DNA of 64,000 nucleotides from Pseudomonas sp. Marseille-Q3773 (lineage in GTDB: Bacteria; Pseudomonadota; Gammaproteobacteria; Pseudomonadales; Pseudomonadaceae), in assembly GCF_916618955.1 (NCBI RefSeq), contig NZ_OU745390.1, forward strand, positions 5,493,113-5,557,112, in the 5' to 3' direction. The notes under the pieces are model-generated. The model was not told the DNA's origin. It was given only the letters and a program-made list of their open reading frames with translations, and did no database searches. Every line of letters starts with the position of its first letter. Positions within the stretch are counted from its first letter, which is position 1. The translations under genes and the position numbers were made by a program. Below, piece after piece: positions 1 through 64,000 of this stretch.

Positions 1-205
1 TCACGCCAACTTGCACCAGGGTCTTCCAGAAGCGCAGTTTCTTCTCCGAATCCATCGGCTCGATCAGCGACTGGTTGCCATCACGCAGGTCGGAGCTGCA
101 CCAGATCGGCGCGGCAGTGATGGTCTTCGACGGCCAGGTACGGTCAGGCAGGTCGATGGTCGGGAAAGCACGGTACTTCTTCGAAGGGTCTTTGAGCATG
201 GTCAT
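1..205 (-). CDS. leuA: 2-isopropylmalate synthase, N-terminal part (cut by window edge)
   Basis: First enzyme of leucine biosynthesis, condensing acetyl-CoA with 2-ketoisovalerate. Only the first 68 residues lie in the window; the gene continues past base 1. The translation reads [20 protein letters not shown] and contains RDGNQ at residues 41-45, the start of the HMGL-like catalytic domain and its metal-binding region, as in the long LeuA form of pseudomonads. The ATG at 205 is preceded by AAGGA-like bases; a second in-frame ATG lies two codons later. A short leucine-rich ORF ends 76 bp upstream and may control it. Identity is firm although the protein is partial. Confidence 0.93.
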
Positions 206-281
206 GGAAGCAATCCTTTTGTGTGCGGCCGAGATCGGGCCTGCCGAGCGATAACGAGATGAATGGGCGAGGCGACGCGAT

Positions 282-359
282 TCAGCCTGGTAGTCGGGCG
301 CTGACCAGGCAGAGGCTGCAATGTTGTCGGAGCAGGATGAGGGTGCTGAAGGTTTTCAT
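282..359 (-). CDS. possible leuA leader peptide (25 aa)
   Basis: Short ORF upstream of leuA on the same strand, too short for ordinary gene finding. It reads [12 protein letters not shown] and ends LVSARLPG, with six leucines in 25 residues, four of them within residues 7-18 together with an isoleucine and a valine. GAGGG lies just upstream of the ATG. The stop codon overlaps the end of a perfect 7-bp stem (285-291 with 304-310), and another stem (365-370 with 379-384) covers the ribosome-binding region. The arrangement resembles amino-acid attenuation leaders, but no T-rich terminator is obvious, so the role is inferred. Confidence 0.4.
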
Positions 360-384
360 GCCCTCAACCCTAACCAGTGGGTTG
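285..384 (-). promoter_or_regulatory. hairpins in the leuA leader region
   Basis: Two inverted repeats lie between the presumed leuA promoter and its start: GCCTGGT/ACCAGGC (285-291 and 304-310) and CAACCC/GGGTTG (365-370 and 379-384). The first overlaps the 3' end of the leucine-rich short ORF, the second its ribosome-binding site. They could be alternative RNA structures for attenuation or translational control. No run of T follows either stem. Confidence 0.35.
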
Positions 385-536
385 GGGGATGGCAAGCGTT
401 CAGAAAAAATTGAGAGGAATGCTTAAAAAAAGCTGTTGAGCGAGATTTTATGGCATGAAAGAAAGTTTGGCTTCGTGATTGTTGCGCAGTATTTTTCGAT
501 GGCGCAACACAGTTGAAGTGATGTCGACTGTGCTTG

Positions 537-612
537 CCTCTTCGCGGATAAACCCGCTCCCACAGGTGCAGCACCGTCCCTGTGGGAGCGGGTTTACCCG
601 CGAAGAGGCCGG
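537..612. repeat. REP pair (inverted)
   Basis: Two inverted copies of the P. putida-type REP palindrome, about 30 bp each, face each other across a 12-bp spacer: CCTCTTCGCGGATAAACCCG then the reverse complement with TGTGGGAGCGGGTTTACCCG. The pair lies between the leuA leader region and the 3' end of the M23 peptidase gene. Same family as the pairs near 14.9, 21.0, 23.5 and 55.4 kb. Confidence 0.9.
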
Positions 613-629
613 CACAGGCAGTACCGCTC

Positions 630-1457
630 TCAGGGCTGGAACGCACCAATGAAAATCGCCGGATCCACTCGTGCATCGTTCAGGCTGACGTTCCAGTGCA
701 TGTGCGGCCCGGTAGCCCGCCCGGTCGAGCCCACCCGGCCGACCACCTCACCCCGGCGCAACGGCTGGCCCACCTGCACATCGATTTTCGACATGTGGCA
801 GAACATGCTGATGAAGCCCTGCCCATGGTCGACGAACACGGTGCGGCCATTGAAGAAGTAGTTCCCCACCAGGATCACCTTGCCGTTGGCCGGGGTCTTG
901 ATCGGCGTGCCGGCCGGCACCGCGAAATCCAGCCCGGCATGCGGGTTGCGTTCTTCGCCATTGAAGAAGCGCCGTACGCCGAACTTGCTCGACAGCGGGC
1001 CATTGACCGGCTTGTCGAGAATCAGGTTGCTCGGCAGGGCCGGGCTGAAGCTGCGGTAGGCCGCGATCTGCTCCGCCAGTTCGCGGTCGATGCGTTTGAG
1101 GTCGGCCGGGTTCGGGTTGACCTGGCGGGTATTCTTCAGGGTGATGTGCTGTTCGGGGTATTTCTTGCTGCCGACGGTAAACGGCAGGGTGCGGTCGCCC
1201 TGGCTCAGCAGCGCAGTACCCGGCTTCTGGGTCAGCGGAATGCCGACGATGGCCAGCCAGTTGTCGTGCTCCTTCACCACCAGCACCGGCTTGCCGTCGA
1301 AACGCGCGCTCGGCGCGCTGGCGGCGGGGCCCAGGTCGACCACCGCAACGCCGCCGGGTACCGGCTTGTTCAGCGTGCGGGTGATATAGCTGGCCTGGGC
1401 GCCGCCGGCCAGCAGCAGGAGGGAGAGGGCAAGCAAGGGCGCGAGCAGGCGAGGCAT
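630..1457 (-). CDS. M23 family murein endopeptidase, secreted
   Basis: Predicted periplasmic zinc metallopeptidase that would cleave peptidoglycan cross-links. Residues 1-22 form a signal peptide (MPRLLAPLLALSLLLLAGGA, cleavage after AQA). An N-terminal domain (about 25-140) is followed by the M23/LytM domain (about 145-270) with zinc ligands H173 and D177 (HAGLD) and the HMH motif H252/H254 (GPHMHW); H221 is the likely catalytic histidine. All expected ligands are present, so it looks active. It starts 3 bp after the xseA stop on the same strand, so the two are probably cotranscribed. Substrate bond specificity cannot be read from sequence. Confidence 0.88.
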   Translation of the reverse strand: MPRLLAPLLALSLLLLAGGAQASYITRTLNKPVPGGVAVVDLGPAASAPSARFDGKPVLVVKEHDNWLAIVGIPLTQKPGTALLSQGDRTLPFTVGSKKYPEQHITLKNTRQVNPNPADLKRIDRELAEQIAAYRSFSPALPSNLILDKPVNGPLSSKFGVRRFFNGEERNPHAGLDFAVPAGTPIKTPANGKVILVGNYFFNGRTVFVDHGQGFISMFCHMSKIDVQVGQPLRRGEVVGRVGSTGRATGPHMHWNVSLNDARVDPAIFIGAFQP

Positions 1458-1460
1458 GTG

Positions 1461-2861
1461 TCAGTCCAGAAGTGAGAGGGTGACCGGGGTCAGGTGGTTG
1501 TCTTCGACCCGCACCGTCAGCTCGCCTTCGTTGAGGCGGGCGGTCAGGCGCTGGCCGTTGCGGGTCTGCTGCGCGCTGCGGATGGCCCGGCCCTGCTCGT
1601 CCAGCAGGATGCTGTAGCCGCGGGCGAGGGTGGCCAGCGGGCTGACCACCTGCAGCGTCTGCAATTGGGCCTGGAAACGCTGGCGGCGGTCCTTGAGTAC
1701 CTCGCGCATGGCCCGTGGCAGGCGTTCGGCCAGGCTGTCCAGGCGCTGGCCCAGCAGTTTCAGGGTGCGCCCCGGGTGCTGTGCAGCCAGGCGGGTATCC
1801 AGCCGTGCCAGGCGTTCGTGGCGCTTGTTGAGGCTGAGCATGAATGCCCGGCGCAGACGCATGTCCAGGTCATCCAGGCGCTGCGCCTGCTGGCGCAGGC
1901 GCTCGCCCGGGTGACGCAAGCGCCGGCTCAGCGATTCGAGGCGCAGGCGGTCGTGGCTCAGGCGGTTCTGCATGCGCAGCAACAGGCGCCGTTGCAGGCC
2001 ATCCAGACGTTGCTGCAGGCCGCTGCTGTCGGGCGCCAGCAGCTCGGCGGCGGCCGACGGCGTGGGCGCGCGCACGTCGGCGACGAAGTCGCTGATCGAG
2101 ACATCGGTTTCATGGCCCACGGCGCTGACGATCGGCGTGACGCAGGCCGCCACGGCGCGTGCCACCGCCTCTTCGTTGAAGCACCACAAGTCTTCCAGCG
2201 AGCCGCCACCTCGGGCCAGGATCAGCGCATCGAAACCGAGGCTGTCGGCCAGGCGGATGGCGCGCACGATCTGGGCAATCGCTTCGCGCCCCTGCACGGC
2301 GGTGGGGATCAGGTTCAATTCCACCTGCGGGGCGCGGCGAGCGAATACGCTGATGATGTCGCGGATCACCGCGCCGGTGGGTGAGGTAATGATGCCGATG
2401 CGCTGCGGATGGGCGGGCAGCGGCTGCTTGCGTTCGGCGCTGAACAGCCCTTCGCCGCCGAGCTTTTCCTTCAGCGCCTCGAAGGCCAGGCGCAAGGCGC
2501 CGTCACCGGCCGGCTCGACGGTGTCGAGGATCAGCTGGTAGTCGCCGCGCCCCTCGAACAGCGAAACCTTGCCCCGTACCCGCACCGCCAGGCCGTCGCG
2601 CAGGGCCTGGCGCACCCGTGTGGCGTTCTGCCGGAACAGCGCGCAGCGCACCTGGGCGCCGCTGTCCTTGAGGGTGAAGTACATGTGGCCGGACGCCGGG
2701 CGGGCGAGGTTGGAAATCTCGCCTTCCACCCACACGCTGCGGAACACGTCTTCCAGCAGCACGCGGGCGCGGCCGTTGAGTTGGCTGACGGTCAGAACCT
2801 CGCGGTCCAGGCCGAGTCGTTCGAAGGGGTCTCTGATCATGCCGGGCATCATAAAGGACAT
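1461..2861 (-). CDS. xseA: exodeoxyribonuclease VII large subunit
   Basis: Large subunit of ExoVII, which degrades single-stranded DNA in both directions together with XseB. An N-terminal OB-fold (residues about 20-120) is followed by the catalytic domain with the family motifs GGGSLEDLW and VGHETD, then a long basic coiled-coil region rich in Leu, Arg and Gln, and the C-terminal segment TLARGYSIL. The ATG at 2861 gives 466 residues; an in-frame ATG at 2840 (MIRDPFERLG) matches the usual Pseudomonas N-terminus and may be the true start. No strong Shine-Dalgarno decides between them. Upstream of the M23 gene with a 3-bp gap. Confidence 0.95.
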   Translation of the reverse strand: MSFMMPGMIRDPFERLGLDREVLTVSQLNGRARVLLEDVFRSVWVEGEISNLARPASGHMYFTLKDSGAQVRCALFRQNATRVRQALRDGLAVRVRGKVSLFEGRGDYQLILDTVEPAGDGALRLAFEALKEKLGGEGLFSAERKQPLPAHPQRIGIITSPTGAVIRDIISVFARRAPQVELNLIPTAVQGREAIAQIVRAIRLADSLGFDALILARGGGSLEDLWCFNEEAVARAVAACVTPIVSAVGHETDVSISDFVADVRAPTPSAAAELLAPDSSGLQQRLDGLQRRLLLRMQNRLSHDRLRLESLSRRLRHPGERLRQQAQRLDDLDMRLRRAFMLSLNKRHERLARLDTRLAAQHPGRTLKLLGQRLDSLAERLPRAMREVLKDRRQRFQAQLQTLQVVSPLATLARGYSILLDEQGRAIRSAQQTRNGQRLTARLNEGELTVRVEDNHLTPVTLSLLD

Positions 2862-2906
2862 TGGCCCCGGTTGTCTGTCCCGGCCCCGTGGTCGGATTTG
2901 CGCAAT

Positions 2907-2936
2907 CCCTGCGGGAGCGAGTCAACCGCGAACAGC
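2907..2936. repeat. degenerate single REP-like element
   Basis: CCCTGCGGGAGCGAGTCAACCGCG resembles one arm of the local REP family (CTGTGGGAGCGGGTTTACCCGCG) with several substitutions. It lies between xseA and the 3' end of the LysR gene. No partner copy is visible. Confidence 0.45.
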
Positions 2937-2952
2937 GGCGTAGCCTTTGCCA

Positions 2953-3831
2953 TCAACCCCGCATCGCTGCCACGAATTGACTGACCATCTGCCCCGCATC
3001 TCGGCGGCAAGCCAGCGCCACAGTGCTCTCACAGCCGCCCTCCAAGGCAACAAAACTGACCGACGCCGGCGCAATCTCACGCATGCATTCCGGCAACAGC
3101 GCTACCCCGAAACCCGCCTGTATCAGCTGCAATTGTGTGGTCTTGCGCGACAGCACCTGCGCCGCCTGCGGAAAGAAACCTGCCGCCATGCACAACGAGG
3201 CCGACAGGTAGCTCAGCCCGCCACGGTCCCGGTGCGGGATGGAAATGAAGCGTTCCTCGCGCAACTGCTCCAGCTTCACCTGTGCTGCGCCAGCCAGGGG
3301 ATGCCCGGCGGCGGTCGCCAGCAGCAGCGGCTCACTGAACAGTTCCTGCAGCATTACCCCTTCATGCTGGCGCAGCACCGGCAGGCGCAGCAGGCCAATA
3401 TCCAGCCGGCCGGCGGCGATATCCTCGAGCTGCGCCTCCGAAGATTGCTGGGCGATTTCCAGCGCAATGCCCGGATTGCCGCTCAGGTAGCTGCCCAGGC
3501 GAGCCAGCAGCGGGCCGGTCAGCGGCACCGTGCTGGAGTGGTTCAGGCGCAGGCTGCCTTGACGCCCCTCGCCAATGTCGCGGGTGACCCGCTCGGCTTG
3601 CGCCAGTTCCGCCAGCAGCCGGCGCGCCCGTTCCAGGAACGTCTGGCCAGCCAACGTCAGGCGTGGCAGGCGTGCCGTGCGCTCGAACAGCGAAGTGCCC
3701 AATTGCTGTTCCAGTTCCTTGATCTGCCGGCTCAGTGCCGACTGGGCGATGTACAGCCGTTCGGCCGCCGCACTGAAGCTGCCGCTTTCGGCAATTTCCA
3801 CGAAGTAACGCAACTGGCGAATCGACGTCAT
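2953..3831 (-). CDS. LysR-family transcriptional regulator
   Basis: A 292-residue regulator of standard LysR length. The N-terminal winged helix-turn-helix spans residues about 1-60 (FSAAAERLYIAQSALSRQIK is the recognition region), followed by a linker helix and a type-2 periplasmic-binding-like effector domain. It is transcribed divergently from a TauE/SafE-family transporter, with a 97-bp shared control region at 3832-3928. LysR proteins often regulate such a divergent neighbour, so this transporter is the best target guess. The effector is unknown. Confidence 0.9.
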   Translation of the reverse strand: MTSIRQLRYFVEIAESGSFSAAAERLYIAQSALSRQIKELEQQLGTSLFERTARLPRLTLAGQTFLERARRLLAELAQAERVTRDIGEGRQGSLRLNHSSTVPLTGPLLARLGSYLSGNPGIALEIAQQSSEAQLEDIAAGRLDIGLLRLPVLRQHEGVMLQELFSEPLLLATAAGHPLAGAAQVKLEQLREERFISIPHRDRGGLSYLSASLCMAAGFFPQAAQVLSRKTTQLQLIQAGFGVALLPECMREIAPASVSFVALEGGCESTVALACRRDAGQMVSQFVAAMRG

Positions 3832-3928
3832 GTCATGCCTTTTCGAGATGGCTGTGGTGATAAAGGTATATTAGTCGGCATGGCTCATGGCTGGCTAACC
3901 TTTGCCTGTCTTCTCTGGAGCTGCTGCC

Positions 3929-4684
3929 ATGCTCGCGCAACTGTCGTTTTCCGGCCTCGACTGGCTACCCATCCTGCTTGGCGTGGGCGTCGCCTACATC
4001 GTGTTCGGCATTGCCGGGTTCGGCACTGCGCTGGTGGCCGGGCCGATTCTGATCCACTTCATGCCGTTGTCGCGGATCATCCCGTTGCTGGTACTGCTCG
4101 ACTTCGTGGCCGCCTTTGGCAACCTGCTGCCCTCGCGCCGCGATGTGGTGCGCGGCGAGCTGCTGCGGTTGCTGCCATTCATGGCCATCGGTTGCTCGCT
4201 GGGCGTGGTGTTCCTGTTGCAGTTGAAGTCCGACCTGCTACTGCTGCTGATGGGGCTGTTCGTGACCGCCTATGCACTGTACGGGCTGGCGGTGAAGGTG
4301 CGGCCGGCCAGCCTGTCCGGCTTGTGGGCGGCGCCGATGGGTACGGTGGGCGGAATGTTCGGCGCCTTGTTCGGCAGCGGCGGCTTCCTTTACGCGCTGT
4401 ACCTGAGTGCGCGGCTGGAAGCGAAGGAACAGGTCCGCGCCACCCAGAGTGCGCTGATCAGCTGCAGCACGGTGGTGCGCCTGACGCTGTTCCTGGTCGC
4501 CGGCGTGTATGCCGACCAAGGTCTGTTGCTGCTTGCTGCCTGCCTGCTGCCGGTGATGGGCGCCGGGCTCTGGGCCGGGCGCAGGCTGACCCACCGCCTG
4601 TCCCGCGAAGCCTTCGTGCGCCTGGTCACCTGGTTGGTGCTGGCCAGCGGGCTGGCGCTCATCGGTCGCTACCTGAGTACCTGA
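3929..4684 (+). CDS. TauE/SafE-family membrane transporter
   Basis: Integral membrane protein of 251 residues with about eight hydrophobic segments and the family pattern of two repeated halves (GVGVAYIVFGIAGFGTALVA in the first, MGTVGGMFGALFGSGGFLYA in the second). The family exports or imports small sulfonates, sulfite or other organic anions across the inner membrane. The ATG at 3929 is chosen because GGAG at 3917-3920 is well placed; a TTG further upstream lacks one. It is divergent from a LysR regulator. The substrate cannot be assigned. Confidence 0.85.
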   Translation: MLAQLSFSGLDWLPILLGVGVAYIVFGIAGFGTALVAGPILIHFMPLSRIIPLLVLLDFVAAFGNLLPSRRDVVRGELLRLLPFMAIGCSLGVVFLLQLKSDLLLLLMGLFVTAYALYGLAVKVRPASLSGLWAAPMGTVGGMFGALFGSGGFLYALYLSARLEAKEQVRATQSALISCSTVVRLTLFLVAGVYADQGLLLLAACLLPVMGAGLWAGRRLTHRLSREAFVRLVTWLVLASGLALIGRYLST

Positions 4685-4734
4685 GCAGGCGGTAGAATTG
4701 CAGCACAACCGCAGTTTTCAGGCTTGCCCCGTTC

Positions 4735-6848
<2,114 letters not shown>

Positions 6849-6868
6849 GGCTTCCGGCACTACCTGTT

Positions 6869-6894
6869 AGCGGGGCTGTCACGACAGCCCCGCG
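6869..6894 (+). promoter_or_regulatory. hairpin between guaB and guaA
   Basis: CGGGGCTGT (6871-6879) pairs perfectly with ACAGCCCCG (6884-6892) around a 4-nt loop. Only CGTCGTTT follows, so it is a weak terminator at best. It may act as a partial terminator or mRNA-stability element within a guaBA operon. Confidence 0.5.
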
Positions 6895-6926
6895 TCGTTT
6901 CCGATTTCCACTGACGAGATTGAGTC

Positions 6927-8504
6927 ATGGCCCTCGACATTCACGCTCACCGCATCCTGATCCTCGATTTCGGTTCCCAGTACACCCAACTGATCGCCCG
7001 CCGCGTGCGCGAGATCGGCGTGTACTGCGAACTGCACCCGTTCGACATGGACGATGAAGCGATCCGTGCATTCAACCCGCGCGGCATCATCCTCGCCGGC
7101 GGCCCCGAGTCGGTCCACGAAGCCAACAGCCCACGTGCCCCGCAGGCCGTGTTCGACCTCAACGTACCGGTGCTGGGCATCTGCTACGGCATGCAGACCA
7201 TGGCCGAACAGATGGGCGGCAAGGTCGAAGGTTCCGACCTGCGTGAATTCGGTTATGCCCGCGTGGACGTGGTCGGCAAGAGCCGCCTGCTCGATGGCAT
7301 CGAAGACCACATCGACGCCGACGGCCTGCTGGGCCTGGACGTGTGGATGAGCCACGGCGACAAGGTCACCCAGATGCCGAGCAACTTCCATGTGCTGGCC
7401 AGCACCCCGAGCTGCCCGATCGCCGGCATGTTCGACGATGCGCGTGGCTACTACGGCGTGCAGTTCCACCCGGAAGTGACCCACACCAAGCAGGGCGGTC
7501 GCATCCTGTCCCGCTTCGTGCAGGACATCTGCGGCTGCGAAGCCCTGTGGACGCCTTCCAACATCGTCGAAGACGCCATCGCCCAGGTGCGTGAGCAAGT
7601 CGGTTCGGCCAACGTCCTGCTGGGCCTCTCCGGCGGCGTCGACAGCTCGGTGGTTGCCGCACTGCTGCACCGTGCCATCGGCGACCAGCTGACCTGCGTA
7701 TTCGTCGACAACGGCCTGCTGCGTCTGCACGAAGGCGACCAGGTAATGGCCATGTTCAAGGAGAACATGGGCGTCAAGGTGATCCGCGCCGACGCTGAAA
7801 AGCAGTTCCTCGACAACCTGGCCGGCGAAGCCGACCCGGAGAAGAAGCGCAAGATCATCGGCCGCACCTTCATCGACGTGTTCGACGCCGAAGCCAGCAA
7901 GCTGGAAAACATCCAGTTCCTGGCCCAGGGCACCATCTACCCGGACGTGATCGAGTCGGCTGGCGCCAAGAGCGGCAAGGCCCACGTGATCAAGTCGCAC
8001 CACAACGTGGGTGGCCTGCCGGAGGAAATGAACCTCAAGCTGGTCGAGCCACTGCGTGAACTGTTCAAGGACGAAGTGCGCAAGATCGGCCTGGAGCTGG
8101 GCCTGCCGTACGACATGGTCTACCGCCACCCGTTCCCGGGCCCGGGCCTGGGCGTGCGTATCCTCGGTGAAGTGAAGAAGGAATACGCCGACCTGCTGCG
8201 TCGTGCTGACCACATCTTCATCGAAGAGCTGCGCAAGGCGGACTGGTACCACAAGACCAGCCAGGCCTTCGTGGTGTTCCAGCCGGTCAAGTCGGTGGGT
8301 GTCGTCGGCGATGGCCGTCGCTACGCCTGGGTCGTGGCCCTGCGCGCCGTCGAAACCGTGGACTTCATGACCGCGCGCTGGGCGCACCTGCCGTACGAGC
8401 TGCTGGAAACCGTCAGCGGCCGTATCATCAACGAAATCGACGGTATCTCGCGCGTTACCTACGACGTGTCGAGCAAGCCGCCAGCGACCATCGAGTGGGA
8501 ATGA
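6927..8504 (+). CDS. guaA: GMP synthase (glutamine-hydrolysing)
   Basis: Converts XMP to GMP using glutamine and ATP. The 525-residue protein has a class I glutamine amidotransferase domain (about 8-200) with nucleophile C86 in GICYGMQ and the QFHPEV histidine region. The ATP pyrophosphatase domain carries the P-loop SGGVDSS at about 234-240, and the C-terminal dimerisation domain ends PPATIEWE as in other GuaA proteins. It lies 78 bp after guaB, the usual gammaproteobacterial order, and is followed by a strong terminator at 8525-8557. Confidence 0.98.
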
Positions 8505-8524
8505 TCCCACCTCGCGGTTGAATG

Positions 8525-8557
8525 AAACGGGCCTGCACTGCAGGCCCGTTTTGTTTT
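8525..8557 (+). terminator. rho-independent terminator after guaA
   Basis: CGGGCCTG (8528-8535) pairs with CAGGCCCG (8541-8548), with flanking AAA/TTT extending the stem, followed by TTTTGTTTT. It lies 21 bp after the guaA stop and just before the convergent AraC-family gene. Confidence 0.85.
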
Positions 8558-8571
8558 ACCCCGGGCAAACC

Positions 8572-9516
8572 CTACTCAGCCCCGGGCGTATGCCCGAAAT
8601 AGGCCTTGTAGGCATGGCAGAAGTTGGCCGGGTTGGCATAGCCGACATGATAGGCAATCTGCGAGACCTGCCAGCGACGTTCCAGCAGCAGGGCACGGGC
8701 CAGTTCCAGGCGCTGTTGTCGCACGTATTGCAGGATCGAGCGGCCATATTCCTGGCTGAACGCGCGGCGCAAGGTGGTCTCGCTCACGCCCAACTGGCGG
8801 GCAAGGGTTGCAGCCGTAGGCGTGGCGCTCAGGTTGGCATCGAGCTGACGACGCGCTTCGATGGCCAGGTCGCGCCACCCCCGGTCCCGGGGTTTTCCGC
8901 TGAACCGGTGGCCGATGAGGTGGTTGGCCAGCTCCAGTACGATGGCCAGGCTCAGGCTTTCGCAATGCAGGCGCCGGAGCCCGCCTGTGTAGGGTGACAG
9001 GTACAGCTGCTGAAACAGACGGCTCGCCGTTGGCCACTGCGGCAACTGGTCGAAGCGCATGCCATCGGCGGACAGTGCCAGCAGCGGCTTCAGTTGCACG
9101 TCGTCGCGGACCAGTTCGAGCAGGTAATCACCGGCAAGACGAACCCCCGCCATGCGGGCGTGGCTATTGGCGGGTAGCTGGTCCTGCGCTTCCAGGCTTT
9201 CACCCAGGCCCAGCATGTGCAACCGGCCAGGGGCATAGCGGTTGAGCTGGCCGTCGATCCTGTGTTGCCACGCACCATCGAATACCTGCACGAAACACAG
9301 GCTCTGTGGCAGCACCTTGTCGATCCTCAACGGCTCGGGGAACTGCAGGTTGCAGTCGAAGTACTGCAACCCGCCGTGCACCGTCTGCGCCTGATAATGG
9401 CCGGTCGCGCTGCCCATCACCCGCGCGCTGCGCGCATCCAGCACCCCGGCCTCGGCAAGTGAGCCGGGGCTGTCGAAGGAAAAGGCGGTGTCAAGGTAAG
9501 GGCTGATCGATCGCAT
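8572..9516 (-). CDS. AraC-family transcriptional regulator
   Basis: A 314-residue regulator. The N-terminal portion (about 1-190) looks like an AraC-type ligand-binding or cupin-related domain. The C-terminal portion (about 210-314) carries two helix-turn-helix motifs: TAATLARQLGVSETTLRRAF and then WQVSQIAYHVGYANPANFCH, followed by the family ending FGHTPG. It is convergent with guaA and divergent from the 9693 operon, across 176 bp. The neighbouring operon is a plausible target, but effector and regulon are not evident. Confidence 0.9.
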   Translation of the reverse strand: MRSISPYLDTAFSFDSPGSLAEAGVLDARSARVMGSATGHYQAQTVHGGLQYFDCNLQFPEPLRIDKVLPQSLCFVQVFDGAWQHRIDGQLNRYAPGRLHMLGLGESLEAQDQLPANSHARMAGVRLAGDYLLELVRDDVQLKPLLALSADGMRFDQLPQWPTASRLFQQLYLSPYTGGLRRLHCESLSLAIVLELANHLIGHRFSGKPRDRGWRDLAIEARRQLDANLSATPTAATLARQLGVSETTLRRAFSQEYGRSILQYVRQQRLELARALLLERRWQVSQIAYHVGYANPANFCHAYKAYFGHTPGAE

Positions 9517-9692
9517 GTGCGCTTCGCATCCTTGGCTGAGGGCGGCATGGCCGTAAATGGTAACGCGTGCACATATTCAGCGACAGCGATTGTGCGCAAG
9601 GCGCTGTCTGTTGTGCGAACCGGTCAGCGGGGTTGGCAGCGCGCGCCAGGCTTATTTCAATGTGCGTTTGTTCCAGTTCAGGATGAAAAAAC

Positions 9693-10139
9693 ATGCTCGC
9701 TTATCGCAAATTTGCAGCTCTGCTGGTGGCTTCGCTCACCCTGTGGCTGGGCCAGGCTCACGCTGAACAACGGCCGCAAGTGGCCGACCAGGTGGTGGCT
9801 TACACGGGCGCGCAAGGGGTCAAGGTATGGACGCTGCGCATTGGTGAACGCGCCGCCAACGAGGCGCTGGTGCAGGTTGAAGGCGTCGACCACGACTGGA
9901 ACCTGCGCATTCAGAAAATGCAGGTGGAGAAGACCAGCCGGGATACCCGTTATTCCACCACCGTGGATGGCAAGAAATTCGTCGTCCTGATCGTCCAGGG
10001 CAGCTGGGGTGGCGAACTCTACCTGCCGGGCGAGGCGCAAGCGCTGCAAGTCGGCTATTCGCAAGAGCTGTCGCAGCAGGGTAATGCGCAGGCATTCCTT
10101 ACCGATTACCTGGCGGCACAGAACCAGGAGGGGCAATGA
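9693..10139 (+). CDS. secreted hypothetical protein, first gene of M48-protease operon
   Basis: A 148-residue protein with a clear signal peptide (residues about 1-24, LLVASLTLWLGQAHA) and a mature domain of about 120 residues rich in beta-strand-like alternation (LIVQGSWGGELYL). No cysteines are left after the signal region, and no known motif is recognised. Its TGA overlaps the ATG of the next gene, so it heads a tightly coupled four-gene operon with two small membrane proteins and an M48 metalloprotease. It may be a periplasmic partner of that membrane set; this is inferred from context only. Confidence 0.7.
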   Translation: MLAYRKFAALLVASLTLWLGQAHAEQRPQVADQVVAYTGAQGVKVWTLRIGERAANEALVQVEGVDHDWNLRIQKMQVEKTSRDTRYSTTVDGKKFVVLIVQGSWGGELYLPGEAQALQVGYSQELSQQGNAQAFLTDYLAAQNQEGQ

Positions 10140-10801
10140 GCATGGGCGAATTCACCGACCCGATGTCTGACCTGTCCGGTTCGCTCGGCCAGGACTACGA
10201 GCATACTCGTGCCGCCCAGCGCGACCGGGTGATTGCCGAGCTCAAGCAGGTGATCGAGCGCGTGCCCGAGCAGAGCGAGTTCACCAACTCCCGGCGTTAC
10301 CGGGTCTGGGGGCCGATACTGTTGCTAGGGTCACTGATCATCACGGCCATCACCTTCAACCCGGAGCGCTTGGGGGCGGTGGCAGCGGGTGTCTTCATCA
10401 CCCTGATTGCTGCAGCGGTGACTTGGCAGCACCGCAATGCCGGCACCCAGGTATTCATGCGCCTGACCCGCCGGCAGTTGTTCGTCGATACCCTGGATGC
10501 GCCGGTAGACCTGGCGGAAGTGGAGGATATTTCGGTCAAGGATGAAGGGCTGGTCACCGTGCAGACGCTGGAGATGAGCAGCGAAACCGTCCTGCCGAAG
10601 CATCATGTGGTGAAACTGCAGTTCTTCGGCAACCAGGCCATGGTGCTGAAAAAACCGCGCCCGCAGATCCGCATCATGTCCGCCGGCCTGGCGAGCAACG
10701 GGCGCAAGCTGGACAACGAGGAAGTGCTGGCGGTGCTGGCAGCCTACCGCGATGCGGCGCATGCACAACGGCAACTGGAGTTGCTGCAGGCCGATGGATA
10801 A
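10136..10801 (+). CDS. hypothetical inner-membrane protein
   Basis: A 221-residue protein with a charged N-terminal cytoplasmic segment (about 1-55), two adjacent transmembrane helices (ILLLGSLIITAITF and VAAGVFITLIAAAVTW, about 60-100), and a soluble C-terminal domain of about 120 residues. AGGAGGGG at 10127-10134 is an excellent ribosome-binding site, and the ATG overlaps the preceding stop (ATGA). The next gene overlaps its 3' end by 8 bp. The topology resembles PH-like or YdbT-type membrane proteins, but no family is firmly recognised. Confidence 0.7.
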   Translation: MSMGEFTDPMSDLSGSLGQDYEHTRAAQRDRVIAELKQVIERVPEQSEFTNSRRYRVWGPILLLGSLIITAITFNPERLGAVAAGVFITLIAAAVTWQHRNAGTQVFMRLTRRQLFVDTLDAPVDLAEVEDISVKDEGLVTVQTLEMSSETVLPKHHVVKLQFFGNQAMVLKKPRPQIRIMSAGLASNGRKLDNEEVLAVLAAYRDAAHAQRQLELLQADG

Positions 10802-11459
10802 CGACGAACGCGCAGCCCACCTGGCGTACCTGCAAGCGCAGGCTGACGGCCCCAGCGACAGCTTCGAACTGCTGGAGCACTCGCTCGGCAAGGCGCTGGT
10901 CTGTGCCGTGATTGGCCTGTTGCTCGGCGGACTGGGGGTATGGCTGGTCGCCCTGGCGGTACAGTTCAGTGCCAATGCCAGCAGCGCTGCCATCTGGCTG
11001 ATGTCTGGTGTCGGCCTTGGCCTGGCCGGCGCCGCGGTGCTGGTGCTGACCGGCGCCGCCTTGCTATACCGCCGGCATGGCAAGCGGGTGCTTGGCGTGA
11101 CGCCCGATACGCTGTGCTTTGCCAACGCGCAGGCACCGACACCCCTGCATGACTTTGACGGCTTCGAGGTCGAGCAAGGCTATTTCACCACGCGGCTGAT
11201 CTTTACCGTGTCGGCGTTCAGCCACGCGCCAGCCCTGACACCGGCCTGTTTCAAGGCCCTGGCCTCGCCTGACGCGGTGACCTTCGCGGGCGGCTTGCGG
11301 GTCAGGCTGTGGCTGTGCACGCCCGTCGTGGGCGGGCGCCGCCTGAGCCTGCAGCAATTGGTGGATCTGCTTTATGCCTATGTGCAAGCGGCCCAGGCCA
11401 GGCGTAGCTTGGCGCAACTGTTTCCGGGCGTTGCGCGCCTGGGTGAAACGGCCAGATGA
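10794..11459 (+). CDS. hypothetical inner-membrane protein
   Basis: A 221-residue protein built much like the preceding gene product: a short charged N-terminus (MDNDERAAHLAYLQAQ), two close hydrophobic helices at about 33-85 (ALVCAVIGLLLGGLGVWLVA; GVGLGLAGAAVLVLTGAALL), and a C-terminal soluble domain. The matching layout and length suggest that the two proteins are distant paralogs or partners. The ATG at 10794 overlaps the upstream stop; a longer frame starting at 10752 would overlap more. The M48 protease gene overlaps its end. Function unknown. Confidence 0.68.
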   Translation: MDNDERAAHLAYLQAQADGPSDSFELLEHSLGKALVCAVIGLLLGGLGVWLVALAVQFSANASSAAIWLMSGVGLGLAGAAVLVLTGAALLYRRHGKRVLGVTPDTLCFANAQAPTPLHDFDGFEVEQGYFTTRLIFTVSAFSHAPALTPACFKALASPDAVTFAGGLRVRLWLCTPVVGGRRLSLQQLVDLLYAYVQAAQARRSLAQLFPGVARLGETAR

Positions 11460-12963
11460 GCCGGGTCTGGACCTACGGCGCTGGCTGGCGATGAGGCGCC
11501 TTGGTTGGGGCTTGGCCATGCTGTTGCTGCCGCTGGCGTTGTTCGGCTGGAGCCATGTGCAGTACTGGCGCGCCGATTCGGCGCAGGAGCAGGCGCGGGT
11601 CATACGCCAATGGTTGGCTGCACCCAGCGATGCCTTGCTGCAAAGCCTGCCTTGGGCCGCGCGCAAGCAGCTCAACGGGCGGGTCGACAGGCGAGAGGCG
11701 CTGCAGGCGCAATTGGCCGTGCTCGACGCCGACCGTTACTGGCTGGGCCTGCGCAAGGGCACGGCCAGCCTCGGCGGCTGGTTGGCGCTGGGGGCTTTGT
11801 TCACAGGTGTCGGCGCCTGGCTCCGGCTGAGGGTAGACGCTTGGCGGGCGCTGCGATCGGCGCATTACCTGCACGGCCGCATGAGCGCCAGCTGGTTGGT
11901 GCTGGGCCGCTGGCTGAGTACCTATCTGGTCCTCCTGGCAGGCTCGCTGAGCCTGTCATTGCTCTATGAGACCAGCTTCGGGCTGAGCCATATGGCGCAA
12001 GGCGGCCTGACCGTTCTGATCGTGGTGCTGCCGCTGACGTCTGTGCTCCTCGTCTGCATGCGAACCCTCTGGCGATTGCGCCAACAGTGGCCGGGTATGG
12101 GCGCGCCAAGTGCGAGCTTCCTTGGTCGGCAGCTCCACCGGCAGGCGGCGCCGGCGCTGTGGCGCTGGGTCGAAGGCCTGGCTGCGCAATTGCATGCACC
12201 CGTGCCCGACCATATCGTGGTCGGGCTTGACCAAGGCTTTTTCGTTACCAGTGTACCCGTCGTGCTGCAACCCAGCGGGAGCCAGCTCAGCGGGCGGACC
12301 CTGTATCTGCCGCTACCTTGTCTGGCGGCCATGAGCCAGGTAGAGGCGGCCTCGCTGATCGGCCATGAGCTGGGCCATTTCCGCCGCCGTGACACCGAGC
12401 GAGGCAGCGAAATCTGCGCACGTTTCAGCCTGATGTGCGCGCACTACCAGGCCATGCTCGGCGCTGACAGTGCCCCGCCGTGGGCTGTGCGCCCGGTCCT
12501 GTGGATGGCCGGGCAGTTCCTGCACCACTTCCAGGTCGCGGTGCACCACTGGGGGCGGGCGCAGGAATTGCTGGCCGACCGGGCGGGTGCCGAGGTCGCT
12601 GGGCCGAAGCTGTTCATCCAGGCGCTGCTGCGGGCCATTGCCCTTGGCCGAGTGATCGATGGGTTACTGCATGTTCGCGGTGGCGAAGGCCTGCCACAGG
12701 CGTTGGCGTTGCACTTGCAACGCACCCCGTTGCAACTGGGTGAAGAGGCGCTGGGGCTGACCATTACCCATCCGTTCGATACCCACCCCGACACCGCCAC
12801 GCGCTTGCAGAACCTGAACATCCTGCTCGACCCGCAATTGCTGCAGGCAGCCTTGCGCGTGCCGTCCAGCGCTGACCAGAGGTGGTTCAACGAGCTTTGC
12901 CTGGCCTCCGACGGCGGTGCCGATGGCAAGGCTGCGGGTGGTGTTGCCAGAGACTTCACTTAA
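11443..12963 (+). CDS. membrane-bound M48-family metalloprotease
   Basis: Predicted inner-membrane zinc metallopeptidase, distantly like HtpX/Ste24. Four hydrophobic segments occupy the first 200 residues. The active-site HExxH is in SLIGHELGHFRRRD, and the third-ligand motif ELLADRAGAE lies downstream as expected, so it should be active. The start is uncertain: GTG at 11443 overlaps the previous stop by 17 bp, ATG at 11491 would give a shorter form, and ATG at 11374 would overlap by 86 bp. It is the last gene of the 9693-12963 operon. It probably processes or quality-controls a membrane partner, perhaps the cotranscribed proteins. Confidence 0.8.
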   Translation: MKRPDEPGLDLRRWLAMRRLGWGLAMLLLPLALFGWSHVQYWRADSAQEQARVIRQWLAAPSDALLQSLPWAARKQLNGRVDRREALQAQLAVLDADRYWLGLRKGTASLGGWLALGALFTGVGAWLRLRVDAWRALRSAHYLHGRMSASWLVLGRWLSTYLVLLAGSLSLSLLYETSFGLSHMAQGGLTVLIVVLPLTSVLLVCMRTLWRLRQQWPGMGAPSASFLGRQLHRQAAPALWRWVEGLAAQLHAPVPDHIVVGLDQGFFVTSVPVVLQPSGSQLSGRTLYLPLPCLAAMSQVEAASLIGHELGHFRRRDTERGSEICARFSLMCAHYQAMLGADSAPPWAVRPVLWMAGQFLHHFQVAVHHWGRAQELLADRAGAEVAGPKLFIQALLRAIALGRVIDGLLHVRGGEGLPQALALHLQRTPLQLGEEALGLTITHPFDTHPDTATRLQNLNILLDPQLLQAALRVPSSADQRWFNELCLASDGGADGKAAGGVARDFT

Positions 12964-13052
12964 TCTTTCCCATTTGCAGGTGTATCGTATTCGCCCTTCA
13001 TCGCCAGCCATGCTGGCAGCTTGATTGCGCAGAACATGAGGTACCCGCAGCG

Positions 13053-14435
13053 ATGTCCTTCACCCGTCGACAAATGCTCAAGGGCCTGACCGGCCTGGTT
13101 GTGGTTGGCCTGGGCGCCGGTGGCGCGGCGCGTTACTGGCTGGGCCGGGTCGAGGACGAGAACGCCGGGCATGATTACCAGCTGATCGCCGCACCGCTGG
13201 ACGTCGAGCTGGTACCGGGGTTCAAGACCGAGGCCTGGGCGTTCGGCCCCTCGGCCCCGGGCACCGAGTTGCGTGTGCGCCAGGGTACCTGGCTGCGGGT
13301 GCGCTTCATCAACCATCTGCCGGTGGAAACCACCATCCATTGGCACGGCATCCGCCTGCCGCTGGAAATGGACGGTGTGCCTTATGTGTCGCAGCTGCCA
13401 GTCAAGCCGGGCGAGTACTTCGACTACAAGTTCCGCGTGCCGGATGCCGGCAGCTACTGGTACCACCCGCATGTCAGCAGCTCGGAGGAGCTGGGTCGTG
13501 GCCTGGTCGGCCCGCTGATCGTCGAGGAGCGCGAGCCGACCGGGTTCCGCCATGAGCGCACGCTGAGCCTGAAAAACTGGCATGTGGACGAGCAGGGCGC
13601 CTGGCTGCCGTTCAGCATCCCCCGCGAGGCCGCGCGCAACGGCACCGCCGGGCGGCTGATCACCGTCAATGGCCAGGCCGATTCGGTCACCGAGCTGCCG
13701 GCCGGGCAAGTGGTGCGTGTACGCCTGTTGAACCTGGACAACACCTGGACCTACCGCATCAACCTGAAGGGCAATTGCGAGGCGATGATCTATGCCCTGG
13801 ACGGCAACCCGGTGACGCCTCGGCCGCTGGACGACGATTACTGGCTTGGCCCGGGCATGCGCATCTGCCTGGCCATCCGCATTCCCCAGGCGGGCGAGGA
13901 AATTTCCCTGCGGGACGGCTTTGTCCGCCTGGGCACGCTGCGTTCGCTGCCCAGCAACGACGCACCAGGAAACTGGCCGCCGGCGCTGCCGCCCAACCCG
14001 ATTGCCGAACCGGACCTGGAGAACGCCGAAAAGCTCAACTTCAATTTCGAATGGGCGGCGAAGGTTTCTGTCAGCACAGACCAGGACAAGCCCTCGAGCA
14101 TGTGGCAGATCAACGGCCAGGCCTGGGACATCACCGACAAGACCTGCGCCGACCGACCGATCGCCACGTTGAAGAAGGGCAAGAGCTACATCTTCGAGCT
14201 GAAGAACATGACCCAGTACCAGCACCCGATCCACCTGCATGGCATGAGTTTCAAGGTGATTGCCTCGAACCGCCACGACATCAAGGAGCCGTGGTTCACC
14301 GACACCTACCTGCTGGGCCGGAACGAGCGCGCCCAGGTGGCACTGGTAGCGGATAACCCGGGTACCTGGATGTTCCACTGCCACGTCATCGACCACATGG
14401 AAACCGGCCTGATGGCCGCGATCGCGGTGGTCTGA
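13053..14435 (+). CDS. multicopper oxidase, Tat-exported
   Basis: A 460-residue periplasmic laccase-like copper oxidase. It starts MSFTRRQMLKGLTG, a twin-arginine signal followed by a hydrophobic stretch. All copper motifs are present: HWHG (TTIHWHGI), HPHV (YWYHPHVSS), HPIHLHGMSF, and the C-terminal HCHVIDHMETGLM that binds type 1 and type 3 copper. An insert rich in Asn and Glu (about 315-340) separates domains 2 and 3. The ATG at 13053 is chosen because the Tat signal begins there; the longer frame has no extra homology. It overlaps tadA by one base. Likely roles are copper tolerance or metal oxidation; the substrate is not evident. Confidence 0.92.
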   Translation: MSFTRRQMLKGLTGLVVVGLGAGGAARYWLGRVEDENAGHDYQLIAAPLDVELVPGFKTEAWAFGPSAPGTELRVRQGTWLRVRFINHLPVETTIHWHGIRLPLEMDGVPYVSQLPVKPGEYFDYKFRVPDAGSYWYHPHVSSSEELGRGLVGPLIVEEREPTGFRHERTLSLKNWHVDEQGAWLPFSIPREAARNGTAGRLITVNGQADSVTELPAGQVVRVRLLNLDNTWTYRINLKGNCEAMIYALDGNPVTPRPLDDDYWLGPGMRICLAIRIPQAGEEISLRDGFVRLGTLRSLPSNDAPGNWPPALPPNPIAEPDLENAEKLNFNFEWAAKVSVSTDQDKPSSMWQINGQAWDITDKTCADRPIATLKKGKSYIFELKNMTQYQHPIHLHGMSFKVIASNRHDIKEPWFTDTYLLGRNERAQVALVADNPGTWMFHCHVIDHMETGLMAAIAVV

Positions 14436-14914
14436 TGCGCCCGCAGATCATCGATCGCAGCCGCGATCATGAATTCATGCGCCTGGCCCTGGCCTTGGCC
14501 GCCGAGGGCGCGGCCCTGGGCGAAGTGCCGGTGGGCGCGGTGCTGGTGCAGCATGGCCAGGTCATCGGCCAGGGTTTCAACCGGCCGATCATCGACAGTG
14601 ACCCCAGCGCGCATGCCGAAATGGTGGCGATCCGGGCGGCGGCCAGGTCGGCCAGCAACTACCGCCTGCCTGGCAGCACCCTGTACGTGACCCTGGAACC
14701 GTGCAGCATGTGTGCGGGGCTGATCGTGCATTCACGGGTCATGCGGGTGGTGTACGGGGCGCTGGAACCCAAGGCGGGGATCGTGCAGAGCCAGGGGCAG
14801 TTCTTCGGCCAGGGCTTCCTGAACCACCGGGTGATGGTGGAGGGCGGGGTGCTGGCGCAGGAGTGCGGGCAGATCCTCAGTGATTTCTTCAAGGCGCGCC
14901 GGGCCAAGTCTTGA
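14435..14914 (+). CDS. tadA: tRNA-specific adenosine deaminase
   Basis: Deaminates A34 of tRNA-Arg(ACG) to inosine for wobble decoding. The 159-residue cytidine-deaminase-fold enzyme has zinc ligand H60 and proton-shuttling E62 in HAEMVAIR, and C90/C93 in PCSMCAG. The ending FFKARRAKS is typical. The start codon overlaps the multicopper oxidase stop by one base. A REP pair follows the stop within 10 bp and lies before the convergent mltF gene. Confidence 0.96.
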   Translation: MRPQIIDRSRDHEFMRLALALAAEGAALGEVPVGAVLVQHGQVIGQGFNRPIIDSDPSAHAEMVAIRAAARSASNYRLPGSTLYVTLEPCSMCAGLIVHSRVMRVVYGALEPKAGIVQSQGQFFGQGFLNHRVMVEGGVLAQECGQILSDFFKARRAKS

Positions 14915-14920
14915 CCTGTG

Positions 14921-15018
14921 CCAGCCTCTTCGCGGGCAAACCCGCTCCCGCAGGAATACCACTCTCTTCAAAACCAGTGATTTACCTGTGGGAGCGGGTT
15001 TACCCGCGAAGAGGACGG
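14921..15018. repeat. REP pair (inverted)
   Basis: CCTCTTCGCGGGCAAACCCG at 14925 and its inverted partner TGTGGGAGCGGGTTTACCCG near 14987, separated by about 33 bp. It lies between the convergent genes tadA and mltF. The inverted pair could serve as a bidirectional transcription stop. Confidence 0.9.
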
Positions 15019-15025
15019 TGCCGGC

Positions 15026-16785
<1,760 letters not shown>

Positions 16786-19700
16786 ATGTTGATCCTGCGC
16801 GGCGCTCCTGCCCTTTCTGCCTTTCGCCACGGTAAATTACTCGAGCAACTGAGCCAGAAAGTCCCCGCTGTTACTGGTTTGTATGCCGAATTCGCCCACT
16901 TCGCCGATGTCGACGGCGAGCTGACCGCCGACCAGCAGCAGGTGCTGGGCCGTCTGCTCAAGTACGGCCCGAGCGTGCCGGTACAGGAGCCGAGCGGCCG
17001 CCTGTTCCTGGTCGTACCGCGCCTGGGCACCATTTCGCCGTGGGCCAGCAAGGCCAGCGACATCGCCCACAACTGCGGCCTGCAAGCCATCCAGCGCCTC
17101 GAGCGCGGTATCGCCTACTACGTCGCTGGCGACCTGAGCGCCGCCGATGCCGAGCTGATCGCTGCCGAACTGCACGACCGCATGACCCAGCGCGTGCTCG
17201 GCCAGCTGGAGCAGGCCGCCGACATGTTCAGCCACGCCCAGCCCAAGCCGATGACCTCGGTGGACATCCTGGCCGGCGGCCGTGACGCCCTCGCCAAGGC
17301 CAACATCGACCTGGGCCTGGCCCTGGCCGAAGACGAGATCGACTACCTGGTCAATGCCTTCCAGGGCCTCAAGCGCAACCCGAACGACATCGAACTGATG
17401 ATGTTCGCCCAGGCCAACTCCGAGCATTGCCGCCACAAGATCTTCAACGCCAGTTGGGACATCGACGGCCAGGCCCAGGAAAAAAGCCTGTTCGGCATGA
17501 TCAAGAACACCTACCAGATGCACAGCGAAGGCGTGCTGTCTGCGTACAAGGACAACGCCTCGGTGATCGTCGGCAACGTGGCCGGCCGTTTCTTCCCGAA
17601 CCCTGAGACCCGCCAGTACGGCGCGGTGCAGGAGCCGGTGCACATCCTGATGAAAGTGGAAACCCACAACCACCCGACCGCCATCGCGCCGTTCTCCGGT
17701 GCGTCCACCGGCTCGGGTGGCGAAATCCGCGACGAAGGCGCCACCGGCCGTGGTGCCAAGCCCAAGGCTGGCCTGACCGGTTTCACCGTGTCCAACCTGC
17801 GCATCCCGGGCTTCGAACAGCCGTGGGAGCAGAACTACGGCAAGCCAGGCCGTATTGTCGACGCCCTCGACATCATGGTCGAAGGCCCGCTAGGTGGCGC
17901 CGCGTTCAACAACGAATTCGGCCGCCCGGCCCTGACCGGCTACTTCCGTACTTTCGAGCAGGCCATCAACACCCCCCGCGGTGAAGAAGTACGCGGCTAC
18001 CACAAGCCGATCATGCTCGCCGGCGGCATGGGCAACATCCGTGAAGACCACGTACAGAAGGGCGAGATCACCGTCGGCGCCAAGCTGATCGTGCTCGGTG
18101 GCCCGGCCATGCTGATCGGCCTGGGCGGTGGTGCCGCTTCGTCGGTGGCCACCGGTGCCAGCTCGGCGGACCTCGACTTCGCTTCGGTACAGCGCGAAAA
18201 CCCTGAAATGGAGCGCCGCTGCCAGGAGGTCATCGACCGTTGCTGGCAGCTGGGCGACAAGAACCCGATCGCCTTCATCCACGACGTCGGCGCCGGCGGT
18301 ATCTCCAACGCCTTCCCCGAACTGGTCAACGATGGCGGCCGTGGTGGCCGCTTCGAACTGCGCAACGTGCCCAACGACGAGCCGGGCATGGCCCCGCACG
18401 AAATCTGGAGCAACGAGTCGCAGGAACGTTACGTGCTGGCCGTCAGCGCCGAGGACTTCGAGCGCTTCCAGGCCATCTGCGAGCGCGAGCGCTGCCCGTT
18501 CGCGGTAGTCGGCGAAGCCACTGCCGAGCCGCACCTGACCGTTACCGACAGCCACTTCGGCAACACCCCGGTGGACATGCCGCTGGACGTGCTGCTGGGC
18601 AAGCCGCCGCGCATGCACCGTTCGGTTACCCGCGAAGCCGAGCTGGGCGATGACTTCGACCCGAGCCAGCTGGACCTCGACACCGCCGTACAGCGCGTGC
18701 TCAGCCACCCGGCCGTGGCCAGCAAGAGCTTCCTGATCACCATCGGCGACCGCACCATCACCGGCCTGGTGGCCCGCGACCAGATGGTCGGCCCGTGGCA
18801 GGTTCCGGTGGCCGACTGCGCTGTCACCGCCACCAGCTTCGACGTCTACACCGGTGAAGCCATGGCCATGGGCGAACGTACCCCGCTGGCCCTGCTGGAC
18901 GCCCCGGCGTCGGGCCGCATGGCCATTGGCGAGGTACTCACCAACCTGGCTGGCGCGCGTATCGAAAAACTCTCCGACATCAAGCTGTCGGCCAACTGGA
19001 TGTCCGCTGCCGGCCACCCCGGTGAAGACGCCCGCCTGTACGACACCGTCAAGGCTGTCGGCATGGAGCTGTGCCCGGAGCTGGGCCTGACCATTCCGGT
19101 CGGCAAGGACTCCATGTCGATGAAGACCAAGTGGAGCGAGGACGGTGTCGAGAAGAGCGTCACCGCGCCGATGTCGCTGATCGTCAGCGGCTTCGCCCCG
19201 GTGGTCGACATCCGCAGCACCCTGACCCCGCAACTGCGCATGGACAAGGGCGAGACCGACCTGATCCTGATCGACCTGGGCCGCGGCAAGAACCGCATGG
19301 GCGCCTCGATCCTGGCCCAGACCTACGGCAAGCTCGGCGCCGAGGCTCCGGATGTCGACGATGCCGAAGACCTGAAGGCGTTCTTCGCCGTGATCCAGGG
19401 CCTGAACGCCGACGGCCACCTGCTCGCCTACCATGACCGTTCCGACGGCGGCCTGGTCACCACCGTGCTGGAAATGGCCTTCGCCGGCCACTGCGGCCTT
19501 GACCTGCACCTCGACCCGCTGACCGACAGCAAGGCCGACGTGCCGGCCATTCTCTTCAACGAAGAACTGGGCGCGGTCATCCAGGTTCGCCAGGATGCCA
19601 CCCCGGACGTATTGGCACAGTTCAGCGCCGCTGGCCTGGGCGAAGAATGCGTCGCGGTGATCGGCAAGCCGGTCAACAACGGTGAAGTGTCCATCAGCCT

Positions 19701-20685
19701 GAACGGCGAAGTGCTGTTCGACGATGACCGCCGCATGCTGCAGCGCCAGTGGGCTGAAACCAGCTACCAGATCCAGCGCCTGCGCGACAACGCCGACTGT
19801 GCCGACCAGGAATTCGACCTGCTGCTCGAGGAAGACAACCCGGGCCTGTCGGTGAAACTGGGCTTCGACGTCAACGAAGACATCGCCGCGCCGTACATCA
19901 AGAAAGGCATTCGCCCGCAAGTGGCGATCCTGCGCGAGCAGGGCGTCAACGGCCAGGTCGAGATGGCTGCCGCCTTCGACCGCGCCGGCTTCGCTGCCAT
20001 CGACGTGCACATGAGCGACATCCTGGCTGGCCGTGTCGACTTCGAAGCGTTCAAGGGCCTGGTCGCCTGCGGCGGCTTCTCCTACGGCGACGTGCTGGGT
20101 GCCGGTGAAGGCTGGGCCAAGTCGGCGCTGTTCAACAGCCGCGCCCGCGACGCCTTCCAGGCCTTCTTCGAGCGTACCGACAGCTTCGCCCTGGGCGTGT
20201 GCAACGGCTGCCAGATGATGTCCAACCTGCACGAGCTGATCCCGGGCACCGAGCACTGGCCGCACTTCGTGCGCAACCGCTCGGAGCAGTTCGAAGCGCG
20301 CGTGGCCATGGTCGAGGTGCAGAAATCCAACTCGATCTTCCTGCAGGGCATGGCCGGTTCGCGCATGCCGATCGCCATCGCCCACGGTGAAGGCCATGCC
20401 GAATTCGCCAGCGAAGAGGCACTGCTGGCTGCGGACCTGTCCGGCTGCGTGGCCCTGCGCTACGTCGACAACCACGGCAAGGTCACCGAAGCCTACCCGG
20501 CCAACCCGAACGGCTCGCCGCGTGGTATCACCGGCCTGACCAGCCGCGACGGCCGCGTGACCATCATGATGCCGCACCCGGAGCGCGTGTTCCGCGCCGT
20601 GCAGAACTCCTGGCGCCCGGACGAGTGGCAGGAAGATGCCGCGCTGATGCGCATGTTCCGCAACGCCCGGGTGTGGGTGAACTGA
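16786..20685 (+). CDS. purL: phosphoribosylformylglycinamidine synthase
   Basis: Fourth step of purine synthesis: FGAR plus glutamine and ATP to FGAM. This is the large single-chain gammaproteobacterial form, 1299 residues. It has an N-terminal PurS-like domain (about 1-150), two AIRS-type synthase halves with the signatures [20 protein letters not shown] and [12 protein letters not shown], and a C-terminal glutaminase with the nucleophile in [10 protein letters not shown] and the later HGEGHAEF. The start [15 protein letters not shown] is standard for pseudomonads. A 1020-codon antisense open frame here is a codon-bias shadow. A NIF3-like gene starts 3 bp after the stop. Confidence 0.98.
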
Positions 20686-20688
20686 GGC

Positions 20689-21000
20689 GTGTACAAGCTC
20701 GCCTTCTTCGTCCCTGCCAGCCACGTCGAAGTGGTCAAGGCTGCTGTGTTCGCCGCGGGTGGCGGGCGCATCGGCGACTATGACCACTGCGCCTGGCAAA
20801 CCCTGGGCCAGGGCCAGTTCCGCCCGTTGGACGGCAGCCAGCCGTACCTCGGGCAAACTGGCCAGGTCGAGGTGGTGGAGGAGTGGAAGGTGGAGCTGGT
20901 GGTGGCCGACGAGCTGATTGCCCAGGCCGTCGCTGCGCTCAGGCAGAGCCACCCGTACGAGACGCCAGCCTACGAGGTCTGGCGGCTCGCCGAGTTCTAG
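20689..21000 (+). CDS. YqfO/NIF3-like small protein
   Basis: A 103-residue protein starting with GTG three bases after the purL stop. It begins (M)YKLAFFVPASHVEVVKAAVF and ends with the pattern AALRQSHPYETPAYEVW; the HPYETP motif is characteristic of the CutA-like insert domain of NIF3/YqfO proteins. The stand-alone form is common in proteobacteria, its biochemical role is unknown, and metal or small-molecule binding is a guess. It is probably cotranscribed with purL and is followed by a REP pair. Confidence 0.85.
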   Translation: MYKLAFFVPASHVEVVKAAVFAAGGGRIGDYDHCAWQTLGQGQFRPLDGSQPYLGQTGQVEVVEEWKVELVVADELIAQAVAALRQSHPYETPAYEVWRLAEF

Positions 21001-21010
21001 ATCGCATCAA

Positions 21011-21103
21011 GGCCGTTCGCGGGCAAGCCCGCTCCCGCAGGGACATCACCGTCTTCAGAACCCGTGATATCCGTGTGGGAGCGGGCTTGCCCGCGAAAGG
21101 GCC
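21011..21103. repeat. REP pair (inverted)
   Basis: GGCCGTTCGCGGGCAAGCCC at 21011 and the inverted TGTGGGAGCGGGCTTGCCCG near 21074. This variant has GGGCTTGCCC in the stem instead of the GGGTTTACCC seen at 0.5, 15.0 and 23.5 kb. It separates the purL operon from the convergent tatC gene. Confidence 0.88.
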
Positions 21104-21865
21104 CTACAATCCAGCCACAATCTCCTTGCCCTGCTCGGGCCGCTGCAACCAGGCGCAAGCCAGCAGCCCCACCTCGAACAGCACCCACATCGGCACCGCC
21201 AGCATCGTCTGCGAAAACACATCCGGCGGCGTCAGGATCATCCCCACCACAAAGCAGCCAACGATCACGTAGGGCCTGCTACGGCGCAATGTCGCCACAT
21301 CGGCCAACCCCACCCAGACCACGATGAAGGTCGCCACCGGGATCTCGAAGGCCAGCCCGAACGCCAGGAACAGCGCCAGGATGAAGTCCAGGTACTGGCT
21401 GATGTCGGTCATCATCGCTACGCCTTCGGGCGTCACGCTGGCAAAGAAGCCGAACATCATCGGGAACACCAGGAAGAACGCGAAGGCCATGCCGGCATAG
21501 AACAGCACGATGCTCGACACCAGCAACGGCAGGGCAATACGCCGTTCGCGACGGTACAGCCCGGGCGCCATGAACCCCCAGGCCTGGTGCAGCAGCAGCG
21601 GCATGGCGAGGAAAAGCGCACACATCGCAGTCAGCTTGAACGGCGTCAGGAACGGCGAAGTGACGCTGGTGGCGATCATGCTTGCGCCCTCCGGCAGAAA
21701 GCGCCGCAGCGGTTCGGATATCAAGGTGTACAGCGTCTGGGCGAAGGGGAACAGGCCGGCGAACAGCAGCGCGACCAGCCCCAGGCAGCGCACCAGGCGC
21801 TTGCGCAGGTCGCGCAGGTGTTCGGTCAGCGGCATGCTGGCCGTCGGGTCCATTGCCGTGCTCAT
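21104..21865 (-). CDS. tatC: Sec-independent translocase TatC
   Basis: Receptor component of the twin-arginine translocase that recognises RR signal peptides. The 253-residue protein has six predicted transmembrane segments and the conserved N-terminal [18 protein letters not shown], with the Glu-His-Leu-Arg-Arg core. It follows tatB with an ATGA overlap. Because most pseudomonads carry a main tatABC near other genes, this locus may be a second Tat set serving the neighbouring Tat-signal phosphatases; that needs the full genome to confirm. Confidence 0.95.
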
Positions 21866-22149
21866 TCGGGCATTCTCCCTGGCTGTGTCGTGGCCGCTCC
21901 ATTGGCGGCATCTGCGCCGAGGCGGACGCCCTGGCGCAGTTCCTGCTCCAGGCGCTGCAAGGGCGCGTTATCGAAGCCAGGCAGCTCGATCTCCCGTTCC
22001 ACTTGCGCGCGCAAGGCCTGCATGGCCCGGCGCGCCTGGCCCAGGCCACGACCGAAGGTGCGTGCCGCCAGCGGCAGGCGCTCCGGGCCCAGCACCAGCA
22101 GGGCGACGACGCCTACCAGCAACAGTTCGCTGAAGCCTACCTCGAACAT
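21862..22149 (-). CDS. tatB: Sec-independent translocase TatB
   Basis: A 95-residue protein with the TatB pattern: a single N-terminal helix ([20 protein letters not shown]), the GPERLP hinge, then an amphipathic helix and a charged tail. TatB forms the receptor complex with TatC. The start at 22149 shares one base with the tatA stop (TGATG), and the stop overlaps the tatC start. Longer upstream starts would overlap tatA and add no TatB-like sequence. Confidence 0.94.
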
Positions 22150-22376
22150 CAGGCCTGGCGGTCCGTGTGCTGCTGCGCCGCCTGGCCGGTCAGCGGGCAT
22201 TGCGGCACCTGCGTGGGGCCAGCCGCGCTGGCGTCGTTGTCGCCGCCCATGGACTTGCGAAAGCCCTGGATCGCCTCGCCCACATCGCTACCCAGGCCCT
22301 TGAGGCGCTTGGTACCAAACAGCAGGAATACGATCAGCAGTACGATCACCAGTTGCCAGATTCCAATGCCACCCAT
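22149..22376 (-). CDS. tatA: Sec-independent translocase TatA
   Basis: Pore-forming component of the twin-arginine translocase, 75 residues. It has the TatA signature: [20 protein letters not shown], then [20 protein letters not shown], an amphipathic helix and a polar tail. It is first of tatA-tatB-tatC and divergent from gspK, with 143 bp between the starts. A PhoB-box-like pair at 22430-22447 faces this gene. The true start is the ATG at 22376; the longer frame to 22517 is non-coding leader. Confidence 0.95.
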
Positions 22377-22429
22377 TGCGACCACTCCTGTAAGGTCATG
22401 AAAAGGAAGGGCAATCGTGCCTTGTGCAG

Positions 22430-22447
22430 ATGACGGGCACATGACGA
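22430..22447 (-). promoter_or_regulatory. PhoB-box-like repeats before tatA
   Basis: Read toward tatA: TCGTCAT-GTGC-CCGTCAT, two 7-bp direct repeats with 11-bp spacing, matching the CTGTCAT half-site at 5/7 and 6/7. Ten bases further is CACGAT, a weak -10, and tatA starts 53 bp downstream of the box. It is a candidate site for PhoB control of the Tat operon. Confidence 0.5.
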
Positions 22448-22519
22448 TCGGTTGCTGCCATCTACCTGCAACACCCGACGTGTTGACTGGCGTTTTCATC
22501 TGCTTGTGGGTGTGCATGA

Positions 22520-23485
22520 ATGGGTGGCAGGCAACAGCGGGGCGCGGCCCTGCTGATGGTAATGGTGGTGCTGGCGATGCTGGCCGCGGGCATGGTCTGG
22601 CTGGTGGAGGATGGCCGTCGTCAGGTGGATGAGGTGCGCCTGCTGCACCAGCGGGTACAGGCGCGGGCCATGGAACAGGCAGGCCTGGCCTATGCCGGGC
22701 AGGCCCTGCGTGACCCCGCCTGGCGGCTCAGCCCGCTGTTCTGGCAGGCCTTGCGCGGGCAGCCGTTGAATTACGACTTTGCTGCCGGCCAGGCGCAGCT
22801 GCGGGTGCGCGACCAGCACACCTGCTTCAACGTCAATGCCTTGCTCGGTGCCGACGGTGAGCGTGCCGAGCGCCAGTTGCGTTACCTGCTGGGCAATGAC
22901 ATGGCCGCCGAACGCCTGGTCGATGCCCTGGCCGACTGGCTCGATGCCGATAACGACACCCGCCTGCAAGGCGCCGAGAGCGCCCAGTACCTGCGCCAGC
23001 AACCCGCGCGGCTAGCGGCCAACCAGCCGATGCTGGACACCAGCGAACTGAACCAGTTGCTGGAGCCGGATGCCAGCCGCCAAGGGCGTTACCCCATGCT
23101 GTGCGCGCTGCCGCAAACTACCGGCTGGCGGCTGAATGCCAATGCCCTGGGGCTGGAGCATCTGCCCTTGCTGGAGGCGCTGTACGAAGGGCGTTATCCG
23201 CGTTCGCTGCTGAGCCGTATCGTCAGCGGCCGGCCGGCATCCGGCTATGTGGATGCCGCCGCACTGCGCCAGGCGCTGGGGGCGGTGGATGACGAAACGT
23301 TCGAGCGGCTGAGCGAAGGGTTGCTGTTGAACAGCGGCTATTACCTGTTGCAGCTGACCTTCGCGGAGGAGGGGCGGGTGATACGCAGCGAGTTCCAGGT
23401 GGAGGCGCTGGGGGTGGTGCAGTGGCATGCCCGGGTGCCGGCGCAGCAGGTGCGGGTGCGCAGCCGGGAGCCGATTGTCTGGTAA
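22520..23485 (+). CDS. gspK: type II secretion minor pseudopilin GspK
   Basis: Tip pseudopilin of the T2SS pseudopilus. The 321-residue protein starts [20 protein letters not shown]: a short basic leader, prepilin peptidase cleavage after G8, and a hydrophobic helix. Like other GspK proteins it lacks Glu5 of the mature pilin. The large alpha-insert domain follows ([22 protein letters not shown] segment). It is separated from gspC-N by two enzyme genes and about 4 kb, and is divergent from tatA. A REP pair follows it, so it may be transcribed on its own. Confidence 0.88.
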
Positions 23486-23490
23486 TGTTC

Positions 23491-23590
23491 GCCGGCCTCT
23501 TCGCGGGTAAACCCGCTCCCACAGGGACCGCACAGTTTTTGAACCCTGTGCAGTACCTGTGGGAGCGGGTTTACCCGCGAAGAGGCCGGT
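23491..23590. repeat. REP pair (inverted)
   Basis: GCCGGCCTCTTCGCGGGTAA at 23491 and the inverted TGTGGGAGCGGGTTTACCCG ending near 23590. It lies between the convergent gspK and phoX-like genes, where it can separate their transcripts. Confidence 0.9.
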
Positions 23591-23624
23591 ACAGCCAGCA
23601 CAAGGCTGACTGACCGGCGCCCTT

Positions 23625-25685
23625 TCAGGCGGTGCCGATCTCCCCGCCATCGATACGCTGGATCACCACCGTCGCGGCCCGCGGCCTTACCGTGGTCCCG
23701 GCCGGGGTGGCATCGGTGGCCTTGTCGGTATATGGCCAGTTGTCCGGGTGCTGGATGTTGACGAACAGCGTCTTGTTGTCAGGGGTGAAGGTAATGCCGG
23801 TCACCTCGCAACCATTCGGGCCGACGAAGAAGCGGCGCAGGTCCACCTGATTCTGCGCATTCACCGATACCTGCTTGCCGCTGGCATCGACCAGGTTGGT
23901 CGGGATCACCGCCAGCAGCTGGTCATTGGTGTAGTCGGTCACCGTGCTCTCGCCATTGTCGGTCTCGAACCACAGCACGCCACGGCTATCGAAGCTCATG
24001 CCGTCAGGGCTGGCGAACTGGTTCAGTTCGGTCAGGCCTGAGCGGTTGATGTCGGCGGTGCCGGCCGCATTGGCGCCGAATACGAAGATGTCCCAGGTGA
24101 AGCTCAGCTGGTCGTCGCTGTCGTGCCAGCGAATGATGTGGCCGTGACGGTTCGGGCCGCGCGGGTTGGCAGCATCGACCTTTTCCGGGGTGCGCGCGCT
24201 GTTGTTGGTCAGGGTCAGGTACACGTCGCCGTTCAGCGGGTTGACCGTGGTCCATTCCGGGCGGTCCATCGGCGTTGCACCTACGGCATCGGCGGCGCCG
24301 CGGGTGTTGAGGATGATCCCCGGCAGGTCGCCATACAAGGCGCCCAGGGTGCTGCCGGCAGTGGTCGTGGTGGCAACGTCGAGCAGCAGCCATACCCCGC
24401 TGCCGTCGGCATTGAAGCGCGCCACGTACAGCTTGCCCTGGTCGAGGTACTTGGCACCGGTGGCCAGGCGGTCGGCCGGGTTGGCGTCGGCGGCATCCCA
24501 CACGGCGGTGGACACCCACTTGTACAGGTATTCGTTGTTCGAGTCGTCACCCATGTACCAGACCAGTGGCTTGCCGGCGACCGGCAGGCCCGGGGCGCAG
24601 CCCTCGTGACGGAAACGGCCCAGCGCGGTGCGCTTGGTGGCCAGGGTGGCGCTGTTGTACGGGTCGATCTCGACGATGTAGCCGTAGGTGCTGGCTTCGT
24701 TGCGGTAGTCGTCGGTTGCGCTGGCGCCTTTGACGGTAACGTCGAAACGGGCGAATTCGTCGGCCACCTCGCTGCTGTCACCCGCCGCGGTTTCCCATTT
24801 GTACTGGCCGCTGGAAGTGCCCACGCCAATGCGGCGCTGGTCTTCGGGACGGGTGCCTTTGTTGACGAAAATACCTGGCCAGTTCTCTTCACAGGTCAGG
24901 TAGGTACCCCATGGGGTATAGCCGTTGCCGCAGTTGTTGTTGGTGCCGCGGCAATGGGTGCCGTCCGGCGAATACTTGGTCTTGACGTGATCGGTGCCGC
25001 GCAGGGGACCGGTGATTTCCATGCGCGAGGCCGTGGTGAAACGGCGGTTCAGCGGGTCGTTGTCGACCACCTGCCAGCGGCCGCCGATTTTCTGCAGGCG
25101 CACCACACCGGCGCCGTGGGCGTTGATTTCCTTGCGCACTTCCTCGACCGGGCGCTTGCCGTTGCTATCGGTGGTCGGGCCGGCCGGGTGCAGGGCAGCG
25201 GTGTCGATGTACTCGAAGTTGATCGCCAGCAGGCCATCTTCCGAGCTGCCATTGATGGGGAAGAAGTGCATGCCGTCGTGGTGCATGCCCATGGCGTTGG
25301 CCTGGTCGGTCGAGGTATTGCTGCCGTCAGCCTTCCACGGGTTGCCGTTGCTGTTGAGCGGCGTGCCCCAGGGCGCCAGCACGTAGGCGCTGTAGCCGGC
25401 TGCAACCACGCAGGCGTCGGTGCGCGAGCCGGGGATGGACTGGAAGCCCAATGCCAGTTTTGGCTTTTCCGGCTCGGTCACCGGCGGTTCGGTGACGGGA
25501 TCATCGTGATCCGAACCCCCACCGTCGAAGCAGCCTGTCAGGCCGGTACCGGCAATCATGGCGATGGCGGCGCCCAGGCTGCCGCGCATCACGCTGCGAC
25601 GGCTCAGGTAGGCGTCCATGACGCTGGCCATCGGCAGGTTGCCGCTTGGGTTCCGGTCCAGGTTGTCGCCGGTATCTCGACTCAT
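23625..25685 (-). CDS. PhoX-family alkaline phosphatase, Tat lipoprotein signal
   Basis: A 686-residue PhoX/DUF839 phosphatase, a calcium- and iron-dependent phosphomonoesterase family induced by phosphate limitation. The N-terminus carries a twin-arginine motif (SRRSVMRG, R29-R30), a hydrophobic stretch, and a lipobox LTGC with C52, followed by an acidic Gly/Asp linker. Downstream it has PhoX-type segments such as CGNGYTPWGTYLTCEENWPG and PDGMSFDSRGVLWFETD. It is flanked by gspK and a divergent T2SS operon. From memory it resembles the phosphatase called UxpA in P. putida. A weak PhoB-like box lies at 25741-25758. Confidence 0.9.
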   Translation of the reverse strand: MSRDTGDNLDRNPSGNLPMASVMDAYLSRRSVMRGSLGAAIAMIAGTGLTGCFDGGGSDHDDPVTEPPVTEPEKPKLALGFQSIPGSRTDACVVAAGYSAYVLAPWGTPLNSNGNPWKADGSNTSTDQANAMGMHHDGMHFFPINGSSEDGLLAINFEYIDTAALHPAGPTTDSNGKRPVEEVRKEINAHGAGVVRLQKIGGRWQVVDNDPLNRRFTTASRMEITGPLRGTDHVKTKYSPDGTHCRGTNNNCGNGYTPWGTYLTCEENWPGIFVNKGTRPEDQRRIGVGTSSGQYKWETAAGDSSEVADEFARFDVTVKGASATDDYRNEASTYGYIVEIDPYNSATLATKRTALGRFRHEGCAPGLPVAGKPLVWYMGDDSNNEYLYKWVSTAVWDAADANPADRLATGAKYLDQGKLYVARFNADGSGVWLLLDVATTTTAGSTLGALYGDLPGIILNTRGAADAVGATPMDRPEWTTVNPLNGDVYLTLTNNSARTPEKVDAANPRGPNRHGHIIRWHDSDDQLSFTWDIFVFGANAAGTADINRSGLTELNQFASPDGMSFDSRGVLWFETDNGESTVTDYTNDQLLAVIPTNLVDASGKQVSVNAQNQVDLRRFFVGPNGCEVTGITFTPDNKTLFVNIQHPDNWPYTDKATDATPAGTTVRPRAATVVIQRIDGGEIGTA

Positions 25686-25724
25686 CAGGGTGTCCTTATG
25701 TTGGCTGAGTTGGAGGAAACCGCG

Positions 25725-25758
25725 ACTTTAGTGGGCAAATATGATGATTCATTGGCAG
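25725..25758 (-). promoter_or_regulatory. possible PhoB box and -10 before the PhoX gene
   Basis: Read toward the gene: CTGCCAA-TGAA-TCATCAT (25758-25741), then 10 bp, then TAAAGT (25730-25725) as a -10. The first half-site matches CTGTCAT at 5/7, the second only at 4/7. The spacing is as in PhoB-activated promoters. Confidence 0.35.
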
Positions 25759-25824
25759 AAATGTTAAGGGGCGCTTAAAACACGGCGCGCTTAAAACCGA
25801 GATTTACAGATCACTCTGAAACGG

Positions 25825-25853
25825 TTGTCGGATTTCTGCCATCAAACTGTAAT
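25825..25853 (+). promoter_or_regulatory. PhoB-box-like triple repeat before the T2SS operon
   Basis: Three 7-bp half-sites at exact 11-bp spacing: TTGTCGG-ATTT-CTGCCAT-CAAA-CTGTAAT. They match CTGTCAT at 5/7, 6/7 and 6/7. They lie 57 bp before the SoxB-like gene that heads the gspC-N operon. A poor -10 (CAACAT) lies 10 bp beyond. This is the best Pho-box candidate in the window. Confidence 0.6.
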
Positions 25854-25909
25854 GCCGACGCCGCAACATCCGGGGCCCAGAATGGACATGGAAAAGGATG
25901 GCGGCTTCG

Positions 25910-27550
25910 ATGGCAAGCAGTGTGCACAGGCGCGAAGTGATCGGCTGGATGGGTGTCGGTGCCCTGGCGCCGTTGCTCGGCGCCTGCTCCGCCTTTCCTG
26001 GGCAACGGGGCGGCAACGCCAGCCTCGACCTGCTGTATGTAGCCGATACCCTCGATGCTCGCCAGCCCGGGCAGGCCGTGGTGCCGGCCACGCGTCTGGG
26101 GCCGGTCAGCCACCTGGGCCGCGCGCCTTGGATGACGGGCAGCAACGCCAGCCTCGCCTATCCGCAGCTGGCATCCCTGCTCGATGCCAGCCAGGCGGCC
26201 TCTGCCCAGCTGGGCGGCTATGCAGTGCTGGCGGCGTTGCTCGAGCAGTTGCGCAGCGAGGCCGGGGCAGGCAACAGCCTGACCCTGGAGAACGGCCAGG
26301 GCTGGAATGGCAGCGGCCTGGCCTACCTGACCCAGGGCGAAAGCGGCGTGCAAGGCAGCCACTTGCTGGGGATCGAAGCGCGGGTCAGCAGTGACGAGCG
26401 CGTGCTGTGGCCACAACGCTGCCCCGGCCTGTATCGCCAGGCCAGCGCCATTACGCTGGGGGCCGGGCTGGCAGAGGCACAGCGCCAGACCCTCGGCCTG
26501 GACAGCCTGCACCTGTTCGAGCGTGGCGGTGCACGGGTTGCCGTGGTAGGCGTGACCGATCCCTACGCCCAGGACCAGAAAGTCTCCCTCAAGCAGTGGT
26601 ACCAGGCGCTGCAGCCAGTGTTCGAGCAGGCACGCCGCGAGGCCGACCTGGTGGTGGCCTTGGCCGATGCTGGCACGGGCCCCGGACTGTGGCTGGCCGA
26701 GCGGGTGCCGCAAATCGACGTGCTGTTGTGCGCCCGTGGCCAGGACCTGTGGCCGGCACCGGTCGAGGTAAGCCAGGCCAGCGGCCGCCGGGTACCGGTG
26801 CTGTTCGCTGGTTGCCGGGGCAGCGGCGCCTTCCGCCTGCGCTGTCGGCGTGTGGCCGGGTTGTGGCAGTTCGATGGGCGCTTCTTCCCGGCCTTCGAAC
26901 AGCAGTTGGCCCCCGCTGCGCAGCTGCGTGTCGCACCCTTGCAGGCCGAGCTGCGTCAACAGCGCGCCGGCCATGCGGCCTGGCTCGATCAGCCCCTGGC
27001 CCGCGCGCCCCAGGCCCTGTGGCGCCGTGACACCCGCGGCGGCAGTTGGGACCGCCTGCTGCACCAGGCCCTGGCCGGCGACAGCGACATGCCGGTGCTG
27101 CTGCCAGGCCTGCGTTATGACTACCCGCTGCCAGCAGGGTCGGCCATTACCCGCGAACACTTGATCAGCCTCACCGGTGGCTACCCGGCGCCGGTGGTCG
27201 AAGCGCCAGCCCGGCAGGTCGAGCAGGTGCTGGAGAACGCTGCGGAGCAGCTGTTCGGCGACCCATTGCTGCTTGACAACAGCCAGGACCTGCCGCGCTG
27301 GCAAGGCCAGCCCTGGCGGGTCAGCTACAGCCCGCAAGGCAAGCGCATCAGCGACCTGGCACCGATACAGGGCCTGTGCCGCACCTTCGGCCTGCAATTC
27401 CAGGCCCAGGCCGGTGAGCCCCTGTGGCAAAGCGTTGAAGCCTGGCTCGCCCGCCAGCCAGCGGACTGGCAATTGGCGCCGCTGCAGTTGCCCGACGTGC
27501 GCTACGTACAGGGGCACCCGGGTTGGCACCCACGGCAGTTGGCCTCGTGA
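25910..27550 (+). CDS. SoxB/5'-nucleotidase-like lipoprotein, probable secreted phosphatase
   Basis: A 546-residue protein beginning MASSVHRREVIGWMGVGALA and PLLGACS: a twin-arginine motif (R7-R8), hydrophobic helix and lipobox with C26. The layout follows the SoxB/UshA metallophosphatase family: DLLYVADTLDARQ near the N-terminus, LENGQGWNGSG, and EADLVVALADAG. However, the metal-ligand residues of those motifs (DxH, GNHD, GHxH) look degraded. The ATG at 25910 has AAGGA at good distance; 25898 does not. The stop overlaps gspC (GTGA), so it heads the T2SS operon. From memory it resembles the P. putida secreted phosphatase UxpB. Enzymatic activity is uncertain. Confidence 0.75.
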   Translation: MASSVHRREVIGWMGVGALAPLLGACSAFPGQRGGNASLDLLYVADTLDARQPGQAVVPATRLGPVSHLGRAPWMTGSNASLAYPQLASLLDASQAASAQLGGYAVLAALLEQLRSEAGAGNSLTLENGQGWNGSGLAYLTQGESGVQGSHLLGIEARVSSDERVLWPQRCPGLYRQASAITLGAGLAEAQRQTLGLDSLHLFERGGARVAVVGVTDPYAQDQKVSLKQWYQALQPVFEQARREADLVVALADAGTGPGLWLAERVPQIDVLLCARGQDLWPAPVEVSQASGRRVPVLFAGCRGSGAFRLRCRRVAGLWQFDGRFFPAFEQQLAPAAQLRVAPLQAELRQQRAGHAAWLDQPLARAPQALWRRDTRGGSWDRLLHQALAGDSDMPVLLPGLRYDYPLPAGSAITREHLISLTGGYPAPVVEAPARQVEQVLENAAEQLFGDPLLLDNSQDLPRWQGQPWRVSYSPQGKRISDLAPIQGLCRTFGLQFQAQAGEPLWQSVEAWLARQPADWQLAPLQLPDVRYVQGHPGWHPRQLAS

Positions 27551-27972
27551 TCCTCATCTCGCGCCTGCTCACCGGCGCTGGCCTGACCCTGGCCGGCTGG
27601 CTGGCCGCCCAGTGCGTGCTGCAACTGAGCCGCCAGCCGCAACCGGCCATTGCGCCCGGCATGGCCGACCCGCCGCTGCCCGGGTTGATGGCCGGCCATT
27701 GGCGGGTGCCCGTCGACGATGGAGCCATCGCCCTTACCCGCCTGCCGTTGCACTACCTCGGCGGCCTCAAGGCCCAGCCACTGGCCGCCAGCGTGGTGGT
27801 GTTGCGCTATGGCGAGCAGGTGCGCACCTTGGCCCGTGGCCAGCGCCTGGCACCGGGGATCGTGCTGCAGGACATCGACCACGATGGCCTGATTTTCAAC
27901 AACCAGGGGCGGCGTGAACGCCTGCCCTGGCCGCCACGCCCCGTCGTGACCGGCTTCAAGCGGCAAGGATGA
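27547..27972 (+). CDS. gspC: type II secretion protein GspC (short, no PDZ domain)
   Basis: Inner-membrane protein linking the assembly platform to the secretin. It starts with GTG overlapping the previous stop. An N-terminal membrane helix (about 2-28) is followed by a homology-region domain (about 75-130) with the recognisable LARGQRLAPGIVLQDIDHDG and the ending GRRERLPWP. At 141 residues it is roughly half the usual length and ends where a PDZ or coiled-coil domain would begin. GspC is assigned from position before gspD and the HR-like segment. Confidence 0.78.
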   Translation: MILISRLLTGAGLTLAGWLAAQCVLQLSRQPQPAIAPGMADPPLPGLMAGHWRVPVDDGAIALTRLPLHYLGGLKAQPLAASVVVLRYGEQVRTLARGQRLAPGIVLQDIDHDGLIFNNQGRRERLPWPPRPVVTGFKRQG

Positions 27973-27975
27973 ACG

Positions 27976-29745
27976 ATGCCTGTCAGATATTGCGTAGCGG
28001 CCGCGCTGAGCCTGGCCTTGTCCGTGACCTTGCCGATGGCCAGAGCCGAAGAACCGGTGTTCGATGACAATGGCACGCCCCTGTACGAGGTGAACTTTGT
28101 CGACACCGATCTTGGCGAGTTCATCGACAGCGTATCGCGCATCACCGGCACGACCTTCATCGTCGACCCCCGGGTCAAAGGCAAGGTCACCGTGCGCACC
28201 GTCGATATGCACGACGCCGATGCGATCTACGACATCTTCCTGGCGCAGCTGCGCGCCCAAGGCTATGCCGCTGTCGACCTGCCCAACGGTAGCGTGAAGA
28301 TCGTCCCCGATCAGGCTGCGCGCCTGGAGCCGGTGCCGGTGGAGCCGGCCGGGCAGCAGGGGGAGGGCAGCGACAGCGTGGCCACCCGGGTATTCAATGT
28401 GCGCAACGCGGCCAGCGAACAGGTGCTCGGCATTCTCAAGCCGCTGATCGACCCGCGCGTGGGTGTGATCACGCCGTATCCAGCAGCGCAGCAACTGGTG
28501 GTGACCGACTGGCGCAGCAACCTGGATCGTATCGCCAGCCTGCTGCAACATCTCGACCGCCCAGGCGAAGTGACGGACAACACTGGCACCCAGGTAATCT
28601 ACCTGCGCCACGCCAGTGCCAGCGAAGTGGTCAAGGTGCTGCGTGGCCTCGGCCAGGAAGGCAGGGTGCCGGCCGAAGGCGCCAATGCAGCCGAGGCCAG
28701 GGATAGGCCGGTGACGGCTGTGGGCGGTGGCAGCGGTATCCGCCTGGAATATGAGGAAGGCACCAACGCCGTGGTCATGGTCGGCCCCGACAGCGAGCTG
28801 GCTGCCTACCGCAGCATCGTCGAGCAACTGGATATCCGGCGCGCCCAGGTGGTGGTGGAGGCAATCATCGCCGAGGTCTCCGACAGCAGCGCCCAGGAGC
28901 TGGGCGTGCAGTGGCTGTTCGCCGACGAGAAGTTTGGCGCTGGCATCGTCAACTTCGGCAGCAATGGGGTAAACATCGCCAGTATCGCCGGGGCGGCCGC
29001 CAGCGGCGACAGCGAGGCACTGGGCGACCTGCTGTCATCGACTACGGGAGCCACGGCGGGCATCGGTCATTTCGGCGGTGGTTTCAACTTTGCCATGCTG
29101 GTCAATGCACTGAAGGGCAAGAGTGGCTTCAACCTGCTGTCTACGCCCACCCTGCTGACCCTGGACAACGCCGAGGCGTCGATCCTGGTCGGCCAGGAAG
29201 TGCCCTTCGTTACCGGTTCGGTGACCCAGAACAACGCCAACCCGTACCAGACCATCGAGCGCAAGGAAGTCGGCGTGAAGCTGCGCATCAAGCCGCAGAT
29301 CAACATCGACAACAGTGTGCGCCTGGATATCGTCCAGGAGGTGTCGTCGATCGCCGACTCGAGCGCGGCCAGCGACGTGATCACCAACAAGCGCGAGATC
29401 AAGACCAAGGTGATGGTCGAGGACAACGGCCTGGTGATCCTTGGCGGCCTGATCAGCGACGAGCTGAGTACCAGCGACCAGCGTGTGCCACTGTTGGGCG
29501 ATATCCCTTACCTGGGCCGGCTGTTCCGCTCCGATGCCAGCAAGAACACCAAACAGAACCTGATGGTGTTCATTCGCCCGCGTATCCTGCGTGACGGGCC
29601 CAGCCTGGCCGGGCTCAGCGAAAGCAAGTACCGCAGCCTGCAACAGACCACGCCGCTGCAATTACCGGACCTTGCAGCCGGCAGCCCGCAGTTGCTGCAG
29701 GTATTCCCTGCCAGCCGCGCGCGCCTGGAAGGCGGTGACTGGTGA
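27976..29745 (+). CDS. gspD: type II secretion secretin GspD (lacking one N-domain)
   Basis: Outer-membrane secretin channel, 589 residues. A signal peptide (1-24, ending MARA) is followed by N0 (about 30-110, TTFIVDPRVKGKVTV), N1 (about 135-195), and what looks like N3 (about 200-295, ending IVEQLDIRRAQVVVEAIIAE). The secretin domain follows, with FNLLSTPTLLTLDNAEA, VPFVTGS and LGDIPYLGRLFRS. The usual N2 domain between N1 and N3 seems missing, which accounts for the short length. An S-domain-like tail follows (about 540-589). It lies 3 bp after gspC. Confidence 0.95.
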   Translation: MPVRYCVAAALSLALSVTLPMARAEEPVFDDNGTPLYEVNFVDTDLGEFIDSVSRITGTTFIVDPRVKGKVTVRTVDMHDADAIYDIFLAQLRAQGYAAVDLPNGSVKIVPDQAARLEPVPVEPAGQQGEGSDSVATRVFNVRNAASEQVLGILKPLIDPRVGVITPYPAAQQLVVTDWRSNLDRIASLLQHLDRPGEVTDNTGTQVIYLRHASASEVVKVLRGLGQEGRVPAEGANAAEARDRPVTAVGGGSGIRLEYEEGTNAVVMVGPDSELAAYRSIVEQLDIRRAQVVVEAIIAEVSDSSAQELGVQWLFADEKFGAGIVNFGSNGVNIASIAGAAASGDSEALGDLLSSTTGATAGIGHFGGGFNFAMLVNALKGKSGFNLLSTPTLLTLDNAEASILVGQEVPFVTGSVTQNNANPYQTIERKEVGVKLRIKPQINIDNSVRLDIVQEVSSIADSSAASDVITNKREIKTKVMVEDNGLVILGGLISDELSTSDQRVPLLGDIPYLGRLFRSDASKNTKQNLMVFIRPRILRDGPSLAGLSESKYRSLQQTTPLQLPDLAAGSPQLLQVFPASRARLEGGDW

Positions 29746-31193
29746 TGCTGCCCTATCGCCAGGCGCGCCAGAGCGGGGTGGCCATGGCCCCGACCGAGCA
29801 GGGCTGGCAGCTGTGGCTGCGGCCCGATGCCGACAGCGCCCAGCTGCAGGAACTGTTGCGCGTGCATGGCCAGCCGAGCCAGCTCGAATACCTTGAGCCT
29901 GCGCTGTTCGATGAACGCCTGGGCCAGCTGTACCAGGCGGAGGCCAGCGCCACCGAGGCACTGATCGAAGGCATCGGTGAGCAGGTTGACCTGGACAGCC
30001 TGATGAGCGAGATGCCGCGCATCGAGGACCTGCTGGAAAGCGACGACGAAGCCCCGGTGATTCGCCTGATCAATGGCCTGTTCGGCCAGGCCCTGCGCCT
30101 GCGTGCCTCGGATATCCACATCGAAACCTTCGAGCAGAGCCTGGTGGTGCGCCTGCGGGTCGACGGCCACCTGCGCGAGGTGTTGCGCCCACCGCGGGCG
30201 CTTTCCGCCATGCTGGTGTCGCGGATCAAGGTCATGGCGCGCCTGGACATTGCCGAAAAGCGCCAGCCCCAGGATGGCCGTATCACCCTGCGTGCAGCCG
30301 GGCGCGAGGTGGACGTACGGATCTCGACCCTGCCTGGCATCCATGGCGAACGGGTGGTGATGCGCGTGCTCGACAAGCAGGCCAGCCTGCTGGCGCTGGG
30401 CAACCTGGGCATGCCGCCGGCGGTGCTGCAGGGCCTGCGTGGCTGCCTGGCGCGGCCCAACGGCATCGTGCTGTCCACCGGCCCGACCGGCTCGGGCAAG
30501 ACCACCACCCTGTACGCCAGCCTCAACAGCCTCAACGATGGCAGCCGCAATATCCTCACGGTCGAGGATCCGGTGGAGTACGCCATCGCCGGCATTGGCC
30601 AGACCGCCATCAACCCGCGCGCCGGGCTGACCTTCGCCAGCGGCTTGCGAGCAATCCTGCGCCAGGATCCGGATGTGATCATGCTCGGCGAAATCCGCGA
30701 CCAGGAAACCGCGCAGATCGCCGTGCAGGCCAGCCTCACCGGCCACCTGGTGCTGTCCACCCTGCACACCAACAGCGCGGTGGGCGCGGTGACCCGCCTG
30801 CGCGACATGGGCATCGAACCGTTCCTGATCGCCTCGTGTCTGCGCGGCGTTCTGGCCCAGCGCCTGGTGCGGCGCCTGTGCAGTTGCGCCGTGGCGCAAC
30901 CGCTGCAGCCGGCTGAACGTGAGCTGTGGCCCGAGCTGGCGGCACTCGGCAGCAGCTACCACGCGGTAGGCTGCGAGCAGTGCCAGGGCAGCGGTTACCA
31001 CGGGCGTCTGGGCCTGTACGAATTCATCGAGCTGGACGCCGGGCTGGTCGGCCTGCTGTATGACGGTGCCAGCGAACTGGCCATGCACGACTACCTGGCC
31101 GAACGCCGGCAAAGCCTGGTGGCGATGGCCAGCGACTGCCTGGCGCGTGGCGAGACCAGCCTGGCCGAAGTGCTGCGCGTGGTGCAGGGCTGA
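29745..31193 (+). CDS. gspE: type II secretion ATPase GspE
   Basis: Cytoplasmic ATPase that powers pseudopilus assembly. The 482-residue protein has a short N1E-like domain and a RecA-like motor domain with Walker A STGPTGSGKTTT, Walker B IMLGEIRDQETAQ and the His box LVLSTLHTNSAVGAV. A zinc-finger region has CSC and CEQC pairs (the first is CxC rather than CxxC). GTG at 29742 and ATG at 29745 are both possible starts; the ATG overlaps the gspD stop as TGATG. Confidence 0.95.
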   Translation: MLPYRQARQSGVAMAPTEQGWQLWLRPDADSAQLQELLRVHGQPSQLEYLEPALFDERLGQLYQAEASATEALIEGIGEQVDLDSLMSEMPRIEDLLESDDEAPVIRLINGLFGQALRLRASDIHIETFEQSLVVRLRVDGHLREVLRPPRALSAMLVSRIKVMARLDIAEKRQPQDGRITLRAAGREVDVRISTLPGIHGERVVMRVLDKQASLLALGNLGMPPAVLQGLRGCLARPNGIVLSTGPTGSGKTTTLYASLNSLNDGSRNILTVEDPVEYAIAGIGQTAINPRAGLTFASGLRAILRQDPDVIMLGEIRDQETAQIAVQASLTGHLVLSTLHTNSAVGAVTRLRDMGIEPFLIASCLRGVLAQRLVRRLCSCAVAQPLQPAERELWPELAALGSSYHAVGCEQCQGSGYHGRLGLYEFIELDAGLVGLLYDGASELAMHDYLAERRQSLVAMASDCLARGETSLAEVLRVVQG

Positions 31194-31196
31194 GCC

Positions 31197-32399
31197 ATGC
31201 CGACCTATCGCTACCAGGCCGTCGATCTTGGCGGCAAGACCCACAAGGCCAGCCTGCAAGCCGACAGCGAACGCCACGCGCGCCAGTTGTTGCGCGAGCA
31301 GGGCCTGTTCGCCCGCCGGTTGCAGCGCCACGAGGCCGGTACCACGCAATCCCGGCGCCAGCGCCTGAGCCGCGCCCAGCTGTGCGAGCTGACCCGTCAG
31401 TTGGCCACCCTGACAGGTGCCGGCATCCCCCTGGTCGACGCCCTGGCGACACTCGAACGCCAATTGCCCCAGCCCGCCCTGCACAGCGTACTGGTAGCCT
31501 TGCGCGGCTCGCTTGCCGAAGGCCTGGGGCTGGCCCGCAGCCTGGCGCGCCAAGGCGCACCGTTCAGCGGCCTGTACTGCGCGCTGGTGGAGGCCGGCGA
31601 ACGCTCCGGGCGTCTGGCCCAGGTGCTGGCCCGCCTGGCCGACCACCTGGAGCAGGTGCAACGGCAACAGCACAAGGCGCGCACTGCGCTGATCTACCCC
31701 ACGGTGCTGATGGGGGTATCGCTGGCGGTGGTGGTCGGCCTGATGACCTTCGTCGTGCCCAAACTTACCGAGCAGTTCGCCCATGCTGGGCAGAGCCTGC
31801 CGCTGATCACCTCGTTGTTGATCGGCCTGAGCCAGGGGCTGGTACGTGCCGGGCCCTGGCTGCTGGGGCTGGCTGGGGGGCTCGCTGTGCTCGGCGGCTG
31901 GTTGCTGCGCAAGCCGCAGTGGCGCCTGCGCCGCGACCAGCTGCTGTTGCGCCTGCCACGTATCGGCGACCTGCTGCAGGTGCTGGAAAGCGCGCGCCTG
32001 GCACGCAGCCTGGCCATTCTCACTGGCAGCGGCGTGGCCCTGCTCGAAGCCCTGCAAGTGGCCACCGAAACCGTCGGCAACCGGCGTATCCACCAGGCCA
32101 TGGAGCAGGTGCGCCTGCAGGTGCAGGGCGGTACCAGCCTGCACCGCGCGCTGGATGCCAGCCAGCAATTCCCGCCGCTGCTGGTGAACATGGTCGGCAG
32201 TGGCGAGGCCAGCGGCACCCTGGCCGAGATGCTCGAGCGTGTGGCCGACGACCAGGAGCGCGGCTTCGCCCGCCAGGTCGACACTGCCATGGCGCTGTTC
32301 GAACCCCTGATGATCCTGGTGATGGGCGCCGTGGTGCTGTTCATCGTGCTGGCCGTGCTGCTGCCGATCATGCAACTCAACCAGGGCCTGCAACTGTGA
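31197..32399 (+). CDS. gspF: type II secretion inner-membrane platform protein GspF
   Basis: A 400-residue polytopic platform protein that couples GspE to the pseudopilins. It begins MPTYRYQAVDLGGKTHKASL, has two homologous cytoplasmic T2SSF domains (about 70-190 and 270-395), and three membrane helices near 170-195, 220-240 and 370-395. Signature segments include LTRQLATLTGAGIPLVDALA and ARSLAILTGSGVALLEAL. It lies 3 bp after gspE. Confidence 0.95.
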   Translation: MPTYRYQAVDLGGKTHKASLQADSERHARQLLREQGLFARRLQRHEAGTTQSRRQRLSRAQLCELTRQLATLTGAGIPLVDALATLERQLPQPALHSVLVALRGSLAEGLGLARSLARQGAPFSGLYCALVEAGERSGRLAQVLARLADHLEQVQRQQHKARTALIYPTVLMGVSLAVVVGLMTFVVPKLTEQFAHAGQSLPLITSLLIGLSQGLVRAGPWLLGLAGGLAVLGGWLLRKPQWRLRRDQLLLRLPRIGDLLQVLESARLARSLAILTGSGVALLEALQVATETVGNRRIHQAMEQVRLQVQGGTSLHRALDASQQFPPLLVNMVGSGEASGTLAEMLERVADDQERGFARQVDTAMALFEPLMILVMGAVVLFIVLAVLLPIMQLNQGLQL

Positions 32400-32416
32400 A
32401 CGCAAGGAGTATTGCC

Positions 32417-32851
32417 ATGCAGCATCGACGCCACCGCCAGCGCGGTTTCACCCTCATGGAAATCATGGTGGTGATCTTCATCATCGGCCTGCTCATCGCC
32501 GTGGTCGCGCCCAGCGTGCTCGGCAACCAGGACAAGGCCATGAAACAGAAGGTCATGGCCGACCTGGCCACCCTGGAGCAGGCCCTGGACATGTACCGTC
32601 TCGACAACCTGCGCTTTCCCAGCAACGAGCAGGGCCTGGCTGCGCTGGTGAAAAAGCCGGCCCAGGAACCGCTGCCGCGGGCCTGGCGCAGTGACGGCTA
32701 CGTGCGCCGCCTGCCCGAAGACCCGTGGGGGACTCCGTATCAGTACCGCATGCCCGGAGAGCATGGCCGGGTCGACGTGTACTCGCTGGGTGCCGACGGC
32801 CTGCCGGGTGGCGAAGGCCAGGATGCCGACCTGGGAAACTGGGAGCTGTAA
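32417..32851 (+). CDS. gspG: type II secretion major pseudopilin GspG
   Basis: Major pseudopilin that forms the piston fibre. The 144-residue precursor starts MQHRRHRQRGFTLMEIMVVI: prepilin peptidase cleavage after G10, Glu5 of the mature protein, then the hydrophobic helix. The classical C-terminal calcium-site region ends VYSLGADGLPGGEGQDADLG, and PLPRAWRSDGYVRRLPEDPW is typical of GspG. No separate gene finder frame is needed: ATG at 32417 has AAGGAG 8 bp upstream. No prepilin peptidase gene is in the window, so the pilus peptidase PilD probably processes it. Confidence 0.95.
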   Translation: MQHRRHRQRGFTLMEIMVVIFIIGLLIAVVAPSVLGNQDKAMKQKVMADLATLEQALDMYRLDNLRFPSNEQGLAALVKKPAQEPLPRAWRSDGYVRRLPEDPWGTPYQYRMPGEHGRVDVYSLGADGLPGGEGQDADLGNWEL

Positions 32852-32854
32852 CGG

Positions 32855-33292
32855 GTGCGCCGGCAGCAGGGTTTCAGCCTGATCGAATTGCTGGTGGTGC
32901 TGGCCATCGCCGGGCTGATGAGCGGCTTGGCGGTGGTCAGCCTCGGCAGCGGCCAGGCCAGTGTCGACCAGGCCTTGCAGCGGCTGGCGGCCGAGACCCG
33001 CAGCCAGGCCGCACTGGCCCGGCATGCCGGGCAACTGCGCGGCCTGCGCTGGAACGGCCAGCGCCCGGAGTTCGTGCGGCGCGAAGGCGCGGCCTGGGCG
33101 CCCGAAGCGGTTGCGCTGGGCGACTGGCCCGAAGGCCTGTACCCGGATTGGCCAGCCAGCCCGCAACCTCAACTGCTGTTCACCCCGCATGGCTGGGCGC
33201 AGCCGGGCAGCGTGCGCTGGCGCTGGGCCGATGGTAGCCAGCGCTGGACCTGGCGTCGTGATGGCCGTTTGCAGATAGCGGTGGTGCCATGA
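32855..33292 (+). CDS. gspH: type II secretion minor pseudopilin GspH
   Basis: A 145-residue minor pseudopilin starting with GTG: (M)RRQQGFSLIELLVVLAIAGL. Cleavage is predicted after G6, with Glu5 present. The C-terminal beta domain is rich in Trp, Pro and Arg (PEGLYPDWPASPQPQLLFTP). It lies 3 bp after gspG, and its end overlaps the gspI start by 4 bp. Confidence 0.88.
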   Translation: MRRQQGFSLIELLVVLAIAGLMSGLAVVSLGSGQASVDQALQRLAAETRSQAALARHAGQLRGLRWNGQRPEFVRREGAAWAPEAVALGDWPEGLYPDWPASPQPQLLFTPHGWAQPGSVRWRWADGSQRWTWRRDGRLQIAVVP

Positions 33293-33657
33293 AGCGGCAT
33301 CAGCGCGGCTTCACCTTGCTCGAGGTGACCGTGGCCCTGGCGATCGCTGCCGTGCTGGCAGTGATCACCAGCCAGGTGTTGCGCCAGCGCCTGGCCGTGC
33401 AGGACAACCTGCAACAACACCGCCTCGGCCTGCTGTGTGCCCGCGAGCTGCAAACCCGCTTCGCCGTCGAGCAGTTCTGGCCCGCCAGCGATCAGGTGAG
33501 CGGTGAGCTCAGCCAGGGTGGCCAGGCGTGCCACTGGCAGCTGCAACTGCGCCGCACTGGTGTGCGCGACCTGCGTCGCGGGGAACTACTGCTGTTCGCC
33601 GATCGCGACCAGCGCCTGCCGCTAGGCCAGTACACCGTGTTTCTGGAGCGCCCATGA
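33289..33657 (+). CDS. gspI: type II secretion minor pseudopilin GspI
   Basis: A 122-residue minor pseudopilin, MKRHQRGFTLLEVTVALAIA, with cleavage after G7 and Glu5 present. GspI nucleates the pseudopilus tip with GspJ and GspK. It overlaps gspH by 4 bp. The following gspJ leader begins about 95 bp later, across a REP-like insertion, although an ATG overlapping this stop is in frame with gspJ. Confidence 0.88.
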   Translation: MKRHQRGFTLLEVTVALAIAAVLAVITSQVLRQRLAVQDNLQQHRLGLLCARELQTRFAVEQFWPASDQVSGELSQGGQACHWQLQLRRTGVRDLRRGELLLFADRDQRLPLGQYTVFLERP

Positions 33658-33684
33658 GTTACAGAAACGGTGAAGTTCGTGCGG

Positions 33685-33720
33685 CCCCTGTGGGAGCGGA
33701 CACGCCCGCTGCCACATCGG
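33685..33720. repeat. REP-like element between gspI and gspJ
   Basis: CCCTGTGGGAGCGGACACGCCCGCTGCCACA is a single REP-type palindrome (GTGGGAGCGG / CCCGCTGCCAC) inside the otherwise overlapping T2SS operon. It lies in the 95-bp gap between the gspI stop and the preferred gspJ start. Confidence 0.65.
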
Positions 33721-33752
33721 TTCAGCCCTCTCGCCAGCGCAGGCGCTTGCCA

Positions 33753-34343
33753 ATGAAGCGCCGTCAGGCCGGCCTGACCCTGATCGAGCTGATGGTCGCC
33801 CTGGCCCTGACCGCCGTGCTCGGTATCCTGCTCGCCGCTTTGGTCAATGGCTGGCTCAAGGTGCGCGAGCGCTTGCAGGTCACCACCGGGGAAACCTCGG
33901 TGCTGGACTTTTGCCTGGCCCTGGAACGGCGCTTCGACAGCCCGGCAATGCGCCGCATCTACGAACAGCGCCTGCCCCTGGCCAGCCGCTGGCTCGACTG
34001 GCAGCCAGCCAGCAACCAGCTGCTCTGGGTCGCCTCCACCGGCCTGCCGGAAGCCGAAGGCGGTGCACACTTGCAACGTCAGCGCCTGCGTTTCGAGGCC
34101 CGTGAGCAACGCCTGTTGCTGGAAAGCTCGGCCGACCTGTACGCCGCTGGCGCGCCGCGCTGGCTCGAGCGTGAACGGCTAGAGCGGGTCAGCGCCATGA
34201 ATGTTCTGTATTACCAGGGCGGCCGCTGGCTGGCCTGGCCTTCCGACCAACCCGCGCACCCCGGCCGTGGCGTGCGCCTGGAATTGCAGCGTGACGGGGC
34301 CCCCTATGTCTGCACCTTCGCGCTCCCATGGGGGCGCTCATGA
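33753..34343 (+). CDS. gspJ: type II secretion minor pseudopilin GspJ
   Basis: A 196-residue minor pseudopilin starting MKRRQAGLTLIELMVALALT. The normal short basic leader, cleavage after G7 and Glu5 argue for the ATG at 33753. An in-frame ATG at 33654 overlaps the gspI stop, but its 33 extra residues would translate a REP-like palindrome and bury the prepilin leader inside the protein. The 3' end overlaps gspL by 4 bp (ATGA). Confidence 0.87.
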   Translation: MKRRQAGLTLIELMVALALTAVLGILLAALVNGWLKVRERLQVTTGETSVLDFCLALERRFDSPAMRRIYEQRLPLASRWLDWQPASNQLLWVASTGLPEAEGGAHLQRQRLRFEAREQRLLLESSADLYAAGAPRWLERERLERVSAMNVLYYQGGRWLAWPSDQPAHPGRGVRLELQRDGAPYVCTFALPWGRS

Positions 34344-35416
34344 AAGTTGAATGGCGACGGCGCACAGCGGCCCGGCCCTGGCTGTTGCTGCGACCGGGTG
34401 CTACCTGGCACTGGGCGCTGGTCGATGGCGGCGTTGTGCAAAGCCACGGGCAGGGCAAGCCGCCGCTGCCCCTGCAGGCGCGAGCCGCGCTGATTGTGCC
34501 GGCCGAGGCCTGCAGCCATTTCCGCGTGCCGGCGCCGCCCGGGCTCAAACGTGAAGAATGGCCGCTGCTGCTCGAAGACCGCTTGCTGCAGGCCGCGGAT
34601 GAAGTGACTTGTGCCTGCCTGGCGCGTGAGCCCGGTTACCTTCGCTTGCTGGTGGTGGCGCGGCAGCAACTGGACGGCTGGCGAAGTCAGTGTGGCGAAT
34701 GGGACTTGCCGGTGGAACGTTGCTGGGCGGAGTTGCAGCTACTGCCGACACCCGCGGCGGGCGCTGCCTGGCACTGGCAGCGCAGCGCCGATCTGCGCTT
34801 GTGCAAAGGGCTGGGCGCAGACGGCCAGGAACATTGGCTGGCCTGGCCGCAGGCATTGGGTGATGCGCTTCCACAACCGTGGTCGGGGCTGCACACGGTG
34901 TCGCTGGGCGGTGACTGGCCATCGGCGTTGCCATCGCTCGATAAATTGCCGGGCCTGTTCGAGGCTACCCGCAAACCGCGTGCATTGCCGCTGGTATCCC
35001 GGCCGCAGCGACGCCTGCTTGCCGCTTGCCTGGCATTGGCTGCTGTCTGGGCCGGTCTGTGGATGACCCAGCAATGGCGCCAGGCGCAACTCTGGCGCAG
35101 CCAGGTGGTGGCCGTGACCGGCGCCCAGCCCAGCCCGCGTCACGCCGCGCAGGCGCTCAGACGGCTGCGCGAAGGTGAGTTGCAACAACGCGTGCGCCTG
35201 CGCCAGCTCGAAGACCTGCAAGCGGCATTGCAGGCCTGGCTGGGTGAGCACCCCGGCTGGCACCTGCGCGCGGTGCGCTTCGATGGCCAGCGCTGGCACG
35301 TGCGCCTGGCGGGTGAGGGTAGTGCACCGCCATGGCACGACATGGCGACCGCTGCGGGTGCCACTGTTCAGGTGCAAGCGGGCCAGGCGGTATTCGACCT
35401 GGGGGCCGCCTCATGA
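34340..35416 (+). CDS. gspL: type II secretion protein GspL
   Basis: A 358-residue bitopic platform protein. The N-terminal cytoplasmic actin-like domain (about 1-220) recruits GspE, one membrane helix follows at about 226-245 (LLAACLALAAVWAGLW), and the rest is a periplasmic ferredoxin-like domain. Overall similarity to family members is low, as is normal for GspL. The ATG at 34340 overlaps the gspJ stop; gspM overlaps its own stop. Confidence 0.85.
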   Translation: MKVEWRRRTAARPWLLLRPGATWHWALVDGGVVQSHGQGKPPLPLQARAALIVPAEACSHFRVPAPPGLKREEWPLLLEDRLLQAADEVTCACLAREPGYLRLLVVARQQLDGWRSQCGEWDLPVERCWAELQLLPTPAAGAAWHWQRSADLRLCKGLGADGQEHWLAWPQALGDALPQPWSGLHTVSLGGDWPSALPSLDKLPGLFEATRKPRALPLVSRPQRRLLAACLALAAVWAGLWMTQQWRQAQLWRSQVVAVTGAQPSPRHAAQALRRLREGELQQRVRLRQLEDLQAALQAWLGEHPGWHLRAVRFDGQRWHVRLAGEGSAPPWHDMATAAGATVQVQAGQAVFDLGAAS

Positions 35417-35799
35417 ACCGTGACTGGATACAGCGTCACCGTATCAAGTTCGCCTGGGCACTGATTGCCCTGTTGCTGGCCGTGCTGGCCCTGCGCGCGG
35501 GCCTGGCGCAATGGCGCGAGCTCAGCCAGTGGCGCGGGCTGGCGGAACAGGCCGCCAGCCTGCACGGCGGCACGGGGGTGAGCCTGGAACGGCTACGTCA
35601 GTCGGCCCAGGCCCGGCGTATCGAACTTGCTGAGGTCGATGCGCAAGGCAAGGTCTGGCAACTGCGTGGCCAGGTAGCTGACGAGCTTGTACTGCAAGGC
35701 TGGCTGCAGAGCCTGCGTGTCGAAGGCGTGCAGCCACTGCAATGGGGGCTGGAACAAGACGGCAAGGGCCTGCGCTTCGAGCTGGTGGTGCAACCATGA
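35413..35799 (+). CDS. gspM: type II secretion protein GspM
   Basis: A 128-residue bitopic inner-membrane protein: short cytoplasmic N-terminus MNRDWIQRHRIKF, one helix (about 13-31), and a small periplasmic domain. GspM stabilises GspL. It is recognised mainly from topology, size and position between gspL and gspN. Four-base overlaps occur at both ends. Confidence 0.82.
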   Translation: MNRDWIQRHRIKFAWALIALLLAVLALRAGLAQWRELSQWRGLAEQAASLHGGTGVSLERLRQSAQARRIELAEVDAQGKVWQLRGQVADELVLQGWLQSLRVEGVQPLQWGLEQDGKGLRFELVVQP

Positions 35800-36455
35800 G
35801 CCGAACAAGTGTGGCCTGGGTGCTGCTGGTATTCGTCGTGTCGCTGCTGCTGGAGCTGCCGGCCAGCTGGGTGGTGAGAGCGTTCGGCCTGCCCGTGCGC
35901 GAAGCCAGTGGCAGCCTGTGGCGTGGCCAGGCACAACAGCTGGGGCCGGTCGGGCCGCTGCACTGGGCCGTGCACCCTTGGCGCCTGCAGGCTAGCGCGG
36001 AGCTGGGCTGGCAGGGCCAGGCCTGGCGATTGCGTGGTGAAGGCTGGCCATGGCGCTGGCAGCTGGAAGCGGCGGCCATGGGCGCGCAGGCGACGGTAGT
36101 CACGGATTACCGCGTGGCCGGGCAATGGCAGGGCGCGCTGCGGGTTCAGGGCGCCGGGCGCCGATGCCAGGGCAGCGATGGCCGCCTGGTCGTTACCGAC
36201 CTGGCCCTGAGCGAGCCATGGTCGCTGGGCCTGGGGCAGGGCTGGCTGGAAATGGACTGCCGTAATGGCTGGCGCCTGCGCGGGCAACTGGCCCAACCGG
36301 GGCAGCATCACCTGGCAATGGAGGCAGACCTACAGGGGCGCCGGACCCAGCTAGTGTACGAATTGCAGCCCGACGCGGCGCTCACGCCTTTGCTGCGTGG
36401 GGCGCAGTGGCTCGGGCCGCAGGCGCTGGCCGGCCGACGAGACCTTCGCTGGTAG
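35796..36455 (+). CDS. gspN: type II secretion protein GspN
   Basis: A 219-residue protein with one N-terminal membrane helix (VAWVLLVFVVSLLLELPASW) and a beta-rich, tryptophan-rich periplasmic domain (GSLWRGQAQQLGPVGPLHW is a typical GspN segment). GspN is found only in some T2SSs and is often dispensable. It is the last gene of the operon; a REP-like hairpin follows and separates it from the convergent tpsA gene. Confidence 0.83.
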   Translation: MSRTSVAWVLLVFVVSLLLELPASWVVRAFGLPVREASGSLWRGQAQQLGPVGPLHWAVHPWRLQASAELGWQGQAWRLRGEGWPWRWQLEAAAMGAQATVVTDYRVAGQWQGALRVQGAGRRCQGSDGRLVVTDLALSEPWSLGLGQGWLEMDCRNGWRLRGQLAQPGQHHLAMEADLQGRRTQLVYELQPDAALTPLLRGAQWLGPQALAGRRDLRW

Positions 36456-36476
36456 GCAAACAGATGCTGGGCAGTC

Positions 36477-36506
36477 ATGGGAGCGGGCAAGCCCACTCCC
36501 ATACAG
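36477..36506. repeat. REP-like hairpin between gspN and tpsA
   Basis: ATGGGAGCGGGC (36478-36489) pairs with GCCCACTCCCAT (36492-36503) with one mismatch. It is a single member of the local REP family in the 57-bp gap between two convergent genes, where it could act as a shared terminator. Confidence 0.65.
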
Positions 36507-36512
36507 GGCGCT

Positions 36513-39500
36513 TCACTTGCTCTTGCCCTGCACACTCGAAACCCACTGCTCGCTGCGACTATGCCCGCTGGTCCGCAACAACCCCAGGTCGAGCGCATTC
36601 TCCCCGTCTGCCGCGCCTTTGCCCTTGACCATCTCGGCAAGCGCCGTCCCCAGGTCCACCGGTGAGTTGGACGCATCGATCGACACGTCCCGGCGATAGT
36701 CATTGCCGGCAAGCGTCTCGCGGGTCACTGATTGCGCGTCGAGGGCCACATCCCCTCGGGCCGATTGCAGGCGAGCGCCAACCAGCTGCACGCTACCGCC
36801 GACCTGCAGCTCGATGCCTTCGCTGCCTTTGAGCGCAGTCTGTTGGCTCACGCTGTCGCGTTGCACATGGGCTACGTCGAGGCTGAAGGTTGGCGAGAAG
36901 CCCGGGTCCGCCTTGGTCAGGGTCGAGCCGGCCTTTTCCTTGACCTTGCCGCCCAATGGCCCAGCCACTGCAGTCGCGGCGTTGACGTAGCCTTGCGGGT
37001 TTTTTTCCTGGCTCAAGCGGGCATCGCCCTTGACGCTCAGCGTGTTGACGATGTCCTTGCGGCTGGCGATATACAGGTCGCCGTCGACCACCCCGGCGAT
37101 GCGCCCTGCCTCCAGGGTGACACCTTCGATACGGGTGTCGCCGCGGCTTTGCAGGTCGATGCGCTCGGCACGCAGTTTGCCGGCGTTCCACTCGAGGTTG
37201 TCGCGCTTGTCCAGGTCGACCTTGAGGCGGCCATGCAGGCCACGGCTGTCCAGCTCGCCCTTGGCCATGTCGAAACCGGCGCCGGCCGTGATGTCGAGGT
37301 TGTTGCGTCGCTCCTGGTTGGCGGACGCCTCCAGGCGTATTCCGCCGCTTGGGGCCTTGACCGTCATTTCCCGAGCCGTAGCCTGCAGCCCCTGCAAGTG
37401 CACTGCGGTGTCCTCCTGGGCGCTGCTGCCCAGGCTCAGCGTGCCGTTGCTGGCGAACTGGGCGTCGACGGCCTGACGCGCCTCTTCGTCCTGCTTGCCG
37501 TGGCTGAAGTGCCCGCCGATGGCGCCGCCCCTGGTGTCGCCAGTCTTGACAGCCAGTTCCAGGCCACCGCCGAGCTTGCTGCCGGTGGCTTGCCGGGTGT
37601 TGCTGGCCGCCTTGACCGCGAGCTGGCCGCCGCTCTGCAACAGAATGTCGCCAGCCTTGGCCTGGGGGCTGCCGATCCGGGTACCTTCGAGCAGCAGGTC
37701 GCCGCCGCTGCTCAGTTGCACCTGGCCCTTGGCGTCGATCTGTGCCACCTGGGCGTTGCTGCTGGTGGTGTGCTGCTGCGCATTGTCGAGATAGCCGCGG
37801 CCATCGACACCGGTGCCACCGGGGCGGTTGCCCACCTTGGCCCAGGCGTTGCCGTCGAGCTGACCGGCCTGCTGTTCGGCGCGGTCGGTCGCCTGCGGCA
37901 AGGCCAGCGAGCCGGCACTGTTGATGACCACGTCACCCTCGCCGCCGTCGATGCGCGTGCCTTCGTAGCGGCCTTCACTGCCCAGTTGCACCTGAATACC
38001 CTGTTGCCCATACAGGCTGGCGGTTACTGCGGTGCTGGTGGTGTCCTGGGTGGTCAGCGAGCCGCCTTTGCCGGCGGCACGTACATTGAGGTCACTTCCG
38101 CTGCTGGTATCCACACGTGCATCACCACTGAACGCCAGGCGCTGCACGGAGGTTTGCCGGGTGTCCTGCGCCGCGCGCATGCGGTGTTCCTGGGCCTCGA
38201 TGCCGAGCGTGCCGGCATTGGCACGCCAGCGGGTGCCCTGGTCGTCTAGGGTATCGGCCTTGACTTGCACCTGGGCCCCGGACAGTTCGCTCACCTGGGC
38301 GAAGCCGCGGCGTTGGTTCTCCAGGCGCTTGAGGTGGTCGACGGTCATGTCGCCGCCGACGCTGGGAGCCACCATGGCGTGTTCGGGGGAGGCCTGCTGG
38401 AAGCGTGCGGCTTCCTCTCCCAGCACCAGGCGTTCGATCGGGCGGGTGAGGTCACGGTATTCCACACTGGCGCCCAGGGAGCCTGCCCAGTTGTTGCGGT
38501 GCTGCTCTCGCTCCTCGGTCTGTTCGAGCGCACGGTTGTCGATGCGTTTGGCCTCTACCTGCAGGCTGTTGCCCGCCGCGACGCGCGCCGCTTCGGTAAC
38601 CAGCGTGTCGGCTTGCAGCTTCAGGTCGCCGCTGGCCTGCAGGGTGCTGCGCTGTACCTCGCTGGCGCTATCCTTCAGCTGCTCGCGCTGGTGATGGCCT
38701 TCGAACAGGCTGCCTACCCGGTCGATGCCACCGGTAACCTGCAGCCCGCCACCGCTGCGGGTGGTGCGGGTGTCCAGGTCGCGCTCGTTGCGGGTAGCCC
38801 CCAGGGTGATGTCTCGCGCCTGAACATCAAGGTCGCCATTGCTGGCGGTTACCGTGGAGCCGTTGACCTGCAGGTTGGCGCCGCTATCCAGGCCCACCGA
38901 GGCCCCTGTGAGCACACTGGGCACCTGGTTGCCGGTGCGCTGCCGGCGGGTGGTGGTCACCACCTCATAAGCCACGCCTGCAGCGTATTGCCGGGACTCG
39001 GGCTTGCCGTCCCCGGCATCCTGGGTCTGCCCGGCGCTGGCGGTGAAGTTGCGCTGCTGGTCGCGGGATTCACCTTCATTGACCGCCTGCGCACTGGCAA
39101 CCAGCAGGTCGCCCTTGGCTTCGACCTGCAGCTGCCCGCCCGCTGCGACCTTGGCGCCCTCGATGCGCATTTCGTCGGCACTGGCCAGGCGCAGGTTGCT
39201 GGACGAAGCCACATCACTGACCAGTACTTGCTGTTTGCGCTCGGTGTTTTCCTGGCTGCTGCCAATCAGGCCGAACAGCTTGCTGTCGCGGTTGCGGTCG
39301 GTCGAGGTGCTGCTGCCCCGGCCTGGCTCAATGGCCAGCGAGCCTTTTTCGCTGAACAGCACGGCATCCTGCTTGCCATGGACGGTGCTGCCCTTGATGG
39401 CGAGCTGGTCGGCTGTGACGGTGAGCTTGCCGTCGCTGGCGATGGTGCTGCCGGCAACGGTCTGGCCTTCACTGTCATTGTCTTTGCGGTCGGCGAAGAA

Positions 39501-41039
39501 GGCACCGGAAACCAGGTCGCCGCGATAGCCGTCCTGGCTGCCGCGGTGCTTCAGGGTGGTGGTGCCGATGTCGGCCTGCCTGGCACGAATGGCCAGGTCG
39601 CCGCGGCTGCGCAGGCTGCTGCCCTGAATGTCGAGGTTGCCGCTGGCCTGGACGCTTACCTGGCCACCATCGAGCGCGCTGCCGCGGGCATGTTCCTGGC
39701 GTATGTCGGTGTCGCTGTCACCACGCCACAAGTCCTTGCGATGGCGCACCTGCTCTTCGGTGCGCTGGCTGTCGATACCGGCGACGATGGTCAGGTCGGC
39801 ACCGCTGTCCACTTTCAGCGCCTTGCCGGCGGTGACGGTGGCTGCGGTCATGCGCATGTCCTTACCCGAGTGCAAACTTATGCTGTCACTGGCAAGCAGT
39901 TGCGTGCCCTTTTGTTGCTGGCGGGTGGTGGTGGTGTCGCGGCTGTAGGTTTCGCGGGTAATGAACAGGAGCTTTTTTTTCCAGCTGTCCCTGTCACGCT
40001 CGATGCTCTCGATCGCCTTGGCGCCGAGGGTGAGTTTCTGGCCAGCCTTGACTTCAATGTGTGGCGCGCGGCCTTCGACGGCTTCCAGGGTGAGGTCGTC
40101 GGCTGCGCTGAGCCTCAGTAGGCCCCCTCCGGCATGCAGCTCGGTGGGGCTGTCAGCCTTGCCGCTGACCTGCAGCGCCCCGGCCGACTGGATGTCGACC
40201 CCCTCGCTGCCGAACACCTGCGGCGCAGCCACGCGCACACCGGCGCCTTCGGCCGTGCTCACGATGCGGATACGCCCGGCGCGCATCGCACCGAGAAAGC
40301 TGGCATCGATGCTCGACGCCGTGGCTGGCAGATGCTCGACGATTTCGCCGCTGGCCCGCTCGATACGGTTGCGCCCCACGGTGACATCGAGTGCTCGCCC
40401 CGCCCTGAGCAGCCCTTTGCTGTCGACCTGCGGGGCGATCAGCTCAAGGGCACCGTGGTCATTCCTCTGGCCACGCTCCAGCACGTGCAGGGTGCCACTG
40501 GCATTCAGCGTATCGAGGTACTTGAGCTGTTGCTCCTCGGATTGTGGCGTCCCCACCACGAAGCCGGCGCGGGTGGTGTTGATGAAACTGCCGCCATTCA
40601 GGGTTATGCCATTGGGGTTGGCCAGGATGTAGTCGGCAGGGCGACCGAAGATTTCCTGTGGTCCCTCGATCAGCGAGGCGTTGCGGCTGACCACTTCGTT
40701 GAGAATGGTCGAGGCGGCCTGGCCCTGGAATTGCGGGTTGGCCGCAAGGGCTCCTGCCAGCTCCGACTGCCCGGCCACGGTGGCGTTGTTCAGCACCACG
40801 CCAGGCGTGCCGACGTTGTAGTCGATGAACTGGTTGTGGGACAGCCCGCTGGCGTTGGGCGGCACGATGTCGATGACCGGTACCCCGTGGCCGCTGTTGA
40901 TGATCGGGATACCACCTGGGCCCTGGGTTGCCTCCAGGCCGCCCTGGGCCAAGGCGGCACTGGACCCGAGCAATGCCAGGAAGATGGCCCAACGCAAGGT
41001 ATCAGGGCGGATCGACGATAGCGGCGAGAGTGTCTGCAT
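36513..41039 (-). CDS. two-partner secretion exoprotein (filamentous haemagglutinin-like TpsA)
   Basis: A 1508-residue secreted adhesin-like protein. A signal peptide (about 1-32, ending SSAALAQ) precedes the TPS domain (about 40-270) with the hallmark NPNGI in ADYILANPNGITLNGGSF. A long series of haemagglutinin repeats follows, forming a beta-helix rich in Asp, Gly, Leu and Gln (patterns like LQVEAKGDLLV). The C-terminus is short and repeat-like, with no VENN motif or toxin-like domain. Its TpsB partner lies 27 bp upstream. From memory it resembles the P. putida HlpA adhesin linked to seed and root colonisation. Confidence 0.9.
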   Translation of the reverse strand: MQTLSPLSSIRPDTLRWAIFLALLGSSAALAQGGLEATQGPGGIPIINSGHGVPVIDIVPPNASGLSHNQFIDYNVGTPGVVLNNATVAGQSELAGALAANPQFQGQAASTILNEVVSRNASLIEGPQEIFGRPADYILANPNGITLNGGSFINTTRAGFVVGTPQSEEQQLKYLDTLNASGTLHVLERGQRNDHGALELIAPQVDSKGLLRAGRALDVTVGRNRIERASGEIVEHLPATASSIDASFLGAMRAGRIRIVSTAEGAGVRVAAPQVFGSEGVDIQSAGALQVSGKADSPTELHAGGGLLRLSAADDLTLEAVEGRAPHIEVKAGQKLTLGAKAIESIERDRDSWKKKLLFITRETYSRDTTTTRQQQKGTQLLASDSISLHSGKDMRMTAATVTAGKALKVDSGADLTIVAGIDSQRTEEQVRHRKDLWRGDSDTDIRQEHARGSALDGGQVSVQASGNLDIQGSSLRSRGDLAIRARQADIGTTTLKHRGSQDGYRGDLVSGAFFADRKDNDSEGQTVAGSTIASDGKLTVTADQLAIKGSTVHGKQDAVLFSEKGSLAIEPGRGSSTSTDRNRDSKLFGLIGSSQENTERKQQVLVSDVASSSNLRLASADEMRIEGAKVAAGGQLQVEAKGDLLVASAQAVNEGESRDQQRNFTASAGQTQDAGDGKPESRQYAAGVAYEVVTTTRRQRTGNQVPSVLTGASVGLDSGANLQVNGSTVTASNGDLDVQARDITLGATRNERDLDTRTTRSGGGLQVTGGIDRVGSLFEGHHQREQLKDSASEVQRSTLQASGDLKLQADTLVTEAARVAAGNSLQVEAKRIDNRALEQTEEREQHRNNWAGSLGASVEYRDLTRPIERLVLGEEAARFQQASPEHAMVAPSVGGDMTVDHLKRLENQRRGFAQVSELSGAQVQVKADTLDDQGTRWRANAGTLGIEAQEHRMRAAQDTRQTSVQRLAFSGDARVDTSSGSDLNVRAAGKGGSLTTQDTTSTAVTASLYGQQGIQVQLGSEGRYEGTRIDGGEGDVVINSAGSLALPQATDRAEQQAGQLDGNAWAKVGNRPGGTGVDGRGYLDNAQQHTTSSNAQVAQIDAKGQVQLSSGGDLLLEGTRIGSPQAKAGDILLQSGGQLAVKAASNTRQATGSKLGGGLELAVKTGDTRGGAIGGHFSHGKQDEEARQAVDAQFASNGTLSLGSSAQEDTAVHLQGLQATAREMTVKAPSGGIRLEASANQERRNNLDITAGAGFDMAKGELDSRGLHGRLKVDLDKRDNLEWNAGKLRAERIDLQSRGDTRIEGVTLEAGRIAGVVDGDLYIASRKDIVNTLSVKGDARLSQEKNPQGYVNAATAVAGPLGGKVKEKAGSTLTKADPGFSPTFSLDVAHVQRDSVSQQTALKGSEGIELQVGGSVQLVGARLQSARGDVALDAQSVTRETLAGNDYRRDVSIDASNSPVDLGTALAEMVKGKGAADGENALDLGLLRTSGHSRSEQWVSSVQGKSK

Positions 41040-41066
41040 TTTCTCGTTCTCATTGTTGTGGATGAA

Positions 41067-42749
41067 TCAGATGTTCAGGGTCCAGTCCAGCACCCAGAAG
41101 CCGGGTTCCAGCAAACGGTGGGGCAGATCGCTGGCGTAGAGGGCGCGCTGGTAGTCCAGCCGCAAGCGGCTGCTGCCGAGGCTCAGTTCCAGGCCGGCGG
41201 CGGCACCGGCCAGGCGCTGTGACGGTTTGCCTGCGGCGGTGCGGGCCCAGCCCAGGTCCAGGCCGATGTAGGGGCGTACCTGCAAGGGGGCAGTCCAGGT
41301 CGCTGGCAGTGCCTGGCTGAAGGTGTTGCGCCAGGCAGCGGCGCTGGCGCCGGAGTAGGTACGCAGGCGAAAGCCGCGCACGGCCGAATCATCACTGACC
41401 AGCAGTTGCTCCACGGCGGGCAGGGCGTCGCTGCTGTACTGCAGGCCCAGTTCGCTTTGCCAGCGCCAGGGGGCGGTGGGCGGGCCCTGGCGCAGGTGCA
41501 GCAGGTTGGCGCGGTACTTGCGAAAGTCCGGACGCAAGCGTTGCGCACCGAGTGGCGAGCGGTCGGCGCCGAACGCGTCGAGGCCCTGGCCAATCCCGAG
41601 GTAGCCATTCCACAGGCCGGCTTCGAGCCACAGCAGGTTGATACCGGCTTCGACGCTGCTCAATGTCGGGCTCTGCTGGACGATGACCGCGCCGGCGCTG
41701 CGATTGACCAGTTGCTTGCGGTCCAGCCGTACACTGGCGCTGAGCATGCCTTGCTGGTTGCGCCACAGCACGCGCTCGACGCTCAGGGCCTGATAGCTGC
41801 TGCTGCCATCGGCGCGCTTGTCGCTGCCGGGCAGTGGTGCCTCGTAGCGCAGCTGGCTGGCGCTGAGGGCAAAAGTCCAGGCGCCGTAAGGCACGCTGTA
41901 GTACAACGACAGGCCTTGGCTTTCGCCGGGGGCATGCAGCACGCTGTTGGTCAGCGACAGACGCAGGTCGTCATTCAGGCCCAGCGGGCTGTCCAGGCCG
42001 ATGCCGAGGCTCAGGCGGTGCCGCCCGCTCAGCTCGCTGCCACGGTTGTCGAAGCGGCTGTCGACATGCCAGCGCGAGGCTACGCTGCGCGGCTGCACGA
42101 TGACCCGCGTGCCGCCCTGCAGCTCGCCCGGCAGCAGGGCGGCGGTGAGGTCGTAGGCGCGCAGGCGGTTGAGTTGGTCGAGGCCTTGCTCCAGGTCCGG
42201 CAGGTACAGCGGCTGGCCGAGCTGCCCCGGGAAGGCACCTGCCAGCGACAGCGGCAAATCGGCGCCGGCCAGTTCGATGGACTCGACGAAGCCTTCGACG
42301 AGGGTGATATCCAGCGTCTCGCCGTCCTTTGGCGGTTGCCGCAGGTAGGGGCGGCTGGCCGGGTAGCCGGCCTGCAGGTACAGGCCGGTAATGGCCTTCA
42401 GCAGTTGGTTGATGTCGGTGACGCCCATGCAAGGCGAGACCAGCGCATGCAGGGTTGCCGTCAGCTCTGCGGTATCGAGCTGGCGGTTGCCTTCCACTCG
42501 CACGCCGTCGATAGCCCAGCAGTGCTTGTCCTCTGGCACGGGGGCGACAGTGGTAGGACGTTCGGCCGGGGAGGGCATGCGCTGCCAGCGCTCCAGCCGC
42601 TGTTGCTGCTCCAGCTGGCGGAGGGTGTGCTGCTGATCGAGCAGTTGTTGGCTGGCAGGGTCGTCGGCCAGTGCCAGTGGGCTGGACAACGTTGCGCCAA
42701 GGCAACCAGTTAGCGCCAGGACGGCAACATGGCGAATTTGGCACGGCAT
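41067..42749 (-). CDS. two-partner secretion transporter (TpsB/FhaC/ShlB family)
   Basis: A 560-residue outer-membrane transporter that exports the adjacent TpsA. A signal peptide (about 1-28) is followed by a Gln-rich helical segment, POTRA domains (about 75-230; ITGLYLQAGYPASRPYLRQP is typical), and a 16-strand beta-barrel ending in the outer-membrane signature FWVLDWTLNI. The barrel carries the VRGFRLRTYSGASA motif expected on loop L6 (VRGY/F). It is the first gene of the tpsB-tpsA operon. From memory it corresponds to HlpB. No Fur box is obvious upstream. Confidence 0.92.
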   Translation of the reverse strand: MPCQIRHVAVLALTGCLGATLSSPLALADDPASQQLLDQQHTLRQLEQQQRLERWQRMPSPAERPTTVAPVPEDKHCWAIDGVRVEGNRQLDTAELTATLHALVSPCMGVTDINQLLKAITGLYLQAGYPASRPYLRQPPKDGETLDITLVEGFVESIELAGADLPLSLAGAFPGQLGQPLYLPDLEQGLDQLNRLRAYDLTAALLPGELQGGTRVIVQPRSVASRWHVDSRFDNRGSELSGRHRLSLGIGLDSPLGLNDDLRLSLTNSVLHAPGESQGLSLYYSVPYGAWTFALSASQLRYEAPLPGSDKRADGSSSYQALSVERVLWRNQQGMLSASVRLDRKQLVNRSAGAVIVQQSPTLSSVEAGINLLWLEAGLWNGYLGIGQGLDAFGADRSPLGAQRLRPDFRKYRANLLHLRQGPPTAPWRWQSELGLQYSSDALPAVEQLLVSDDSAVRGFRLRTYSGASAAAWRNTFSQALPATWTAPLQVRPYIGLDLGWARTAAGKPSQRLAGAAAGLELSLGSSRLRLDYQRALYASDLPHRLLEPGFWVLDWTLNI

Positions 42750-42849
42750 TCAGGCACCCCGCAAATGGTGTACGGCTTACGTACTCGTTTGCGTGGATGC
42801 TAAGAATTCGGGTGTTGGCCTGGATGCAGTACCCTGCCCAGGCGCTTGT

Positions 42850-42867
42850 CAGGCGAGTTCTCGCCTG
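42850..42867. other. short perfect palindrome upstream of tpsB
   Basis: CAGGCGAGTTCTCGCCTG contains an 8-bp perfect inverted repeat. It lies in the 160-bp gap between the L,D-transpeptidase stop and the tpsB start. TTTG follows on the + strand only, so it is a poor terminator for the - strand gene. It could be an operator or an mRNA hairpin. Confidence 0.4.
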
Positions 42868-42909
42868 TTTGAAAGATACTTCCTACAGAATCGCGGCGCT
42901 GGCTCTAGA

Positions 42910-43464
42910 TCAAGGGCGGATCTCGATCAACGTCCCATCGCGCACCAGGTCCCACACTTCCTGCATGTCGCGGTTACGCATGGCAATGCAGCCATCGGTC
43001 CAGTCCAGCGTATGGAAGTACCACTCCGGGTATTCGTCGCTGATCGGCGTGCCGTGAATCATGATCATGCTGCCGGCACTTACCCCTTCACGGCTCGCGC
43101 GGGCGGCATCGCTGACGTTCGGGTAGTTGATGTGGATGGCCAGGTTGAAGCGGTCGCTTTGCTTGCGCCAGTCCAGCCAGTAAAGGCCCTCGGGGGTTTT
43201 CTTGTCACCCTCGCGTTCCTTGGCGCCCTTGGGCTGCTTGCCCAGGGAGATGCGGTAGGTTTTCAGCGGTTCGCCACGGCTGATCAATTGCAGACGCCGC
43301 TCGGACTTGATCACCAGCACCTTGTCGATCAACGGCTGCATCGCCTGCTGCGAAGGCGATGGAGTCTGCGCTGCCGGCTGGGGTTTGCGGATGATGGTTT
43401 CGGTGAACGCCGCCTGTGACACCGAGGTAACGCAAAGGCAGAAAACGGCAAGCAACCAGCGCAT
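42910..43464 (-). CDS. L,D-transpeptidase (YkuD family), secreted
   Basis: A 184-residue periplasmic enzyme that would form or cleave L,D cross-links in peptidoglycan. The signal peptide spans about 1-19 (ending VSQA). The YkuD domain (about 48-180) holds the catalytic motif: SMIMIHGTPI with its histidine and DWTDGCIAMRNRDM with the nucleophile cysteine (SxGCI type, here TDGCI). The spacing is normal, so it appears active. It lies 22 bp downstream of the NUDIX gene on the same strand. Confidence 0.9.
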   Translation of the reverse strand: MRWLLAVFCLCVTSVSQAAFTETIIRKPQPAAQTPSPSQQAMQPLIDKVLVIKSERRLQLISRGEPLKTYRISLGKQPKGAKEREGDKKTPEGLYWLDWRKQSDRFNLAIHINYPNVSDAARASREGVSAGSMIMIHGTPISDEYPEWYFHTLDWTDGCIAMRNRDMQEVWDLVRDGTLIEIRP

Positions 43465-43486
43465 GTAACGGTATCCCTGAAAGCTT

Positions 43487-44038
43487 CTAGGTAGTGGTCG
43501 AGACAGTCATCGGCGGCAGGTATTCATGGCCTATGGGGTAGTGCTGCCCGATGCGGTCGCGATAGTAGCATTCTAGTGTGCGTGTGACTGTGCGGAAAGC
43601 CAGCTCGCCCCACGGTATCTCGTGTTCCTCGAACAGCCGCACCTCCAGGCTTTCGACGCCGATGGCAAAATCGAGGTCGGCCAGCTCGGCGCGGAAGAAC
43701 ACATGCACCTGATTGATGTGCGGCAGGTCGAACAGCTGGTACAGGGCCAGGCTGCCGACCCGGGCGCAGGCTTCCTCGACGGTTTCGCGACGGGCGGCCT
43801 GGTCGAGGGTCTCGCCATTTTCCATGAACCCGGCGGGCAGGGTCCAGAAGCCCCGGCGCGGCTCGATGGCACGGCGGCACAGCAGCACCTGGCTGCCCCA
43901 GGTCGGCAACACGCCAGCGACAATGTTGGGGTTCTGGTAATGGATGGTCTGGCAGGACTCGCAGACATAGCGCAGGCGGCTGTCGCCTGCGGGGATCCGC
44001 TGAGTGACCAGCTGGCCGCACGTGCTGCAGAATTTCAT
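43487..44038 (-). CDS. NUDIX hydrolase with zinc ribbon
   Basis: A 183-residue hydrolase of nucleoside-diphosphate-linked substrates. An N-terminal zinc ribbon (C4, C7, C26, C29: FCSTCGQ and CESCQ) precedes the NUDIX fold, whose box reads GFMENGETLDQAARRETVEE, the expected G-x5-E-x7-RE-x2-EE pattern. This layout is like NudC-type or the PA-type ADP-ribose/NADH hydrolases but lacks the full NudC N-terminal domain. The ATG at 44038 is chosen because the zinc ribbon starts there; the longer frame upstream has no homology. It is divergent from the next NUDIX gene. Confidence 0.88.
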   Translation of the reverse strand: MKFCSTCGQLVTQRIPAGDSRLRYVCESCQTIHYQNPNIVAGVLPTWGSQVLLCRRAIEPRRGFWTLPAGFMENGETLDQAARRETVEEACARVGSLALYQLFDLPHINQVHVFFRAELADLDFAIGVESLEVRLFEEHEIPWGELAFRTVTRTLECYYRDRIGQHYPIGHEYLPPMTVSTTT

Positions 44039-44162
44039 GTCGGGTTCCTTTCGCTCAGGCTTATCTTGGCGCGACAGCCTGGCCACCGCAAGCGTCCGGG
44101 GCTTGGGTGCTGCGCGGCTTTGGTGCATCATGCAGGGCAGGCCTTGGATACGAGCGTGCGCA

Positions 44163-44762
44163 ATGCTGGACGAGCTACTTCGCCGAATGAGCAACCACCA
44201 ACCCGCGTCACTGGAAACCGACCGACGGTTCCCCGAAGCGGCGGTGCTCCTGCCCATTACCCGTAGCGAAGCGCCCGAACTGGTTCTTACCTTGCGCGCC
44301 AAAGGCCTTTCCACCCATGGTGGCGAAGTGGCCTTCCCCGGTGGCCGCCGCGACCCGGAGGACCCGGACCTGGTGTTCACTGCATTGCGCGAGGCCGAAG
44401 AGGAAATTGGCCTGCCGCCCGGCCTGGTGGAAGTCATCGGCCCGCTGAGCCCGTTGATTTCGCTGCATGGCCTGAAAGTGACACCATTCGTCGGGCTCAT
44501 TCCGGATTTTGTCGAATACCGCGCCAACGACGCCGAGATCGCGGCAGTATTCACCGTGCCGCTGGAATTTTTCCGTCAGGACCCGCGCGACCACACCCAC
44601 CGTATCGATTACCAGGGGCGCAGTTGGTATGTCCCCAGCTATCGCTATGGCGAGTACAAGATCTGGGGGTTGTCGGCGATCATGATCGTCGAGCTGGTCA
44701 ACCTGCTGTTCGATGCCGGCATCAGCCTGCACCAGCCGCCTGAGCGTTACATCGAAAACTGA
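44163..44762 (+). CDS. CoA pyrophosphatase-like NUDIX hydrolase
   Basis: A 199-residue protein of the NudL/CoA diphosphatase type. AAVLLPITR and LTLRAKGLSTHGGEVAFPGG precede the NUDIX box GGRRDPEDPDLVFTALREAE plus EEIGL, and the HGGEVAFPGG segment is characteristic of CoA pyrophosphatases. The start at 44163 (MLDELLRRMSNHQ) gives the usual length; an upstream frame would add unrelated residues. It is followed after 43 bp by the gamma-carbonic anhydrase gene, a neighbour pair conserved in pseudomonads as far as I recall. Confidence 0.88.
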   Translation: MLDELLRRMSNHQPASLETDRRFPEAAVLLPITRSEAPELVLTLRAKGLSTHGGEVAFPGGRRDPEDPDLVFTALREAEEEIGLPPGLVEVIGPLSPLISLHGLKVTPFVGLIPDFVEYRANDAEIAAVFTVPLEFFRQDPRDHTHRIDYQGRSWYVPSYRYGEYKIWGLSAIMIVELVNLLFDAGISLHQPPERYIEN

Positions 44763-44805
44763 GCGGGGCCTACCCGCCTTCTGCGTCGCAGCCTGAGGAA
44801 CAAGC

Positions 44806-45330
44806 ATGAAATACCGCCTGGGCGACCTGCGGGTCGAAAGCCACCCCACCAGTTGGGCCGCACCCACCGCCACCCTGATCGGCAAGGTACGCCTGCAGGC
44901 CAATGCCAGCGTGTGGTTTGGCGCTGTGCTGCGCGGCGACAACGAGCTGATCGACATCGGCGAAGGCAGCAACGTGCAGGATGGCACGGTGATGCACACC
45001 GACATGGGCTCGCCGCTGACCTTGGGCAAGGGCGTGACCGTCGGCCACAACGCCATGCTGCATGGCTGCACGGTGGGCGACTACAGCCTGGTGGGCATCA
45101 ATGCGGTCATCCTCAACGGCGCGCGTATCGGCAAGCACTGCATCATCGGCGCCAATGCGCTGAGTGCCGAGGGCAAGGAGATTCCCGACGGTTCGCTGGT
45201 GATGGGCTCGCCGGGCAAGGTCGTGCGCGAGCTGACCGAGCAGCAGAAGCGCATGCTCGAAGCCAGCGCCGCGCACTACGTGCACAATGCCCAGCGTTAT
45301 GCCCGGGAGTTGGTGGTTGACAATGAGTGA
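44806..45330 (+). CDS. gamma-class carbonic anhydrase family protein
   Basis: A 174-residue left-handed beta-helix (hexapeptide repeat) protein of the YrdA/gamma-CA family, a trimer with zinc at subunit interfaces. The repeats run about 15-140 ([33 protein letters not shown]). Metal-ligand histidines lie in VMHTD and in [10 protein letters not shown]. Such proteins may have carbonic anhydrase activity or bind acyl substrates; the exact activity is not evident. It overlaps the DUF1289 gene by 8 bp. Confidence 0.92.
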
Positions 45331-45523
45331 TGCCGTGGAACGACCAGTGGCCTCGCCCTGCGTGAACGTGTGCGCGCTGGACGAGCAGGATATCTGCACC
45401 GGCTGCCAGCGCAGCGTGGCGGAAATCAGCCGCTGGGGGCGGATGGACAACGACCAGCGCCGTGCGGTGCTGCAGCTGTGTCATGCAAGGGCGAAAGAGG
45501 CCGGCCTGGTTTTCCAGGGCTGA
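45323..45523 (+). CDS. DUF1289 small cysteine protein
   Basis: A 66-residue protein of the DUF1289 family: [20 protein letters not shown] carries four cysteines with ferredoxin-like or zinc-like spacing (CxxxC...CxxC), followed by the conserved EISRWGRM. Family function is unknown; metal binding is a reasonable guess. The start overlaps the gamma-CA stop by 8 bp, so they are translationally coupled. Confidence 0.9.
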
Positions 45524-45612
45524 ATGCCCTGCAGGCCGCTCGTGCAGGGAGTACCGTTGCCTGCTCGGGACGCCAGCGGTAATCTGTGCGGCTTGCCCAC
45601 AGACCAGTCGCC

Positions 45613-46080
45613 ATGTTCTATCTGCTTGCATACATCAGCAGCGTAGTGCTGATCAACTACGCTTTCTCCAGCGCCCCGCACCTGGACATCATCTGGTCCG
45701 CCTGGGGCGGCCTGGTGTTCATCCTGCGCGACATGGTGCAGACCCGCTTCGGCCATGGCGCCCTGGTCGCCATGCTGGTGGCGCTGGTGTTGTCCTATGT
45801 CACCTCGGAGCCGGCCATCGCGCTGGCCAGTGCCACCGCCTTCTTCATTTCCGAACTGATCGACTGGCTGGTGTTCAGCATTACCCGCCGCCCGCTGCGC
45901 GACCGCTTGTGGCTGAGCTCGGCGTTGAGCATCCCGGTGGACACGTTCATCTTCTTCGGCATGATCGGGGCTCTGGCCCCGGCCGTGGTCGGTACGGCCA
46001 TGGCCTCGAAGTTTGCCGGTGTCACCGCGGTGTGGCTGGCCATGGCATTTCGTGCCCGGCGGGCCGCTGCCGTCGGTTGA
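45613..46080 (+). CDS. VUT-family (DUF165) membrane protein, possible queuosine-precursor transporter
   Basis: A 155-residue membrane protein with about five hydrophobic segments: MFYLLAYISSVVLINYAFS at the start, then VAMLVALVLSYV and FFISELIDWLVFSI. SELIDWLVF resembles the YhhQ/VUT signature (SxxIDxxVF), a family of 7-deazaguanine (preQ0/preQ1) salvage importers. It is shorter than YhhQ (about 220 residues), and transport of queuosine precursors is inferred from family only. The ATG at 45613 is preferred; the upstream in-frame start adds an unlikely charged stretch. Confidence 0.78.
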   Translation: MFYLLAYISSVVLINYAFSSAPHLDIIWSAWGGLVFILRDMVQTRFGHGALVAMLVALVLSYVTSEPAIALASATAFFISELIDWLVFSITRRPLRDRLWLSSALSIPVDTFIFFGMIGALAPAVVGTAMASKFAGVTAVWLAMAFRARRAAAVG

Positions 46081-46156
46081 TGGTGTAGAATAGCGGTCCT
46101 TTTTCAGCGGGCGGCGCCAAGCCTGGTGCGGCCCCGGACGCCTTCGAGGACCTGAA

Positions 46157-47338
46157 ATGACCCGTATCGGAACCCCTTTGTCGCCCACCGCGACCCGTGT
46201 ACTGCTCTGCGGCTGTGGCGAACTGGGCAAGGAAGTGGTGATCGAGCTGCAGCGCCTGGGCGTCGAAGTGATCGCCGTCGACCGTTATGCCAATGCCCCG
46301 GCGATGCAGGTGGCGCACCGCAGCCACGTGGTCAACATGCTCGATGGCGTTGCCCTGCGCGCCGTGATCGAGGCCGAGAAGCCGCACTACATCGTCCCCG
46401 AAATCGAAGCCATCGCCACCGCCACCCTGGTCGAGCTGGAAAACGAAGGTTTCAACGTGGTGCCGACTGCCCGCGCCACCCAGCTGACCATGAACCGTGA
46501 AGGCATCCGCCGCCTGGCCGCCGAGGAGCTGGACCTGCCGACCTCGCCGTACCACTTCGCCGACACCTATGAAGACTATGCCAAGGCCGTGGCCGATGTC
46601 GGTTACCCGTGCGTGGTCAAGCCGGTGATGAGTTCGTCGGGCAAGGGCCAGAGCCTGTTGCGCAGCGCTGGCGACCTGCAGAAGGCGTGGGATTACGCCC
46701 AGGAAGGCGGCCGTGCCGGCAAGGGCCGGGTCATCATCGAAGGCTTCATCGATTTCGAATACGAAATCACCCTGCTGACCGTGCGCCACGTCGGCGGCAC
46801 GACCTTCCTCGAGCCGGTCGGCCACCGCCAGGAAAAAGGCGACTACCAGGAGTCGTGGCAGCCGCAGGCCATGAGCCCGAAGGCGCTGGCCGAGTCGCAG
46901 CGTGTGGCCAAGGCGGTCACCGATGCGCTGGGCGGCCGTGGTCTGTTCGGTGTGGAGCTGTTCGTGAAGGGTGACCAGGTGTGGTTCAGCGAAGTGTCGC
47001 CACGCCCGCATGACACTGGCCTGGTCACCCTGATTTCCCAGGACCTGTCGCAGTTTGCCCTGCATGCCCGGGCGATTCTTGGCCTGCCGATTCCGGCTGT
47101 GCGCCAGTTCGGCCCGTCGGCCTCGGCGGTGATTCTGCCGGAAGGCCAGTCGCAGCAGACCAGCTTCGCCAACCTGGGCGCAGCGCTGAGCGAGCCGGAT
47201 ACCGCCATTCGCCTGTTCGGCAAGCCGGAAATCAACGGTACGCGGCGCATGGGCGTGTGCCTGGCGCGGGACGAATCGGTAGAGCTGGCGCGGGCCAAGG
47301 CGACCCGTGCTGCGCAGGCGGTCAAGGTCGAGTTCTGA
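46157..47338 (+). CDS. purT: formate-dependent phosphoribosylglycinamide formyltransferase 2
   Basis: Folate-independent route for the third purine step: GAR plus formate and ATP to FGAR. The 393-residue ATP-grasp protein starts [20 protein letters not shown] and shows [15 protein letters not shown], the ATP-grasp loop [12 protein letters not shown], and the metal-binding [20 protein letters not shown]. The length is standard. TAGAAT at 46086-46091 is a possible -10. It is convergent with an MFS gene across a GC-rich hairpin. Confidence 0.97.
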
Positions 47339-47350
47339 TCGGAGATCGTA

Positions 47351-47371
47351 TGGGGCCGCAAAGCGGCCCCA
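47351..47371. terminator. GC-rich hairpin between purT and MFS gene
   Basis: TGGGGCCGC (47351-47359) pairs perfectly with GCGGCCCCA (47363-47371) around AAA. It sits in the 38-bp gap between two convergent genes. No long T run flanks it, but the position suits a shared terminator. Confidence 0.6.
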
Positions 47372-47376
47372 ATCAT

Positions 47377-48678
47377 TCAAAGTGCGGTATTACGGGTCTC
47401 TTTCAGGCACAGCACGGCAAGCAGGCTGATCACCGCGGCCGCCGATACATAGCCGCCAACCCAGCTCAACCCACCCATGCTCACCAGTTTCTGGGCAAAG
47501 AACGGTGCCGCCGAGGCCCCGACGATACCGCCCAGGTTATACGCCGCCGACGCCCCGGTGTAACGCACGTGGGTCGGGAACAGTTCCGGCAGCAATGCTC
47601 CCATCGGCGCAAAGGTCACGCCCATCAGGAACAGTTCGATGGCCAGGAACAGCGCCACGCCTGCGGTCGACCCCGAGGTCAGCAGCGGTTCCATGGTAAA
47701 GCCCGAGAGCACCGCCAGCAGGCCGCCGACGACCAGCACCGGCTTGCGCCCGTAACGGTCGCTGAGCCAGGCCGACAGGGGCGTGGCCAGGGCCATGAAT
47801 ACCACCGCGAAGCACAGCAGGCCGAGGAACGTTTCGCGGCTGTAGCCCAGCGTGGTCACGCCGTAGCTCAGCGAGAACACTGTCGAGATGTAGAACAGTG
47901 CGTAGCACACCACCATGGCCGCCGCGCCCAGCAGGGTCGGCCGCCAGTGTCTGGCAAACAGGTCGACCACCGGCATTTTCACCCGCTCGTGGCGGGCGAC
48001 TGCCTTGGCGAACACCGGACTTTCCTCGAGTTTCAGGCGCACGTACAGGCCGACCAGCACCAGCGCCGCACTGAGCAGGAACGGAATGCGCCAGCCCCAG
48101 GCACGGAACTGCTCGTCGCTGAGCACCAGCGCCAGGGTCAGGAACAGGCCATTGGCGGCGAGGAAGCCGATCGACGGCCCCAGTTGCGGGAACATGCCGA
48201 ACCAGGCGCGCTTGCCTTGCGGTGCATTCTCGGTGGCCAGCAACGCCGCGCCACCCCATTCGCCACCCAGGCCGAGGCCCTGGCCGAAGCGCAACAGGCA
48301 GAGGATGATCGGCGCCCATACGCCAATGCTGTCGTAGCCCGGCAACACACCGATGGCCGTGGTGGACACGCCCATCAGCAACAGCGAGGCGACCAGGGTC
48401 GATTTGCGGCCGATGCGGTCGCCAAAATGACCGAACAGTGCCGAACCCAGCGGGCGCGCCAGGAAAGCGATGCCGAAGGTGAGGAAGGCCGCCAGCATCT
48501 GCGCGGTGCCCGACCCGGAAGGGAAGAACACCGGGCCGATCACCAGGGCGGCGGCAGTGGCGTAGACGTAGAAATCATAGAATTCGATGGCGGTGCCGAT
48601 GAAGCTGGCAGTGGCGACCCGCGCGGGCGAGTTGACCGGCGCGGCAGGCGCTTCGGCATAAGTGCTGCTGGTTGTCAT
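47377..48678 (-). CDS. MFS transporter, metabolite:H+ symporter type
   Basis: A 433-residue, twelve-helix transporter of the MHS subfamily (ShiA/ProP/KgtP-like). Signatures include FIGTAIEFYDFYVYATAAAL in TM1, the loop 2-3 motif GHFGDRIGRKSTLV, and the mid-protein GEWGGAALLATENAP region typical of the group. It imports an organic acid or betaine-like solute with protons; the substrate cannot be read. It is convergent with purT. About 275 bp upstream (48679-48953) holds no recognised feature. Confidence 0.9.
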   Translation of the reverse strand: MTTSSTYAEAPAAPVNSPARVATASFIGTAIEFYDFYVYATAAALVIGPVFFPSGSGTAQMLAAFLTFGIAFLARPLGSALFGHFGDRIGRKSTLVASLLLMGVSTTAIGVLPGYDSIGVWAPIILCLLRFGQGLGLGGEWGGAALLATENAPQGKRAWFGMFPQLGPSIGFLAANGLFLTLALVLSDEQFRAWGWRIPFLLSAALVLVGLYVRLKLEESPVFAKAVARHERVKMPVVDLFARHWRPTLLGAAAMVVCYALFYISTVFSLSYGVTTLGYSRETFLGLLCFAVVFMALATPLSAWLSDRYGRKPVLVVGGLLAVLSGFTMEPLLTSGSTAGVALFLAIELFLMGVTFAPMGALLPELFPTHVRYTGASAAYNLGGIVGASAAPFFAQKLVSMGGLSWVGGYVSAAAVISLLAVLCLKETRNTAL

Positions 48679-48953
48679 TGAGTAGGTCCCTGACAGTCTG
48701 ATCCGGCTCCATGGGCGTGGCCGGCGACGGTGTGCGAAGCAGAAAAGCCAGCACGGCTGCGCGGGCGCCGGAGCGTTTTGTTGTTGTGCACGCCAGACTG
48801 ACGATAGCCCAAGGGGGTAGGGGCGGGGGCGGGCACTGTTCGGGGTGTTGAAGCAGGGCCGCAGGGCGTGTCAGTGGGGCGGACTGGCCGTGGAGCGCCG
48901 GGTGCGGATAGCAGGCGGGACGGCGAGGCTGGGTAAGCGTGGCCCGAGTATAG

Positions 48954-50153
48954 CTATCGGGTCACGGTCCACACCAGTACCTTGCTGGCACAATTGTCCT
49001 CTGTTTCGAGGATTTCCAGGCGATAGCGGCCGATCTTCAGGCAAACGGCGCTTTCCGGGATGCTTTCCAGCGCTTCGGTGACCAACCCGTTGAGGGTTTT
49101 CGGCCCACCGTCGCAGGGCAGGTGCCAGCCCAGGGTGCGATTGATTTCGCGCAGCGAAGCGGTGCCGTCGATGACGAAGGTGCCATCGGGCTGGGGGTGG
49201 ACGTGGGGGTTGTCCAGGGTGTGCTCGTCCTCGAACTCGCCAACGATTTCTTCGAGGATGTCTTCCAGGGTGACGATGCCCAGTACTTCACCGTACTCGT
49301 CCACCACCACGCCGAGGCGGCGTTGCTGTTTGTGGAAGTTCAGCAGCTGCATCTGCAGTGGCGTGCTTTCCGGTACGAAATAGGGCTCGTAGCAGGCACT
49401 GTGGAGTTTCTCCAGGGTCAGCTCGGCCTTGGGCAGCAGGTGGCTGATCAGCTTGGTGTTGAGGATCGCTTCAACCTGGTTGATGTCGCTGTGGTACACC
49501 GGCAGGCGGGTGTGGCGGCTGACGATCAGTTGCTCGGTGATGCGCTGAATCGGCTCGTCGAGGTTGATGCCGTCCACTTCGTTGCGCGGCACCAGGATGT
49601 CGTTGACGGTGATCTTGTCCAGCGATTGCAGGCCATCGAGCAGGCCATGGCGCGGTGCTTCGTGTTCGCCGTCCTCATCGAAATCATCTGCTTCCGGCGG
49701 ATGCACGGCCACAGCCGTGGGTTGCACGCGGAACGGGCGCAGGATCAGCCTGGCAATGCCATCCAGCAGGCAGGCCAGTGGTTGCAGCAGGGCCAGGGGC
49801 ACTTTCAGCAGGCTGGCACCGAGGCTGACGAAGGCCTGCGGGGCGCGCCGGGCCAGGCGGCGTGGCAGGTACTCGGCGAACACCAGCAAGGTGAGGGTGG
49901 CGGCCAGGCCCGCCAGCCAGAAACCGTGCTCGCCACTGTAGCGTTGGCCGATCAGGCAGGCCAGGCCCAGCACCAGCAACTTGCCCAGGCTGGCACACAG
50001 CACCAGCGCCTGGGCGGGCAGCGCTGGGCCGTCATCGCCGTTGCGCGCGCCATTGAGCAGCTGGCGGGCGGCATCCACGGCAGTGAACAGTGCCGCCCAC
50101 AACAGCGCGAGTGCCAGGGTGCCGAATAGCGGTGCGTACGGCAGGGTATCCAT
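48954..50153 (-). CDS. HlyC/CorC (CNNM)-family membrane protein with CBS domains
   Basis: A 399-residue protein. The N-terminal membrane region (about 1-150) has several hydrophobic segments of the DUF21/CNNM type, followed by a tandem CBS pair (about 175-305; VVVDEYGEVLGIVTLEDILE is typical) and a C-terminal CorC_HlyC transporter-associated domain (about 310-395). The family is linked to Mg2+/Co2+ efflux and magnesium balance. It lies 9 bp downstream of the CcsA-like gene and is probably cotranscribed. Confidence 0.88.
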   Translation of the reverse strand: MDTLPYAPLFGTLALALLWAALFTAVDAARQLLNGARNGDDGPALPAQALVLCASLGKLLVLGLACLIGQRYSGEHGFWLAGLAATLTLLVFAEYLPRRLARRAPQAFVSLGASLLKVPLALLQPLACLLDGIARLILRPFRVQPTAVAVHPPEADDFDEDGEHEAPRHGLLDGLQSLDKITVNDILVPRNEVDGINLDEPIQRITEQLIVSRHTRLPVYHSDINQVEAILNTKLISHLLPKAELTLEKLHSACYEPYFVPESTPLQMQLLNFHKQQRRLGVVVDEYGEVLGIVTLEDILEEIVGEFEDEHTLDNPHVHPQPDGTFVIDGTASLREINRTLGWHLPCDGGPKTLNGLVTEALESIPESAVCLKIGRYRLEILETEDNCASKVLVWTVTR

Positions 50154-50162
50154 GGGCGGCCG

Positions 50163-50972
50163 TCAGATATGCAGGATGAATTCGCGAACCAGCTTGCTGC
50201 CGAAATAGGCCAGCATCAGCAGGCAGAAACCGGCCAGCGTCCAGCGGATGGCCTTGTGGCCACGCCAGCCCAGGCGGGTACGGCCCCACAGCAGAACGCT
50301 GAATACCACCCAGGCGACACAGGCCAGCAAGGTCTTGTGCGCCAGGTGCTGGGCGAACAGGTTGTCGAGGAACAGCCAGCCGGAGATCAGCGACAGCGAC
50401 AGCAGGCACCAGCCGGCCCAGAGGAAGCCGAACAGCAGGCTTTCCATGGTTTGCAGCGGTGGGAAGTTGCGGATCAGCCCGGATGGGTGCTTGTTTTTCA
50501 GCTGGCGGTCCTGCAGCAACAGCAGCAGCGCCTGGAACACCGCGATGGTGAACAGGCCATAGGCCAGGATCGATAGCAGGATATGTGCGAGGATGCCCGG
50601 CTCCTCGTCGATCAGCGGCACTGTGCCGGGGGGCGCGAACTGCGCCAGCAGCGCGGTCACCGCGCCCAGCGGGAACAGCAGCACCAGCAGGTTTTCCACC
50701 GGTATGCGCAGGCAGGCCAGCAAAGTCAGGGCGATGACTGCCACGGCGATCAGGCTGGCGGCGCTGAAGAAGTCCAGGCTCAGGCCCAGCGGGGTGATCA
50801 GCTGGAAGAACAGCGCGCCGCCCTGGGCGAGCACCGCGAAGGCGCCGAGCAGGGCGAGCAGGCGCTTGTCGGCCTTGCGGTTGCGGGCCAGGAACGAGCC
50901 CTGGTAGACGGCCGCAGCTATATAGAGGACGGCGGCGATCAGGTTAGGGATGAGGCTGGGTGAGGAGACCAT
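50163..50972 (-). CDS. cytochrome c assembly (CcsA/YpjD-like) inner-membrane protein
   Basis: A 269-residue protein with about eight transmembrane helices, related to the CcsA/ResC cytochrome c assembly family. It is the short YpjD-type protein commonly found next to ffh. Histidines in LAHILLSILAYGLF and in AQHLAHKTLLACVAW could coordinate haem, but the WWD motif is not evident. The ATG at 50972 (MVSSPSLIPNLI) is preferred to the upstream in-frame ATG at 51062. It is divergent from ffh. Confidence 0.85.
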   Translation of the reverse strand: MVSSPSLIPNLIAAVLYIAAAVYQGSFLARNRKADKRLLALLGAFAVLAQGGALFFQLITPLGLSLDFFSAASLIAVAVIALTLLACLRIPVENLLVLLFPLGAVTALLAQFAPPGTVPLIDEEPGILAHILLSILAYGLFTIAVFQALLLLLQDRQLKNKHPSGLIRNFPPLQTMESLLFGFLWAGWCLLSLSLISGWLFLDNLFAQHLAHKTLLACVAWVVFSVLLWGRTRLGWRGHKAIRWTLAGFCLLMLAYFGSKLVREFILHI

Positions 50973-51286
50973 AAGTCCTGGTTGGCGAGCCTTTAAAGAG
51001 ACGGAGTTTGGCATAGATCCCGGCGCTCTAGGAAGACTGGCAGACCGCGTCGCGGCAATCATGGGTCAACCTGCTCCCACAGGGTTGCTGCGGGCCTGCA
51101 GGCAGCGGAGGATCCGCTGGCAGCGGGCATGGCCGCGAACCGGCCGGCACCGTCACCGAATATCTCCCAAGGTGTGCGCCGCCGCTGCACTTCGCTATAA
51201 TCGCCGCCTTGCTGTGCCCGGCGGGTGTGCATTCCGCCCTGGGCGCCTGACAAACCTCGGCTTTTACTGGGCCTGAAAGGATCACC
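50973..51286. other. ccsA-like/ffh divergent intergenic region
   Basis: No gene seen in 314 bp. It contains a degenerate REP arm (CAACCTGCTCCCACAGGG at 51067-51084) and a perfect TATAAT at 51196-51201 as a likely ffh -10, about 85 bp before the start, with a poor -35. AAAGGA precedes the ffh ATG. Confidence 0.55.
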
Positions 51287-52663
51287 ATGTTCGAAAACCT
51301 GACCGACCGCCTGTCACAGACGCTGCGCCATGTCACCGGCAAGGCCAAGCTGACCGAAGACAACATCAAGGACACGCTGCGCGAAGTGCGCATGGCCCTG
51401 CTCGAGGCCGACGTCGCCCTGCCGGTGGTCAAGGATTTCGTCAACAGCGTCAAGGAGCGTGCGGTCGGCACCGAAGTGTCGCGCAGCCTGACCCCGGGCC
51501 AGGCCTTCGTGAAGATCGTCCAGGCCGAGCTGGAAAGCCTGATGGGCGCGGCCAACGAAGACCTCGCGCTGAACGCCGCACCACCTGCCGTGGTGCTGAT
51601 GGCCGGCCTGCAGGGTGCGGGCAAGACCACCACCGCCGGCAAGCTGGCGCGCTTCCTCAAGGAGCGCAAGAAGAAGAGCGTGATGGTGGTGTCTGCAGAC
51701 GTCTACCGCCCGGCGGCGATCAAGCAGCTGGAAACCCTGGCCAACGACATTGGTGTCACCTTCTTCCCGTCCGACATCAGCCAGAAGCCCGTGGCCATCG
51801 CCGAGGCGGCCATTCGGGAAGCCAAGCTGAAGTTCATCGACGTGGTCATCGTCGATACCGCCGGCCGTCTGCACATCGATGCCGACATGATGGACGAGAT
51901 CAAGGCGCTGCACGCCGCGGTCAAGCCGATCGAAACCCTGTTCGTGGTCGACGCCATGACCGGCCAGGACGCCGCCAACACCGCCAAGGCGTTTGGCGAG
52001 GCGCTGCCGCTGACCGGCGTGGTGCTGACCAAGGTCGACGGTGACGCGCGTGGCGGTGCCGCCCTGTCGGTGCGGGCCATCACCGGCAAGCCGATCAAGT
52101 TCATCGGTATGGGCGAGAAGACCGAAGCCCTCGAGCCGTTCCACCCGGACCGCGTCGCCTCGCGCATCCTCGGCATGGGCGATGTGCTCAGCCTGATCGA
52201 GCAGGCCGAGCAGAACATCGACAAGGCCAAGGCCGACAAGCTGGCCAAGAAGCTGAAGAAGGGCAAGGGCTTCGACCTCGAAGACTTCCGCGACCAGTTG
52301 CAGCAGATGAAGAACATGGGCGGCCTGGGCGGCCTGATGGACAAGCTGCCGAGCATCGGCGGGGTCAACCTGTCACAGATGGGCAACGCCCAGGGTGCGG
52401 CCGAGAAGCAGTTCAAGCAGATGGAAGCGATCATCAACTCCATGACCCCGGCCGAGCGCCGCGACCCGGAGCTGATCAGTGGCTCGCGCAAGCGCCGTAT
52501 CGCCATCGGTTCCGGCACCCAGGTGCAGGACGTCGGCCGCTTGATCAAGCAGCACAAGCAGATGCAGAAGATGATGAAGAAGTTTTCCGCCAAGGGCGGC
52601 ATGGCCAAGATGATGCGTGGCCTGGGCGGGATGTTGCCTGGCGGCGGCATGCCCAAGCTGTAA
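51287..52663 (+). CDS. ffh: signal recognition particle protein (Ffh)
   Basis: GTPase of the SRP that targets nascent inner-membrane proteins with 4.5S RNA. The 458-residue protein has an N domain (1-90), a G domain with P-loop GLQGAGKTTTAGKLA, DTAGRLHID and TKVDGDARGG, and a methionine-rich M domain (about 300-458) ending in MMRGLGGMLPGGGMPKL. The length is standard. A GC-rich stem (52674-52680 with 52697-52703, plus an inner stem) follows the stop and precedes the rpsP operon. Confidence 0.98.
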   Translation: MFENLTDRLSQTLRHVTGKAKLTEDNIKDTLREVRMALLEADVALPVVKDFVNSVKERAVGTEVSRSLTPGQAFVKIVQAELESLMGAANEDLALNAAPPAVVLMAGLQGAGKTTTAGKLARFLKERKKKSVMVVSADVYRPAAIKQLETLANDIGVTFFPSDISQKPVAIAEAAIREAKLKFIDVVIVDTAGRLHIDADMMDEIKALHAAVKPIETLFVVDAMTGQDAANTAKAFGEALPLTGVVLTKVDGDARGGAALSVRAITGKPIKFIGMGEKTEALEPFHPDRVASRILGMGDVLSLIEQAEQNIDKAKADKLAKKLKKGKGFDLEDFRDQLQQMKNMGGLGGLMDKLPSIGGVNLSQMGNAQGAAEKQFKQMEAIINSMTPAERRDPELISGSRKRRIAIGSGTQVQDVGRLIKQHKQMQKMMKKFSAKGGMAKMMRGLGGMLPGGGMPKL

Positions 52664-52673
52664 CCCCTATTCC

Positions 52674-52703
52674 GGATGCCTGCCGGTTGTCCGGCCGGCA
52701 TCC
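52674..52703 (+). terminator. hairpin after ffh
   Basis: GGATGCC pairs with GGCATCC, enclosing an inner GCCGG/CCGGC stem with a TTGT loop, 10 bp after the ffh stop. No T run follows, so termination may be partial. Confidence 0.5.
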
Positions 52704-52921
52704 TGAACCCCGCCTTGGTGGGGCAACGGCCGCGAATTTCGCGGCTCAACCGGCGAATCTGGACGGCAGGGCGGTGCCTTGCCGAAAAAGTCATTTGCAA
52801 ATGTCCGTGTATTCCCCGAGAATATGCGGCCTTTTGGGCACCCGTGTGCCTATTTGGCATTCAGATTTGCAGTACCAGCTGCTGTATCAACTGCAGCACC
52901 GACTATAGGAACGATGTTCAC

Positions 52922-53173
52922 ATGGTAACCATTCGTCTGGCCCGTGGCGGCTCGAAAAAGCGCCCATTCTACCACCTGACCGTGACCAACTCGCGTAACG
53001 CCCGTGACGGCCGTTTCGTTGAGCGCGTAGGTTTCTTCAACCCGATCGCTGCTGGCGCCGAAGTCAAGCTGTCGGTCAACCAAGAGCGCGTCAACTACTG
53101 GCTGAGCCAGGGTGCACAGCCGTCTGAGCGCGTTGCTCAGCTGCTGAAGGACGCTGCCAAGGCTGCTGCCTGA
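52922..53173 (+). CDS. rpsP: 30S ribosomal protein S16
   Basis: Small-subunit ribosomal protein of 83 residues, [20 protein letters not shown], full length. It is first of the classic rpsP-rimM-trmD-rplS operon. Upstream, TTGCAA (52795-52800) and GAGAAT (52818-52823) at 17-bp spacing could form its promoter. Confidence 0.98.
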
Positions 53174-53178
53174 GCAGT

Positions 53179-53715
53179 ATGAACGCGACGCCAGAAAAGG
53201 CTGACGACCTCATCGTCGTTGGCAAGATTTTTTCGGTTCACGGCGTTCGCGGCGAGGTGAAGGTGTATTCCTTTACCGATCCGATTGAAAACCTGTTGGA
53301 TTATCCGCGCTGGACGCTTCGGCACGAAGGCAAGGTAAAGCAGGTCGAGCTGGTCAACGGTCGTGGCTCCCAGAAGGGCCTGGTCGTGAAGCTGAAAGGT
53401 CTCGATGACCGTGATGAAGCCCGTCTTCTGAGTGGTTACGAAATCTGCATTCCGCGGAGCCTTTTGCCCAGCCTGGCGGCCGACGAGTACTACTGGTACC
53501 AGTTGGTAGGCCTGAAGGTCATCAACCAGGACGAACAGCTGTTCGGCAAGGTCGATCACCTGCTGGAGACCGGTGCGAACGATGTCATGGTGGTCAAGCC
53601 CTGCGCAGGCAGCCTGGATGATCGCGAGCGTCTGTTGCCCTATACGGCGCAATGCGTGCTCGATATCGACCTGGAAGCAGGCGTGATGCGGGTTGAGTGG
53701 GACGCGGACTTCTAG
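53179..53715 (+). CDS. rimM: ribosome maturation factor RimM
   Basis: Chaperone of 30S head assembly that binds ribosomal protein S19. It has 178 residues: an N-terminal beta-barrel (about 12-95; VVGKIFSVHGVRGEVKVYSF) and a C-terminal PRC-barrel (about 105-175; LLPYTAQCVLDIDLEAGVM). It starts 5 bp after rpsP and trmD follows 3 bp later. Confidence 0.98.
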   Translation: MNATPEKADDLIVVGKIFSVHGVRGEVKVYSFTDPIENLLDYPRWTLRHEGKVKQVELVNGRGSQKGLVVKLKGLDDRDEARLLSGYEICIPRSLLPSLAADEYYWYQLVGLKVINQDEQLFGKVDHLLETGANDVMVVKPCAGSLDDRERLLPYTAQCVLDIDLEAGVMRVEWDADF

Positions 53716-53718
53716 ACG

Positions 53719-54471
53719 ATGGGTAACCTTCGCGTAGACGTCATCACGTTGTTCCCCGAGATGTTCTCGGCCATCACGGAGTACGGCATTACCAGCCGCG
53801 CGGTGAAACAGGGGTTGCTTCAGGTAACTTGCTGGAACCCGCGGGACTACACCACAGATCGTCACCACACGGTGGATGATCGGCCGTTTGGCGGTGGTCC
53901 GGGCATGGTGATGAAAATCAAGCCTCTGGAAGACGCCCTGGTCAGCGCCAGGCAGGCGACCGGAGCAGCGGCGAAGGTGATCTACCTTTCGCCACAAGGC
54001 CGCAAGCTGACCCAGCAGGCGGTCAAAGGCCTGGCCGAACAGGAATCGTTGATTCTGATCGCCGGTCGTTATGAAGGCATCGACGAGCGCTTTATCGAGG
54101 CTCATGTCGATGAGGAGTGGTCGATTGGCGACTATGTGCTTTCCGGTGGCGAGCTGCCGGCCATGGTACTGATCGATGCGGTTACACGGCTGCTGCCCGG
54201 AGCTTTAGGGCATGTGGATTCGGCGGAAGAAGATTCCTTCACCGACGGTCTGCTCGATTGCCCGCACTACACCCGACCTGAGGTGTATGCGGATCAGCGT
54301 GTTCCCGACGTGTTGCTAAGTGGCAACCATGCACACATCCGGCGTTGGAGAATGAAGCAGTCCCTTGGTAGGACCTTCGAACGACGCGCCGATCTTCTGG
54401 AAAGTCGCTCGCTTTCTGGAGAAGAGAAGAAGCTGCTCGAGGAATATCTCCGCGAGCGGGACGATAGTTAA
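53719..54471 (+). CDS. trmD: tRNA (guanine-N1)-methyltransferase
   Basis: Methylates G37 of tRNAs that have G36, preventing frameshifts. The 250-residue SPOUT enzyme has the trefoil-knot S-adenosylmethionine site with [11 protein letters not shown] and [18 protein letters not shown], and N-terminal [13 protein letters not shown]. The length is standard. It is third gene of the operon; rplS follows after 42 bp. Confidence 0.98.
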
Positions 54472-54513
54472 ACGTATCGATGGTGGATCGCGTATCCATC
54501 TTAGGAGCACAGC

Positions 54514-54864
54514 ATGACCAACAAGATCATCCAGCAGCTCGAAGCCGAGCAGATGAGCAAGGAAATCCCGGCCTTCGCACCAGGCGACACCGTTGTCGTC
54601 CAGGTTAAAGTGAAGGAAGGTGAGCGTTCCCGTCTGCAGGCGTTCGAAGGCGTCGTTATCGCCAAGCGTAACCGCGGTCTGAACAGCGCCTTCACCGTGC
54701 GCAAGATCTCCAGCGGCGTTGGCGTAGAGCGTACCTTCCAGACCTACAGCCCGCAGATCGACAGCCTGGCCGTGAAACGTCGTGGTGACGTGCGTAAAGC
54801 CAAGCTGTACTACCTGCGCGATCTGTCCGGCAAAGCCGCTCGCATCAAGGAAAAACTGTCCTGA
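54514..54864 (+). CDS. rplS: 50S ribosomal protein L19
   Basis: Large-subunit protein at the subunit interface, 116 residues, full length ([20 protein letters not shown] ... [11 protein letters not shown]). TAGGAG precedes the ATG. It is the last gene of the rpsP operon and is followed by a strong terminator at 54904-54930. Confidence 0.98.
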
Positions 54865-54903
54865 GTGCAGTTTGCCCGGTGGCCGCGGCCGCCTAGCGAG
54901 AAA

Positions 54904-54930
54904 GAAGCAGCCTTCGGGCTGCTTTTTTGC
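54904..54930 (+). terminator. rho-independent terminator after rplS
   Basis: AGCAGCC (54906-54912), TTCG loop, GGCTGCT (54917-54923), then TTTTT. A UUCG-type loop and T tract make this the clearest terminator in the window. It closes the rpsP-rimM-trmD-rplS operon. Confidence 0.93.
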
Positions 54931-54957
54931 GTTTTGAACCTTACAGATGTGATTGTC

Positions 54958-55365
54958 ATGACCCCCCGAAACCAGGAAATCCAGCGCCGCACCGAGTTGT
55001 CGGTGACCCGCGTGACCAAGGCGGTGTTCCCCAACACCACCAACCACCACAACACCTTGTTCGGCGGCACTGCCCTGGCCTGGATGGATGAAGTGTCGTT
55101 CATCGCCGCCACGCGCTTCTGCCGCCTGCCACTGGTGACCGTGTCTACCGACCGTATCGATTTCAAGCACCCGATCCCGGCGGGTTCGATCGTCGAACTG
55201 GTGGGCTCGGTGATCAAGGTCGGCAATACCAGCTTGCAGGTGCAGGTGGATGTGTTCGTCGAGAACATGTACCTGGACGGGCGCGAGCGGGCGATTCATG
55301 GGGTATTCAGCTTCGTTGCCATCGACGAGGACAAGCGCCCGGTGCCGGTCTTGCCCCAGTTCTGA
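54958..55365 (+). CDS. acyl-CoA thioesterase (hotdog fold)
   Basis: A 135-residue YciA/BACH-type thioesterase that hydrolyses acyl-CoA. FPNTTNHHNTLFGGTALAWM with the HNTLFGG motif, then DRIDFKHPIPAGSIVELVG, is characteristic of the cytosolic long-chain acyl-CoA hydrolase group. The start at 54958 lies after the rplS terminator; the longer frame beginning upstream runs through the terminator and is rejected. A REP pair follows the stop within 12 bp. Confidence 0.9.
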   Translation: MTPRNQEIQRRTELSVTRVTKAVFPNTTNHHNTLFGGTALAWMDEVSFIAATRFCRLPLVTVSTDRIDFKHPIPAGSIVELVGSVIKVGNTSLQVQVDVFVENMYLDGRERAIHGVFSFVAIDEDKRPVPVLPQF

Positions 55366-55376
55366 GTTCTTTTGTG

Positions 55377-55470
55377 CCGGCCTCTTCGCGGCTAAAGCCG
55401 CTCCTACAGGGATCACCGCCCTCAGGGCCTGTGCGATCCCTGTAGGAGCGGCTTTAGCCGCGAAGAGGGC
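55377..55470. repeat. REP pair (inverted), TTTAGCCGC variant
   Basis: CCGGCCTCTTCGCGGCTAAA at 55379 and the inverted TGTAGGAGCGGCTTTAGCCG ending near 55470. The stem uses GGCTTTAGCC with GTAGGAG in place of GTGGGAG, a distinct subfamily from the other pairs here. It lies between the thioesterase gene and xerD. Confidence 0.88.
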
Positions 55471-55534
55471 GGTACAGACAAAAATCATGTGGCTGTGAAA
55501 CACTAAGCCCACCTCCAACATCCAGCAGCCCCGC

Positions 55535-56431
55535 ATGCCCGCCCTCGACCATCCCCTGATCGACCAGTTCCTCGACGCCCTGTGGCTCGAAAAAGGCCTG
55601 TCCGACAACACCCGCACCTCCTACCGCAGTGACCTGGCCCTGTTCAACGGCTGGCTCCAGGAGCATTCGGTAGCGCTGCCCGATGCTGGCCGCGAGCTGA
55701 TTCTCGACCACCTGGCCTGGCGCCTCGACCAGGGCTACAAGCCACGTTCCACGGCACGCTTCCTGTCCGGCCTGCGCGGCTTCTTCCGCTACCTGCTGCG
55801 GGAAAAGCTGGTGGCCGTCGACCCGACCCTGCAAGTGGATATGCCGCAACTGGGCAAGCCTCTGCCCAAGTCGCTGTCCGAAGCCGATGTCGAAGCCCTG
55901 CTGCAGGCGCCGGACCTGGGCGAAGCCATCGGCCAGCGCGACCGGGCCATGCTCGAAGTGCTCTACGCCTGCGGCCTGCGCGTCACCGAGCTGGTCAGCC
56001 TGACCCTCGACCAGGTCAACCTGCGCCAGGGCGTGCTGCGGGTGATGGGCAAAGGTAGCAAGGAGCGCCTGGTGCCGATGGGTGAGGAGGCGGTGGTGTG
56101 GCTGCAGCGCTACCTGCGCGATGGCCGCGCCGAACTGCTCAACGGCCGCCCCAGCGATGTGCTGTTCCCCAGCCAGCGCGGCGAGCAGATGACCCGCCAG
56201 ACCTTCTGGCACCGCATCAAGCACCACGCCCGGGTGGCCGGCATCGACAAGCCGTTGTCGCCACACACCCTGCGCCATGCTTTCGCCACCCACCTGCTCA
56301 ACCATGGCGCCGACTTGCGGGTGGTGCAGATGCTGCTGGGCCACAGCGACCTGTCGACCACGCAGATCTACACCCATGTCGCCAAGGCCCGCCTGCAGCA
56401 GTTGCACGCCCAGCATCACCCGCGTGGATGA
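55535..56431 (+). CDS. xerD: site-specific tyrosine recombinase XerD
   Basis: Resolves chromosome dimers at dif with XerC. It has 298 residues, with an N-terminal SAM-like core-binding domain (about 8-95) and a C-terminal catalytic domain with the tyrosine-recombinase residues: Arg in YACGLRVTELVSL, His and Arg in SPHTLRHAFATHLL, His in LLGHSDLSTTQIY and the nucleophile Tyr in that same segment (QIYTHV). All are present. It is a chromosomal housekeeping recombinase, not a mobile-element integrase: it lies next to dsbC and hom as in other pseudomonads. Confidence 0.96.
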   Translation: MPALDHPLIDQFLDALWLEKGLSDNTRTSYRSDLALFNGWLQEHSVALPDAGRELILDHLAWRLDQGYKPRSTARFLSGLRGFFRYLLREKLVAVDPTLQVDMPQLGKPLPKSLSEADVEALLQAPDLGEAIGQRDRAMLEVLYACGLRVTELVSLTLDQVNLRQGVLRVMGKGSKERLVPMGEEAVVWLQRYLRDGRAELLNGRPSDVLFPSQRGEQMTRQTFWHRIKHHARVAGIDKPLSPHTLRHAFATHLLNHGADLRVVQMLLGHSDLSTTQIYTHVAKARLQQLHAQHHPRG

Positions 56432-56584
56432 ATGTTTTTCATGTTCCGCCGACCGGTCCTTGCAAGGCCCTTCATCGGCGGTGTGATGTGGTAGGCTTGA
56501 GCGGTTTGCACCAAGGGCCGCATTGCCACCGCGCATTTTGCGCAGGTGACGCCCCCCGGCCCCTGTCCGCCTTCAGGAGTTCCC

Positions 56585-57328
56585 ATGCGCGTGACCCAGT
56601 TTTTCGCCGCCGCCGCGTTGGCGCTGGCCAGTACCTTTGCCGTTGCCGCAGCACCCGACAGCACTGCCGGCGCCGAGCAGGCCATCCGTAAATCGTTGCA
56701 GAACCTCGAGCTGGAAGTGCCCGTCGAAAGCGTGGCCAGCAGCCCGGTCAGTGGCCTGTATGAAGTCAAGCTGCAAGGCGGCCGCGTGCTGTACGCCAGT
56801 GCTGACGGGCAGTTCGTGATGCAGGGCTACCTGTTCCAGATCCAGGACGGCAAGCCGGTCAACCTGACCGAGAAGGCCGAGCGCCTGGGTATCGCCAAGC
56901 TCATCAACGGCATTCCAGCCGCCGAGATGGTGGTTTATCCTGCCAAGGGCGAGACCAAATCGCACATCACCGTGTTTACCGACACCACCTGCCCGTACTG
57001 CCACAAGCTGCACGCCGAAGTGCCCGAGCTCAACCGCCGCGGTATCGAAGTGCGTTATGTCGCCTTCCCGCGCCAGGGCCTCGGCTCGCCGGGTGACCAG
57101 CAGTTGCAGGCCGTGTGGTGCTCCAGCGACCGCCGCGCAGCGATGGACAAGATGGTCGAAGGTGAGGAAATCAAGGCTGCCAAGTGCGCCAACCCGGTCA
57201 GCAAGCAGTTCCAGCTGGGCCAGTCGATCGGTGTCAACGGCACACCGGCAATCGTGCTCGAAAGCGGCCAGGTCATTCCGGGCTACCAGCCGGCACCGCA
57301 GGTGGCCAAGCTGGCACTGGCCAGGTAA
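56585..57328 (+). CDS. dsbC: thiol:disulfide interchange protein DsbC
   Basis: Periplasmic disulfide isomerase that repairs wrongly paired cysteines. The 247-residue precursor has a signal peptide (about 1-22, ending VAAA), an N-terminal dimerisation domain (about 25-85) and a thioredoxin fold with active site C136-P-Y-C139 (TTCPYCHKLH) and the cis-proline loop NGTPAIVL. The ATG at 56585 has AGGAG 8 bp upstream. hom follows after 83 bp. Confidence 0.96.
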   Translation: MRVTQFFAAAALALASTFAVAAAPDSTAGAEQAIRKSLQNLELEVPVESVASSPVSGLYEVKLQGGRVLYASADGQFVMQGYLFQIQDGKPVNLTEKAERLGIAKLINGIPAAEMVVYPAKGETKSHITVFTDTTCPYCHKLHAEVPELNRRGIEVRYVAFPRQGLGSPGDQQLQAVWCSSDRRAAMDKMVEGEEIKAAKCANPVSKQFQLGQSIGVNGTPAIVLESGQVIPGYQPAPQVAKLALAR

Positions 57329-57411
57329 TCCAATTCAGTGCGCCGTCGTCATGGGGTGACGGCATGTTTCACGGCCGGCAAAGGTGTCGGTCGTTCAATG
57401 GGGAGTTCACA

Positions 57412-58716
57412 GTGAAACCGGTCAAAGTAGGCATCTGTGGGTTGGGGACCGTCGGTGGCGGAACCTTCAATGTACTTCAGCGCAACGCCGAGGAGATTGC
57501 CCGCCGTGCCGGGCGCGGTATTGAAGTGGCACAGATCGCCATGCGCTCGCAGAATCCGAACTGCCAGATTACCGGTACCCCCATTACCGCTGATGTGTTC
57601 GACGTTGCCAGCAACCCGGAGATCGACATCGTCATCGAGCTGATCGGTGGCTACACCGTGGCTCGCGACCTGGTGCTCAAGGCCATCGAAAACGGCAAGC
57701 ATGTGGTCACCGCCAACAAGGCGCTGATCGCCGTGCACGGCAACGAAATCTTTGCCAAGGCGCGCGAGAAGGGCGTCATCGTCGCCTTCGAAGCCGCCGT
57801 GGCTGGCGGCATCCCGGTGATCAAGGCCATCCGCGAAGGGCTGTCGGCCAACCGTATCAACTGGCTGGCAGGCATCATCAACGGTACCGGCAACTTCATC
57901 CTTACCGAAATGCGTGAGAAGGGCCGGGCCTTCCCTGACGTTCTGGCCGAAGCCCAGGCGCTGGGTTACGCCGAAGCCGACCCGACCTTCGACGTCGAAG
58001 GCATCGATGCTGCCCACAAGCTGACCATCCTCGCCTCGATCGCGTTCGGCATCCCGCTGCAGTTCGACAAGGCCTACACCGAAGGCATCACCCAGCTGAC
58101 CACCGCTGACGTGAACTACGCCGAGGCCCTGGGCTACCGCATCAAGCACCTGGGCGTGGCACGCCGCACTGCCGACGGCATCGAGCTGCGGGTACACCCG
58201 ACGCTGATCCCGGCCGACCGCCTGATCGCCAACGTCAATGGCGTGATGAACGCGGTCATGGTCAATGGCGATGCAGCCGGCTCCACCCTGTACTACGGCG
58301 CCGGTGCCGGCATGGAGCCTACAGCTTCGTCGGTGGTCGCCGACCTGGTCGACGTGGTGCGGGCGATGACCTCCGACCCGGAAAACCGCGTACCGCACCT
58401 GGCCTTCCAGCCGGACTCGCTGTCGGCCCACCCAATCCTGCCGATCGAAGCCTGCAAGAGCGCCTACTACCTGCGCATCCAGGCCAAGGATCACCCGGGC
58501 GTACTGGCCCAGGTGGCCAGCATCCTCTCGGCGCGCGGGATCAACATCGAATCGATCATGCAGAAGGAAGCCGAGGAGCAGGACGGCCTGGTGCCGATGA
58601 TCCTGCTGACCCATGGCGTGGTCGAGCAGCACATCAACGATGCCATCGTCGCCCTGGAAGCCTTGCAGGACGTGGTCGGCAAGGTCGTGCGCATTCGCGT
58701 CGAACAGCTCAATTAA
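57412..58716 (+). CDS. hom: homoserine dehydrogenase
   Basis: Reduces aspartate semialdehyde to homoserine, feeding threonine and methionine synthesis. It has 434 residues: a Rossmann domain (VGICGLGTVGGGTFNVLQRN), the catalytic domain with NGTGNFILTEM and the GYAEADPTFDVEGIDAAHKL segment, and a C-terminal ACT domain (about 350-430; DHPGVLAQVASIL) that likely senses threonine. It starts with GTG, preceded by GGGAG, 83 bp after dsbC. thrC follows after 53 bp, the usual hom-thrC pair. Confidence 0.97.
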   Translation: MKPVKVGICGLGTVGGGTFNVLQRNAEEIARRAGRGIEVAQIAMRSQNPNCQITGTPITADVFDVASNPEIDIVIELIGGYTVARDLVLKAIENGKHVVTANKALIAVHGNEIFAKAREKGVIVAFEAAVAGGIPVIKAIREGLSANRINWLAGIINGTGNFILTEMREKGRAFPDVLAEAQALGYAEADPTFDVEGIDAAHKLTILASIAFGIPLQFDKAYTEGITQLTTADVNYAEALGYRIKHLGVARRTADGIELRVHPTLIPADRLIANVNGVMNAVMVNGDAAGSTLYYGAGAGMEPTASSVVADLVDVVRAMTSDPENRVPHLAFQPDSLSAHPILPIEACKSAYYLRIQAKDHPGVLAQVASILSARGINIESIMQKEAEEQDGLVPMILLTHGVVEQHINDAIVALEALQDVVGKVVRIRVEQLN

Positions 58717-58769
58717 TGTTGCCGTCGGGCCGCCTGCGCGGCCCGCCCCCAGATCGAAGGTTTGCACCC

Positions 58770-60179
58770 ATGCGCTATATCAGCACCCGCGGCCAGGCAC
58801 CGGCCCTGAATTTCGAAGACGTCCTGCTGGCCGGCCTGGCCAGCGACGGCGGCCTGTACGTGCCAGAGAACCTGCCACGCTTCACCCAGGAAGAAATCGC
58901 CTCGTGGGCCGGCCTGCCGTACCACGAACTGGCCTTCCGGGTCATGCGCCCGTTCGTCGAAGGCAGCATCGCCGATGCCGACTTCAAGAAGATCCTCGAA
59001 GAAACCTACGGTGAGTTCGCCCATGCTGCCGTGGCGCCGCTGCGCCAGCTGAACAGCAACGAGTGGGTGCTCGAGCTGTTCCACGGCCCGACCCTGGCGT
59101 TCAAGGACTTCGCCCTGCAACTGCTGGGGCGCCTGCTCGACCACGTACTGGCCAAGCGCAACGAGCGCGTGGTGATCATCGGAGCCACCAGCGGTGACAC
59201 TGGCTCCGCCGCCATCGAAGGCTGCCGCCGTTGCGACAACGTCGACATCTTCATCCTGCACCCGCACCAGCGCGTGTCGGAAGTGCAGCGCCGGCAGATG
59301 ACCACCATCTTCGGCGACAACATCCACAACATCGCCATCGAAGGCAACTTCGATGACTGCCAGGAAATGGTCAAGGCCAGCTTCGCCGACCAGTCGTTCC
59401 TCAAGGGCACCCGCCTGGTTGCGGTGAACTCGATCAACTGGGCGCGGATCATGGCCCAGATCGTCTACTACTTCCACGCCGCCCTGCAGCTGGGTGGCCC
59501 GGCCCGTTCGGTCGCGTTCTCGGTACCGACCGGCAACTTCGGCGACATTTTCGCCGGCTACCTGGCGCGCAACATGGGCCTGCCGGTCAGCCAGCTGATC
59601 GTCGCCACCAACCGCAACGACATCCTGCACCGCTTCATGAGCGGCAATCAGTACGTCAAGGAAACCCTGCACGCGACCCTGTCGCCGTCGATGGACATCA
59701 TGGTTTCGTCCAACTTCGAGCGCCTGCTGTTCGACCTGCACGGCCGCAATGGTGGCGCGATTGCCGAGCTGATGGCGAACTTCAAGCAGGGCGGTGGTTT
59801 CAGCGTCGAACAGGACCGCTGGACCGAAGCCCGCAAACTGTTCGACTCGCTGGCTGTCAGCGACGAGCAGACGTGCGAAACCATTGCCGAAGTGTTCGCC
59901 GCCACCGGTGAAGTGCTCGACCCGCACACCGCGATTGGCGTCAAGGCCGCGCGCGAATGCCGTCGCAGCCTCGATACGCCGATGGTGGTCCTGGGGACCG
60001 CGCATCCGGTGAAGTTCCCGGAAGCGGCGGAGAAGGCTGGTGTGGGCAAGGCGCTGGAACTGCCGGCGCACCTCAGCGACCTGTTCAGCCGTGAAGAACG
60101 CTGCACGGTACTGGCCAATGACCTGAAGGCCGTGCAGGGCTTTGTCAGCCAGCACGGGAACCGCGGCAAGCCGCTGTAA
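58770..60179 (+). CDS. thrC: threonine synthase
   Basis: PLP enzyme converting O-phosphohomoserine to threonine. It has 469 residues, the long bacterial form, starting MRYISTRGQAPALNFEDVLL. The PLP lysine is K112 in HGPTLAFKDFALQ, and the phosphate-binding loop is GATSGDTGSAAIEG. It ends SQHGNRGKPL as in other pseudomonads. The frame beginning at 58716 upstream is non-coding leader. Likely cotranscribed with hom. Confidence 0.97.
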   Translation: MRYISTRGQAPALNFEDVLLAGLASDGGLYVPENLPRFTQEEIASWAGLPYHELAFRVMRPFVEGSIADADFKKILEETYGEFAHAAVAPLRQLNSNEWVLELFHGPTLAFKDFALQLLGRLLDHVLAKRNERVVIIGATSGDTGSAAIEGCRRCDNVDIFILHPHQRVSEVQRRQMTTIFGDNIHNIAIEGNFDDCQEMVKASFADQSFLKGTRLVAVNSINWARIMAQIVYYFHAALQLGGPARSVAFSVPTGNFGDIFAGYLARNMGLPVSQLIVATNRNDILHRFMSGNQYVKETLHATLSPSMDIMVSSNFERLLFDLHGRNGGAIAELMANFKQGGGFSVEQDRWTEARKLFDSLAVSDEQTCETIAEVFAATGEVLDPHTAIGVKAARECRRSLDTPMVVLGTAHPVKFPEAAEKAGVGKALELPAHLSDLFSREERCTVLANDLKAVQGFVSQHGNRGKPL

Positions 60180-60310
60180 TCGCGTTGCGTCCTGGGGCTG
60201 CAACGCGGCCCCAGTATCTCGGACTTTTCCTTCGCCCTTCTCAGAAACATCCTATTCAGGCCGATCTTCACAACGCCTAAATTAGCCGGCTCTCCCCTAA
60301 GGAGCGGCTC

Positions 60311-60730
60311 ATGCACCAGCCATACGTGTTGATCCACCAGGCTCGCCCGTCTCACCAGATTCTTCTGCACCAGGCCCTCAACGCTCAGCGCGTCTTCAAC
60401 GTACGTGTCAGCGCAAATACCACTGAGCTCGACGCATGCCTCGGTGCTGAACGTCGCCCCGACCTGCTGATCCTCGACCACGCCATGCCAACCCGGGCCG
60501 GCCTTGCCCTGCTTGAGCAGGATTACCCCGCACGCGCCTTGCTATTTGTCGGCCAGGCTACCGGCAAGCACCATAACCTTGCCCAGGAAGCCAGAAACCG
60601 TGGCCTGTGGGTGCTCGCCGAATTGCCCTGGCCGCTGTCGATGCCACGCCTGCAGCATGCCTTGCAGGCACTGCAAGTGCGTCCCTGGCGGCGTATTCAA
60701 AATGTCACCTGCGCCCCGCATGCTCACTGA
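60311..60730 (+). CDS. response-regulator receiver-like protein
   Basis: A 139-residue soluble protein that looks like a single CheY-type receiver domain: PDLLILDHAMP places D56 where the phosphorylated aspartate sits, followed by a switch-like LLFVGQATG. The acidic pair normally near the N-terminus is replaced by LIHQAR, and the conserved late lysine by ELPWP (no obvious K), so it may be a pseudo-receiver. AAGGAG lies 6 bp before the ATG. The C-terminus (RIQNVTCAPHAH) has no output domain. No kinase gene is nearby, and its partner is unknown. Confidence 0.72.
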   Translation: MHQPYVLIHQARPSHQILLHQALNAQRVFNVRVSANTTELDACLGAERRPDLLILDHAMPTRAGLALLEQDYPARALLFVGQATGKHHNLAQEARNRGLWVLAELPWPLSMPRLQHALQALQVRPWRRIQNVTCAPHAH

Positions 60731-60809
60731 CGAAGGCGCGGTGTGACGAACTTTCCGCTGCGTCTGTTGGTCAGTTCCTCTATATCCCACCACGCAGCGA
60801 GTGATCCGG

Positions 60810-61091
60810 ATGGAAAGAATCTGCAGACTGCTCAACGAAGCCCTGACCCCTTACCAGGCCCACCTTGGCGTCGCCGATGCCCAGGGTAATCGCCAGTTGA
60901 CCGTGCGCGACCCGTTGGCCGATGTGATCTTGAGGCGTACGGTCAGCGAACGCCAGTTGCAGGAACATCGCCTGTTGATAGACCTGGTGGATGGCTTGCA
61001 CCGTGACTTGCAAATCGCCGAGGGGCGTTTGCAGCCTTGTGTCATCGCAGCACTGCAGCAGCGCCAGCAACCCCCAGGAACCTTTGCCTGA
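60810..61091 (+). CDS. small DUF3509-like protein
   Basis: A 93-residue protein, MERICRLLNEALTPYQAHLG, resembling the Pseudomonas-restricted DUF3509 family (about 90 residues; recalled, not searched). It has a central LTVRDPLADVILRRTVSERQ and a helical C-terminal half. GTG at 60801 would add three residues. It lies 80 bp after the receiver-like gene, with no clear terminator between them. It is followed by two hairpins, one a strong terminator. Function unknown. Confidence 0.6.
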   Translation: MERICRLLNEALTPYQAHLGVADAQGNRQLTVRDPLADVILRRTVSERQLQEHRLLIDLVDGLHRDLQIAEGRLQPCVIAALQQRQQPPGTFA

Positions 61092-61183
61092 CTGGCTGAT
61101 CAGACACTGTAGGGCAGCCAGCCAATGCTTTGCTCCGGCGTTGGCAGGGTTGCCGCAGGAAGTCCCCAAGGACTTTCGCTTGG

Positions 61184-61219
61184 CCCCGGACGTGCTCCCC
61201 AGCGTCCGGGGTTTCTTTT
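61184..61219 (+). terminator. rho-independent terminator after DUF3509-like gene
   Basis: CCCCGGACG (61184-61192) pairs with CGTCCGGGG (61203-61211), followed by TTTCTTTT. A smaller stem AAGTCC/GGACTT (61160-61165 with 61170-61175) lies just upstream. It stops transcription toward the convergent paralog array. Confidence 0.85.
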
Positions 61220-61236
61220 GTGTGGGCTGCCCGTTC

Positions 61237-62361
61237 CTATGCGGTCGGTGTGTTTTTTTTCGCCTTCCGTGGTTGTTTGTCTGGACGCCTGCCGGGCTTT
61301 AGCTGCCAACGATCGGCATTGGCGAGCAGGCGCTCCTGGATCGCTGGCGGGTAATCGCTCAGGGTTGTCACAGGCGGGATGGGTTTACCGGGCCTGCCGG
61401 CTTCGCGGATCACCTTTGGCCAACGTGGTCGCCAGCACAGCAGCAGGCTGAGCCAGTGGCCGGTGCCGATGATGACGAAGGCGGGCCAGACCATGAGCAG
61501 CACGACTTTGAACAACCAGCTGCTCTTGCGGAAGAAGCGGCCGAGCCCTTCGAACTGGGCGCTGAATGCCTGGACGGGCGAGGGCAACTGCGTGCTCAGG
61601 CGGGGGCGGGGGACGGCGTCCGGACCTTCTTCCATGTAGCGGCGGATGAACTCCCATTCGTCACGCAATTCGCTGCCGCCTTGGCCTTGCTTGCCGAGCA
61701 GGGCTATTTCCATGTGCGGGAAGCCGGTGCGGCTGGGGTGCCAGACCAAGCCAAGTCTCATGCCGAGACTGAGAGAGTCATCTTCGGGGTAAAGAGCCGT
61801 GCTCCCGGTGGTTTTCCATGGAAATGTTACGATACCACCGCAGTAGCTTGGTCTATGGAGGTGGACTTGCTGGGTTTTTCGGTTGAAGCGAATTAAAAGG
61901 TGCCGGCTAGTTAGCATTTCCAATCGAGTATATGCTACGCCATATTTTGTGTATATATATAGCACGGCCCCAGCGGCTGTTGTCATAATCACTGTGAGCA
62001 ACACCGTCAAAAGAGAGCGCGTCTCGTGATCTGTTATGTCTGTCCAAAGGAAATTTAACGCGGTGATCGTCAAGACGCTTATTGTGGGTAAGGCACCACC
62101 AAGTGTTGCAAGCGTAAGAAGGCCGCGCTTTTCTTCTGATCCACCGCATCGCATATCCATGAAAGTGTCGTTGAATGCGTATACTGGTCCGCGCGCATGG
62201 GGCTTTTCGCTGACAGGTTGAAAGTGGATGTCTTCTAGATCACTTTCATAAAAATCTTCAGCAGCGTACTTATCTTTGGGCGACATCTCAGCTTCGTGTG
62301 CTTTTCGCTTGCTTTCCGACTCGGTGGCCATTTGCCAGAGGCCCCATTCAATCAAATACAT
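61237..62361 (-). CDS. tandem membrane-protein paralog 1 (unknown function)
   Basis: A 374-residue protein starting MYLIEWGLWQMATESESKRK. A charged cytoplasmic N-terminus (to about 70) precedes a conserved AFNDTFMDMRCGGSEEKRG, two hydrophobic helices (about 90-145), a soluble middle with VHLHRPSYCGGIVTFPWKTT, and a further hydrophobic segment (VVLLMVWPAFVIIGTGHWLS, about 290-315). The C-terminal tail is basic. It is paralogous to the next two genes; the C-terminal 170 residues differ at only a few positions. The pattern recalls DUF6708-type proteins found in some type VI secretion contexts, but this is a memory-based guess. Confidence 0.68.
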   Translation of the reverse strand: MYLIEWGLWQMATESESKRKAHEAEMSPKDKYAAEDFYESDLEDIHFQPVSEKPHARGPVYAFNDTFMDMRCGGSEEKRGLLTLATLGGALPTISVLTITALNFLWTDITDHETRSLLTVLLTVIMTTAAGAVLYIYTKYGVAYTRLEMLTSRHLLIRFNRKTQQVHLHRPSYCGGIVTFPWKTTGSTALYPEDDSLSLGMRLGLVWHPSRTGFPHMEIALLGKQGQGGSELRDEWEFIRRYMEEGPDAVPRPRLSTQLPSPVQAFSAQFEGLGRFFRKSSWLFKVVLLMVWPAFVIIGTGHWLSLLLCWRPRWPKVIREAGRPGKPIPPVTTLSDYPPAIQERLLANADRWQLKPGRRPDKQPRKAKKNTPTA

Positions 62362-62461
62362 TTAAAAGGCCTCGCTGGATAAGCTAATTCTTCCCGCTGT
62401 TCTTGGGAGTGAAGTTCCGTTCAGTTTGGGTAAACTGCTGATGCTAGGGTGATGCAGTGCT
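62362..62461. repeat. intergenic repeat unit A (paralog array)
   Basis: The gap between paralogs 1 and 2. It shares long stretches with the gap at 63596-63695 (for example AGCTAATTCTTCCCGCTGTT and GCTAGGGTGATGCAGTGCTT). It holds the start-side ribosome-binding site of copy 1 (GAGG) and no obvious terminator. Confidence 0.8.
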
Positions 62462-63595
62462 TCAATCGATCTTCTTGGGCCTTTTGGGGGCACGTGGTTT
62501 GCGCGGCTTCTTTTCAGGCCGTTTGCCGGGTTTGAGCTCCCAACGATCGGCATTGGCAAGCAGGCGCTCCTGGATCGCTGGCGGGTAATCGCTCAGGGTT
62601 GTCACAGGCGGGATGGGTTTGCCGGGCCTGCCGGCCTCACGGATCACCTTTGGCCAACGTGGTCGCCAGCACAGCAGCAGGCTGAGCCAGTGGCCGGTAC
62701 CGATGATGACGAAGGCGGGCCAGACCATGAGCAGCACGACTTTGAACAGCCAGCTGCTCTTGCGGAAGAAGCGGCCTAGGCCCTCGAACTGGGCGCTGAA
62801 TGCCTGGACGGGCGAGGGCAACTGCGTGCTCAGGCGGGGGCGGGGGACGGCGTCCGGACCTTCTTCCATGTAGCGGCGGATGAACTCCCACTCGTCACGC
62901 AATTCGCTGCCGCCTTGGCCTTGCTTGCCGAGCATGGCCATTTCCATATGTGGGAGGCCGGTAAGGCTGGGGTGCCAGACCAGGACAAGTCTCATGCCGA
63001 GGCTGAGAGAGTCATCTTCGGGGTAAAGAGCCGTGCTCCCGGTGGTTTTCCATGGGAATGTTACGATACCACCGCAGTAGCTTGGTCTATGGAGATGGAC
63101 CTGCTGATTTTTTCGATTGAAGCGAATTATAAGGTGTCGGCTGGTTAGCATTTCCAGTCTTGTAAAACGGAACCCATATTTTGCATAGAAGTAATAAGTC
63201 GCGCTTCCTAGAGAAAACATGTATATGCTGAATAGTACGGAAAATATCGAAAGAAATTCGGGCTGACTTACGTTGAGATAAATGGAGCCAAAGGTTATTT
63301 TTAACCACGAATAAGTCATTGGCCCCAATCCTCCAAGTGTCATCAAGGTTATGATTCCACGCTTTTCTTCTGACCCGCCGCAGCGAATTTCCATATAAGT
63401 ATCATTAAAAGCGAATACAGGTCCGTTTGCGCTGGGGTTTTCGCTGACGCGGTTGAAATGAACATTTCTTTCAATGTCAGCTTCAGACAAGTCACTAAAA
63501 TCATCACTTGGTGAGCTTTTTTTTGATTCAAACTTTTGGCGTGTAGTGTCAGATTCTACAGCCATTTGCCACAGACCCCATTCAATCAGATACAT
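62462..63595 (-). CDS. tandem membrane-protein paralog 2 (unknown function)
   Basis: A 377-residue paralog with the same start (MYLIEWGLWQMAVESDTTRQ), the same CGGSEEKRG anchor, and the same helix layout. The N-terminal 140 residues are much diverged from copy 1 and AT-richer, whereas residues about 150-345 are almost identical. The tail is RPRAPKRPKKID instead of the copy 1 tail. GAGG precedes the ATG. The 100-bp gap to copy 1 (62362-62461) is nearly the same sequence as the gap to copy 3 (63596-63695), so the whole roughly 1.23-kb unit was duplicated. Confidence 0.7.
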   Translation of the reverse strand: MYLIEWGLWQMAVESDTTRQKFESKKSSPSDDFSDLSEADIERNVHFNRVSENPSANGPVFAFNDTYMEIRCGGSEEKRGIITLMTLGGLGPMTYSWLKITFGSIYLNVSQPEFLSIFSVLFSIYMFSLGSATYYFYAKYGFRFTRLEMLTSRHLIIRFNRKNQQVHLHRPSYCGGIVTFPWKTTGSTALYPEDDSLSLGMRLVLVWHPSLTGLPHMEMAMLGKQGQGGSELRDEWEFIRRYMEEGPDAVPRPRLSTQLPSPVQAFSAQFEGLGRFFRKSSWLFKVVLLMVWPAFVIIGTGHWLSLLLCWRPRWPKVIREAGRPGKPIPPVTTLSDYPPAIQERLLANADRWELKPGKRPEKKPRKPRAPKRPKKID

Positions 63596-63695
63596 TTATA
63601 AGGCCTCGGTGGGGAAGCTAATTCTTCCCGCTGTTCTTGGGAGTAAAGTTCCGTTCAGTTTGGGTAAACTCCTGATGCTAGGGTGATGCAGTGCT
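63596..63695. repeat. intergenic repeat unit B (paralog array)
   Basis: Second copy of the 100-bp spacer, between paralogs 2 and 3, nearly identical to 62362-62461 apart from scattered substitutions. It confirms tandem duplication with a unit of about 1.23 kb. Confidence 0.8.
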
Positions 63696-64000
63696 TCAAT
63701 CGATCTTCTTGGGCCTTTTGGGGGCACGTGGTTTGCGCGGCTTCTTTTCAGGCCGCTTGCCGGGTTTGAGCTGCCAACGATCGGCATTGGCAAGCAGGCG
63801 CTCCTGGATCGCTGGCGGATAGTCGCTCAGGGTTGTCACAGGCGGGACGGGGTTACCGGGCCTGCCAGCCTCACGGATCACCTTTGGCCAACGTGGTCGC
63901 CAGCACAGCAGCAGGCTGAGCCAGTGGCCGGTGCCGATGATGACGAAGGCGGGCCAGACCATGAGCAGCACGACTTTGAACAACCAGCTGCTCGTGCGGA
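63696..64000 (-). CDS. tandem membrane-protein paralog 3, C-terminal part (cut by window edge)
   Basis: Open frame of about 100 residues that continues past base 64000. It reads SSWLFKVVLLMVWPAFVIIG and ends RPRAPKRPKKID, like copy 2. At the extreme edge the conserved RKSSW is RTSSW. The rest, including the start, is outside the window, so whether it is intact cannot be judged. Confidence 0.65.
   Translation of the reverse strand, partial: RTSSWLFKVVLLMVWPAFVIIGTGHWLSLLLCWRPRWPKVIREAGRPGNPVPPVTTLSDYPPAIQERLLANADRWQLKPGKRPEKKPRKPRAPKRPKKID

Follow-up and report, generated by a model that had tools for sequence, protein, structure and literature searches.

The window analyzed here, a 64,000-nucleotide stretch of the Pseudomonas sp. 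Marseille-Q3773 genome, carries at positions 21104-36455 a cluster of tatCBA, gspK, the PhoX phosphatase gene uxpB, the lipoprotein gene uxpA and gspC-N, arranged in the P. putida-type order purL - tatCBA(-) gspK(+) uxpB(-) uxpA(+) gspC-N(+). The gene content proposed in the initial annotation, with tatABC, gspK, two lipobox genes and gspC-N lying together, is present, and most of the genes have family matches. The Tat set, designated Tat-1, consists of the minus-strand genes tatC (21104-21865; PF00902, 230 bits, and TIGR00945 above its cut-off), tatB (21862-22149; TIGR01410, 67.4 bits against a cut-off of 56.5) and tatA (22149-22373; PF02416 and TIGR01411, both over cut-off).

The type II secretion system (T2SS) genes are all on the plus strand, beginning with gspK (xcpX; 22520-23485), which encodes a minor pseudopilin (NF037980, 167 bits, cut-off 130; PF21687). 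Downstream of uxpA, gspC (xcpP; 27547-27972) starts with a GTG codon in a 4-base overlap with the uxpA stop and encodes a 141-residue protein with no PDZ match, scoring 20.2 bits with T2SSC, under the Pfam cut-off of 27. It is followed by genes for the secretin GspD (27976-29745; TIGR02517, 562 bits, over cut-off), the ATPase GspE (29742-31193; PF00437, 452 bits, over the Pfam cut-off, and TIGR02533, 619 bits against a cut-off of 630), GspF (31197-32399; PF00482, 201 bits), the major pseudopilin GspG (32414-32851; PF08334, 142 bits), GspH (32855-33292; TIGR01708, 110 bits, cut-off 80), GspI (33289-33657; PF02501, 52 bits), GspJ (33651-34343, with the true start probably at ~33756), GspL (34328-35416; PF12693, 85 bits, over cut-off, and TIGR01709, 58 bits against a cut-off of 65), the XcpZ-type GspM (35407-35799; TIGR04412, 139 bits, cut-off 60) and GspN (35796-36455). 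The locus therefore holds D, E, F, the pseudopilins G-K, L and M, with GspJ assigned by its prepilin motif, position and homologues; GspN, for which profile searches gave no family match, was assigned by position and by a homologue at the same place in related loci. No prepilin peptidase gene (gspO) was seen within the locus.

We take this to be the known tat-1/uxp/xcp locus of P. putida (Putker et al. 2013, Environ Microbiol 15:2658). That locus is said to comprise a PhoX-type UxpB with a Tat signal and lipobox, a T2SS and an adjacent second tat set, and to be induced by phosphate (Pi) limitation. The present locus shares the UxpB type, T2SS, adjacent second tat set and gene order, and no difference in layout was found; the arrangement of a phosphate-starvation locus with phosphatase export machinery is thus already known from P. 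putida. The order tatCBA-gspK-uxpB-uxpA-gspC-gspD recurs in 50 of 57 named loci, including those of P. putida strains and P. capeferrum WCS358, with six of the remainder interrupted by contig ends and one rearranged; purL is visible next to tat in 39. Throughout the mapped loci uxpA adjoins uxpB in all but two, L165/L175, where uxpB is placed beyond gspK, and L064 (Pseudomonas sp. SDI), where ~3.2 kb with other ORFs separates the two genes and gspC is present without the following gspD-N. A gspE gene 87% identical sits on another contig of the SDI genome, so L064 reflects a rearrangement or a split assembly rather than loss of gspE. Likewise, L165 (G794) was considered as a case of uxpA and T2SS without uxpB and rejected, uxpB lying just outside the stretch first viewed.

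A Pho box, CTGCCATCAAACTGTAAT, is located between uxpB and uxpA (25836-25853, plus strand); it agrees with the consensus at 12 of 14 positions, and 11 bases upstream there is another half-site, TTGTCGG. The box is the only site in the window scoring at least 12, a score that none of 500 shuffled versions of the window's uxpB-uxpA region attained, and a box with 11 to 13 of 14 matches occupies a similar place in all 57 regions examined. A scan of the whole window with a simple Pho-box pattern gave 35 sites against 30 expected, no excess over chance; only the fuller-consensus site at 25836 stands out. The divergent tatA/gspK promoter region (22374-22519) contains Pho-box-like sites with 11 of 14 matches at 22430 (minus) and 22455 (plus), and 51 of 53 such regions score at least 10, but these sites are suggestive only, since shuffles of the window's region also reached 11 in 8 of 500 cases and 10 in 43 of 500. 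Under phosphate starvation PhoB would activate uxpB and tat on the minus strand as well as gspK and uxpA-gspC-N on the plus strand. That the locus forms one functional unit, as first proposed, is supported insofar as it is co-inherited and shares Pho-type promoters; a dedicated Tat set as a required component is not supported (see below).

The gene uxpB (23625-25685, minus strand) encodes a PhoX-family alkaline phosphatase, matching PF05787 over its full length (2-515 of 515; 454 bits, over cut-off) and PDB 3zwu with an E value of 8e-105. By eye, a twin-arginine motif and a lipobox are recognizable in both lipoproteins (SRRSVMRG...LTGC in UxpB; HRREVIGW...LGAC in UxpA), and in UxpB the lipobox is followed by Phe-Asp. 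In P. putida UxpB is reportedly exported by Tat and Xcp, and the earlier proposal of PhoX as a Tat-then-T2SS substrate fits. UxpB would fold in the cytoplasm, traverse the inner membrane by way of Tat-1 or the housekeeping Tat, be lipidated and be held on the inner membrane by the lipobox Asp at +3 before passing across the outer membrane through the T2SS of the locus. A precedent is Klebsiella pullulanase, although it is exported by Sec and carries Asp at +2, whereas the signal of UxpB is of the Tat type and its Asp is at +3. As cited in PMC5472700, pullulanase is a lipoprotein substrate retained on the inner membrane by its signal and then taken up by the T2SS, which is the likeness to the route proposed for UxpB. 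Passages of PMC12700990, PMC5472700 and PMC4509608 cite Putker 2013 for PhoX as a Tat-then-T2SS substrate, while one in PMC9945222 cites it for a PhoX-family lipoprotein anchored in the outer membrane; release of UxpB into the medium may accordingly be partial.

UxpA (25898-27550, plus strand) is a Tat-signal-type lipoprotein with the SoxB/5'-nucleotidase fold. A profile search returned no Pfam match, and against the NCBIfam SoxB family TIGR04486 it scores 145 bits, far from the curated cut-off of 550. Seven positions were compared that we take to be the SoxB metal ligands, and in UxpA they are occupied by Asp50, Leu52, Gln134, Ser165, Asp257, Arg280 and Gln282, of which Asp50 alone is that of SoxB; the dinuclear metal site is absent, its second Asp and all five His being replaced in every UxpA row examined. 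The new set is invariant in all 39 sequences of at least 50% identity, and the remodelled pocket (Asp166, Arg168, Asp257, Arg280) is nearly invariant, for which reason we rejected the idea of a decaying gene. UxpA is thus probably a pseudoenzyme that no longer has a metal site, and of the two metal-loaded phosphatases initially envisaged PhoX alone stands. Binding of a single metal by UxpA is conceivable, because Asp50 persists and the Gln at the last position is presumably as in E. coli UshA. The invariance would also fit an enzyme that has acquired a metal-poor or metal-free chemistry from the replaced residues, but with the second Asp and five His gone from all rows, and since we know of no precedent for such chemistry in this family, we consider this very improbable. 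Some public records name UxpA 2',3'-cyclic-nucleotide phosphodiesterase, 5'-nucleotidase or SoxB, names that its ligand positions contradict, and phosphorus-cycling surveys counting it as a phosphatase would accordingly overcount. We found no publication joining pseudoenzyme and SoxB; subscription papers were mostly beyond the reach of the search, and the lost site of UxpA may have been reported before. The expectation that UxpA is itself a secreted substrate is likewise not supported, as according to PMC5082522 a UshA-like homologue in P. putida BIRD-1, which we read as UxpA, is not secreted under Pi depletion.

A separate second tatABC, on which the initial annotation had staked the idea of a dedicated module, does exist. 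The genome (5,557,112 bases, one contig) contains two TatC matches at E ≤0.001, the other in a neighbourhood read as ubiE-ubiJ-ubiB-hisI-hisE-tatABC, the housekeeping set. The suggested comparison across Pseudomonas likewise bore out a linkage: uxpA is present in 20 of the 119 genomes sampled from the genus, and 17 of these carry a second tatC within ~6 kb, versus 2 of 99 without uxpA that have a second, unlinked tatC (Fisher p ~1e-15, related genomes not being independent). These two, G030 (partial) and G082, showed no T2SS link in the stretches seen. The TatC of G111 is in two pieces.

Nevertheless, two genomes of this sample, G018 and G026, retain uxpA, uxpB and the T2SS but have a single TatC, located away from the locus, G918 of the same genus likewise has a uxp-T2SS locus devoid of Tat-1, and Tat-1 is missing from 8 of 8 UxpA genomes from other genera of the family. 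UxpB is said to be exportable by both Tat systems. The earlier reading of a private Tat serving two metal phosphatases, both of them then secreted by the T2SS, draws on the physical linkage, the Pho-type promoters, the second tatABC and the identity of UxpB as PhoX by family and structure; given these absences and the six ligand positions missing from UxpA, it is decidedly unlikely.

In a phylogenetic tree of TatC, 17 Tat-1 rows form one clade (100/99) beside Pseudomonas rows and apart from the others of the order, favoring an ancient duplication inside the family or close to it over a horizontal origin, with the inner placement unsure. The tree took in 16 of 51 named Tat-1 loci; 7 of 70 intended rows (T1_L048, T1_L073, X2_G030, O_L126, O_L128, O_L129, O_L139), missed by the ORF finder, were left out. 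Tat-1 could in principle sit beside the T2SS by inherited neighbourhood alone, for in G931, of a related genus, the module (L174) is only one gene away from the housekeeping hisIE-tatABC, and a copy could have travelled with it. Against this stand the suggestive Pho-box-like sites in the tatA-gspK region and an orphan tatA adjoining gspK in two other genera, which suggests repeated recruitment of Tat. In P. putida, tat-1 is reportedly enriched at low Pi. In BIRD-1 the TAT pathway has been published as enriched at low Pi, which points the same way; we regard a purely positional tie as quite unlikely. In our view Tat-1 was added late and probably increases the capacity for Tat export during Pi starvation.

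Six genomes carry uxpB only and lack both uxpA and the T2SS, indicating that uxpA follows the T2SS and not uxpB. These six are possibly from few lineages. In their T2SS-less loci UxpB keeps Cys-Phe-Asp in two of six, and the Pho box within 300 bases upstream of uxpB is weak (9/14) in four of six and scores 11 and 12 in the others, so that Pho control may have been lost or be located elsewhere. Outside the family, UxpA was found in only one of 293 genomes of the order (G247) besides that of the window, the 18 other matches being SoxB-like or judged by the ligand row only; one further match among 369 genomes of the class (G466) carries the ligand residues of SoxB. A protein collection yielded additional UxpA records in Halomonas and Litchfieldella.

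Taken at the level of the locus, we consider it probable that this is a P. putida-type Pi-starvation secretion island in which Tat and T2SS export UxpB and UxpA serves as a non-catalytic T2SS partner. UxpA would be exported and lipidated as UxpB is and, because it lacks the Asp of the UxpB lipobox, would probably move on to the outer membrane, where it would most likely act as a receptor for the substrate, a helper of the secretin or a chaperone, its synthesis being coupled to that of GspC. More specifically, we propose tentatively that a former SoxB/5'-nucleotidase has become an outer-membrane lipoprotein that recognizes UxpB or hands it to the secretin and is made together with a short, PDZ-less GspC, with Tat, T2SS and cargo tied repeatedly, be it by an own tatABC, an orphan tatA or a seat by the housekeeping tat. 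A function exerted directly on UxpB fits almost as well, as uxpA adjoins uxpB in nearly all mapped loci. UxpA might instead bind or sense phosphate, nucleotide or another anion, helping to capture the UxpB substrate or product at the surface, with no part in secretion; its pocket is conserved beyond what a decayed site would show, and Pi-starvation regulation has been published for BIRD-1, but pure binding of the UxpB product does not require the joint absence of uxpA and T2SS in the uxpB-only loci, and we regard this as fairly unlikely.

The non-catalytic T2SS partner proposed here resembles, by description, ElpS of Caulobacter crescentus, a Pi-starvation lipoprotein encoded near gspC that is reported in PMC2996285 not to be a phosphatase itself, to raise secreted phosphatase activity when overproduced and to reach the cell surface without the T2SS. 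In Caulobacter, by contrast, elpS and gspC are separated by a TonB receptor gene, and the passages of PMC2996285 consulted name no PhoX and mention no Tat signal. How a T2SS chooses its cargo has long been an open question, and the locus offers a small system with a single obvious cargo and the gene of a probable pseudoenzyme, absent from six genomes holding the cargo gene without the machine; if the proposal is true, a pseudoenzyme is a secretion-system component. The known layout limits the surprise, and the novelty lies in UxpA and the short GspC rather than in gene order: to the P. putida picture the sequence comparisons would add the replaced metal site, the co-absence of uxpA and T2SS, the dispensability of Tat-1 and the short GspC. 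GspC is 141-142 residues long in 56 of 56 loci measured. A simple stand-in role of UxpA for the missing PDZ domain was rejected, as UxpA also accompanies a PDZ-tailed GspC in L112 and L170, where the PDZ matches are under the Pfam cut-off.

The locus holds up as a genuine, coherent unit, most of it already known; what is new is that UxpA, one of the two phosphatases that the initial annotation had placed in it, is in all likelihood a pseudoenzyme linked to the secretion machine, and we infer for it the role of a secretion partner. The secretion and phosphatase genes described for 21104-36455 were all found: tatC, tatB and tatA (minus strand), gspK, the PhoX-family gene uxpB (23625-25685, minus strand), the second lipoprotein gene uxpA (25898-27550) and gspC to gspN of the type II secretion system (T2SS). 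A search of the whole genome returned two TatC genes, bearing out the supposed second tatABC set; the neighborhood of the other TatC gene reads ubiE-ubiJ-ubiB-hisI-hisE-tatABC, with names assigned from the sequences. The window is the final 64 kb of one 5,557,112-base contig. Judged by UxpA, Pseudomonas sp. UBA4617 (97%) is the closest of the named relatives. One flank of the locus carries purL and a small open reading frame with a CutA1 match under threshold, and the other, at 36513-42749 and adjoining gspN, the genes of a filamentous-haemagglutinin-type (FhaB-type) two-partner secretion exoprotein and of its ShlB-type transporter.

This locus is already in the literature, where its PhoX protein goes by the name UxpB and the other lipoprotein by UxpA. 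Putker et al. in 2013 reportedly found UxpB to be a lipidated protein that Tat exports and Xcp secretes, with both Tat systems able to carry it; in their account one of two tat clusters adjoins uxpB and xcp, and the uxpB/tat/xcp locus is Pi-induced. By that account the tatABC-T2SS linkage, singled out earlier as the point most worth checking, would already be in print. Passages citing Putker mention UxpB secretion via Tat (PMC12700990), inner-membrane retention of lipoproteins and their T2SS secretion (PMC5472700), PhoX as a substrate of an Xcp T2SS (PMC4509608), and a PhoX-family lipoprotein anchored in the outer membrane (PMC9945222). According to section 12 of PMC5082522, PhoX and UxpA are raised in P. 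putida BIRD-1 at low Pi and undetected in a phoBR mutant, and the same low-Pi, phoBR-dependent list holds "General secretion pathway protein K / tatA" and "protein G / tatG".

Scanning named genomes for UxpA yielded 57 loci, labeled Pseudomonas except for two Pantoea. Of these, 51 harbor tatC; in the six without it (L031, L050, L054, L055, L078 and L079) the contig ends at or just past uxpB, the end of L079 falling at tatA. purL is in view next to tat in 39 named loci, and gspC runs on into gspD in 50 of the 51 tatC-bearing ones. The exception, L064, has about 3.2 kb between uxpB and uxpA and no gspD after gspC, and a gspE 87% identical sits on another contig of that genome. In this locus, from Pseudomonas sp. 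SDI, extra open reading frames (6795-10001) part uxpB from uxpA, and RHS-like ones, judged by eye, occupy 12072-16269 after gspC where gspD would stand.

At 25836, in the stretch that separates uxpB from uxpA, lies the window's best PhoB-type site, which matches 12 of 14 positions, a score reached by none of 500 shuffles. A site of 11 to 13 of 14 recurs at a comparable position, 149 to 178 bases away from the uxpB start, in each of the 57 regions covered (that of the window and those of 56 of the 57 loci, L064 being dropped by a length filter). Weaker PhoB-type sites, of at least 10 of 14, occur in the tatA-gspK region in 51/53. Between gspK and uxpB, at about 23492-23590, there is a long inverted repeat, REP-like by eye.

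In a genus sample of 119 genomes, overlapping the named set, UxpA is present in 20, each with a UxpB-type PhoX and a gspK beside it. A second tatC lies within about 6 kb in 17 of these 20. As to the other three, G018 and G026 have a single TatC each, and the locus of G076 sits on a contig of 4.5 kb whose edge falls at tatA. Two of the 99 genomes without UxpA have a second, unlinked TatC (G030, partial, and G082).

The 17 TatC sequences placed in a tree for Tat-1, the tat set of this locus, form one clade (100/99) beside the housekeeping Pseudomonas TatC. The UxpA tree puts G018 and G026 amid genomes that have Tat-1 (G026 with support of 83/72), so both probably lost it. Their modules (L086:15917-19457 and L087:3115-6658) adjoin lpxC-ftsZ-ftsA as read, not purL. 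Outside the genus, UxpA genomes have a single TatC in 8/8 of the family sample and in G247 of the order. A dedicated tatABC as a required part of the unit is contradicted by these other genera, by G018 and G026, and by G918 of the window's own genus, all of which have the module and no Tat-1. The tie to Tat recurs in differing forms: orphan tatA genes occur in G931, beside gspK, and in G783, and the sole tat of G247 lies about 4 kb from uxpB; the stretches fetched for the remaining six family genomes hold neither an orphan tatA nor a nearby housekeeping tat. Two orphan tatA genes from other genera (L164:4594-4824, minus strand; L170:15032-15262, plus strand) are intact, encode 77 aa and are divergent from gspK; both host genomes carry the module without linked tatBC. 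In G931 one gene stands between the T2SS end and the housekeeping tatABC-hisE-hisI (L174:5569-8849).

Presence of uxpA goes with the secretion machine. Of the 26 genus genomes with a UxpB-type PhoX, recognized by a bit score of about 450-470, six give no match to uxpA at any place in the genome, and their fetched stretches contain no tatABC, gspK, uxpA or gspC-N. Near uxpB are purL and yqfO in five of them, the contig of the sixth ending, and fhaB-fhaC adjoin uxpB in four of the six. Since uxpB sits within the missing gene set, there were losses (or gains) on both its sides. A different gspK lies elsewhere in G024 and G025. Among the loci mapped, none has uxpA without any trace of the T2SS, gspK being the only T2SS gene of the early-ending G076 fragment (L079) and L064 the rearranged case described earlier. 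G091, lacking tat, gspK and T2SS, carries, between uxpB and yqfO (L084:10660-13935), part of the 3' end of a second uxpB and an open reading frame that by eye resembles a transposase.

Where the T2SS is present, UxpB reads Cys-Phe-Asp (CFD) after the lipobox in 60/60 rows (59 distinct, L079 and L088 being one stretch) and in nine of ten further loci, the uxpB of G794 being left out; UxpB of G247 reads CSD, with Asp at +3 kept. The six UxpB without a T2SS read CFD twice and CLD, CFS and CLG once each, with the Cys gone once, and from this variation we take the need for inner-membrane retention to be relaxed where the T2SS is absent. The +2 residue of UxpA is Ser, Ala or Thr in readable rows (18 of 184 unread), which, by the general lipoprotein sorting rules, points to the outer membrane as its probable destination.

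GspC has 141-142 aa in all 56 loci measured, and gspC overlaps the uxpA stop by 4 bases in 50 of them. The short form is not universal, since GspC is 292 aa long in L112 and 255 aa in L170, each time with a PDZ-like tail that scores under the Pfam cut-off, and five more, all of one other genus, have about 249 aa; UxpA co-occurs with both forms. The fastest-changing genes of the cluster are gspL, gspM and gspN (34328-36455), identity over the named loci running from 82% down to 38% for gspN and being 81-98% for gspE.
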